The position numbers and the translations under genes are program-made. The notes under the pieces are model-generated. The model was not told the origin of the DNA, did no database searches, and saw only the letters and a list, made by a program, of their open reading frames with translations. DNA of 38,731 nt from Actinomycetota bacterium (lineage in GTDB: Bacteria; Actinomycetota; Actinomycetes; Mycobacteriales; HKI-0501), in NCBI GenBank assembly GCA_030840805.1, contig JAVEDU010000042.1, positions 1 to 38,731 on the forward strand, read 5' to 3'. Each line of letters opens with the position of its first letter. Within the stretch, counting starts at the first letter, position 1. Below are positions 1 to 38,731 of this stretch, piece after piece.

Positions 1-313
1 AGGGTCAGCACTGACCCGGGCCGGAGAGGACACGAAACAAGACCCTTCCCTCACGAAGCCGGACACGCCACGCTACCAAGCCCCCCACACCCCCGACCGG
101 AACCGGTGGCGTCAGCGGCGGGCCGCCCGGTCGAGCGGGCGGCCGGCCAGATCCGGCCGTCGGGGTGTCGATGTCCGGCCGTTCGGCCGATCAAGGCCGC
201 ATTCGGCGGTGCCGACTGAGCAACTGACGGATGATGCTGCATCGGGCCCCCACCCGCACGCGGTCGCCGTGGCGCTCGTACGCCGACCCCCCCACGACGA
301 CGGAGGCTCCTGT
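1..313. other. Intergenic region upstream of the heparinase-like gene
   Basis: I see no convincing gene here. It holds a 7-bp inverted repeat with a 2-nt centre at 2-17 (GGGTCAG-CA-CTGACCC), possibly the end of a terminator or an operator belonging to whatever lies to the left. A 9-bp hairpin with a 6-nt loop spans 121-144, and a short CGGCC-GTTC-GGCCG hairpin lies at about 176-189. An open frame runs in from position 209, but it lacks a ribosome-binding site and its first 35 residues do not look like the signal peptide that follows. I could not place a clear promoter. Confidence 0.5.
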
Positions 314-2353
314 ATGCGGATGCGACTTGTCCCGATCATGGTGCTCGCGGCGGCGAGTCTCGCGCAGGGCGTCCTGAGCGCGCCGCCGGCCGCCGCGGCG
401 CCGGCCCCGACGGCGTCGCCGGCCGTGTCGCCGTCGCCCACCGCCTCGCCCACCGCCTTGCCCACCGCCGCACCGTCGCCCACCGGGACGCCCGCCGACG
501 CCACCCCCACCCCCGCGGTGACGTCCACCGCAGCCACGCCCTCCGCCACACCGTCGCCCACCGCGTCGCCCACCGTCGCCGCGCGCTCCGCCGCGGCCAC
601 GGCCGCGGCGAAGACGGCCGCGGCCGCGACCGCGCGGCGGGCCGTCGCGCAGGCCAAGGCGCAGTGCTTCGGCGGCGGCTTCAACGCCATGCCCGGCGAC
701 GCGGCGGCGGCCAAGGCCCTGATGGCCGGCCGGCTCACACTGACCCCGCACAAGACCGCCCGCATCCCGCAGAACCCCACCTGGAAGGAGAACCCGTTCA
801 AGGACCGCAACTGGGTCTTCCAGTACCACGCGCTGCGGTGGGCCGACGTGCTCCGCCGCGAGGGCATGCGCACGAAGAACGCCGCCATGATGTACCGGCA
901 CCGGGTGATCCTGGCGGACTGGATGCGGGACAACCCGCGCGGCCGGAAGCCGTACCCGTCGCCCGAGTACTCGTGGGGCGACATGGGCACCGGCCTGCGG
1001 GCCGTCGCCTTCGCGTGCGCGATCGGCTCGTACGGGTACCAGACCTGGATGGCCACGGCGCTCCGCCGCCACGGCAGCGTCCTCGTGGACCCGAACTTCG
1101 GCGTCCAGTACGCGAACCACGCGCTGCACGTGCGGCTGGGCCTGCTGGTCGCGGGATGTGTGGGTGCGAACCCGTCGTGGCAGCAGACCGCCGTCGCCCG
1201 GGTCGATGCCCTCCTGGCCAAGAGCGTGGACGCCGAGGGGGTCAGCGACGAAGGTTCCACCTCGTACCACTCCGCGAACTACACCTGGTACCAGGAGGCT
1301 CGACGGCGCGTCACCGGCTGCGGGCTGACGCCCGGACCCATGTTCGGCCGGGTGGCCCTGATGCCGGACTTCCTCGCCTACGCCACCGGCCCCGACGGGA
1401 CCTATGAGCAGATCGGGGACAGCGACCGCTCCCAGGCCGCCGTGATCGAGGCCTCACCCATCTCTGTCTACGCGGGAACCGGCGGCGCCCGGGGGACCCG
1501 GCCCGAGGACTACAAGATCTTCCAGCGTGGCTACGTCTTCGGCCGCTCCGGTTGGGGCGAGTCACGTCCGTTCTCCGACGAGCTGTTCTACTCGCTCCGC
1601 TTCGGGCCCTCCCTCGCCGCGCAGCCCCACGGGCACCAGGACGCGGGCGCGCTCACCCTCAACGCCCACGGCCGCAAGCTGCTGTTCGACGGCGGCCGTT
1701 ACAAGTACGACTACTCCGACCTGACGAAGCACCTCAAGTCGCGGTCCGCCCACAACATGGTCGACGTGATGGGCGCCCCCTACGACCGGGACGCGCGGAC
1801 GGAGCTGATCACGTCCCAGCACACCGCGGAGTACGACCTCACGACGCTGCGGGTGACCGCGCTGACCGGGACCACGTGGATCCGGACGGTGCTCTACTCC
1901 CGGACCGGCGGCTACCTGGTCGTCGACGACGACCTGGTGAACGGGCGCACCGAGGAGATGCGCCAGCGGTGGAACCTTCCCGAGACCGGCACCACCACCG
2001 TCAGCGGTCAGACCCTGTCCACCGACGGGGCGGGCGCGGACCTGTCGCTCATCTGGGTCGGCACTCAGGCCCGCGTGACGGTGACGACCGGGCAGAGGTC
2101 CCCGCTGCTGGGCTGGCGCGGCTACAAGTACGGCGCCGCGTTCGCGGCCCCGATGGCGGAGGCTCAGCTCACCGGCCGGACCGGGCGCTTCACGACGGTC
2201 GTCGTGCCCCGGACCGACGCCACGCCCGCGACGGGCGTCACGGTGACCGATACACAGGTCACGGCGGGCGAGGTGCGGCTGACGGTCAACGTCGGCGGGC
2301 GGAGCGAGCGCGTCTTCCTGACCCCGGCCGAGGCCGCCGTCACGAGCCTGTAG
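314..2353 (+). CDS. Secreted heparinase II/III-like polysaccharide lyase
   Basis: The 679-residue product resembles heparinase II/III and alginate-lyase type polysaccharide lyases, which cleave uronic-acid glycans by beta-elimination. It starts with a signal peptide (MRMRLVP, a hydrophobic stretch, then APPAAAAPA at about residues 23-31). An Ala/Pro/Thr/Ser linker follows to about residue 110, then an alpha-helical domain with YSWGDMGTGLRA. The motif EGSTSYHSANYTWY at about 313-326 resembles the Tyr/His-bearing stretch of the alpha/alpha-toroid active site. FGRSGWG and HGHQDAGALTLNAHG (from about 439) match the heparinase II/III beta-domain. The ATG at 314 was chosen because GGAGG at 302-306 lies 7 nt before it and the signal peptide begins there. 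It points toward a glycopolymer cluster, so trimming or turnover of that polymer is a reasonable inference. The substrate cannot be read from sequence. Confidence 0.85.
   Translation: MRMRLVPIMVLAAASLAQGVLSAPPAAAAPAPTASPAVSPSPTASPTALPTAAPSPTGTPADATPTPAVTSTAATPSATPSPTASPTVAARSAAATAAAKTAAAATARRAVAQAKAQCFGGGFNAMPGDAAAAKALMAGRLTLTPHKTARIPQNPTWKENPFKDRNWVFQYHALRWADVLRREGMRTKNAAMMYRHRVILADWMRDNPRGRKPYPSPEYSWGDMGTGLRAVAFACAIGSYGYQTWMATALRRHGSVLVDPNFGVQYANHALHVRLGLLVAGCVGANPSWQQTAVARVDALLAKSVDAEGVSDEGSTSYHSANYTWYQEARRRVTGCGLTPGPMFGRVALMPDFLAYATGPDGTYEQIGDSDRSQAAVIEASPISVYAGTGGARGTRPEDYKIFQRGYVFGRSGWGESRPFSDELFYSLRFGPSLAAQPHGHQDAGALTLNAHGRKLLFDGGRYKYDYSDLTKHLKSRSAHNMVDVMGAPYDRDARTELITSQHTAEYDLTTLRVTALTGTTWIRTVLYSRTGGYLVVDDDLVNGRTEEMRQRWNLPETGTTTVSGQTLSTDGAGADLSLIWVGTQARVTVTTGQRSPLLGWRGYKYGAAFAAPMAEAQLTGRTGRFTTVVVPRTDATPATGVTVTDTQVTAGEVRLTVNVGGRSERVFLTPAEAAVTSL
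415..592 (+). repeat. Imperfect tandem repeat coding a Ser-Pro-Thr-Ala linker
   Basis: Copies of a roughly 12-nt unit (TCGCCCACCGCC and variants) repeat with drift and encode runs such as SPTASPTALPTA and SPTASPTV just after the signal peptide. It is a low-complexity extracellular stalk, probably a spacer across the wall and a possible O-glycosylation region. Repeat number may vary between strains. Confidence 0.7.
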
Positions 2354-2365
2354 CTCGGCCAGGCA

Positions 2366-2400
2366 CGCCGCTGCCCCCCGTCGGGGGGCGGCGGCGTTCT
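2366..2400 (+). terminator. Strong hairpin terminator after the heparinase-like gene
   Basis: A 14-bp stem with one G-U pair joins 2366-2379 (CGCCGCTGCCCCCC) to 2383-2396 (GGGGGGCGGCGGCG) across a 3-nt loop. Only a short TTCT tail follows, as is usual for high-GC actinobacterial terminators. It begins 13 nt after the stop codon. Confidence 0.75.
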
Positions 2401-2402
2401 CC

Positions 2403-2408
2403 TATGAT
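2403..2408 (+). promoter_or_regulatory. -10-like TATGAT for a leaderless methyltransferase mRNA
   Basis: TATGAT lies exactly 7 nt before the ATG at 2416, so transcription would start at or next to the A of the start codon. No Shine-Dalgarno sequence precedes that ATG, and the upstream terminator ends just before this element, so the gene needs its own promoter. Confidence 0.5.
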
Positions 2409-2415
2409 CGGCCCC

Positions 2416-3069
2416 ATGGACGCCGAGTTTCTCCCTGCAGTCAGGTTCGACGACGACGAAGCCGAGCTCGCGAAGGAGCACTGGGCCGGCATCGGCGTGC
2501 GGCCCTTCTACGGCAAAGCCAAGCCGTGGGCGCGCTTCATGGCCGACCGGGTGCTCGACCACTCCCCCGCGACCGTGCTGGAGTTCGGGTGCAACGTGGG
2601 CCGCAACCTGGCGACGATCCGCGAGCAGGCGCCGGACGTCCGGGTGCGCGGCCTCGACATCAACGCCGACGCGGTGGCCGAGGCGCGGTCGCATCAGCTC
2701 GACGCCGAGGTCGGCGACGAGCGCGCGCTCGGCCGGATCGGCACCGACGAGATCGACGTGAGCTTCACGATCTCCGTGCTCGACCACATCCCCGATCCCC
2801 GTCCGGCGCTGACGGAGCTGCTCCGGGTGAGCCGGCGCGCGGTGCTGTTGCTGGAGCCCTGGATGGGCCGGGAGGGCAAGGTCGTGCGCAACGTCCATCC
2901 GGGCTCGGGCGAGACGGTCGACACGACCCCGTACTCGTACTCGTGGGACTACCCGGAGCTGGCCCGGACGCTCGCCCCCGGGTGGGAGCTGCACGCGGAG
3001 GCGCACCCGCTCGGGCCGACGAACCTCGGCCCGTACTACTGGTTCTACGCCCTCACGCCCCGCCCGTAG
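2416..3069 (+). CDS. Class I SAM-dependent methyltransferase
   Basis: The 217-residue protein has the class I methyltransferase Rossmann core. Motif I reads VLEFGCNVGRN near residues 56-66, the acidic ribose-binding strand reads RGLDINADAV, and the post-II strand DVSFTISVLDHIPDP resembles UbiE/Methyltransf_11 enzymes. The start at 2416 fits a leaderless transcript (TATGAT 7 nt upstream). An in-frame ATG at 2404 overlaps that hexamer and has no ribosome-binding site. The gene stands alone between two strong terminators. Its position between a polysaccharide lyase and glycosyltransferase genes suggests a sugar or lipid substrate, but the sequence does not show which. Confidence 0.85.
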   Translation: MDAEFLPAVRFDDDEAELAKEHWAGIGVRPFYGKAKPWARFMADRVLDHSPATVLEFGCNVGRNLATIREQAPDVRVRGLDINADAVAEARSHQLDAEVGDERALGRIGTDEIDVSFTISVLDHIPDPRPALTELLRVSRRAVLLLEPWMGREGKVVRNVHPGSGETVDTTPYSYSWDYPELARTLAPGWELHAEAHPLGPTNLGPYYWFYALTPRP

Positions 3070-3079
3070 GGCCACAGAC

Positions 3080-3117
3080 GACTCGGGCCCCGCACCGTGA
3101 GGTGCGGGGCCCGAGTC
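3080..3117. terminator. Bidirectional terminator between convergent genes
   Basis: A perfect 17-bp stem (3080-3096 with 3101-3117) closes a GTGA tetraloop. It lies 10 nt after the stop of the plus-strand methyltransferase and 9 nt after the stop of the minus-strand dehydrogenase, so it can end transcription from both sides. Confidence 0.85.
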
Positions 3118-3126
3118 GGTGCGGGA

Positions 3127-4401
3127 TCAGCGCCAGAAGCCCCGCGTGTCGTACACGACCTTGTCGGCGAGCTGGGTGCGCGAGATCGACCCGAACGCGT
3201 CGTGGTCGACGAGCAGCAGCACGATGTCCGCGGCCTCGACGGCCTCGGCGGCGGGGGTCAGCACGACGTTGTCGCGGCCCGCGAGGCGGTCGGGCAGCTT
3301 CTCGACGTGCGGCTCGACCGCATCCAGCGTGACGTCGGGCAGCGCGTCGGCCAGCAGCTCGACGATCTCGATGGCCGGGCTCTCCCGCAGGTCGTCGATG
3401 TTCGCCTTGAACGCGAGGCCCAGGCAGGCGATCCGCGGGTTCTTGAACCGCTCGGCGCGGGCGAGGACCCGCTCGACGACGTGATGCGGCTTGGCGTCGT
3501 TGATCTCACGGGCGGCCCGGATGATCCGCGCCTCCTCGGGCGCGGCCGAGACGATGAACCACGGGTCGACCGCGATGCAGTGGCCGCCGACGCCCGGTCC
3601 GGGCTGGAGGATGTTCACCCGCGGGTGGTGGTTCGCCATCCGGATGAGCTCCCACACGTCCATGCCGAGCTTGTCGCAGATGACCGACAGCTCGTTGGCG
3701 AACGCGATGTTCACGTCGCGGTAGGAGTTCTCGACGAGCTTCGACAACTCGGCGGTCGCCGCGTCGGTGATGATCATCTCGCCCTGGCAGAACACGCGGT
3801 ACAGGTCGGCGGCCAGTTCGGCCACCCCCGGCGTGAGCCCGCCGATGATGCGGTCGTTGGTGACGATCTCGATCATCACGCGGCCCGGCAGCACCCGCTC
3901 GGGGCAGTGGACGAAGCCCACGCCGCGGCCGTCCGCCGCGTCACCGGCCAGGGTGAGGTCGGGACGCAGCTCCCGCACCCAGTCCGCCATCTGACGGGTC
4001 GTCCCGGGCGGGGAGGTGGACTCCAGGATGATGAGCTCGTCGCCGCGCAGCTTCGGCGCGAGCGCCTCGGTGGCCGACCGGATGTACGACAGGTCGGCCT
4101 TGTGACCCTCGGTGAACGGTGTCGGCACCGCGACGATGTAGACGTCGGCCTCGGGCACCTCGGTGGAGGCGCGCAGCCGGCCCTGGGCGACCGCGCCGCT
4201 GACCGCGACGCCGAGGTCGGGCTCCACGAACGGCACCTCGCCCCGGTTCACCGACTCGACGGTGCGGGTGTTGACGTCGACTCCGGTGACGTCGAGGCCG
4301 TTGGTCGCCAGCGCGGCCGCCGTCGGCAACCCGATGTAGCCGAGGCCGATGACGGCGATTCGCTCGAACGTAGGCACGATCTGGTGTGCTCCATCCTTCA
4401 T
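3127..4401 (-). CDS. wecC: UDP-N-acetyl-D-mannosamine dehydrogenase (WecC type)
   Basis: The 424-residue product is a nucleotide-sugar dehydrogenase that would oxidise UDP-ManNAc to UDP-ManNAcA with NAD+. The N-terminal NAD site reads IGLGYIGLPTA (about residues 19-29). STSPPGTT, CPERVLPG and the long helix ELSKLVENSYRD follow. The active-site loop GPGVGGHCIAVDPWF (Cys about 275) is the form typical of WecC rather than of UDP-glucose dehydrogenase. The C-terminal domain has GLAFKANIDDLRESPA. The start is uncertain: ATG at 4401 has no clear ribosome-binding site, while GTG at 4377 has GGAG 11 nt upstream. No WecB-type epimerase is present in the window, so its substrate must come from elsewhere. 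A different UDP-hexosamine substrate is possible. It is last in a minus-strand glycosyltransferase block and probably has its own promoter. Confidence 0.85.
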   Translation of the reverse strand: MKDGAHQIVPTFERIAVIGLGYIGLPTAAALATNGLDVTGVDVNTRTVESVNRGEVPFVEPDLGVAVSGAVAQGRLRASTEVPEADVYIVAVPTPFTEGHKADLSYIRSATEALAPKLRGDELIILESTSPPGTTRQMADWVRELRPDLTLAGDAADGRGVGFVHCPERVLPGRVMIEIVTNDRIIGGLTPGVAELAADLYRVFCQGEMIITDAATAELSKLVENSYRDVNIAFANELSVICDKLGMDVWELIRMANHHPRVNILQPGPGVGGHCIAVDPWFIVSAAPEEARIIRAAREINDAKPHHVVERVLARAERFKNPRIACLGLAFKANIDDLRESPAIEIVELLADALPDVTLDAVEPHVEKLPDRLAGRDNVVLTPAAEAVEAADIVLLLVDHDAFGSISRTQLADKVVYDTRGFWR

Positions 4402-4431
4402 CGGGGCACCGAAACGGCGCGAACCCCACGG

Positions 4432-4437
4432 ATCATA
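4432..4437 (-). promoter_or_regulatory. -10-like TATGAT upstream of the wecC-type gene
   Basis: On the minus strand TATGAT reads 31 nt before the ATG at 4401, giving a short leader. The -35 region is poor. A 7-bp hairpin (4459-4465 with 4472-4478) lies between this element and the upstream glycosyltransferase stop and may end or attenuate read-through from that gene. Confidence 0.35.
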
Positions 4438-4499
4438 GGCGAGGAACGGCCCTGCTGTGCCACGGGTGGAGCCGTGGCGGGTGTGACCGCCGCTACCCG

Positions 4500-6491
4500 T
4501 CAGCGGGCTCCGCGCGCCGTGATCTCGGCGTGGACATCGTCGACGCGGGCCGCGAGCAGGCCCCAGTCCCGCTCGGCCTCGACCCATTTCCGGCCGGCGG
4601 CGCCGAGGCGCCGGCGCAGGCCGGGGTCGCCGAGCAGCGTGCGGAGGACGGTCGTCAGCGCGGCGGCGTCACCCCTGGCGTGGAGGAGGCCCCGGACGCC
4701 GTCGGTGACGACCTCGGTGAGGGCGGGGACGTCGGAGACGACCACCGGCTGGCCCATCGCCATCGCCTCGAACGGCCCGAGCGGCGCGACCAGCTCGGTC
4801 CCCGGCCGGGGCAGGCGGGGGAACGCCGCGATGTCGACGAGCGAGCGGTACCGGAGCAGTTCGCCGTCCCCGACCTCGCCGGTCAGGACGACGAGACCGC
4901 CGAGGGCCTCCGCCCGCGCCGCGAGCTCCGCGTACACCGGCCCGGCGACGAGGACGGTGAAGTCGTCGCGCTCGGCGCGCAGCGTCGCCGCGGCGTCCAG
5001 CAGGAGCTCGAGGCCGTCCTGCTCGACGGCGGGCCCGAGGTGGCCGATCACGGTCCTACCGGTCAGTCCCAGCTCGGCGGCGAGCTCGGTGTCCCGCGGC
5101 CGGGGGGTGAGCCGCGTCGTGTCGGCACCGTTTCCGACCACTGTGATGTGGTCCCTCGGCACCCCGCGGCGGACCAGCTCGTCCCGCAGGGCCTCGGTCG
5201 TGGTGACGACCCGGTCGGCCGCCGCGGCGACGTCCGCCTCCAGCCGGGCACAGACCCGGTAGTGGTCGGTGCCGGCGTAACCGGGCTCACCGGCGGCGCG
5301 GGCGAGCTCCCCCAGCCCGCGGACCTCGTACACGTACGGGATCCCGAGCCGGCGCGCCACGAGCCCGGCGGCGACGCCGTTCCAGTGGTTGCCGGCGGCA
5401 TGCAGGAGCGCGGGCCGTTCCGCGCGGGCCAGCCGCTCCAGCTGCTCGGCGTACCGGTGGACGTAGTCGAACATCGGCAGCTCGCGCGGGAGCGGGGCCA
5501 CCAGCCGCCGGTACGGCACCTCGTCGACGACCTCGGCGGCCGGCGCCTCGTGCTCCGACGGGAAGCCGAGCCGGGTCACGCCGTCGATCGCGCGGCCGCG
5601 CTGCCGCAGGGCCCGCAGCAGCGCGTGGGTGCGCACCGCGTACCCGGAACCGGAGTACGGCAGCGACGTGTGGGTCAGGTACAGCACCCGGCCGGGCTCC
5701 GGCGTGTAGTCCTCGTCCGGGGTCTGCACCGGCCACGGGAAGCCGCCGTCCGCGAGGACGGCCAGGGGATCCCGGCCCCGCAGGAGCATGCGCGTGGCGT
5801 CGTGTTCCCGCCGGGTCCCGTGGGCGAGATCGGCGAACGTCTCGGCGGTCCACCGGTCCCCCGCCGTGCGGAGCCGGTCCGCCTCCCGGCGCAGCGCGGC
5901 CACCGGCAGCACGCCACGGGCCAGCCCGCCGAAGTCGGTGATCCGCTCGAACGCCGCCAGTGCCTCGGCGTGCTGGGCGCGATCGAGTGCCACGGCCGCG
6001 GCCGTGGCGAGCACGGCATCGCGGTACCGCGGCGGCACGGCGTCCGTCACGGCGGCGCGGGCCTCGTCCGGGAGGGCGGCCAGCAGCTCGGCCACCCTGG
6101 CGTGCTGGTTCCAGGAGGCGAGCGCGCCCGCCGCCTCGCCGAGCGCGCCGACGGGCACCCCCGGCCGGCCGATGAGCGCGCCGAGCGTCGCGACGGCCTC
6201 GTCCCGCTCCCCCGCCCGCCGGAGCAGGCGGGCCAGGAGCACGGTCGCCTCCGCGCAGTCCGGGTCGTGCCCGGCGACGCGCCGGGTGAGGTCCAGCGCG
6301 TCGTCGACCCGGCCCGCGGACAGGTACGTCCGGGCCAGCAGGAGGAGGGTCCGCGGATCGGTCGAGGCACCGGCGAACGGCGCCAGCGCCGCGATCGCCG
6401 CCCCGCGCCGCCGCAGCCGCAGGGCCACACCCGCGGCCGTCCGCGCCACCGTCTCCTTGTTGCCGCTCACCGCGCGCACACCGTTCGTCAC
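4500..6491 (-). CDS. TPR-containing family 4 glycosyltransferase, divergent
   Basis: The 663-residue protein has a helical, TPR-like N-terminal part (ARTYLSAGRVDDALDLTRRVA and following repeats, about residues 40-200). A GT-B glycosyltransferase follows, starting near residue 267 (VLYLTHTSLPYSGSGYAVRTH). It matches the two other large glycosyltransferases of this locus along its length, and the subfamily resembles exosortase-associated GT4 enzymes. Several positions conserved in the other two are changed here: VRGLWE is VRGLGE, DYEGLELL is EQDGLELL, GDG is GPV, and SPLKPFEAMA is APLGPFEAMA with the preceding RR and Cys missing. It may use another donor or be a non-catalytic partner. The GTG start overlaps the preceding methyltransferase stop as GTGA, so the two are translationally coupled. 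Confidence 0.85.
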   Translation of the reverse strand: MTNGVRAVSGNKETVARTAAGVALRLRRRGAAIAALAPFAGASTDPRTLLLLARTYLSAGRVDDALDLTRRVAGHDPDCAEATVLLARLLRRAGERDEAVATLGALIGRPGVPVGALGEAAGALASWNQHARVAELLAALPDEARAAVTDAVPPRYRDAVLATAAAVALDRAQHAEALAAFERITDFGGLARGVLPVAALRREADRLRTAGDRWTAETFADLAHGTRREHDATRMLLRGRDPLAVLADGGFPWPVQTPDEDYTPEPGRVLYLTHTSLPYSGSGYAVRTHALLRALRQRGRAIDGVTRLGFPSEHEAPAAEVVDEVPYRRLVAPLPRELPMFDYVHRYAEQLERLARAERPALLHAAGNHWNGVAAGLVARRLGIPYVYEVRGLGELARAAGEPGYAGTDHYRVCARLEADVAAAADRVVTTTEALRDELVRRGVPRDHITVVGNGADTTRLTPRPRDTELAAELGLTGRTVIGHLGPAVEQDGLELLLDAAATLRAERDDFTVLVAGPVYAELAARAEALGGLVVLTGEVGDGELLRYRSLVDIAAFPRLPRPGTELVAPLGPFEAMAMGQPVVVSDVPALTEVVTDGVRGLLHARGDAAALTTVLRTLLGDPGLRRRLGAAGRKWVEAERDWGLLAARVDDVHAEITARGAR

Positions 6492-7327
6492 TGCTCGTCT
6501 CCGTCGTCGGTCCAGTCGAGATGTGCCAGGGCCGGTACGCCGGCGCGCCGCGGTCGGTGTCCGTTGCGGTGGGCAGGGGTGTCGAAGGCCCGCGCGACGC
6601 CCCGCAGGCGGTCCGCCCGGGCCTGGTCCTCCAGCGCGCGCAGGCGGGCCCGCAGCGGGGCGACGGCACGCGCCTCCCGCGCCTCGATCTCGGCACGCTC
6701 GGTGAACGCCTCGAACACGTCCTGCGCCCCGAGGATCAACCGGTCCCGCACCTCCCGGGACATCGGACCGGGATGCGCGATCAGCCTCAGGTAGCCCTCC
6801 TCGACCGACAGGTCGTCGACGGTGAGCCACGGCGCCACGACGTCGAGGCCGGAGGAGAGATAGAAGGTGTGGTGGTGGTCGTGATGGGGGCTGTACCCGA
6901 ACGGCGTGGTGAGGACCAGCCGCCCGTCCGGCCGCAGCACCCGGACGATCTCGCGCAGGACCGCGCCGGGATCCTCCAGGTGCTCGATCACCTCGCCGAG
7001 CAGTGCGGTGTCGACGCTCGCGTCCGGCAGCGGGAAACGCTCGCCGTCCGTGTGCCGGAACGACAGCCGGTCGCGCACCTCGGGCGGCTCGGCGAGCCGG
7101 TCCGCCTCGGCGTACTCGACGCGCGACTCCTCGACGTCGATGCCGACCACGGTGTGCCCCCGGCGGGCCAGCAGGATGGAGGTGATGCCCTGGCTGCACC
7201 CCACGTCGACCACGTCGCCCTCGGCGGCCTCCACGAGCCAGTCGATGCGGCGCCGGGCGCGCTGCTGGCTCGCCGAGGCCCAGATCTCGCCCTTGTAGAC
7301 CTCGGAGATCCGATCGTTGTTCGCCAT
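6488..7327 (-). CDS. SAM-dependent methyltransferase with a helical C-terminal tail
   Basis: The 279-residue protein is a class I methyltransferase of the UbiG/Methyltransf_11 type. Motif I is VVDVGCSQGITS (about 39-50), the acidic residue is in VVGIDVEESRVEYAE, and LLGEVIEHLEDPGAVLREIVRVLRPDG is the typical later block. PFGYSPHHDHHHTFYL is a histidine-rich loop of the kind seen in sugar or small-molecule methyltransferases. After about residue 195 comes a charged helical tail rich in Arg, Glu and Ala that could form a coiled coil. GAGGAG sits about 5 nt before the ATG. It lies 8 nt after one glycosyltransferase and overlaps the next, so the three are one operon. It probably methylates the glycan made by its neighbours. 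Capping of the chain end is a speculation based on context. Confidence 0.85.
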   Translation of the reverse strand: MANNDRISEVYKGEIWASASQQRARRRIDWLVEAAEGDVVDVGCSQGITSILLARRGHTVVGIDVEESRVEYAEADRLAEPPEVRDRLSFRHTDGERFPLPDASVDTALLGEVIEHLEDPGAVLREIVRVLRPDGRLVLTTPFGYSPHHDHHHTFYLSSGLDVVAPWLTVDDLSVEEGYLRLIAHPGPMSREVRDRLILGAQDVFEAFTERAEIEAREARAVAPLRARLRALEDQARADRLRGVARAFDTPAHRNGHRPRRAGVPALAHLDWTDDGDEQ

Positions 7328-7335
7328 GCGACTCC

Positions 7336-9516
7336 TCAGGTCCGGGCGGAGCGGGCTTCCAGCACGTCGGTGTAGATCCGGTCCACGCGGCCGGCCAGCG
7401 CCGTCCAGTCCCGCTCGGCCCGGACCCACTCCAGGCCGCCCTGGGCGACCCGGTCACGCAGGTCGGGGTCGTCGAGCAGCCGGCGCAGCGCGCCGGTCAG
7501 CGACGGCACGTCCCCCTTGGTGTGCACCAGCCCGTTCGCGCCGTCGGTGACGATCTCGGTCAGCGCCGCGACGCTGGAGACCACGACGGCCTTGGCCATG
7601 GCCATGGCCTCGAACGGCTTGAGCGGCGACACCATCTCGCACACCGCCAGTGGCCGGCGGGGGAACGGCGCGATGTCCACCACGGAGTAATACCGCTCGA
7701 CCTGCTCGTGCGGAACCCGGCCGGTGAAGGTGACCACGTCGTCGAGCCCGAGCCGCTTCGCCCGGGCCTTGACCGTGGGGAGCGCGGTGCCGTCGCCCAC
7801 GATGAGGACCGCGAAGTCCTGCCGCTCGGCCTTCAGCGCCGCCGTGGCGTCGATCAGCAGCTCGAGACCCTCGTAGTCGAGGATCGAGCCGACATAGCCG
7901 ATCACGGTCTTCCCGGTCATGCCCAGCTCGGCGGCCAGCCCGGCGTCGCGCGGCAGCGGGGTGAACCGGCTGGTGTCGACACCGTTCGGGACGATGGAGA
8001 TCTTGCCCTCGGGGACCCCGCGGCGGACCATCTCGTCGCGCAGCGCACCGGTGATCGTGATGACCCGGTCCGCCCGCTTCGCCGCGTCCGCCTCCATCCG
8101 GGCCTGGAGGTTGTACCGGCCGCTGCCGACGTACGCGGGCTCACGGGAGCCGCGGGTGACCTCCCACAGGCCGCGGACCTCGTACACGTACGGGATGCCG
8201 AGCCGGCCGGCCACCACCCCGGCGGCGAGCCCGTTCCAGTGGTTGCTGGCGGCGTGCAGGATCGCCGGGCGTTCCGCCCGCGCGAGCCGCTCCAGCCACA
8301 CGGCGTACTTCTGGATGTACGCGACCAGCGAGCTCTTCGGCACCCGGAGCTGCGCGGGGTCGATCAGCCGGCGGTACGGGACACCGTCCACGAGATCGGA
8401 CTCCGGGACGACGAGGGCCGCCGCCTCCTCCTCCGGGTGCTGGTCGTGCGGGAAGCCGAGCCGGGTCACACCGTCGACGAGCCAGCCGGCGCGGCGCAGG
8501 CCCATGAGCAGGCCGTGGGTCCGGGTCGCGTAGCCGGCCGACCGGAGCGGAAGAGAGTTGTGCAGCAGGTACAGCACGCGGCGCGGATCGGTCTCGTACA
8601 CCGGCTCGGGCACCGGCGGGTCGAACGGGTAGCCCGCGCGCAACAGCGTGCGTGCGCCGGGCAGCCCGCCGAGCTCGTCGTCGGGCGAGCGCTCCCAGGC
8701 GAACGCGGCCAGCGCGGTGGACTCGGCCACGAACCCGGCCGCGCCGAGGTGCCGGGCCTGCCGCCGTATCTCGGCGAGCGGGATCAGGCCGTCCGGCAGG
8801 GCCCCGAACGCGGCCACGGCACGCGTCGCATCCCCGACGTCGAGCCAGTACCGCCCCACCACGCCGGCGCGGTCGTGCGCCGACAGCCCGGCGGTCAGCT
8901 CCGTGACGGCCGTCTCGACGTCGTCCGGTGCGGCCTCCGCCCGCTCGTGCAGGGCCACCAGGATGCGGACGGTGCGCAGCTCGTCGCGACCGGCCGGCAC
9001 GGGGTGCGCGTCCAGGACCCGGCGGGCGTCCGCGATGCGGCCGTGCTGGCGGAGCACCGGCAGGACCTCCCGCAGTCGCACGGCCCGCTCGGCGGACACG
9101 CCGACGAGGGCGGCGACGAACCGGTCGAGCACCGGAGCGATCTCGTCCTGCCGGCCCTCGGTCGTGAGGAGCACCAGCAGCAGGTCCAGCGCCGAGGTGG
9201 AGTCCGGCTCGAACTCGAGCACCCGGCCGATCGCGCGGATGGCCTCGTCGTTCTCCTCGGCGCGGTCGAGCAGCCGGGCGAACAGCTCCCAGGTCTCGGG
9301 GTGGGAGCCGAAGCGCAGCGTCGCGGTCTCCAGCAGGTGCCGGGCGCGGTCACGGTCACCGTCGGACAGCGCGAGCCGCGCCTGCGCGCGGAGCCGGGAC
9401 TCCTCGAGGCGGGCTCGATGCGCCGCCGGGAGCGGCAGCGCCGACGTCAGCCCGGCCCGGTCGACCACCCGGAACACCTGGCGGCGGACGCGACGGAACA
9501 TGGACTGCCGGGACAT
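7336..9516 (-). CDS. TPR-containing family 4 glycosyltransferase
   Basis: The 726-residue product begins with about 300 residues of helical, TPR-like repeats (for example ARHLLETATLRFGSHPETWELFARLLD). A GT-B family 4 catalytic part follows from about residue 312 (VLYLLHNSLPLRSAGYATRTHG). Conserved elements are intact: EVRGLWE (about 442), IVPNGVDTSRF, GSILDYEGLELL (about 545), VGDG, TFTGRVPHEQVERYY, and CEMVSPLKPFEAMAMA (about 620-636). It is the intact paralogue of the glycosyltransferase two genes downstream. The ATG at 9516 was chosen over an upstream in-frame start because AGAGGA lies 6 nt before it. It opens the minus-strand operon and faces a divergent third paralogue. A cytoplasmic role in extending a lipid-linked glycan is likely; donor and linkage are unknown. 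Confidence 0.87.
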   Translation of the reverse strand: MSRQSMFRRVRRQVFRVVDRAGLTSALPLPAAHRARLEESRLRAQARLALSDGDRDRARHLLETATLRFGSHPETWELFARLLDRAEENDEAIRAIGRVLEFEPDSTSALDLLLVLLTTEGRQDEIAPVLDRFVAALVGVSAERAVRLREVLPVLRQHGRIADARRVLDAHPVPAGRDELRTVRILVALHERAEAAPDDVETAVTELTAGLSAHDRAGVVGRYWLDVGDATRAVAAFGALPDGLIPLAEIRRQARHLGAAGFVAESTALAAFAWERSPDDELGGLPGARTLLRAGYPFDPPVPEPVYETDPRRVLYLLHNSLPLRSAGYATRTHGLLMGLRRAGWLVDGVTRLGFPHDQHPEEEAAALVVPESDLVDGVPYRRLIDPAQLRVPKSSLVAYIQKYAVWLERLARAERPAILHAASNHWNGLAAGVVAGRLGIPYVYEVRGLWEVTRGSREPAYVGSGRYNLQARMEADAAKRADRVITITGALRDEMVRRGVPEGKISIVPNGVDTSRFTPLPRDAGLAAELGMTGKTVIGYVGSILDYEGLELLIDATAALKAERQDFAVLIVGDGTALPTVKARAKRLGLDDVVTFTGRVPHEQVERYYSVVDIAPFPRRPLAVCEMVSPLKPFEAMAMAKAVVVSSVAALTEIVTDGANGLVHTKGDVPSLTGALRRLLDDPDLRDRVAQGGLEWVRAERDWTALAGRVDRIYTDVLEARSART

Positions 9517-9823
9517 CCGGATCCTCTCTGCGGAGCTGTACCACTCGGGTGGAACCGACCGTAGCCGTCCGCCGGTCGACCCGGGCACGGCGGGCCGTCG
9601 ACGCCGGCCGCCACGGGTGCGGGCCGGGTTCCCGCCGCCGCCTCACGAGGCGGTCGGGCGGGAGTATATGCGGGCGCACCGCCGCGGGGCCGTTCCCGTC
9701 CCTCCGGCGGCCGGCGTTGGCCGTACCCTGGTCGGGGCCCCGGGCGTCACCCGCAGTGACGATCCCGGGGAGAACCGTACGGCCGTGTGCAGACCCGCGG
9801 CCGTCCACCTGACAGGAGTGCGT
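9517..9823. promoter_or_regulatory. Divergent promoter region between two glycosyltransferase operons
   Basis: This 307-nt gap has no gene I can support. On the minus strand TACGGT at 9558-9563 is a -10 candidate that gives a leader of about 35 nt to the gene starting at 9516. On the plus strand TACCCT at 9724-9729 is a -10 candidate about 95 nt before the GTG at 9824. An AT-richer spot GAGTATATG lies at 9662-9670. CCCGGG-centred inverted repeats at about 9738-9770 lie in the plus-strand leader and could fold. All of these are pattern matches without a good -35 box. Confidence 0.35.
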
Positions 9824-11644
9824 GTGCTGAATCGCCGCGGTACCGGTGGCCGGGACCTCGCCGGGCTTCCCCGCGCGGTGTCGGTGGCCACCTCGGTGGT
9901 GGCGGAGCGCCTCGCCGAGAACCCGACCCTGCTGCTGACCCAGGTCGCCGCGCGGCTGCCGCACGCCCTCACCCAGCGGGCCGCCGCGCTGTCCCTCGCG
10001 GTGCTCGGCCGCCGGCCGGGCCGGCCGCCGCGGGCCGGCACCGTCGTCGCGCGCTGGCTGGCCGGGGACCGGGCCGGTGCGCTGGCCGAGGCGGAGCGGG
10101 CCACGGAGCCCGGCACGCCGGACGCGGTGCGGCGGCGGGTGGCCGCGGTGGCGCTGGCCGTGGACGAGCCGATCCTGGCGGGCCGGCTGCTGCCGGCCGG
10201 GCAGGGCGGCGCGCTGGCCGCCCGGGTCGCCTGGTCCCGCGGCGACGCCCGGGCCGCGATCGACGCGGCGGCGCAGGGCACCGACCGGGACGCGCGGCGC
10301 ACGCTGCGGCGCCTCCAGGGTGAGCTGGCGCTCCTCGACGGCAGCTGGGCCGCCCGGCAGGCAGGGCGTACCGCGCGGTTCGCGCCGCCGCGGCCGGATG
10401 CCGTGCTGCATCTGGTCACCAACTCGCTCCCGCACACCCGCAGCGGCTACGCCGTCCGCACGCAGGAGATCGTCCGCGCCCAGGCGGCGGCGGGGCTCGA
10501 CCCGCTGGTCGTCACCCGGCTCGGGTACCCGGTGAACATCGGCGTCCTGACCGGGGCCGGCGAGGACGTGGTGGACGGCGTGACGTACCGCCGCCTGCTC
10601 CCCCGCCGGATGCGCCTCGGGGCGGACACCCGGCTCGGTCAGCAGCTCGATCTGCTGCTCGCCGAGATCGCCCGGTTCCGTCCGGCGGTGCTGCACACCA
10701 CGACGCACCACATCAACGGAGAGTGCGCGCTCGCGGCGGGGCGGCTGGCCGGCATCCCGGTGGTCTATGAGGTCCGCGGCTTCCTCGAGGAGACCTGGCT
10801 CTCCCGGCAGCCGGACCGGGCCGCGGCGGCCGCCAGCGAGCGGTACCGGATGTGGCGGGACCGGGAGACCGCCTGCATGCTCGGCGCGGACCTGGTGGTG
10901 ACCCTCGGCGAGGGCATGCGCGCGGAGATCGTCGGCCGCGGCGTACCGGCGGAGAAGGTCATCGTCATCCCCAACGCGGTCGACGAGGTGTTCCTCACCG
11001 AACCGCCGGGCCGGGCCGAGACCCGGGCCGAGCTGGGCATCGCCGACGACGAGGTGCTGGTCGGGACGGTCACCAGCATCGTCGACTACGAGGGTCTGGA
11101 CCTGCTCGTGACGGCGGTCGGGCAGCTGCGCGCCCGCGGCCTGAAGGTGCGCCTGCTGGTCGTCGGCGACGGGGTGGCCCGGGCCGCGCTGGAACGGCAG
11201 GCGGTGCCGCTCGGCGACGCGGCGATCTTCACCGGCCGGGTGCCGCACTCCGACGTCCGGCGCTACCACGCTGCGCTCGACGTGTTCGTCGTACCGCGCC
11301 GGGACGAGCGGGTGTGCCGGCTCGTCACGCCGCTCAAGCCGGTCGAGGCGATGGCCGGCGGCCGCCCGGTGGTCGCCAGCGACCTGCCGGCCCTGCGGGA
11401 GCTGGTCACCGACGGGAAGACCGGCGTGCTGGTCCGGCCCGACGACCCGGCCGCGCTCGCGGACGGCCTGGCACGGCTGGTGGGCGACGGCGCGCTACGC
11501 TCCACCCTCGGGGCGGCGGCGCGCGAGGTGGTCGCGCAGTCCCGGACCTGGGCGCGCAACGCGGAGCGCTACCGCGCCGCGTACCAGGCCCTCGCCGGTG
11601 GAGAACTCGGCGAACACCAGCGGACGGAGGCCGGCGAGCGATGA
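9824..11644 (+). CDS. Family 4 glycosyltransferase, third paralogue of the locus
   Basis: The 606-residue protein has a shorter Ala/Arg-rich helical N-terminus (about 190 residues) followed by a GT-B glycosyltransferase. It shares the subfamily landmarks with the two minus-strand paralogues: VLHLVTNSLPHTRSGYAVRT (about 193), VYEVRGFLEETW (about 314), VIPNAVDEVF, SIVDYEGLDLL (about 420), VVGDGVAR, FTGRVPHSDVRRYH, and VCRLVTPLKPVEAMAGG (about 496-512). The GTG at 9824 was chosen because AGGAG at 9814-9818 is 5 nt upstream; another in-frame GTG at 9818 overlaps that site. Its stop overlaps the ABC permease start as ATGA, so glycan synthesis and export are translationally coupled. A transferase acting on the exported polymer is the likely role. 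Confidence 0.87.
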   Translation: MLNRRGTGGRDLAGLPRAVSVATSVVAERLAENPTLLLTQVAARLPHALTQRAAALSLAVLGRRPGRPPRAGTVVARWLAGDRAGALAEAERATEPGTPDAVRRRVAAVALAVDEPILAGRLLPAGQGGALAARVAWSRGDARAAIDAAAQGTDRDARRTLRRLQGELALLDGSWAARQAGRTARFAPPRPDAVLHLVTNSLPHTRSGYAVRTQEIVRAQAAAGLDPLVVTRLGYPVNIGVLTGAGEDVVDGVTYRRLLPRRMRLGADTRLGQQLDLLLAEIARFRPAVLHTTTHHINGECALAAGRLAGIPVVYEVRGFLEETWLSRQPDRAAAAASERYRMWRDRETACMLGADLVVTLGEGMRAEIVGRGVPAEKVIVIPNAVDEVFLTEPPGRAETRAELGIADDEVLVGTVTSIVDYEGLDLLVTAVGQLRARGLKVRLLVVGDGVARAALERQAVPLGDAAIFTGRVPHSDVRRYHAALDVFVVPRRDERVCRLVTPLKPVEAMAGGRPVVASDLPALRELVTDGKTGVLVRPDDPAALADGLARLVGDGALRSTLGAAAREVVAQSRTWARNAERYRAAYQALAGGELGEHQRTEAGER

Positions 11645-12534
11645 GCACGACCCGGGTGGAAGCGGCGCCGACCGCGGGGCTCCTCGACGGCATCCCGCCG
11701 GAGGACCTGCGCCGACTGCGAACGGTCGGTACCCGTCCGCCGCTCGGCGAGTACATCGCCGACGTGTGGGCGCACCGCTCGTTCATCTGGGCGCTCGCCG
11801 TGTCCGGTCTGCGGGCCAACAACGGCCGCGACAAGCTGGGCAACTTCTGGCTGGTCCTGTCGCCGGTGATGAACGGCGTCATCTACTTCCTGGTCTTCGG
11901 TGTGATGCTGGGGACAGGTAAGGGTGTGCCGAACTTCATCGGCTTCCTGGTCATCGGCGTGTTCATGTTCACCTACTCGAGCCGGGCCATCGCCCAGGGC
12001 GCGAAGGCGATCACCGGTAACCGGAAGCTGATCCAGACCCTGCGGTTCCCCCGCGCCGTGCTGCCGATGGCCGAGGTCGTCGAGCAGCTGCTCGCGTTCG
12101 GCGTGAGCTTCGTCGCGATGCTTGCGCTGGTGATGGTCGTGCCGCCGTGGGAGGGCGTGACCTGGCGCTGGCTCCTGCTGCTTCCGGCGATTCTCCTGCA
12201 GACCGTGTTCAACGCCGGCCTCGTGATGATCTTCGCCAGGCTGACGTCCCGGATCAGCGACTTCACCAACATCCTGCCGTTCATGCTGCGGGGCTGGCTG
12301 TACCTGTCCGGCATCTTCTACACGGTGGAGCGGTTCGCCCACCACCCGACGCTCAAGCGCATCTTCGAGCTCAACCCGGCGCACGCGTTTCTCACGATCG
12401 CGCGTGACCTGGTCCTGTACCACCGCGTTCCCGACCTGGGCGTCTGGCTGGTCGCGCTCGGGTGGGCCGTCCCGGTCGCGGCCCTGGGCTTCATCCTGTT
12501 CTGGCGCGCCGAGGAGACGTACGCCCGTGACTGA
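11641..12534 (+). CDS. ABC-2 type polysaccharide exporter permease (Wzm/TagG-like)
   Basis: The 297-residue membrane protein has a cytoplasmic N-terminus of about 65 residues and six likely membrane spans: FWLVLSPVMNGVIYFLVFGV, FLVIGVFMFTY, LLAFGVSFVAMLALVMVV, LLLLPAILLQTVFNAGLVMI, LRGWLYLSGIFY and VWLVALGWAVPVAALGFILF. The segment GNRKLIQTLRFPRAVLP followed by FNAGLVMIFARLTSRISDFTNILPFMLRGWLY follows the pattern of Wzm/TagG/RfbA permeases, which export undecaprenyl-linked polysaccharide or teichoic acid. It begins with an ATGA overlap on the glycosyltransferase gene and overlaps the ATPase gene by 8 nt, so the three genes form one operon. Confidence 0.9.
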   Translation: MSTTRVEAAPTAGLLDGIPPEDLRRLRTVGTRPPLGEYIADVWAHRSFIWALAVSGLRANNGRDKLGNFWLVLSPVMNGVIYFLVFGVMLGTGKGVPNFIGFLVIGVFMFTYSSRAIAQGAKAITGNRKLIQTLRFPRAVLPMAEVVEQLLAFGVSFVAMLALVMVVPPWEGVTWRWLLLLPAILLQTVFNAGLVMIFARLTSRISDFTNILPFMLRGWLYLSGIFYTVERFAHHPTLKRIFELNPAHAFLTIARDLVLYHRVPDLGVWLVALGWAVPVAALGFILFWRAEETYARD

Positions 12535-13375
12535 GCACCGCCCCGCCGTGACCGTCGTCGCGGACGACGTCCACGTCGACTATCGCGTCCCGTCCGACGT
12601 CGGGACGAGGGCTCCCGTCGGTGGGGTCGCCAAGGTCCGCCGGATGCTGGGACAGGCCCGCGGCCACGGCCGCCACACCACGGTGTCGGCGCTGCGCGGC
12701 GTCAGCATGGTGGCCCGCGAGGGCGAGTCGATCGGCGTGGTCGGCCGCAACGGCTCCGGCAAGAGCACGTTCCTGCGCACCATCGCGGGGCTGACCGTGC
12801 CGACCCGCGGCCGGGTCCTCGCCGACGGCGTGCCGGTCCTGCTCGGCGTGAGTGCCGCGCTGATGCCGAACCTGTCCGGGCGGCGCAACGTCATCCTCGG
12901 CGGTCTCGCGATGGGCCTGTCCCGCGACGAGGTCGAGGCGAGGTTCGACGAGGTCGTCGAGCTGGCCGGGATCGGCACCGCGATCAACCGGCCGATGCGC
13001 ACGTACTCCTCGGGCATGTCGGCCCGGCTCAGCTTCGCGATCGCGTCCTCGGCGCGGCCGCATGTGCTGCTGATCGACGAGGCGCTGAACACCGGTGACG
13101 TCGAGTTCCGCGACCGCAGCCAGGAGCGGATGGACGAGCTCCGTGCGCATGCCGGAACGGTGTTCCTGGTCAGCCACAGCCTGCCCACGATCGCCGACAT
13201 CTGCACTCGGGTGCTCTGGATCGACAAGGGCCAGCTGCGGGTCGACGGTCCGACCGAGAAGGTCGTCGGCGCCTACCGGGCGTACTTCATGGCTGCCCGC
13301 GCCGAGCGCGAGGCCGGTCGGCCGATGCCCCCGCCTCCGTGGGAGGCCGGCAGCCCGATCCCGCTGCCGGTCTGA
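12527..13375 (+). CDS. ABC exporter ATP-binding protein (Wzt/TagH-like)
   Basis: The 282-residue ATPase pairs with the permease encoded just upstream. Walker A is GRNGSGKST (about 73-81), the ABC signature is YSSGMSARLSFAIA (about 160), Walker B is VLLIDEA (about 180), and the switch histidine is in LVSHSLPT (about 215). About 65 residues precede Walker A, in the style of Wzt/TagH proteins. After the ATPase core there is only a short helical tail ending in a Pro-rich stretch, so the C-terminal carbohydrate-recognition domain of E. coli O9a-type Wzt is absent. Export should therefore not depend on Wzt recognition of a capped chain end. The GTG start overlaps the permease gene by 8 nt. Confidence 0.9.
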   Translation: MTEHRPAVTVVADDVHVDYRVPSDVGTRAPVGGVAKVRRMLGQARGHGRHTTVSALRGVSMVAREGESIGVVGRNGSGKSTFLRTIAGLTVPTRGRVLADGVPVLLGVSAALMPNLSGRRNVILGGLAMGLSRDEVEARFDEVVELAGIGTAINRPMRTYSSGMSARLSFAIASSARPHVLLIDEALNTGDVEFRDRSQERMDELRAHAGTVFLVSHSLPTIADICTRVLWIDKGQLRVDGPTEKVVGAYRAYFMAARAEREAGRPMPPPPWEAGSPIPLPV

Positions 13376-13384
13376 GCAGTCCGG

Positions 13385-14578
13385 TCAGCGCCCGGCGCGT
13401 GGCCGGGTCACCGTGTGGAGCAGGTCCAGGTACCGGTCCGCGAGGCCGTCGAGGTCCGCGTGCTCGGCAACCCACTTCCGGGGCCCCGGGCCGACGTCGA
13501 GGCGCGACCGGTCCACCGCGAGCTCGGCCCACAGCGCGGCCAGCGCGGCCGGGTCCCCGGGCGGGACGACGTCCCCGCCGCCGGCGGCCAGCACGATCTC
13601 CGCCGCCTCGCCCGCCACCGCGGCGCTGACATGGCGCTGCGTGGCGAGTAGCTCGTAGGTCTTGGAGGGCACGGTGAACGTGAACGCCGGCCAGTCCTGC
13701 AGGGATACCAGGCACGTGTCGGCGGCCGCGTACGCGTCCCACAGCGCGGGGCCGGACACCGGCGGCAGCAGCCGGACCGGCGCGCCGAGCCGCTCGGCGG
13801 CCGCGGCGACCTCGCCACGCTCCGCGCCCTCTCCCACCACGGTGAGCCGGACCCGGTCGCCGAGCCGGGCGGCGGCCCGCACGGCGCCGACGAGGTCCTG
13901 GCTGCGCCCGACGGTACCGAGGTAGAGCACCTCCAGCCGGTCCCGCCCGGCGGGCGGCACCGGGCTGGCCGGCACCTCGGCGGTGTGCACGCCGTTGCGG
14001 ATCGTCGCCACCCTGGGCACCCCGCGCCCGGTGAGGATCTCGGTGAACCGCGCCGACGTGGTCACGACGAGGTCGGCGCGCCGCTGTCCGGCGGAGACGA
14101 GCGCGCTGACGGCCCGGCCCACCCGGCCGGTGGCGACCCCGGACTCGCCGATCACGTCCGGCCATGCGTCCCGCATCTCCAGCACGTACGGCGCCCGCAC
14201 GGCCCGCGCCAGGACATGTCCCGCGGCGAGCATCGGGAGCGCGGGCACGGTGGCCAGCACCACGTCGGCACGCCGGCCGGGGCCGGGCAGGACGGCCGCC
14301 GCGGCGGCGACCAGCTGGTCGAGGAGGCGGCGGCCCGTGCCCGGCCCGTACGGCACGTACGGCAGCCGGACGACGGTCTCCCCGTGCCGGCCGGGCGTCG
14401 CGCGCCAGGTCGCGGTGCGGGGACCGGGCAGCCGGTGGCCGAACGGGTAGTGCGGCTGCGGCGCGAGGACGGTCACCTGGTGCCCCGCCGCGACGAAGCG
14501 GCGCACGAACGCCGACCAGCGGCGCTGCGGCGCGCCGATCTCGGGCTCGTAGTTGTGGCTGACCAGCAGGATGCGCAC
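13385..14578 (-). CDS. Family 4 glycosyltransferase (WbuB-like)
   Basis: The 397-residue GT-B enzyme begins MRILLVSHNYEPEIGAPQRR, typical of WbuB-like family 4 transferases. The middle has YVLEMRDAWPDVIGESGV, and RGVPRVATIRNGVHTAEV marks the start of the donor domain. The donor side has LYLGTVGRSQDLVGAV, VGEGAERGE and FTVPSKTYELLATQRHVSAA, where the usual GKxxEYLAxGKPV motif is recognisable. It is unlike the three TPR-type transferases and has no helical extension. The GTG start at 14578 lies 5 nt beyond the stop of the sugar-phosphate transferase gene, with GGAGAG about 9 nt upstream. Being coupled to the initiating transferase, it may add the second sugar to the lipid-linked primer. Confidence 0.87.
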   Translation of the reverse strand: MRILLVSHNYEPEIGAPQRRWSAFVRRFVAAGHQVTVLAPQPHYPFGHRLPGPRTATWRATPGRHGETVVRLPYVPYGPGTGRRLLDQLVAAAAAVLPGPGRRADVVLATVPALPMLAAGHVLARAVRAPYVLEMRDAWPDVIGESGVATGRVGRAVSALVSAGQRRADLVVTTSARFTEILTGRGVPRVATIRNGVHTAEVPASPVPPAGRDRLEVLYLGTVGRSQDLVGAVRAAARLGDRVRLTVVGEGAERGEVAAAAERLGAPVRLLPPVSGPALWDAYAAADTCLVSLQDWPAFTFTVPSKTYELLATQRHVSAAVAGEAAEIVLAAGGGDVVPPGDPAALAALWAELAVDRSRLDVGPGPRKWVAEHADLDGLADRYLDLLHTVTRPRAGR

Positions 14579-14583
14579 GCGGC

Positions 14584-15591
14584 TCAGCTCTCCAGCGCGC
14601 GGTACCGCAGGCGGCGCGCGAGCACGGTCGGCAGCGCGAGGTAGCCGGCCAGCACGACCACGATGAGCGCGTCGCCGATCAGCCGGGCGTTGGGGTCGTC
14701 CAGCAGGCTCATCGCGCCCAGCAGCGTCGTGACCACGGTGAGGCCCGCCACCAGCAGCGCGACGGCCGCGTGGCCGAAGCCGAGATCGGTCAGCCGCTGG
14801 AACACGTGGCTGCGGTGCGGCTGCCGCCAGTCCTCGCCCCGGCTCACCCGGCGGACCAGCGTGCTGCCGGTGTCGGCGAGATAGACCGCCAGCGGCCCGA
14901 GGCACGCCTCGGTGGGCAGCCCGGCCAGGAACGCGCCACCGGAGAGGGCGGCGATCGTCGCGCCGATGCCGTAGCTGCCGACGTCGCCGAGGAAGACCTT
15001 CGCGCGTACCGCGTTGTACGGCAGGAAGCCGAGCGAGGCGCCCGCCAGGCAGGCCCCGACCGCGACGACCCAGGGCTTGTCCGTGTACGCCCCCATGCAG
15101 GCGAACGCGGTGCCGGTCACGATGCCGTGCCAGCCGGTGATGCCGTTGACACCGTCCATGAAGTTGGTCACGTTCACGTACGAGGCGGCCGCGATCGCGC
15201 CCAGCGGGATCCACTCCCACCCGCGGTGGAACAGGACCGTCGCGGGCCAGGTGAGGATCACGCCGAGCACGAGCTGGGCCACCAGGCGGGGCACCGGCTG
15301 CAGGCCACGGAGGTCGTCGGCGAACCCCACCAGCGCGTACAGCACCGCCGCGCCGACCACCACGCCGATCACCAGCCGGTCCTCGGGGCGGCCGAGCGGA
15401 AGGGCCGCGGCGACGAGGATGCCGAGCATCACGGCGACCCCCGCACCGCGCGGGACGGGGGTGGTGTGCGAGGAGCGGACCCCGGGGACGTCCAGCACCC
15501 CGGACCGGCGCAGCAGCGGCAGGATCAGCGGGACGAGGGCCGCGGTCACGGCCAGTGCCGTGAGGGCGCGGACGACGGCCTCCGCGGTCAC
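14584..15591 (-). CDS. Undecaprenyl-phosphate sugar-1-phosphate transferase (WecA/MraY family)
   Basis: The 335-residue protein is a polytopic membrane enzyme of the MraY/WecA family, which moves a sugar-1-phosphate from a UDP-sugar to undecaprenyl phosphate and so starts a lipid-linked glycan. The signature acidic motifs are present: FADDLRGL (about 86-93), NVTNFMDGVNGITG (about 138-151) and KVFLGDVGSYGIG (about 194-206). A late cytoplasmic loop with RRVSRGEDWRQPHRSHVFQRL carries the HxxH-like stretch seen in WecA-type enzymes. The GTG start at 15591 overlaps the CapD-type gene stop as GTGA. The neighbours suggest it primes the wall glycopolymer rather than peptidoglycan; the cell's true MraY would lie in the division cluster. 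Confidence 0.88.
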   Translation of the reverse strand: MTAEAVVRALTALAVTAALVPLILPLLRRSGVLDVPGVRSSHTTPVPRGAGVAVMLGILVAAALPLGRPEDRLVIGVVVGAAVLYALVGFADDLRGLQPVPRLVAQLVLGVILTWPATVLFHRGWEWIPLGAIAAASYVNVTNFMDGVNGITGWHGIVTGTAFACMGAYTDKPWVVAVGACLAGASLGFLPYNAVRAKVFLGDVGSYGIGATIAALSGGAFLAGLPTEACLGPLAVYLADTGSTLVRRVSRGEDWRQPHRSHVFQRLTDLGFGHAAVALLVAGLTVVTTLLGAMSLLDDPNARLIGDALIVVVLAGYLALPTVLARRLRYRALES

Positions 15592-17483
15592 CGCCACGGA
15601 CCGTCCTGCCGGGCCGTCCCGGCGGTCGCGGCCACGGCGGGTTCGGGATCCAGGACGAGGGTCCCGGGCCGGATCGCGCACTCCCGCAGCTGGGCGATCA
15701 CCGTCTCCGCGGGCCCCGTCGGGTCGATCGCGTGCGCGGCGGCCACGTCCAACGGCGGCGCGTCGACGTGGGTGATGAGCGGGTGGACCGGGCGGCGGTC
15801 CACCTCGGCGGCGCCGAGCCGGTCCTCGACGAGCTTCTCCCCCGGCCGCATCCCGGTCACGACCATCTCCACGCGCCGGCCGGCCAGGCCCATGACCCGC
15901 TCGGCCAGCTCGCCCACCGTCACCGGCGCGCCCATGTCGAGCACCAGCACCTCACCGGCGGAGCCGATCGCGCCGGCCTGGACGACCAGCTCGACCGCCT
16001 CGGGGATCGACATGAAGTACCGCGTCGCGCGCGGGTCCGTGACCGTCACCGGGCCTCCCGCCTCGACCTGCTGGGCAAACGTGCCGAGCACCGAACCGCG
16101 ACTGCCGAGCACATTGCCGAACCGTACCGACATATAGGGCAATCCGTGCCGACGGCCCGCCTGCGCCGTGAGCCTTTCCGCGACCCGCTTCGAGTAGCCG
16201 AGGACGCTGACCGGGTCGGCCGCCTTGTCGGTGGAGACGTGGACGAACCGCTCGACGCCGTGCCGGGCGCAGGCGTCCAGCAGGGTCTGGGTGCCCAGGA
16301 CGTTGGTCAGCACGGCCTCGCCCGGGTAGGCCTCCAGCAGCGGGAGGTGCTTGAGCGCCGCCGCGTGGAAAACCACGTCCGGGCGCGAGGTCGCCAGCGC
16401 GGTGTCCATCCGCTTCCCGTCGCGGATGTCGGCCAGCACGACGTTGTCGTCGTCGAGCAGGCCGCGGCCGTCGAGGGACAGCTGGACCGCCTGGAGGGAG
16501 GACTCGTCCCGGTCCAGCATGATCAGCGCCTCGGGCGCGAAGGAGGCGATCTGCCGGCACAGCTCCGACCCGATCGAGCCGCCGGCGCCGGTCACCATCA
16601 CCCGGCGGCCGGTCAGGTATCCGGCGATCCCGGCCATGTCGGTACTGATCTGGTGGCGGCCGATGAGGTCGGCGAGCCGGACGTCCCGCAGCCCGGCCAG
16701 CGCCCCGGTGGAGTCGAACATGTCGCGGGTGGGCGGCAGGACCTTCACCGCCAGCGAGGCGTCCTGGGCGGCGGCGCTCAGCTCCCGTACGAGCGGCGCG
16801 TCGGCGGACGGGACGGCGATCACCAGGAGGTCTGCTCGGGTCCGCGCGGCCACCTCGGCGAGATCGGCCCGGCCGCCGAGCACCCGGACCCCGTCCAGCC
16901 GGAGGAACTTCTTCCGCGGGTGGTCGTCGAGCAGGCCGACCGGCACGAACGCGCGCTGGGCGTCCCGCAGCATCGCCTGGACCACCATCCTCCCGCCGTC
17001 ACCGGCGCCGAAGACCAGCGCCCGGCGGTGGCCCTCCGCGTCGGTGCGGCGGCGGCGGTCGGCGACCCGGCGGTCCAGCCAGCGGAACGCGATCATGAAC
17101 ACGAACGCCAGGGCGGCCGCCACGTACGGCACCGAGCCGGGCAGCGGGCGGCGGCCCGGCGCGAGGAGTACCACGAAGAGCTGGAGGGTCCCGACGCCGA
17201 ACGCCACCGCCGCCAGCGCGGTGAGCTCGTCGTACGACCCGTACCGGTACCGGCCGCGGTAGACCAGCACCCGGCCCAGCAGGAGGTGGAGGACGACGCC
17301 GAGGACGGTCATCCCGACGAGGCCCGCCCGGTGGACGTCCGAGACGGCGAAGTCGTACCGCGCGCCGGCGGCGAGGCACATGGCCGCCACCCACGCGATG
17401 GCGTCCACCACCGGGACGAGTGGTCCAGATCTCAGGTCACCCCACCGCTCGCGTGCGTGCCGTGTGATTCCCTGCGAACTCAC
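15588..17483 (-). CDS. Membrane nucleotide-sugar dehydratase/epimerase (CapD/PglF-type)
   Basis: The 631-residue protein has N-terminal membrane spans (about residues 22-145), then a Rossmann-like domain (VFGAGDGGRMVVQAM, about 154), then an extended SDR domain. The SDR part has VTGAGGSIGSELCRQI (about 292-307), HAAALKHLPLLE and STDKAADPVSVLGYSKRVAE (about 416). This is the arrangement of PglF/WbpM/CapD enzymes that convert UDP-GlcNAc to a 4-keto-6-deoxy sugar. In this family the SDR tyrosine is normally replaced, often by Met; the equivalent position here appears to be Leu, with the lysine kept. The GTG start has GGGGA about 7 nt upstream. It leads a three-gene operon whose next gene starts a lipid-linked glycan, which suggests that the product sugar is used there. 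Confidence 0.88.
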   Translation of the reverse strand: MSSQGITRHARERWGDLRSGPLVPVVDAIAWVAAMCLAAGARYDFAVSDVHRAGLVGMTVLGVVLHLLLGRVLVYRGRYRYGSYDELTALAAVAFGVGTLQLFVVLLAPGRRPLPGSVPYVAAALAFVFMIAFRWLDRRVADRRRRTDAEGHRRALVFGAGDGGRMVVQAMLRDAQRAFVPVGLLDDHPRKKFLRLDGVRVLGGRADLAEVAARTRADLLVIAVPSADAPLVRELSAAAQDASLAVKVLPPTRDMFDSTGALAGLRDVRLADLIGRHQISTDMAGIAGYLTGRRVMVTGAGGSIGSELCRQIASFAPEALIMLDRDESSLQAVQLSLDGRGLLDDDNVVLADIRDGKRMDTALATSRPDVVFHAAALKHLPLLEAYPGEAVLTNVLGTQTLLDACARHGVERFVHVSTDKAADPVSVLGYSKRVAERLTAQAGRRHGLPYMSVRFGNVLGSRGSVLGTFAQQVEAGGPVTVTDPRATRYFMSIPEAVELVVQAGAIGSAGEVLVLDMGAPVTVGELAERVMGLAGRRVEMVVTGMRPGEKLVEDRLGAAEVDRRPVHPLITHVDAPPLDVAAAHAIDPTGPAETVIAQLRECAIRPGTLVLDPEPAVAATAGTARQDGPWR

Positions 17484-17540
17484 TGTCTGATCCCCGTCCT
17501 CATGTGGCCGTCGCGTCCGCCGACTAAGATGTCGGGTTGG

Positions 17541-17550
17541 ATGCTATACA
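17541..17550. promoter_or_regulatory. Overlapping divergent -10 elements for the CapD and LCP units
   Basis: On the plus strand TATACA (17545-17550), preceded by TGC, forms an extended -10 that gives the LCP gene a leader of about 33 nt. On the minus strand TAGCAT (17546-17541) fits TANNNT and gives the CapD-type operon a leader of about 50 nt. The two hexamers share two base pairs, so the promoters could exclude each other. The -35 regions are weak. Confidence 0.4.
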
Positions 17551-17589
17551 AAGGGCCGGGTTCACAGCTGCCGGCAGACGGGATGGTTG

Positions 17590-18849
17590 ATGGTGCGACG
17601 CGGCCCCGCCGGCGACGACGACGGAGCGACGGCCATCTTCCCCCCCGTCGACGGCCCCCGGCGCCCCTCCGACGACGACACCACCGTGCTCCCCGCCTAC
17701 CGGAGTGGCCGCCGCTTTCAGGACGACACGCCGACCGAGGTGATCCCGGCGATCCGGCCGTACACGAACGCGCCGCGCACGTCCGCGACACGCCCGGCGG
17801 CCCGTCAGGTCCTCCCGGGTGAGCCCGGCCGCCGGCGCCATGCCCCGGCGAAGCCCAAGGCGTCCCGCAAGCGCAAGATCTTCCGTACCTTCGCGGTGAT
17901 CCTCGTGCTGGTCCTCGCGGGCGGAGCCGGGGCGGCCTGGGCCCTGCAGGCGCAGCTCAACAGCAACATCGACCGGTTCGGCCTCGGGAAGATCGGTGGC
18001 AACCGGCCGGAGGTCGTGGCTCCGCCGGAGGCCCTCAACATCCTGCTGGTCGGCTCGGACAGCCGGACCTCCCGCGGCAACGCCCGGGAGTGGGTCAAGA
18101 ACGAGCAGCGCACGGACTCGATGATGGTCGTCCACGTGGCGGCCGACCGGAAGTCCGTGGACGTCATCTCGATCCCTCGCGACAGCTGGGTGGACATCCC
18201 CGGCTACGGCTCGGCGAAGATCAACGCGGCCTACGCCGAGGGTGGCCCGCCGCTGCTGATCCAGACGATCGAGCAGCTCACCGGGGTCCGGATCGACCAC
18301 ATGGGCATCGTGGACTTCACCGGGTTCAAGGAGATGACCGACGCCCTGGGCGGCGTGAAGATCACCGTCCCCTCGGCGACCCAGGACAGCCGGAACTTCT
18401 TCCCGGCCGGCACGTACCGGATGAACGGCAAGCAGGCGCTCGGCTACGTGCGTCAGCGGCACGGCCTGCCCAACGGCGACTTCGACCGGATGAAGCGCCA
18501 GCAGAACTGGATCCGGGCGGTCATCAAGGAGGCCATGAGCAAGGGCACCCTGACCGACCCGCTCAAGCTCAACCGGTTCCTCCAGGCGGCCACCAAGGCC
18601 GTGGCGCTCGACGACGGCTGGGGCATCAACGACGTCCGTGGCCTCGCGCTGAGCCTCACCTCGCTCAAGACCACGGACATCCGCTTCATCACCGCCCCGA
18701 ACGTCGGGACGGACTGGGAGGGCGACCAGAGCATCGTCCGGTTGGACGACGTGAAGGGCCCGTCGCTGTGGGCGGCCATCGCCAACGACCAGGTCACCGA
18801 GTGGCTCACGGTGAACAAGCCCGACCTGCTGCAGGCCAAGGTCCGCTGA
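17590..18849 (+). CDS. LytR-CpsA-Psr (LCP) family glycopolymer ligase
   Basis: The 419-residue protein has a long Asp/Arg/Pro-rich cytoplasmic N-terminus (about 95 residues). One membrane span follows (FAVILVLVLAGGAGAAWAL, about 99-117), then an extracellular LCP domain. Typical LCP landmarks are LNILLVGSDSRTSRG (about 148), RTDSMMVVHV (Asp and Arg of the pyrophosphate site), VISIPRDSWVDIPGYG (about 191-206), KINAAYAEGG and YRMNGKQALGYVRQRHGLPNGDFDR. LCP enzymes transfer undecaprenyl-linked glycopolymers to peptidoglycan, or to arabinogalactan acceptors in some actinobacteria. ATG at 17590 was taken with the GGGATGG stretch upstream; a TTG directly before it is less likely. Divergent placement from the lipid-primer operon supports a role in the last step for the same polymer. 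Confidence 0.9.
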   Translation: MVRRGPAGDDDGATAIFPPVDGPRRPSDDDTTVLPAYRSGRRFQDDTPTEVIPAIRPYTNAPRTSATRPAARQVLPGEPGRRRHAPAKPKASRKRKIFRTFAVILVLVLAGGAGAAWALQAQLNSNIDRFGLGKIGGNRPEVVAPPEALNILLVGSDSRTSRGNAREWVKNEQRTDSMMVVHVAADRKSVDVISIPRDSWVDIPGYGSAKINAAYAEGGPPLLIQTIEQLTGVRIDHMGIVDFTGFKEMTDALGGVKITVPSATQDSRNFFPAGTYRMNGKQALGYVRQRHGLPNGDFDRMKRQQNWIRAVIKEAMSKGTLTDPLKLNRFLQAATKAVALDDGWGINDVRGLALSLTSLKTTDIRFITAPNVGTDWEGDQSIVRLDDVKGPSLWAAIANDQVTEWLTVNKPDLLQAKVR

Positions 18850-18856
18850 CCCGGAC

Positions 18857-19512
18857 TCAGCCGGCGGCGAGACCGCCGAGGTACGCGAGGTCGACCCCCA
18901 CCAGCGACTCCCGGACGGTGCGCAGCGGCCCCGCCGGGACCGGCACCTCGCTCGGCACCGCCAGCACCGCGCAGCCCGCCGCCTCGGCGGCCGCGATCCC
19001 GGTCGGGGAGTCCTCGATCGCCACGCACTCCGACGGGTCGACGCCGAGGAGGGCCGCGGCGGTGAGGTACGCCTCCGGGTGCGGCTTGTTGTGCTCCACC
19101 TCGTCGCCGCACACGGCCACGTCGAAGTAGTGCGCCCCGATCGAGCGCAGGGCCACCTCGACGAGGTCGCGGTGCGTCGAGGTCACCAGCGCGGTCGGCA
19201 GCCCCGCGGCGTGGACCGCGTCCAGCAGTTCCCGGGCACCGGGCCGCCACGGCAGGCCGCGGTCGAAGTAGTGCTTCGTGCGGTCCAGCAGCCAGCGTCC
19301 GTCCCCGTCGAGGTCTCCCCCGGTGATCCCCAGGTCGTCGTGGAGCAGCCGGAGCGAGGACACCAGGTTCGACCCCACCATGGCCTGGCGGGTCGGCGCG
19401 CTGAGCGCACCACCCAGCCGGGCCGCGAGCTCGTCCAGCGTGACGTCCCAGATCTTCTCGCTGTCGACCAGCGTGCCGTCCATGTCGAACAGCACGGCCG
19501 CCACCGGGCGGC

Positions 19513-19516
<4 letters not shown>
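18857..19516 (-). CDS. HAD-superfamily hydrolase, beta-phosphoglucomutase-like
   Basis: The 219-residue protein has all four HAD motifs. Motif I is FDMDGTLVDSE (nucleophile Asp about 11), motif II is LVTSTHRD, motif III is the Lys in NKPHPEAY, and motif IV is AIEDSPTGIAAAEAAG. A helical cap between motifs I and II places it with beta-phosphoglucomutase/phosphatase types. The GTG start overlaps the metH stop as GTGA, so it is translationally coupled to methionine synthase, but no shared substrate is evident. The substrate is unknown; a sugar or nucleotide phosphate is typical. Its stop lies only 7 bp from the convergent LCP stop. Confidence 0.88.
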
Positions 19517-23064
<3,548 letters not shown>

Positions 23065-23070
23065 GGTGCA

Positions 23071-23076
23071 AGGTTA
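23071..23076 (-). promoter_or_regulatory. -10-like TAACCT for leaderless metH
   Basis: On the minus strand TAACCT is followed by exactly 6 nt and then the metH ATG, with no Shine-Dalgarno sequence. The divergent PAC2 gene carries the same arrangement on the other strand within a 112-bp gap, which leaves too little room for a cobalamin riboswitch. Confidence 0.5.
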
Positions 23077-23164
23077 CCGAGCGTCCTCCGGGTGTCTCCG
23101 CCGGCGGTGCGCCCCGGGCCGGGGACGCCGGTCTGTCTCGGCACGGGCAGCGGGTCCGGGGACG

Positions 23165-23170
23165 TACCCT
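23165..23170 (+). promoter_or_regulatory. -10-like TACCCT for a leaderless PAC2 gene
   Basis: TACCCT is followed by 6 nt (GGACGG) and the ATG at 23177. The GGACGG could act as a weak ribosome-binding site, but it touches the start codon, so a leaderless transcript fits better. Confidence 0.5.
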
Positions 23171-23176
23171 GGACGG

Positions 23177-24040
23177 ATGACCGAGTTCGACGGACTGCCG
23201 ACGCTGCGCTCCCCGGTCGTCGTGGCCGCCTTCGAGGGGTGGAACGACGCGGGGGATGCCGCCACCGGAGCGGTGGAGCACCTCGAGCTCGAGTGGGCCG
23301 CCACCCCGCTGGCCGCGATCGACCCGGACGACTATTACGACTTCCAGGTCAACCGGCCGTCGGTGTCCCTCGTGGACGGCCTGACCCGCCGGATCGACTG
23401 GCCGACCACGCGCCTGTCGGTGTGCTCGCCGCCCGGGTCGGAGAGCGACATCGTGCTGGTCCGCGGTCTGGAGCCCAACATGCGGTGGCGCGGCTTCTGC
23501 GACGAGCTGCTGGAGCTGTTCCACGCGCTCGAGGTGGAGTCGGTCGTCCTGCTGGGCGGGCTGCTCGCCGACACGCCGCACTCCCGGCCGTTCCCGGTGA
23601 CCGGCACCGCCGGGGACCCGGAGCTCGCCGCGCGGCACAACCTGGCGACCTCGCGGTACGAGGGGCCGACCGGTATCACCGGCGTGCTGCAGGACGCCTC
23701 GGCGCGGGCCGAGCTGCCGACGGTCTCGTTCTGGGTGCAGGTGCCGCACTACGTCAGCCAGCCGCCGTGCCCCAAGGCGACGCTCGCGCTGCTGCACCGG
23801 CTGGAGGACGTCCTCGACCTGCCGGTCCCGCTGGGAGACCTCGCCGAGACCGCCGCGGTCTGGGAGCAGACGGTGGACGACCTCGCCGGGCAGGATGCCG
23901 AGATGGCGGACTACGTCCGGACCCTGGAGGAGCGCGACGTCGAGCCGATGGCGCAGGCCAGCGGCGAGGAGCTCGCGCGTGAGTTCGAGCGCTACCTGCG
24001 CCGCCGGGGCGGCTCCGGCGGTCCCACCGGCGGCCGGTGA
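23177..24040 (+). CDS. PAC2 family protein
   Basis: The 287-residue protein belongs to the PAC2 family, named after proteasome assembly chaperone 2; the actinobacterial members have no settled function. Landmarks are VVVAAFEGWNDAGDAATGAVEHL (about 14-36), the stretch YYDFQVNRPSV, GLEPNMRWRGFCDELLE, VVLLGGLLADTPHSRP and the region around WVQVPHYVSQPPCPKATLALLHRL. The acidic C-terminus ends in a charged, Gly-rich tail. It is likely cytosolic and oligomeric. It overlaps the next gene (an MFS transporter) as GTGA and is divergent from metH. In Streptomyces coelicolor a similar gene appears to lie beside mshC, so the placement near mshC is probably ancestral. Confidence 0.9.
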   Translation: MTEFDGLPTLRSPVVVAAFEGWNDAGDAATGAVEHLELEWAATPLAAIDPDDYYDFQVNRPSVSLVDGLTRRIDWPTTRLSVCSPPGSESDIVLVRGLEPNMRWRGFCDELLELFHALEVESVVLLGGLLADTPHSRPFPVTGTAGDPELAARHNLATSRYEGPTGITGVLQDASARAELPTVSFWVQVPHYVSQPPCPKATLALLHRLEDVLDLPVPLGDLAETAAVWEQTVDDLAGQDAEMADYVRTLEERDVEPMAQASGEELAREFERYLRRRGGSGGPTGGR

Positions 24041-25212
24041 GCCTTTCCGACCGGCTCCGGATCGGCGGGCTGTACCTCGGGGGTCTGCTGGGCCCCTTCG
24101 GCGGAGCGATGACCACCTCGATGCTGCCCGAGCTCGGCAGCACGTACGACGTGTCGGTCAGCGCGACCACGGCGAGCCTCACCGCGTACCTCGTCCCGTT
24201 GGCGGTGCTCATGCTCGTCTCCGGCACGATCGGCGAGCGGTACGGCCGTGGGCGGACCGTCATGCTGGGCTACGCCGTCTACACGGCGGCCTCGATCGTC
24301 TGCGCCCTCGCCTCGACGTACTCGGTGTTCCTCGGTGCCCGGGTCCTCCAGGGCGCGGCCAACGCGTTCACCACTCCCCTGCTGCTGGTCGCGCTCGGCA
24401 GCACGGTCCCGGTGGAGCGGCTCGGCCGGGCGCTCGGCACCTTCGCCTCGGTCCAGGCCATCGGGCAGAGCTCGTCTCCGCTCGTCGGCGGGCTGGCCGC
24501 CGAGGTGGACTGGCGGTGGGCATTCGTCGGCGTCGCCGCCGTGTCGGCCGTGCTCGGCACCCTCGGGCTGCCGCGTCCCACGGCCCCGGCCGCGCGGGCC
24601 GGCGGCGGCGGCCGGCTGCGCTCGCTGTGGCACCGCGAGGTCGGCCGGCTCGCGATCGTGGCGATGGCCGGGTGGGCCTGCCTCGGCGGCCTGAACTTCC
24701 TCGTCGCGATCCGGGCCGAGGACGTGTTCGGCCTGTCCTCGGCGCAGCGGGGTCTGCTCCTCACCGGGTTCGGCGTCGTCGGCCTGTTCGGCGGCCGGCT
24801 CGTGGGCCGCGCGGTGGACCGCCACGGGGCCCGCCGGTGCGGGTTCGTCGGCGGGGTGGGCGGCGGCGTCCTGGTGGCGCTCTGTGCCTTCTGGACACCC
24901 GCGGCGGGGCTCGCCGCCGGCTGGGCGCTGTGCGGGGTCGCGAGCCAGGTGCTGCTCGTCTCGCTGAACTCCCTCAGCCTGAACGCCGTGCCGGAGAACC
25001 GCGGCGGCGCCGTGGGCGTGGTGCAGGCGTTCCGCTTCGGCGGCGGCGCGCTGGCCCCGGCGGCCTGGCTCCCGCTGTACCACCTCGCCCCCGCGGCGGG
25101 CTTCCTCGCGCCCGGGCTGGTCCTCGCCGGGGTCACCGGTCTCGCGTTCGGGCGCCGGGCCCGGCCCGTTCAGCAGCCCCCGGTGACGACCTCCGCCGCC
25201 CCAGAACGGTGA
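24037..25212 (+). CDS. Major facilitator superfamily transporter
   Basis: The 391-residue protein has about 12 membrane spans and MFS signatures: the loop 2-3 motif GTIGERYGRGRTVMLGY (about 62-78), ARVLQGAANAFTTPLLLVALG (about 102-122) and, in the second half, GRLVGRAVDRHGARRCGFVGG. The organisation resembles DHA-type drug or metabolite exporters. The GTG start overlaps the PAC2 stop (GTGA), so it is translationally coupled. The substrate cannot be inferred. The stop codon lies inside the left arm of the 54-nt palindrome that separates it from convergent mshC. Confidence 0.87.
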   Translation: MSLSDRLRIGGLYLGGLLGPFGGAMTTSMLPELGSTYDVSVSATTASLTAYLVPLAVLMLVSGTIGERYGRGRTVMLGYAVYTAASIVCALASTYSVFLGARVLQGAANAFTTPLLLVALGSTVPVERLGRALGTFASVQAIGQSSSPLVGGLAAEVDWRWAFVGVAAVSAVLGTLGLPRPTAPAARAGGGGRLRSLWHREVGRLAIVAMAGWACLGGLNFLVAIRAEDVFGLSSAQRGLLLTGFGVVGLFGGRLVGRAVDRHGARRCGFVGGVGGGVLVALCAFWTPAAGLAAGWALCGVASQVLLVSLNSLSLNAVPENRGGAVGVVQAFRFGGGALAPAAWLPLYHLAPAAGFLAPGLVLAGVTGLAFGRRARPVQQPPVTTSAAPER

Positions 25213-25262
25213 TCACCACCGCCTTCTCGTCGCCATGGCGACGAGAAAGCGGTGGTGATCAC
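25209..25262. repeat. 54-nt near-perfect palindrome between MFS and mshC genes
   Basis: Two 26-nt arms (25209-25234 and 25237-25262) are reverse complements apart from one position. The arms start GTGATCACCACCGC and meet at CGCCATGGCG. The element contains the MFS stop codon and ends 15 bp from the mshC stop, so it can end transcription from both directions. It is longer, more symmetrical and less GC-rich in its core than the other terminators here, and has no T-tract, which suggests a dispersed palindromic repeat of the REP or MITE-like kind. Confidence 0.8.
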
Positions 25263-25276
25263 GGGGTCGGGTGGGG

Positions 25277-26512
25277 TCAGAGCCGCACGCCGAGCAGCGC
25301 GTCCACCGCGTCGCGGACGAGCCCGGGCGCGCCGGTGTCGGCGCCGCCGGACGTCAGGGCGTCGGCGGCCCAGCGGTCCACCGCGGCAATGGCCGCCGGG
25401 GTGTCGAGATCGTCGGACAGCCGCTCGCGGAGCCGCGCGAGCGTCGCGTCGGCGGCGGGACCCGCCGGCAGGGCCGCCGCGGCGCGCCACCGAGCCAACC
25501 GCGCCTCGGCCTCGGTCAGCACCACGGGCGTCCACGCCCGGTCGGACCGGTAGTGCCCGGCGTACAGCCCGAGCCGGATCGCCGCCGGGTCGGTGCCGTC
25601 GCCGCGCAGCCGCGAGACGAACACGAGGTTGCCGCGGGACTTGGACATCTTCTCGCCGTCGAGACCGATCATCCCGGCGTGGGCATAGTGCCGCGCGAAC
25701 GGCCACTCGCCGGTCAGCACCTCGGCATGCGCGGCCGACATCTCGTGGTGCGGGAACCGCAGGTCGCTGCCGCCGCCCTGGACGTCGAACGTGGAGCCGA
25801 GCCGGTTCAGCGCGATCGCCGCGCACTCGACGTGCCAGCCGGGGCGGCCGGGGCCGAGGCCGCCGTCCCAGGACGGCTCGCCCGGCCGGGCCCCGCGCCA
25901 CAGCACCGGGTCCAGCGGCTGCCGCTTGCCGGCCCGGTCCGGGTCCCCGCCGCGCTCCCCGAAATAGCGCAGCATCTCGCCCTCGTCGTACCGCGACTCG
26001 TACCCGAACCGGGGCGCCTTCGCGGTGTCGAAGTACACGTCACCGGTGCCGTCGTCCAGCACGTACGCGGAGCCACCGGCGAGCAGCTTCTCCACCATCT
26101 CGACGACCTCGCCGACCGACTCCACCGCGCCGATGTAGTGGTCCGGTGGCAGCACCCGGAGGGCCTCCATGTCCTCGCGGAACAGGGCGGTCTCCCGCAT
26201 GCCCAGCACGACCCAGTCCTCGCCGTCCCGCTCGGCGCGCTCCAGCAGCGGGTCGTCGATGTCGGTCACGTTCTGCACGTAGCGGACCGTGTGCCCGGCG
26301 TCGCGCCACAGCCGGTTCACCAGGTCGAACGCGAGGTAGGTGGCGGCGTGGCCGAGGTGCGTGGCGTCGTAGGGGGTGATCCCGCAGACGTACATCCCGG
26401 CGGTGGCACCGGGGGCGGTCGGGCGCACCGAGTCCGTCGCGGTGTCGTACAGCCGGAGCGGCAGGCCGCTGCCGGGGAGGCGGGGGACGTCGGTCGTGGA
26501 CCAGCTCTGCAT
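25277..26512 (-). CDS. mshC: Cysteine:1-D-myo-inositol GlcN ligase MshC (mycothiol synthesis)
   Basis: The 411-residue enzyme joins cysteine to GlcN-Ins with ATP in mycothiol synthesis. It is a class I aminoacyl-tRNA synthetase homologue related to CysS. It keeps the HIGH-like motif in [17 protein letters not shown] (Cys 43 is a zinc ligand), and further zinc ligands in WHVECAA (Cys about 229) and FPHHE (His about 254). The KMSKS loop is [10 protein letters not shown] (about 287-296). Unlike full CysS it lacks the tRNA anticodon-binding C-terminus, and its length is typical of MshC. There is no ribosome-binding site; TACCCT lies 6 nt before the ATG. It is 21 bp downstream of the nitrate cluster on the same strand, so it may also receive read-through. 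Confidence 0.96.
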
Positions 26513-26518
26513 GGACCG

Positions 26519-26524
26519 AGGGTA
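26519..26524 (-). promoter_or_regulatory. -10-like TACCCT for leaderless mshC
   Basis: On the minus strand TACCCT is followed by 6 nt and the mshC ATG. It lies in the 21-bp gap after the NnaR-type gene, so the -35 region would lie in the end of that coding sequence. Confidence 0.5.
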
Positions 26525-26533
26525 ACCGGGCGC

Positions 26534-27694
26534 TCAGCGGCGGGAGAGGCAGCCGTCCGTCCGCGCCTCGGGCTCGTACGCCAGCCGGTACCCGCGCTTC
26601 ACCACCGTCTGCACCACCCGGGGCCCCAGGACCGCCCGCAGCCGGGCGACCGCCATCTCGACCGCGTGCCCGTCGCCGGTCTCGCAGGCCATCGCCGCCA
26701 GCAGCGCGGACCGGTCCAGCACGACGCCGGGGTGCCGGGCCAGCGCGCGGAGCGCGGCGAGCGGGCCGGGCGGCAGCGGGTGCAGCTCCCCGTCCAGTAC
26801 CACGGCGTGGCCGCGGAGCTGTAGGTCTCCGCCGGCGACCGGCAGGATCCGGTTCCGGGCCGGGAGCACGTCGACGATCTCCCGCACCAGTGCCCCGAGG
26901 CGGGACCGCGCGGGCTGCACGGTGGGGATGTCGGCGCGTTCCAGCGGCGCCGCGGTCACCGGACCGACGCAGGCCGCCATGACGTCGGACCGCAGCGCGT
27001 CCCGTACCGCGTCGAGCCGGCCCAGGTCCGCGGCCGTGGTGAGCAGGCTCACGACCGCGGGGGCGCTGGTGAACGCCACCGCGTCGAGCTGCCGGGCGGC
27101 GACGAGCTCCACCAGCCGGTGCAGCGGCGCGATGTCCTCCGGCGGCACCCAGCGGTACACCGGGACCTCGACGACCTGTGCCCCGGCGGCCTGCAGCGCC
27201 GTCACGAAGTCGGGCAGCGGCTCGCCGTGCAGCTGGACCGCGATCCGGTGCCCCTCGACGCCCCCGGCGAGCAGGTGCTCCAGCACCTCCGTGGTGGACT
27301 CCGAGTCCGGGGACCAGTCGTCCACGAGCCCGGCGGCGCGGATGGCCCCCCGGGCCTTCGGGCCGCGGGCCAGGATCCGCGCGGAGCGCAGTGTCGCGGT
27401 GAGCGGCTCGCCGAGCCCCCAGCCGTCCGCCGCCTCCATCCAGCCCCGGAACCCGATGCCGGTGGTGACCACGACGGCATCGAGCGGGCCCGCCAGGCAC
27501 TCGCGGGTGGCGGCGAGCAGCTCGGTGTCGTCGGCGAGCGGCACGATCCGGATCGCCGGAGCGCCGACGACCCGGGCACCGCGCCGTTCCAGCAGCGCCG
27601 ACAGCTCCTCCCGGCGCCGTGCCGCGGTCACGCCGACGGTGTACCCGGCCAGCGGGGGCGGCCCGGCCGGCGCGGTCGCCGGGACGGTCGTCAC
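26534..27694 (-). CDS. nnaR: NnaR-type regulator: HemD-like domain fused to a winged-helix DNA-binding domain
   Basis: The 386-residue protein joins an N-terminal uroporphyrinogen-III synthase (HemD) fold (about residues 15-275; YTVGVTAARRREELSALLERRGARVV, VVTTGIGFRGW, FTSAPAVVSLL) to an OmpR/PhoB-type winged helix (about 290-380; GHAVVLDGELHPLPPGPLAALRALARHPG, VEMAVARLRAVLG, VQTVVKRGYRLAYEP). This fusion is known in actinobacteria as NnaR, a co-activator with GlnR of nitrate and nitrite genes. The GTG start overlaps the nirD stop as GTGA, placing it last in the cluster that it probably controls. Whether the HemD part still makes uroporphyrinogen or only senses a ligand cannot be told from sequence. 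Bare HemD activity feeding sirohaem to NirB is the alternative. Confidence 0.87.
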   Translation of the reverse strand: MTTVPATAPAGPPPLAGYTVGVTAARRREELSALLERRGARVVGAPAIRIVPLADDTELLAATRECLAGPLDAVVVTTGIGFRGWMEAADGWGLGEPLTATLRSARILARGPKARGAIRAAGLVDDWSPDSESTTEVLEHLLAGGVEGHRIAVQLHGEPLPDFVTALQAAGAQVVEVPVYRWVPPEDIAPLHRLVELVAARQLDAVAFTSAPAVVSLLTTAADLGRLDAVRDALRSDVMAACVGPVTAAPLERADIPTVQPARSRLGALVREIVDVLPARNRILPVAGGDLQLRGHAVVLDGELHPLPPGPLAALRALARHPGVVLDRSALLAAMACETGDGHAVEMAVARLRAVLGPRVVQTVVKRGYRLAYEPEARTDGCLSRR

Positions 27695-28017
27695 GCCGCG
27701 GACCCCAGCTCGACCCGGCCGTCGCGCACCCGCACCGGCACGACCGGCACCGCGTACGCGCCGTCGTCGAGGCACCGGCCGGTGGTCAGGTCGTACACGT
27801 GCTTGAACAGCGGGGACGCCACGGTCGGGACGTCGCCCCGGGTGCCGACGATGCCGCGGGAGAGCACGTTCACGCCGGACGCCGGATCGTGGTTCCCGAC
27901 GGCGCGCACCGAGCCGTCGTGGAGCCGGAAGACCGCGACCTGGCCGCCCTCGACGAGCGCACACACCCCGCGCTCGGGCAGCAGCGCGGTGTACGCGCAC
28001 ACCCCGGTCCACCTCAT
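27691..28017 (-). CDS. nirD: Nitrite reductase (NADH) small subunit
   Basis: The 108-residue protein has the Rieske-like fold of NirD: VCAYTALLPERGVCALVEGGQVAVFRL, VGNHDPASGVNVLSRGIVG, ASPLFKHVYDLTTGRCLDDG and VVPVRVRDGRVEL. The CxH iron-sulfur ligand pairs of true Rieske proteins are absent, as expected for NirD. It associates with NirB in six-electron reduction of nitrite to ammonium in the cytoplasm. It starts in an ATGA overlap with nirB and ends in a GTGA overlap with the regulator gene. Confidence 0.93.
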   Translation of the reverse strand: MRWTGVCAYTALLPERGVCALVEGGQVAVFRLHDGSVRAVGNHDPASGVNVLSRGIVGTRGDVPTVASPLFKHVYDLTTGRCLDDGAYAVPVVPVRVRDGRVELGSAA

Positions 28018-30515
28018 CGCCGCACCACCTCCAGGTCGATCAGGACACGCTCGCCCGGCCGGGCGGGCCGGGGCTGGCCGCGCTCGGTGACGAACGCGAC
28101 GCCGCCGTCGTGCTCGGCCGGCGCGTTGACGAAGGACACGAACCGGCCCACCCGCTCCGGGTCGGCGAGGGTGTCCGCCCACTCGTCGCGGTAGGAGGCC
28201 ACATGGGCCGCCATCGCCGCGTCGAGGTCCGCGCAGATCCCCAGTACATCGTCCACGATGACCCGGCGTAGCTGGTCGAGACCCCCGTCCATCGCCTCGA
28301 TCCACGCCGCCGTCCGCTGGAGCCGGTCGGCCGTGCGGACGTAGTACATGAGGAACCGGTCCAGCGTCCGGACCAGCGACCCGGTGTCCAGGTCCGGCGC
28401 GAACAGCTCCGCGTGCCGCGGGGTGAAGCCGCCGTTGCCGCCGAGATAGAGGTTCCAGCCCGCCTCGGTGGCGATGATCCCGAAGTCCTTGCCCCGGGCC
28501 TCCGCGCACTCCCGGGCGCAGCCGGACACCCCGCCCTTGAGCTTGTGGGGCGCCCGGAGGCCTCGGTACCGGAGCTCCAGGTCGATCGCGAGGGTCGTGG
28601 AGTCCTGCACGCCGTACCGGCACCAGGTCTGCCCGACGCAGGACTTCACCGTCCGCAGCGCCTTGCCGTACGCGTGGCCGGACTCCATCCCGGCGTCGGT
28701 GAGCCGCCGCCAGATCGCCGGGAGCTGTTCGACCCGGGCCCCGAAGAGGTCGATCCGCTGCCCGCCGGTGATCTTGGTGTAGAGCCCGAAGTCGCGGGCC
28801 ACCTCGCCGATCACGATGAGCCGCTCCGGGGTGATCTCCCCGCCGGGGATCCGGGGCACGACCGAGTACGTGCCGTCCTTCTGGATGTTCGCGAGGAAGT
28901 GGTCGTTGGTGTCCTGCAGCGCCGCCTGCTCCCCGGCGAGGATGGGCCCGCCGCCGAGGCTGGCGAGAATCGACGCGACCATGGGTTTGCAGAGGTCGCA
29001 GCCCCGGCCGCGGCCGTGCGCGGCGACGAGCTGGCTGAACGTCCGGATCCCGGTCACCCGCACGATGTCGAACAGCTCCGCCCGGCTGTGGTCGAAGTGC
29101 TCGCACAGCGCCCGGGACGGCGTGACCCCGCACTCGGTGAGCACCCGCTTCAGCAGCGGGACACAGGATCCGCAGCCGGTCCCGGCCCTGGTGCACGCCT
29201 TGACGGCCGCGACGTCCCGCAGCCCCCCGGTGCGGATGGCGGTGACGAGGTCGGCCCTGGTGACGGCGTGGCAGCTGCAGACCTGCGCGGCGGCGGGCAG
29301 GTCGGGGGTGGCCCCGGTGAGCCCGGCCGGGAGCAGGAGCCGCTCCGGCGGGCCGCCGAGCTCCGCCCCGACCAGCGGGCGCAGGGACGCGTACGCCGAC
29401 GCGTCGCCGACCAGGATGCCGCCGAGCAGCACCCGGGCGTCGTCGGTGACGACGAGCTTGGCGTACGTGCCGGCGACCTGGTCGCTGTAGACGAGCTCCA
29501 GCGCGCCGGGGGTGGCCGCGTGCGCGTCGCCGAAGCTCGCGACGTCGACCCCGAGCAGCTTGAGCTTGGTGGACATGTCGGCGCCGGGGAACTGCGCCGG
29601 GCCGCCGAGCAGCCGGTCCGCGACGACCTCCGCCATCGCGAACCCGGGCGCCACGAGCCCGTACGTCATGCCGTCGACCGCGGCGCACTCGCCCACGGCG
29701 TACACGGCGTCGTCCGCGGTACGGCAGGCCGCGTCGACCAGCACCCCGCCGCGCGGCCCGCGGGCCAGCCCCGCGTCCCGGGCGAGGGCGTCCCGCGGCC
29801 GGACCCCGGCGGAGAAGACCAGCAGGTCGGCCTCCAGGGGCTCGCCGCCGGCGACCACCAGCCGGAGGCCCCGGCCGGCCGGCTCGATGCGCTCGGTGCG
29901 CGTCCCGGTGTGGACGGTGACGTGTAGGGCCTCGATGTGGCGCCGCAGGACGTGGCCGCCGGCCTCGTCCACCTGAACCGGCATCAGCCGCGGCGCCATC
30001 TCCACGACCTGCGTGTCCAGCCCCATCCCGTGCAGGGCCCCGACCGCCTCCAGGCCGAGCAGCCCGCCGCCGACGACGATCCCGGTGCGCGCCCACGCCA
30101 TGCACCGCCGGATCGCGTCGAGGTCGTCCAGGGTCCGGTACACGAAGCAGCCCGGCAGGTCGGCGCCCGGCAGCGGCGGGACGAACGGTGCCGATCCGGT
30201 GGCGAGGACGAGCGCGTCGTAGCCGACGACGCGGCCCGCCGCGGTGGTGACGGTGCGGGCCGCCCGGTCGATCGCCGCGGCCGGGTCACCGAGGTGCAGC
30301 ACCGCGTCCCGGTCGTCGTAGCAGCCGGCCGGGACGACGCCCAGCTCGGCGGCGGTGCGACCGCCCAGGTAGCTGGTCAGGGCGACCCGGTCGTACGCGG
30401 GGTACCGCTCCTCGGCGAGCACGGTGATCTGCCACCGCCGGTCGGAGTCCCGTTCCCGGACGGCGTCGACCAGCCGCTGGCCCACCGGACCGTTCCCGAC
30501 CACCACCAGCCTCAT
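28014..30515 (-). CDS. nirB: Nitrite reductase (NADH) large subunit
   Basis: The 833-residue protein reduces nitrite to ammonium with NAD(P)H, FAD, [2Fe-2S], [4Fe-4S] and sirohaem. The N-terminal FAD/NAD oxidoreductase part has VVVGNGPVGQRLV (about 4-16), LATGSAPFVPPL and VVGGGLLGLEAVGAL. A BFD-like [2Fe-2S] domain has VCSCHAVTR (about 410) and CTRAGTGCGSC. The sirohaem half has the CX5C motif in SCVGQTWCRYG (about 622) and CX3C in GCARECAEA (about 664), which ligate the cluster next to sirohaem. All four cysteines are present. GGAGG lies shortly before the ATG, which overlaps the preceding oxidoreductase stop as ATGA. Length agrees with family members of about 840 residues. Confidence 0.96.
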   Translation of the reverse strand: MRLVVVGNGPVGQRLVDAVRERDSDRRWQITVLAEERYPAYDRVALTSYLGGRTAAELGVVPAGCYDDRDAVLHLGDPAAAIDRAARTVTTAAGRVVGYDALVLATGSAPFVPPLPGADLPGCFVYRTLDDLDAIRRCMAWARTGIVVGGGLLGLEAVGALHGMGLDTQVVEMAPRLMPVQVDEAGGHVLRRHIEALHVTVHTGTRTERIEPAGRGLRLVVAGGEPLEADLLVFSAGVRPRDALARDAGLARGPRGGVLVDAACRTADDAVYAVGECAAVDGMTYGLVAPGFAMAEVVADRLLGGPAQFPGADMSTKLKLLGVDVASFGDAHAATPGALELVYSDQVAGTYAKLVVTDDARVLLGGILVGDASAYASLRPLVGAELGGPPERLLLPAGLTGATPDLPAAAQVCSCHAVTRADLVTAIRTGGLRDVAAVKACTRAGTGCGSCVPLLKRVLTECGVTPSRALCEHFDHSRAELFDIVRVTGIRTFSQLVAAHGRGRGCDLCKPMVASILASLGGGPILAGEQAALQDTNDHFLANIQKDGTYSVVPRIPGGEITPERLIVIGEVARDFGLYTKITGGQRIDLFGARVEQLPAIWRRLTDAGMESGHAYGKALRTVKSCVGQTWCRYGVQDSTTLAIDLELRYRGLRAPHKLKGGVSGCARECAEARGKDFGIIATEAGWNLYLGGNGGFTPRHAELFAPDLDTGSLVRTLDRFLMYYVRTADRLQRTAAWIEAMDGGLDQLRRVIVDDVLGICADLDAAMAAHVASYRDEWADTLADPERVGRFVSFVNAPAEHDGGVAFVTERGQPRPARPGERVLIDLEVVRR

Positions 30516-31966
30516 GCCGCCCCCTCCTCGATCGCCACCGGAGCCGGGTCGGCCCGGTCCAGCCATTCGGCGAGGCCACAGACGGCCTCCGTACACCCGC
30601 CGCAGCCCGTCGTCGCCCGGGTCGCCTCGGCGAGCCCGGCGAGACCGCGGGCCCCGGCCGTCCAGGCCGCGACCAGGCGGCCCTTGGTGACGGTGTTGCA
30701 CCGGCAGACGACCGCCCGGTCGGGCAGCCGTGCCGGACTCTCCGCCTCGTGGGGCTCCGCCCGGAACGCCCCGCCGACGAGCAGCCCGAGCCGGTCGGTG
30801 GGAGCGGGGCGGTCGGTGTCGTACAGCTGGGTGAGCCGGGCCGCGGCCGCCGGAAAGCCCAGCGCGATCGCCCCGGCCACCCGTCCGTCGCGGAGCACGA
30901 GCCGCGCGTACCGGCCGCCGCTGGGGTCGGCGAGCTCCAGCGCCTCCACCCCGGCCGCCGGGTCGTCCGCGGCATGCGGGTCGCCCATCGCGGCGAGGTC
31001 CACGTCCCGGGCCTTGAGCCGGGTGACCGTCCGCGAGCCCCGGTAGCGGGCCGCACCGTCGGCGCCGGTGAGCAGGTCCGCCAGCACGGTCGCCTGCTCC
31101 CAGGCGGGCTGCACCAGGCCGTACACCACACCGCGGTGCTCGGCGCAGTCGCCGACGGCCGCGACCCGTGGGTCCGTGACCGACCGCAGCCGGTCGTCCA
31201 CCAGCACGCCCCGGCCGACGGCGAGTCCCGCTCCCCGGGCGAGGCCCACCTCGGGGCGGACGCCGGCCGCGACCACGACCAGGTCGGCGGGCAGCACACC
31301 GCCGTCGGCCAGGTGCACCTCGCGGGCCGGCCGGTCGTACCGGGTGGCGAGCGCGCCCAGGCGGACGCGCACGCCCAGCCCGGTCAGCGTCCGGGCGAGG
31401 ACCCGCCCCGCGCCGGCGTCGAGCTGGCGCTCCATCAGGTGCGTGCCGGGGTGGGCGACCGTCACGTCCCCGCCCCGCCCGGCCAGCCCGCGGGCCGCCT
31501 CCAGCCCGAGGAGCCCGCCGCCGAGCACCACCACCCGGCCGGTCGCGGCGCCGAGGATCTCGGCGCAGTCGGCCAGCGTGCGGAACGCGACCACGCCCGG
31601 TCCGCCGAGCCGGGCCGGCAGCCGGGGCGTGCTGCCCGTCGCCAGCACGAGCCGGTCGTAGCCGACCTCCTCGCCCGAGGCCAGGGCCACGCACCGCCGG
31701 TCCCGGTCCACGGCCAGGACGCGGCTGCCGGTCCGCACCTCCACCCCGTGCGCCGCCGGCCAGCCGGGCCGGTGCAGCCCGATGTCCCCCGCGGTCAGGC
31801 CCCCGGCGAGCACACCGGACAGCAGCACCCGGTTGTACGCCGGCACCTCCTCGGCGCCCAGCACCGTCACGGCCACCCGCTCGGCGTCGGGGTCGCGGAG
31901 CCGCAGTTCCTCGACCAGCCGGGCGGCGGCCATCCCGTACCCGGCGACGACGACGTGCCGCCTCAT
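30512..31966 (-). CDS. FAD-dependent oxidoreductase with BFD [2Fe-2S] domain, nitrate reductase electron-transfer partner
   Basis: The 484-residue protein matches the N-terminal half of NirB. It has an FAD site (VVVAGYGMAAARLVEEL, about 5-21), LATGSTPRLPARL, the NAD site VVVLGGGLLGLEAARGL, the conserved AVGDCAEHRGVVYGLVQPAWEQ, and a C-terminal BFD-like [2Fe-2S] motif (VCRCNTVTKGRL with TGCGGCTEAVC). It lacks the sirohaem domain. Sitting between the catalytic nitrate reductase and NirB with ATGA overlaps on both sides, it most likely passes electrons from NAD(P)H to the nitrate reductase, as NasB/NasC-type subunits do in other bacteria. A free-standing nitrite reductase role is excluded by the missing domain. 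Confidence 0.87.
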   Translation of the reverse strand: MRRHVVVAGYGMAAARLVEELRLRDPDAERVAVTVLGAEEVPAYNRVLLSGVLAGGLTAGDIGLHRPGWPAAHGVEVRTGSRVLAVDRDRRCVALASGEEVGYDRLVLATGSTPRLPARLGGPGVVAFRTLADCAEILGAATGRVVVLGGGLLGLEAARGLAGRGGDVTVAHPGTHLMERQLDAGAGRVLARTLTGLGVRVRLGALATRYDRPAREVHLADGGVLPADLVVVAAGVRPEVGLARGAGLAVGRGVLVDDRLRSVTDPRVAAVGDCAEHRGVVYGLVQPAWEQATVLADLLTGADGAARYRGSRTVTRLKARDVDLAAMGDPHAADDPAAGVEALELADPSGGRYARLVLRDGRVAGAIALGFPAAAARLTQLYDTDRPAPTDRLGLLVGGAFRAEPHEAESPARLPDRAVVCRCNTVTKGRLVAAWTAGARGLAGLAEATRATTGCGGCTEAVCGLAEWLDRADPAPVAIEEGAA

Positions 31967-34140
31967 CTCGGCCCCATCGGCTCGAGCCGGACGACCGCCA
32001 CCTTGAACTCCGGCATCCGGCTGACCGGGTCGAGGGCGGGGTTGGTGAGCAGGTTCGCCCGCCCGGCGCCCGGGAAGTGGAACGGCAGGAAGACGGTGTC
32101 CGGGCGCATCGTCGGCACCAGCCGCACGGTCGCGACCACGGTGCCGCGCCAGCCGACGACCCGCGCGCGACCACCTTCGCGGAGCCCGGCCCGGGCCGCG
32201 GTGTCGGGGTGGACCTCCACGAAGCACTCCGGCTCGGCGCCCAGCAGCTCCGGCACCCGGCGGGTCTGCGCGCCGGACTGGTAGTGCGCCAGCACCCGGC
32301 CGGTCGTCACATAGAGCGGGTGCCGGCTGTCGGGCTCCTCGGCGGGCGGCCGGTGGTCGACGGCGACGAACCGCGCGCGCCCGTCGTCGGTGGCGAACCG
32401 GGTGAGGAACAGCCGCGGCGTACCCCGGTGCGGGGCCGCCCCGGCCGGGACATCGGGGCACGGCCAGTGCAGGGCCTCCCCCGCGTCGAGTCGCTCCCAG
32501 GTGATCCCGGAGTAGTCCGCGGGTCCCCCGGCGGAGGCCCGGCGCAGCTCCTCGAACACGGTCCGCGCGTCGGCCGGGAACCGTGCGGGGGGCTGCCCGA
32601 GCCGGGTCGCGAGCCCGTGCAGCACGTCGAGGTCGGTGCGGGGGCCCGGCGGCGGCGACACGGCCCGGCGGCGGCGGATCACCCGGCCGTCGAGGTCGGT
32701 CAGGGTGCCCTCCTCCTCGGCCCACTGGGTGACCGGGAGGACGACGTCGGCCAGCGCCGCCGTTTCGGACGGCACCACGTCGGCCACGACGAGCAGGTCC
32801 AGGGCGGCCAGCCGCTCCTGGACGTGCGCGGCGCGCGGCGCGGAGACGACCGGGTTGCTGGCGAACACGAGCAGCGCCTTCGGTCCGTCCGGCGTGCCGA
32901 GCGCGTCGAGGAGCTCGTACCCGGCACGTCCGGGCCCCGGCAGGCTGTCCGGCTCCACGCCCCACACCCCGGCGACGTGGGCCCGTGCGGCCGGGTCGTC
33001 GAGGCGGCGGTACCCGGGGAGCTGGTCGGCCTTCTGGCCGTGTTCCCGGCCGCCCTGCCCGTTGCCCTGGCCGGTGAGGCAGCCGTACCCGGACCCGCCC
33101 CGGCCCGGCAGGCCCAGGGCCAGGGCCAGGTTGATGAACGCGCTCACCGTGTCGGTGCCCTTGCTGTGCTGGTCGGCGCCCCGGCCGGTGAGGACGTACG
33201 CCCGCTGCGCGGTCGCCAGCAGCCGGACGGTCGCGCGCTGGAGCGCCACCGGCACCCCGGTCACCCGTTCCACCCGTTCCGGCCACCAGCGGGCGGCGAG
33301 CCGCCACGCGTCGGTGAGGCCACGGGTCCGGCGCTCGACGTACCCGTGGTCGACGTACCCGTCCACGACCGCGACGTGCAGCAGGCCGAGCGCGAGGGCG
33401 AGGTCGGTCCCCGGGGTCGGCGCGAGGTGCAGGGTGGCCTTCTCCGCGGTCGCCGTGTGACGCGGGTCGACCACCATCAGGCCGCCGCCGGCGCTCGCCC
33501 GCTGCAGGTGCTGGAGGAACGGGGGCATCGTCTCGGCCACGTTCGCGCCGACGAGCAGGACTGCGTCGGCCTCGGCCAGGTCGCCGACCGGGAACGGCAG
33601 GCCGCGGTCCACGCCGAACGCCCGGATTCCCGCCGCCGCCGCGGAGGACATGCAGAATCGGCCGTTGTAGTCGATCTGGGAGGTGCCCAGCGCGACCCGG
33701 GCGAACTTGCCGAGCGCGTACGCCTTCTCGTTGGTCAGGCCGCCGCCGCCGAAGACCGCGACCGCGTCCGGACCGTGCTCCGCGGCGATCTCCCGGAGGC
33801 GCCCCGCCACCGTGTCGAGCGCGGTGTCCCAGTCGGCCGGCGCGAGCGCGGCGCCCGGCCGGGGCCGCACCAGCGGGGTCAGCAGCCGGTCCGGGGCGGC
33901 GAGGACCGCCGCGGACGTCCACCCCTTCTGGCACAGCCGGCCGGCGTTGGTGGCGAAGTCCCGCGGTGCGACCTCGGGCAGTCGTCGCGTCCCCGGGCTC
34001 GCCGTCACGGTCATGCCGCACTGGAGCGCGCAGTACGGGCAGTGGGTCTCCGTCGACACCCGGGTGGCCGGGCCGGACACCGGTGCCGGACCCGGTGCGG
34101 TGGCTGTCATGCGGTCGATCGTCGGAAGCGGCAGTTTCAC
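31963..34140 (-). CDS. Assimilatory nitrate reductase, molybdopterin catalytic subunit
   Basis: The 725-residue protein is a bis-MGD molybdoenzyme of the Nas/NarB/Nap type that reduces nitrate to nitrite in the cytoplasm. The N-terminal [4Fe-4S] motif is CPYCALQC (Cys 34, 37, 41) with the fourth Cys in GRLCQKGW (about 70). Cys about 162 in YNGRFCMSSA is the expected molybdenum ligand. Cofactor-binding segments include LLVGANVAETMPPF, VVDPRHTATAEKA, TGRGADQHSKGTDTVSAFINLALALG and the C-terminal TGRVLAHYQSGAQTRRVPEL. No Tat signal is seen, in line with a cytoplasmic enzyme. The GTG at 34140 was chosen because GGAG lies 8 nt upstream; ATG at 34110 has no such site. It opens the overlapping chain that ends with the NnaR-type gene. 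Confidence 0.93.
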   Translation of the reverse strand: MKLPLPTIDRMTATAPGPAPVSGPATRVSTETHCPYCALQCGMTVTASPGTRRLPEVAPRDFATNAGRLCQKGWTSAAVLAAPDRLLTPLVRPRPGAALAPADWDTALDTVAGRLREIAAEHGPDAVAVFGGGGLTNEKAYALGKFARVALGTSQIDYNGRFCMSSAAAAGIRAFGVDRGLPFPVGDLAEADAVLLVGANVAETMPPFLQHLQRASAGGGLMVVDPRHTATAEKATLHLAPTPGTDLALALGLLHVAVVDGYVDHGYVERRTRGLTDAWRLAARWWPERVERVTGVPVALQRATVRLLATAQRAYVLTGRGADQHSKGTDTVSAFINLALALGLPGRGGSGYGCLTGQGNGQGGREHGQKADQLPGYRRLDDPAARAHVAGVWGVEPDSLPGPGRAGYELLDALGTPDGPKALLVFASNPVVSAPRAAHVQERLAALDLLVVADVVPSETAALADVVLPVTQWAEEEGTLTDLDGRVIRRRRAVSPPPGPRTDLDVLHGLATRLGQPPARFPADARTVFEELRRASAGGPADYSGITWERLDAGEALHWPCPDVPAGAAPHRGTPRLFLTRFATDDGRARFVAVDHRPPAEEPDSRHPLYVTTGRVLAHYQSGAQTRRVPELLGAEPECFVEVHPDTAARAGLREGGRARVVGWRGTVVATVRLVPTMRPDTVFLPFHFPGAGRANLLTNPALDPVSRMPEFKVAVVRLEPMGPR

Positions 34141-34155
34141 GGTGGCGTCTCCGGT

Positions 34156-34180
34156 GTTTCGGCGGGGAAAACTACGTTTC
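34156..34180 (-). promoter_or_regulatory. Paired GAAAC half-sites before the nitrate reductase gene
   Basis: On the minus strand two GAAAC pentamers stand exactly 20 bp apart in the 45-bp gap after the narK-type gene, with GTTTTC-n6-GAAAC as an inverted repeat. GlnR boxes contain GAAAC spaced about 22 bp with GTNAC between, so this is a partial match only. The proximal copy is preceded by GCC, giving the 8-mer GCCGAAAC, which also occurs upstream of the narK-type gene. Confidence 0.3.
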
Positions 34181-34185
34181 CGCGC

Positions 34186-35562
34186 TCAGTCCCGCCGGTA
34201 CGCGACCGCGGTGACCAGGGCGCAGACCAGGTAGAACGCCAGGAACGCGGCGTACGCGGCGGTGCCCGAGCCGGCGGTCCCGGTGACCGGGTCGGGTGCG
34301 TACGCGCCGCGGAACGTGAGGTTCACCAGCAGTCCGCCGAGGGCGCCGATCGCGCCGGCCAGCCCGATCAGCGCGCCGGACAGCCGCCGCGCCCGGGCCG
34401 CCTCGTCGGGGTAGGACGCCCCCGCCGTGACGGCCGCCGCGGCCTTCGCCCCGAAGACCGCCGGGATCAGCTTGTACGTGGAGCCGTTGCCGATCCCGGT
34501 GAGCACGAACACCACCACGAAGCCGGCGGTGAACACCGCGAGCGAGCCCGCCTCGGTGGCGGCGAGCAGGACGGCCGCACCGGCCGCGAGCGCCAGGAAC
34601 GTCCACCGCGTCACCCGGCCCCCGCCGAACCGGTCCGCCAGCGCGCCGCCGAGCGGCCGCGCCAGCGACCCCAGCAGCGGCCCGAGGAACGTCACGTACG
34701 CGGCCTCCAGCGGCGTCCGCCCGAACTGGGTCTGCAGGACCAGGCCGAACGCGAACCCGAAGCCGATGAACGACCCGAAGGTGCCGATGTAGAGGAACGA
34801 CATCGCCCAGGTGTGGCCGTATCGGAGCACCTCCGCCAGCGCGCCGGTGTCGTGGCGGACGCCGTCGAGGTTGTCCATGAACAGGGCGGCGCAGCCGGCC
34901 GCGAGCACGATCAGCGGCAGGTAGACCCCCAGCACCAGCCGCGGGGAGGTCAGCCCGGCGGTGGCGATGACGAGCAGCCCGAGGAGCTGGACGGCGGGGA
35001 CGCCGAGGTTGCCGCCGCCCGCGTTGAGGCCGAGCGCCCAACCCTTCCGGCGCTCCGGGTACAGCGAGTTGATGTTCGCCATCGACGAGGCGAAGTTGCC
35101 GCCGCCGAGGCCGGTCGCCGCGGCCACCAGCAGGAACGTGCCGAACGAGGTCCCCGGCGTCATGACCGCCAGCCCCAGCGCCACCGGCACCAGCAGGAGC
35201 AGCGCCGAGGCCACCGTCCAGTTGCGGCCGCCGAACCGGGCGACCGCGTAGGTGTACGGCAGGCGCATCAGCGCGCCGACCCCGGTGGCGACCGAGACGA
35301 GCAGGAACTTCTCACCGGGGTCGAGCCCGTACGCGGGCGACATGAACAGGACCATCACCGACCACAGGGACCACACCGAGAAGCCGATGTGCTCCGCCAG
35401 GATCGAGAAGATCAGGTTCCGGCCGGCGATGCGGCTGCCGCCGGCGGCCCACTGCTCGGCGTCCTCCGGGTCCCAGCCGGAGATCCGGTGGCCGGTGCGG
35501 GCCGGCGCGGCGGTGGTGGGCCGGGCAACGGCTTCGCGGGTGAGGACGGACGGGTCGGACAC
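34186..35562 (-). CDS. narK: Nitrate/nitrite MFS transporter (NarK/NasA type)
   Basis: The 458-residue protein has 12 predicted membrane spans and the nitrate-porter signatures of the NNP family. The first Gly-rich signature is in GLGGGNFASSMANINSLYPERRKGWALGLNAGGGNLGV (about 130-167), and the second is in FVLTGIGNGSTYKLIPAVF (about 360-378). A conserved substrate-site Arg is likely in MRLPYTYAVARFGGRNW. It imports nitrate and may export nitrite. The GTG start has GGAGG 4 nt upstream. It is the first gene of the nitrate cluster, with a 45-bp gap before the reductase gene. Confidence 0.93.
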   Translation of the reverse strand: MSDPSVLTREAVARPTTAAPARTGHRISGWDPEDAEQWAAGGSRIAGRNLIFSILAEHIGFSVWSLWSVMVLFMSPAYGLDPGEKFLLVSVATGVGALMRLPYTYAVARFGGRNWTVASALLLLVPVALGLAVMTPGTSFGTFLLVAAATGLGGGNFASSMANINSLYPERRKGWALGLNAGGGNLGVPAVQLLGLLVIATAGLTSPRLVLGVYLPLIVLAAGCAALFMDNLDGVRHDTGALAEVLRYGHTWAMSFLYIGTFGSFIGFGFAFGLVLQTQFGRTPLEAAYVTFLGPLLGSLARPLGGALADRFGGGRVTRWTFLALAAGAAVLLAATEAGSLAVFTAGFVVVFVLTGIGNGSTYKLIPAVFGAKAAAAVTAGASYPDEAARARRLSGALIGLAGAIGALGGLLVNLTFRGAYAPDPVTGTAGSGTAAYAAFLAFYLVCALVTAVAYRRD

Positions 35563-35698
35563 GGGGCCTCCCGGGTTCGGTGGACGAACCAGGACGTTGC
35601 CAGTGCCGCGTTTCGGCCCGGAGTCCCCGCGTATCGCTCCGGTGTCAACAAGCCCTCACGGCGGGGCCGGGGTGGCGGTGAGGCGGGTCAGGCCGGGG
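35563..35698 (-). promoter_or_regulatory. Probable control region of the nitrate cluster
   Basis: This 136-bp gap has no gene. On the minus strand a consensus -35 box TTGACA lies at 35648-35643, but the matching -10 is poor, as expected for an activator-dependent promoter. Downstream of it is GCCGAAAC (35617-35610), shared with the gap before the reductase gene. GlnR and NnaR are the obvious candidates from family knowledge. Close to the SCO1664-family stop, CCTCAC and GTGAGG (35654-35659 with 35678-35683) could form a weak stem. Confidence 0.4.
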
Positions 35699-36493
35699 CT
35701 AGAAGGGCGGCCACGGCACCGCGGGCCAGTCGCCGCCCGGCCGTGGGTACCTCCCGGTGCTCAGCAGCCGATCCACGCGCCGCGCCGTCTTCGCGACCTC
35801 GCGCCGGGTGAGGTGCTCGTGGAGCAGGTCGCCGAGGCCGCCGTCGAGGTCGGCGCGCAGCCGTCGCAGCGTGTCCACCGCCTCCTCGGGCAGTCGGTCG
35901 CCGCCCCAGCCCCACAGCACGGTGCGGAGCTTGTCCTCGTGGTGGAAGCAGATGCCGTGGTCCACCCCGTACAGCCGGTCGGACTCGAGGAGCAGGTGGC
36001 CGCCCTTGCGGTCGGCGTTGTTCAGCACCGCGTCGAGGACCGCGAGCCGGCGCAGGCGCGCGTCGTCGGCGTGCGCCACCGTGACCGGCACCCCGCCGAT
36101 CCCGGTGCCGTCGACGACCGACTTCCAGCCCGCCGGGACCGCGTCGCGGGGCACGACGTCCACCAGGGAGTCGATCTCCTCGGTGTCGATCCACAGCTGG
36201 CACATGCCCGGGCCGAAGGGGCCGTCCCGCAGCACGGTCGGCGGGACCAGGTCCCAGCCGGAGGCCGCGGAGACCAGGTACGCCGAGACCTCCCGGCCTG
36301 CCAGGGTGCCGTCCGGGAAGTCCCACAGCGGGCGCTCACCCCGCACCGGCTTGTACACGCACGCCGCCGTGACGCCGTCCAGGCTGACCTCGCCGTACAG
36401 CGTCGCGTTGCTGGCGTCGACGATCCGGCCGGTGACCTCGAGACGCCCCAGCGTCAGCAGGGCCAGCGCATCTCCGGTCGCCGGGGCCGGCAC
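35699..36493 (-). CDS. SCO1664 family protein, PI3/4-kinase-like fold
   Basis: The 264-residue protein belongs to the SCO1664 family conserved beside mshC in actinobacteria. Kinase-like elements are visible: a Lys in AACVYKPVRGERPLWDFPDG (about 41-60), the catalytic-loop-like LDAVLNNADRKGGHLL, and a metal-site-like YGVDHGICFH. These resemble PI3/4-kinase and HipA-like folds, so a phosphotransferase activity is possible but unproven. The GTG at 36493 was taken as start because it follows the DUF3090 stop by 11 nt with GGGA just upstream; no ATG is in frame near it. It is the last gene of a minus-strand unit with the DUF3090 and phosphatase genes. Confidence 0.83.
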   Translation of the reverse strand: MPAPATGDALALLTLGRLEVTGRIVDASNATLYGEVSLDGVTAACVYKPVRGERPLWDFPDGTLAGREVSAYLVSAASGWDLVPPTVLRDGPFGPGMCQLWIDTEEIDSLVDVVPRDAVPAGWKSVVDGTGIGGVPVTVAHADDARLRRLAVLDAVLNNADRKGGHLLLESDRLYGVDHGICFHHEDKLRTVLWGWGGDRLPEEAVDTLRRLRADLDGGLGDLLHEHLTRREVAKTARRVDRLLSTGRYPRPGGDWPAVPWPPF

Positions 36494-36504
36494 CGCGTTC
36501 CCGG

Positions 36505-37035
36505 TCAGCGCCGGTAGCCGTTCTGCCGGGGGCAGATGTGGCCCGCGGGGTCCAGCGGAAGGCTGCAGAGCGGGCACGGCGGCCGGCCCGCGGCCACGAC
36601 GCGCTCGGCGCGGGCGACGAACGCCCGGGCCGAGGCGGCCGAGATCCGGACCCGCAGCACGTCGCGGTCGTCCTCGGGCTGCTCCTCGTCGTCGCCGTCG
36701 GCGGTCGCCTCGATCAGGACGGTCGAGGTGTCCCCGTCCCAGGCCAGGCCGAGGGTGCCGACCCGGAACTCCTCCTCCACCGGCGCGTCCAGCGGGGCCG
36801 AGTCCTCCAGTCCGAGGATCTCCACGGGCATGTCGGCACCGAGCCGGCGGTGCGCCTCGTCGAGCAGCTCGCCGAGGCGCTCGGCGAGCAGCGCCACCTG
36901 GACCTTCTCCAGTGCGACGCTGACGGTACGGCCGTTGCCGCTGGCCTGGAGGTAGAACGTCCGGTCCCCCGGCTGGCCGACCGTACCGGCGACAAACCGG
37001 TCCGGTGGTTCGAAGTCGAAGACCTGTCGAGGCAT
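36505..37035 (-). CDS. DUF3090 family protein with a C-terminal zinc-ribbon-like motif
   Basis: The 176-residue protein matches the actinobacterial DUF3090 family: it starts MPRQVFDFEPPDRFVAGTVG and has GDRTFYLQASGNGRTVSVALEKVQ. The middle has an acidic loop (DGDDEEQPEDDRD). The C-terminus reads PPCPLCSLPLDPAGHICPRQNGYRR, in which CxxC and a later His/Cys could bind zinc. Function is unknown. The gene has no ribosome-binding site, and TAGGGT lies 6 nt before its ATG. That hexamer overlaps the stop codon of the upstream phosphatase gene. It is followed by the SCO1664-family gene. Confidence 0.9.
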   Translation of the reverse strand: MPRQVFDFEPPDRFVAGTVGQPGDRTFYLQASGNGRTVSVALEKVQVALLAERLGELLDEAHRRLGADMPVEILGLEDSAPLDAPVEEEFRVGTLGLAWDGDTSTVLIEATADGDDEEQPEDDRDVLRVRISAASARAFVARAERVVAAGRPPCPLCSLPLDPAGHICPRQNGYRR

Positions 37036-37041
37036 GGGAGA

Positions 37042-37047
37042 ACCCTA
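37042..37047 (-). promoter_or_regulatory. -10-like TAGGGT for leaderless DUF3090 gene, overlapping a stop codon
   Basis: On the minus strand TAGGGT is followed by 6 nt and the ATG at 37035. Its first three bases are the TAG stop codon of the histidine phosphatase gene. The gene may thus be read both from the upstream transcript and from this site. Confidence 0.45.
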
Positions 37048-37785
37048 ATCCGAGCGTCCGGGCGTCGCCCGGGCCGGTCCCCCGGCCCCGCCGCCCACGA
37101 CCGCGTCGGAGTCGGCGGCCCGTCGGCGCCGCCCCTTCTTCTTCGGCGGGACCAGCGCGGCCACGTCGCCACCGACGTCGTTGACCCGCACGACGAACGG
37201 CCGCGTCTCGGTGTACCGCACGACGGAGACCGAGCACGGGTCGACGACGATCCGCTGGAACAGGTCGAGGTGCATCCCCAGCGCGTCCGCGAGGATCGCC
37301 TTGATGACGTCACCGTGGCTGCACGCCACCCAGACGGCGTCGGGGCCGTGCTCGGCGGCGATGCGGGCGTCCCACTCGCGGATCGCGGTCACCGCCCGGG
37401 CCTGGGTCTGGGCGAGCCCTTCCCCCTCCGGGCCGGGGAACACGGCCGCGGACGGGTGCTGCTGCACGACCTTCCACAGCGGCTCCTTGGCGAGCTCCTT
37501 CAGCCCGCGGCCGGTCCAGTCGCCGTACCGGCACTCGCCGATGCGGTCGTCGGTCTCCAGCTTCAGGCCGTCGCGCCCGGAGACGAGCGCGGTGGCGGTC
37601 TCCTGGCAGCGGTCGAGCGGGCTGGCGACGACCGCGGCGAGCGGGACGGCGGCCAGCCGCGCGGCGACCGACCCGGCCTGCCCCCGGCCGACCTCGTCCA
37701 GCGACACGCCGGGGGTCCAGCCGGCGAGGACGCCGGAGGCGTTGGCGGTCGTGCGGCCGTGCCGGAGCAGCAGAAGGGTGGTCAT
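37045..37785 (-). CDS. Histidine phosphatase family protein (MSMEG_4193-like)
   Basis: The 246-residue protein is of the phosphoglycerate-mutase-like histidine phosphatase family. The phospho-acceptor His is in LLRHGRTTAN (about residue 9), Arg is in SPLDRCQETA, the acid residue is in IGECRYGDWTG, and the second His is in VACSHGDVIKAIL. The C-terminus carries a basic stretch PPKKKGRRRR followed by a Gly/Ala-rich tail, which is unlike the catalytic core and may be disordered. It has no ribosome-binding site; TAGGCT lies 7 nt before the ATG. It heads a three-gene unit with the DUF3090 and SCO1664-family genes. The substrate is unknown. Confidence 0.9.
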   Translation of the reverse strand: MTTLLLLRHGRTTANASGVLAGWTPGVSLDEVGRGQAGSVAARLAAVPLAAVVASPLDRCQETATALVSGRDGLKLETDDRIGECRYGDWTGRGLKELAKEPLWKVVQQHPSAAVFPGPEGEGLAQTQARAVTAIREWDARIAAEHGPDAVWVACSHGDVIKAILADALGMHLDLFQRIVVDPCSVSVVRYTETRPFVVRVNDVGGDVAALVPPKKKGRRRRAADSDAVVGGGAGGPARATPGRSD

Positions 37786-37792
37786 CGCGGCC

Positions 37793-37798
37793 AGCCTA
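37793..37798 (-). promoter_or_regulatory. -10-like TAGGCT for a leaderless histidine phosphatase gene
   Basis: On the minus strand TAGGCT is followed by 7 nt and the ATG at 37785. No Shine-Dalgarno sequence is present. The divergent DUF1206 gene begins less than 100 bp away. Confidence 0.5.
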
Positions 37799-37814
37799 CG
37801 GTGGGGCACCGAGT

Positions 37815-37837
37815 GGCCGTCCCCCGTGGGGGCGGCC
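37815..37837 (+). other. Hairpin in the leader of the DUF1206 gene
   Basis: A 10-bp stem with one G-U pair (GGCCGTCCCC with GGGGGCGGCC, 3-nt loop) ends exactly before an in-frame ATG at 37838 and 33 nt before the TTG at 37871 that has a good ribosome-binding site. It would mask the first start, which argues for the second. Confidence 0.5.
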
Positions 37838-37870
37838 ATGATCAGCACTCCCCTTGACCCGGAGGTCTCC

Positions 37871-38698
37871 TTGCTCACCGCGCCCACCCAGGCCGCCCAC
37901 ACCGTCGCCCAGAGCCGCACGCTCGACGTGCTCGCCCGCGGCGGACTCCTCGGCTGGGGGATCGTGCACCTCGCGCTCGCCTGGATCTGCGTGCAGGTGG
38001 CGTTCGGGGAGGGCGGCCAGGAGGCCGACCAGGGCGGCGCGCTCGAGACGCTCGCGTCGAATCCCGGCGGCACCGTGCTCCTGGTGGCCCTCGCCGTGGG
38101 CTTCGCCGCGTTCGCCGTGTGGCAGGCCACCGAGGCGGTCCGCGGGCACGGCCGGCGGTCCGCCGGGACGGAGCGGACCGTGCACCGGGTGGTGTCCGGG
38201 GGGCGCGCGATCCTGTTCGCCACCCTCGCGGTGACGTCGGTGAGGTTCGCGTTCGGCTCCCGGGAGTCCCACTCCGCCGAGAAGCAGTCCTCGGCCACCG
38301 CCGACCTGCTCGCCCTGCCCGCCGGCCCGCTGCTCGTCGGCGCGGTGGGCCTCGCCGTGGTCGTCACCGGCGGCGTCCTCGTGTACCGCGGGCTGGCCAA
38401 GAAGTTCCGCGAGAACCTGGACACCGCCGGCATGCCGAGCGAGGTGCGTCAGCCGGCCGAGGTGCTGGGGCTCGTCGGCTACACCGCGAAGGGGATCGTC
38501 CTCGGCATCGCGGGGGTGCTGGTGATCGCCGCGGCGGTGACGTTCGACCCGGAGAAGTCCCGGGGGCTGGACGCGGCGCTCAAGACGCTGGGCGCTCAGC
38601 CGTTCGGCAAGGTGCTGCTCGTCGCGGTGGCCGCCGGGCTCGCGTGCTTCGGCGTGTACAGCTTCGTGGACGCGCGGTACCGCAACATCAAGAGTTGA
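37871..38698 (+). CDS. DUF1206 membrane protein
   Basis: The 275-residue protein has six membrane spans arranged as three copies of a two-helix DUF1206 unit: LARGGLLGWGIVHLALAWI with LLVALAVGFAAFAVWQATEA, VVSGGRAILFATLAVTSVRF with LVGAVGLAVVVTGGVLVYRG, and LGYTAKGIVLGIAGVLVIAAA-like with VLLVAVAAGLACFGVYSFVDARYR. Each unit ends with the family's charged stretch after a conserved Phe/Tyr. TTG at 37871 was preferred because GGAGG lies 5 nt before it. ATG at 37838 would add 11 residues but sits at the foot of a hairpin without a ribosome-binding site. Function is unknown. It is divergent from the histidine phosphatase unit. Confidence 0.83.
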   Translation: MLTAPTQAAHTVAQSRTLDVLARGGLLGWGIVHLALAWICVQVAFGEGGQEADQGGALETLASNPGGTVLLVALAVGFAAFAVWQATEAVRGHGRRSAGTERTVHRVVSGGRAILFATLAVTSVRFAFGSRESHSAEKQSSATADLLALPAGPLLVGAVGLAVVVTGGVLVYRGLAKKFRENLDTAGMPSEVRQPAEVLGLVGYTAKGIVLGIAGVLVIAAAVTFDPEKSRGLDAALKTLGAQPFGKVLLVAVAAGLACFGVYSFVDARYRNIKS

Positions 38699-38731
38699 TC
38701 ATGGGGTTTGCAGCACGACACGCGGGCGTGT

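Follow-up and report, generated by a model that had tools for sequence, protein, structure and literature searches.

The window, a stretch of 38,731 nucleotides from an Actinomycetota bacterium, carries a group of genes related to the synthesis, export and attachment of a glycopolymer. On the reverse strand, wecC (3127..4401) encodes a UDP-N-acetylmannosamine dehydrogenase whose product is UDP-ManNAcA (NCBIfam PRK11064, 588 bits versus a cut-off of 459), and beside it lie gtA (4500..6491), mt2 (6488..7327) and gtB (7336..9516). gtA and gtB encode TPR-containing GT4 glycosyltransferases (PF13579, PF13692 and TPR_19 in the first; PF13692 and TPR_19 in the second) and mt2 a class I SAM methyltransferase (PF08241, 81.5 bits). 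The forward strand then carries gtC (9668..11644), encoding a GT4 glycosyltransferase with an N-terminal helical-repeat domain (PF13692, 111 bits), wzm (11641..12534), encoding an ABC-2 type polysaccharide export permease (PF01061, 50.3 bits), and wzt (12527..13375), encoding a polysaccharide export ATPase of 282 aa (PF00005, 74.3 bits). Back on the reverse strand are gtD (13385..14578; WcaI-like GT4, PF13579, 53.6 bits), the wecA-like gene of the primer enzyme, a polyprenyl-phosphate sugar-1-phosphate transferase (14584..15597; PF00953, 100 bits), and capD (15588..17483), which encodes a membrane-bound PglF/WbpM-type UDP-HexNAc 4,6-dehydratase (PF02719, Polysacc_synt_2, 321 bits). On the forward strand, lcp (17587..18849) encodes a LytR-CpsA-Psr glycopolymer transferase (PF03816, 164.5 bits). 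To the left of wecC, and absent from the gene list of the earlier note, are two forward-strand genes: hep (314..2353), encoding a heparinase II/III-fold polysaccharide lyase of 679 aa (PF07940, 42.7 bits; PF16889, 27.8 bits), and mt1 (2404..3069), encoding another class I SAM methyltransferase (PF08242, 40 bits).

The families which that note had read in the sequence (WecC, four GT4 enzymes, a methyltransferase, Wzm/Wzt, a WecA/MraY-family transferase, a CapD/PglF-type dehydratase and an LCP protein) are all present according to the family matches, and the frames as called have high GC3 across the named genes. The divergent layout it described was also recovered, with two pairs of divergent starts, gtB and gtC (151 bp apart) and capD and lcp (103 bp apart). 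Some genes overlap within the units (mt2 and gtA by 4 bp, capD and wecA by 10 bp), as do wzm and wzt. The start of wecC is uncertain, since its longest ORF begins at 4587 and there is an ATG at 4401, and so is the start of gtC, which perhaps has an alternative near 9818-9824. Searching the window for Rfam families and tRNA genes yielded zero matches, and no promoter or terminator consensus was found in scans over positions 1-19600.

Concerning the sugar supply, the score of WecC above the equivalog cut-off provides the dedicated source of uronic acid expected of a teichuronic acid pathway. Its best PDB match is Cap5O, and the GPGVGGHC motif is intact. The UDP-GlcNAc 2-epimerase WecB, which would have to feed WecC, is encoded in the same genome in an unlinked position, on contig C74. 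The best PDB match of CapD is WlaL, and its STDK motif is intact. A leucine replaces methionine beside this motif, but the protein was not considered broken because the same leucine is present in the seven other CapD proteins examined (7/7), including a copy on contig C62 of the same genome. This copy is 51% identical to the window CapD, closer than the CapD of a Phycicoccus locus (L136, 46%). Among the annotated genes there is none that would turn the CapD product into a finished 6-deoxy sugar, so the 6-deoxy sugar proposed in the earlier note is half supported, by the presence of CapD. Reading the primer transferase as a WecA equivalog (UDP-GlcNAc:Und-P transferase) fails, as ECA_wecA gives 57.9 bits versus a cut-off of 326.

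With regard to the glycosyltransferases, the nearest model for gtA, gtB and gtC is TIGR04063, at 254-334 bits (254 for gtA). This model also matches 14 of 14 relatives scanned. Such matches resemble the GT4 enzymes of XrtA/PEP-CTERM exopolysaccharide systems, but all three proteins score below the cut-off of 442. For gtD, NF007640 gives 100 bits, below its cut-off of 276, and a syntenic locus of genome G012 holds a relative of gtB with 50% identity. The unusual TPR-bearing transferases proposed previously are borne out in part, with Pfam TPR matches in gtA and gtB, two of the four GT4 enzymes. The AF2 model of gtC (pLDDT 83.9, pTM 0.84) presents about 11 helices ahead of the GT-B fold; no named match was obtained for this repeat domain, and the 50 structure-search matches listed all look like the GT-B part.

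The same gene set was searched across actinobacterial genomes, with class counts drawn from 394 sampled genomes. WecC was found in 80 of the 149 searched genomes of Micrococcaceae, the family of Kocuria marina, and 20 of these 80 (12 chosen for small genome and 8 for high score) form the WecC-anchored set. The named gtC loci are the 80 best among pattern matches that number at least 595. The gene caller missed genes in lower-GC loci, and therefore the counts in both sets come from readings of all frames, with the window proteins and the genome's own WecB as queries. Around WecC, BLAST with the window proteins detected gtC in 18/20 Micrococcaceae loci, gtD in 15/20, LCP in 13/20, Wzt in 13/20 and Wzm in 12/20. 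Wzm and Wzt are both present in 20 of the named loci (80 kept from at least 595 matches), and these 20 hold gtD in 18 cases, LCP in 11, a close WecC in 8 (58-66%) and CapD with WecA in 4. At the class level, the gtC model matches 68/394 genomes at E 1e-40, gtA/gtB-type matches being counted in, and a close WecC occurs in 16 genomes, of which only 7 match gtC as well. The core recurs in Micrococcaceae.

The adjacent wzm and wzt genes, with their PF01061 and PF00005 domains, have the composition of an ABC-transporter-dependent polysaccharide export system. Wzt is TagH-like at 157.8 bits, below the cut-off of 320. The window LCP contains the six conserved acidic/arginine motif strings that we presume to mark this family. 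In the phylogenetic tree it groups, at 97/97, with six LCP rows taken from gtC loci, and the four further LCP paralogues of its own genome lie outside this clade. None of the five loci that supplied these six rows has a close WecC in the named-locus reading, a point against the teichuronic-acid-type reading given below. The four paralogues could also be taken to mean that the product is a capsule or free exopolysaccharide, exported via Wzm/Wzt with no covalent link to peptidoglycan, and that the LCP serves another polymer. Such a product would be consistent with three transferases nearest to a model named after exosortase-linked systems, with a lyase that could help to release loose polymer, and with the 9 of 20 named Wzm/Wzt loci (among the best 80 of at least 595) that have no LCP in the stretch read. 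Nevertheless, it is unlikely, as an LCP stands beside the core in the 13 WecC-anchored and 11 named Wzm/Wzt loci mentioned above (the latter drawn from the 80 best of 595 or more matches), and the LCP of the window clusters with LCPs that stand beside gtC genes, apart from its own paralogues.

Two gene orders were observed. The order LCP-gtD-gtC-wzm-wzt-wecC is present in Arthrobacter and Kocuria, and in Intrasporangium with wecC reversed, and the order capD-wecA-gtD-gtC-wzm-wzt, all on the same strand, is present in Phycicoccus (L136), in three Brevibacterium loci (L139, L141 and L151) and in genome G364. The close WecC, present in 8 loci, and CapD-WecA, present in 4, occur together in none of the named loci (80 kept from at least 595 matches). 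This separation, together with the separate transcription blocks of the window and a Micrococcus luteus-like core without CapD or WecA nearby, could point to two polymers made side by side, one by capD-wecA and the other by wecC-gtA-mt2-gtB, with gtC, gtD, the exporter and the LCP either shared between them or split. It is an improbable arrangement, however, given the single same-strand run in the five loci above and the only Wzm/Wzt pair of the window. Moreover, G364, whose locus was read with profiles that drew in part on these loci and are to that extent circular, is the only case besides the window where WecC and CapD-WecA are linked, with wecC about 21 kb further on. Family membership, gene order, conservation and the grouping of the LCP proteins are established by computation.

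A genome of 2,501,097 bp, which we take to be that of M. luteus NCTC 2665, carries LCP, gtD, gtC, WecC, Wzm, Wzt and WecB all within 24 kb. Identities with the window proteins are 36% for LCP, 46.5% for gtD, 62% for WecC, 45% for gtC, 46% for Wzm and 50% for Wzt; some profiles used at this locus are also circular, being built partly from it. CapD and WecA gave zero matches in the approximately 57 kb read there. In comparison with the window, this locus has in addition a 731-aa GT4 and a dehydrogenase, a hexapeptide acetyltransferase, a DegT aminotransferase and a GFO/IDH oxidoreductase (WbpA/D/E/B-like), and the window for its part has in addition capD, wecA, hep, gtA and gtB, so the full gene sets are not the same. 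The teichuronic acid of M. luteus is [->4)ManNAcA-(1->6)Glc]n, joined to the wall via a GlcNAc-containing oligosaccharide and phosphate (PMC3005890). No gene assigned to this polymer appeared in the literature searched, which covered passages of PMC3005890 and few subscription papers. Since the core recurs in the presumed M. luteus genome and this species has a teichuronic acid of ManNAcA and glucose, the region is probably a pathway for a teichuronic-acid-type wall glycopolymer with lipid-linked assembly, ABC export and LCP attachment. The comparison with teichuronic acid made in the earlier note therefore holds as the most likely type, but its statement that no described polymer has this gene set was too strong, as the core is found in Micrococcaceae, including the presumed genome of a species with a described ManNAcA-Glc polymer (PMC3005890). 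The cluster is a variant that joins WecC, CapD-WecA, duplicated TPR-GT4 enzymes and a lyase, and the core itself is not unique.

No exact match to the gene set of the window was found among the characterised clusters compared. The tua system of Bacillus subtilis also produces a uronic-acid wall polymer assembled on a lipid carrier, but with a flippase and a polymerase, and it uses the UDP-glucose dehydrogenase TuaD, for which the window dehydrogenase is far below the cut-off (169 versus 700 bits). Mycobacterial galactan shares with the window the lipid-linked chain, the two-component ABC export (Wzm/Wzt) and the LCP attachment, but identification with its exporter (NF050109/NF050108) was rejected, as the permease gives 63 bits versus 380 and the ATPase 167 versus 400. 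The Streptomyces utr genes direct a ManNAc3NAcA-GalNAc chain, likewise an actinobacterial wall polymer with a uronic acid of the ManNAc type, which is built on wall teichoic acid by TarS/TarM-like enzymes (PMC13274773). By analogy, the window genes might decorate another wall polymer, a lipoglycan or a glycoprotein and not build a free-standing wall chain. This is very improbable: the described Streptomyces set differs (TarS/TarM-like transferases and an aminotransferase plus oxidase pair; PMC13274773), and the window has a primer enzyme, an ABC exporter and an LCP, which are the parts of a self-standing polymer.

The hep product is probably secreted, judging by eye from its signal-like N-terminus and Pro/Thr-rich linker. 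Its PDB sequence match is heparinase III, and the AF2 model of residues 111-679 (pLDDT 87) has the fold of HepIII (4fnv, TMq 0.80). In the alignment, the Tyr and one His are present in 9/9 rows and the Asn in 7/9, so the protein has both the fold and the Asn/Tyr/His residues of a heparinase II/III lyase, residues to which we presumptively assign catalytic roles. Of the 68 class genomes that match gtC, only 4, the own genome among them, have a hep relative close to gtC, and the same holds for G012. Both genes occur in 32 of the 394 genomes (gtC in 68, hep in 73; p ~1e-9), a co-occurrence that was set aside because it is confounded by shared ancestry. Physical linkage besides the own genome was found in 3 of 31 genomes with both (p ~0.01 in a rough random-placement model), which is weak evidence. 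The lyase would probably cleave the uronic-acid polymer of the cluster, for its turnover or release.

An acidic, ManNAcA-containing, ABC-exported and LCP-attached polymer is the best reading of the region. It is supported by comparison with the 20 WecC-anchored loci, the named loci (80 kept from at least 595 matches) and the M. luteus-like locus, whereas the sugar composition, the order of transfer, the wall linkage and the substrate of the lyase are inferred. The WecA-like enzyme would load undecaprenyl phosphate with a HexNAc-1-phosphate, for which the product of the neighbouring CapD is a possible source, and gtD would probably add to this primer. The chain could then be extended by gtC, gtB and gtA, all of which carry N-terminal helical repeats, with other sugars and ManNAcA from WecC, itself fed by the unlinked 2-epimerase. 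mt2 or mt1 may O-methylate or cap the chain, which would be exported by Wzm/Wzt and moved onto peptidoglycan by the LCP, and the lyase encoded near wecC would trim it. A more specific, tentative possibility is an actinobacterial teichuronic acid begun on a 6-deoxy-HexNAc primer (CapD to WecA-like) and not on GlcNAc, lengthened by repeat-domain GT4 enzymes acting as a complex and cut extracellularly by the heparinase-fold lyase, which might allow a covalently attached wall polymer to be shed in a controlled way.

Actinobacterial teichuronic acids are chemically known, and the recurrent core (WecC, gtC, gtD, Wzm/Wzt and LCP) offers concrete gene candidates for that of M. luteus. Furthermore, the linked lyase is a possible tool to cut such walls, and it could provide a way to test the remodelling of wall polymers by beta-elimination in bacteria.

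The product of the cluster is considered, with fair confidence, most likely to be a teichuronic-acid-type ManNAcA polymer that is ABC-exported and LCP-attached. The cluster is located on C66, one of the 111 contigs of a 4.46 Mb draft genome; the window spans this contig completely. Gene calls place the heparinase-fold lyase gene hep leftmost (314-2353, + strand), followed by the methyltransferase gene mt1 (2404-3069, +), wecC (3127-4401, -), the GT4 gene gtA (4500-6491, -), the methyltransferase gene mt2 (6488-7327, -), the GT4 genes gtB (7336-9516, -) and gtC (9668-11644, +), the exporter genes wzm (11641-12534, +) and wzt (12527-13375, +), the fourth GT4 gene gtD (13385-14578, -), a wecA-like gene (14584-15597, -), capD (15588-17483, -) and lcp (17587-18849, +), with a HAD phosphatase gene and then MetH to its right. 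Neighbours within a block overlap or lie less than 100 bp apart, and the divergent starts are separated by 151 bp (gtB and gtC) and 103 bp (capD and lcp). Gene calls and family matches found every gene listed in the earlier note, and gene calling added two more. Elsewhere in the window, 22793-26512 carries everyday actinobacterial genes (a PAC2-family protein, an MFS transporter and the mycothiol ligase MshC), and at 31963-35562 a NasC-like molybdopterin oxidoreductase adjoins a NarK-family transporter, both below model cut-offs.

Concerning sugar supply, WecC exceeded the UDP-ManNAc dehydrogenase equivalog cut-off (588 versus 459 bits), and Cap5O was its nearest solved structure in a PDB sequence search. 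The sole UDP-GlcNAc 2-epimerase found in this genome is on contig C74, not C66. By family and PDB matches, CapD is a membrane-bound enzyme of the PglF/WbpM type, and its STDK motif is intact. The primer transferase, one of three PF00953 genes found in the draft genome, is WecA-like by family, but it scored far under the WecA cut-off (57.9 versus 326 bits), a match that does not fix its sugar. In the model search of the window proteins, Wzm/Wzt fell under the cut-offs of galactan exporter models and the Wzt ATPase also under that of TagH. On contig C62 of this genome (L044, L045) lies another polysaccharide locus. It encodes two LCP proteins, a PF00953 transferase, a distantly related WecC-like dehydrogenase (35%) and a further CapD (51% identical to that of the window).

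A related cluster was found in G572, a single contig of 2,501,097 bp (GC 75% in the stretch read), which we take to be Micrococcus luteus NCTC 2665. Its core (961450-985405) runs lcp (36% identity to the window), gtD (46.5%), a 731-aa GT4, wecC (62%), gtC (45%), WbpA/D/E/B-like genes, wzt (50%), wzm (46%) and wecB (68% identical to the window genome's epimerase). According to PMC7890812, published M. luteus genomes range from 2.41 to 2.74 Mb, in agreement with this length. PMC3005890 describes the wall teichuronic acid of M. luteus as [->4)ManNAcA-(1->6)Glc]n, which is attached to peptidoglycan through phosphate and a linker containing GlcNAc; in vitro, the polymer's synthesis requires UDP-GlcNAc, UDP-ManNAcA and UDP-Glc. 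The G572 cluster fits this chemistry. The WbpA-, WbpD-, WbpE- and WbpB-like genes that immediately follow gtC (L240:12513-16630) suggest a diacetamido-uronic acid, whereas the described polymer contains ManNAcA and glucose only.

Models of gtC, hep, close WecC and Wzm, applied at set thresholds to a 394-genome class sample, matched 68, 73, 16 and 108 genomes, respectively. The combination of gtC, WecC and Wzm occurred in five (this genome, G282, G364, G425 and G426), and hep joined it in two (this genome and G282). Close WecC was present in 80 of 149 genomes of the family to which Kocuria marina belongs. For 20 of these 80, stretches reaching up to 20 kb from the gene were read, and gtC was found in at least 18, gtD in 15, LCP and Wzt in 13 each, Wzm in 12, a gtB-like best match in 8 and WecB in 6, all minimum counts, as genes farther away would be unseen. 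A syntenic locus also occurs in G012, which we take to be the same genome as L107, a Pseudonocardiales MAG (gtD 41%, WecC 69%, gtC 54%, Wzm 43%, Wzt 54%, LCP 48%, plus two hep-type genes, gtA-like and gtB-like transferases, a methyltransferase and WecB); G019 carries WecC (61%) with LCP, gtD, gtC, Wzm and Wzt.

All-frame BLAST with the window proteins was also run on 80 loci selected on gtC, the best 80 of at least 595. All had gtC, 63 WecC, 23 Wzt, 22 Wzm, 21 gtD, 16 LCP, four CapD, four WecA and one hep. Among these best 80, 56 WecC matches were 31-40% identical, many in Streptosporangiales or Streptomyces loci where the exporter is absent. Eight loci, from Arthrobacter, Pseudarthrobacter, Kocuria and Intrasporangium, had WecC of 58-66% identity; each of them also carried Wzm, Wzt, gtC and gtD, and six carried LCP. 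The single-strand order capD-wecA-gtD-gtC-wzm-wzt was seen in Phycicoccus L136, Brevibacterium L139, L141 and L151, with no WecC found within the stretches read; G364 has this run plus WecB, and wecC about 21 kb further. The window thus combines two cluster versions that elsewhere mostly occur apart.

The LCP phylogeny (32 rows) placed the window LCP in a 97/97 clade with six LCPs encoded at five gtC loci (L104, L116, L148, L149 and L152), which belong to Promicromonosporaceae and Cellulomonadaceae. Four paralogues from the same genome fell outside it, two on long branches, and the LCPs of WecC-bearing Micrococcaceae formed a separate clade. In the stretches read, all-frame BLAST found no close WecC in any of the five clade loci, and Wzm/Wzt were not found in two. 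The tree thus ties the window LCP to the gtC-gtD cluster type and not to ManNAcA in particular.

Regarding the transferases, the earlier note described them as TPR-bearing, which holds for gtA and gtB by Pfam but not for the other GT4s, which are without a Pfam TPR. In a scan including three from the window, TIGR04063 matched 14/14 GT4-group members and TPR_19 4/14. The predicted structure of gtC (pLDDT 83.9, pTM 0.84) has about eleven helices (residues 66-231) before the GT-B fold, so an N-terminal helical repeat may be common to the whole group. Near gtA/gtB-type transferases in L159, L161, L165 and L176 there are putative membrane acyltransferases of ~700-750 aa, judged from N-terminal sequence only.

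Pfam assigned heparinase II/III domains to the protein encoded by hep; a sequence search matched it to heparinase III, and so did the structure search (4mmi, E 3e-30; 4fnv, E 5e-26, TMq 0.80). A Tyr and one His are invariant in 9/9 aligned rows and an Asn is present in 7/9, the other two being gapped; these are presumably the catalytic residues of HepIII. By eye, its N-terminus resembles a signal peptide, with a Pro/Thr-rich linker behind it; the two G012 relatives, as called, have no signal-like start. In four of the 394 class genomes (this one, G090, G227 and G282), and likewise in G012, a hep relative and a gtC match are no more than about 20 kb apart, a linkage that is only suggestive. L220 (G235:C1:382000-401999), from an actinobacterium with a large genome (8.7 Mb), is possibly a further lyase-bearing ManNAcA locus: WecB and WecC lie close to a hep-type gene of distant relationship and to a gtC-type match of low score.

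No exact match to the window gene set was found among the clusters compared, and the Streptomyces TUA genes described in PMC13274773 are not the same set. What sets this cluster apart is WecC together with capD-wecA, the duplicated TPR-GT4s, the methyltransferases and the lyase. Moreover, across L077-L156 and the class sample, two WecC-like classes adjoin gtC-type transferases, one close to that of the window (58-66%) and one distant (31-40%); hence, the relatives of gtC probably serve at least two different uronic acids.
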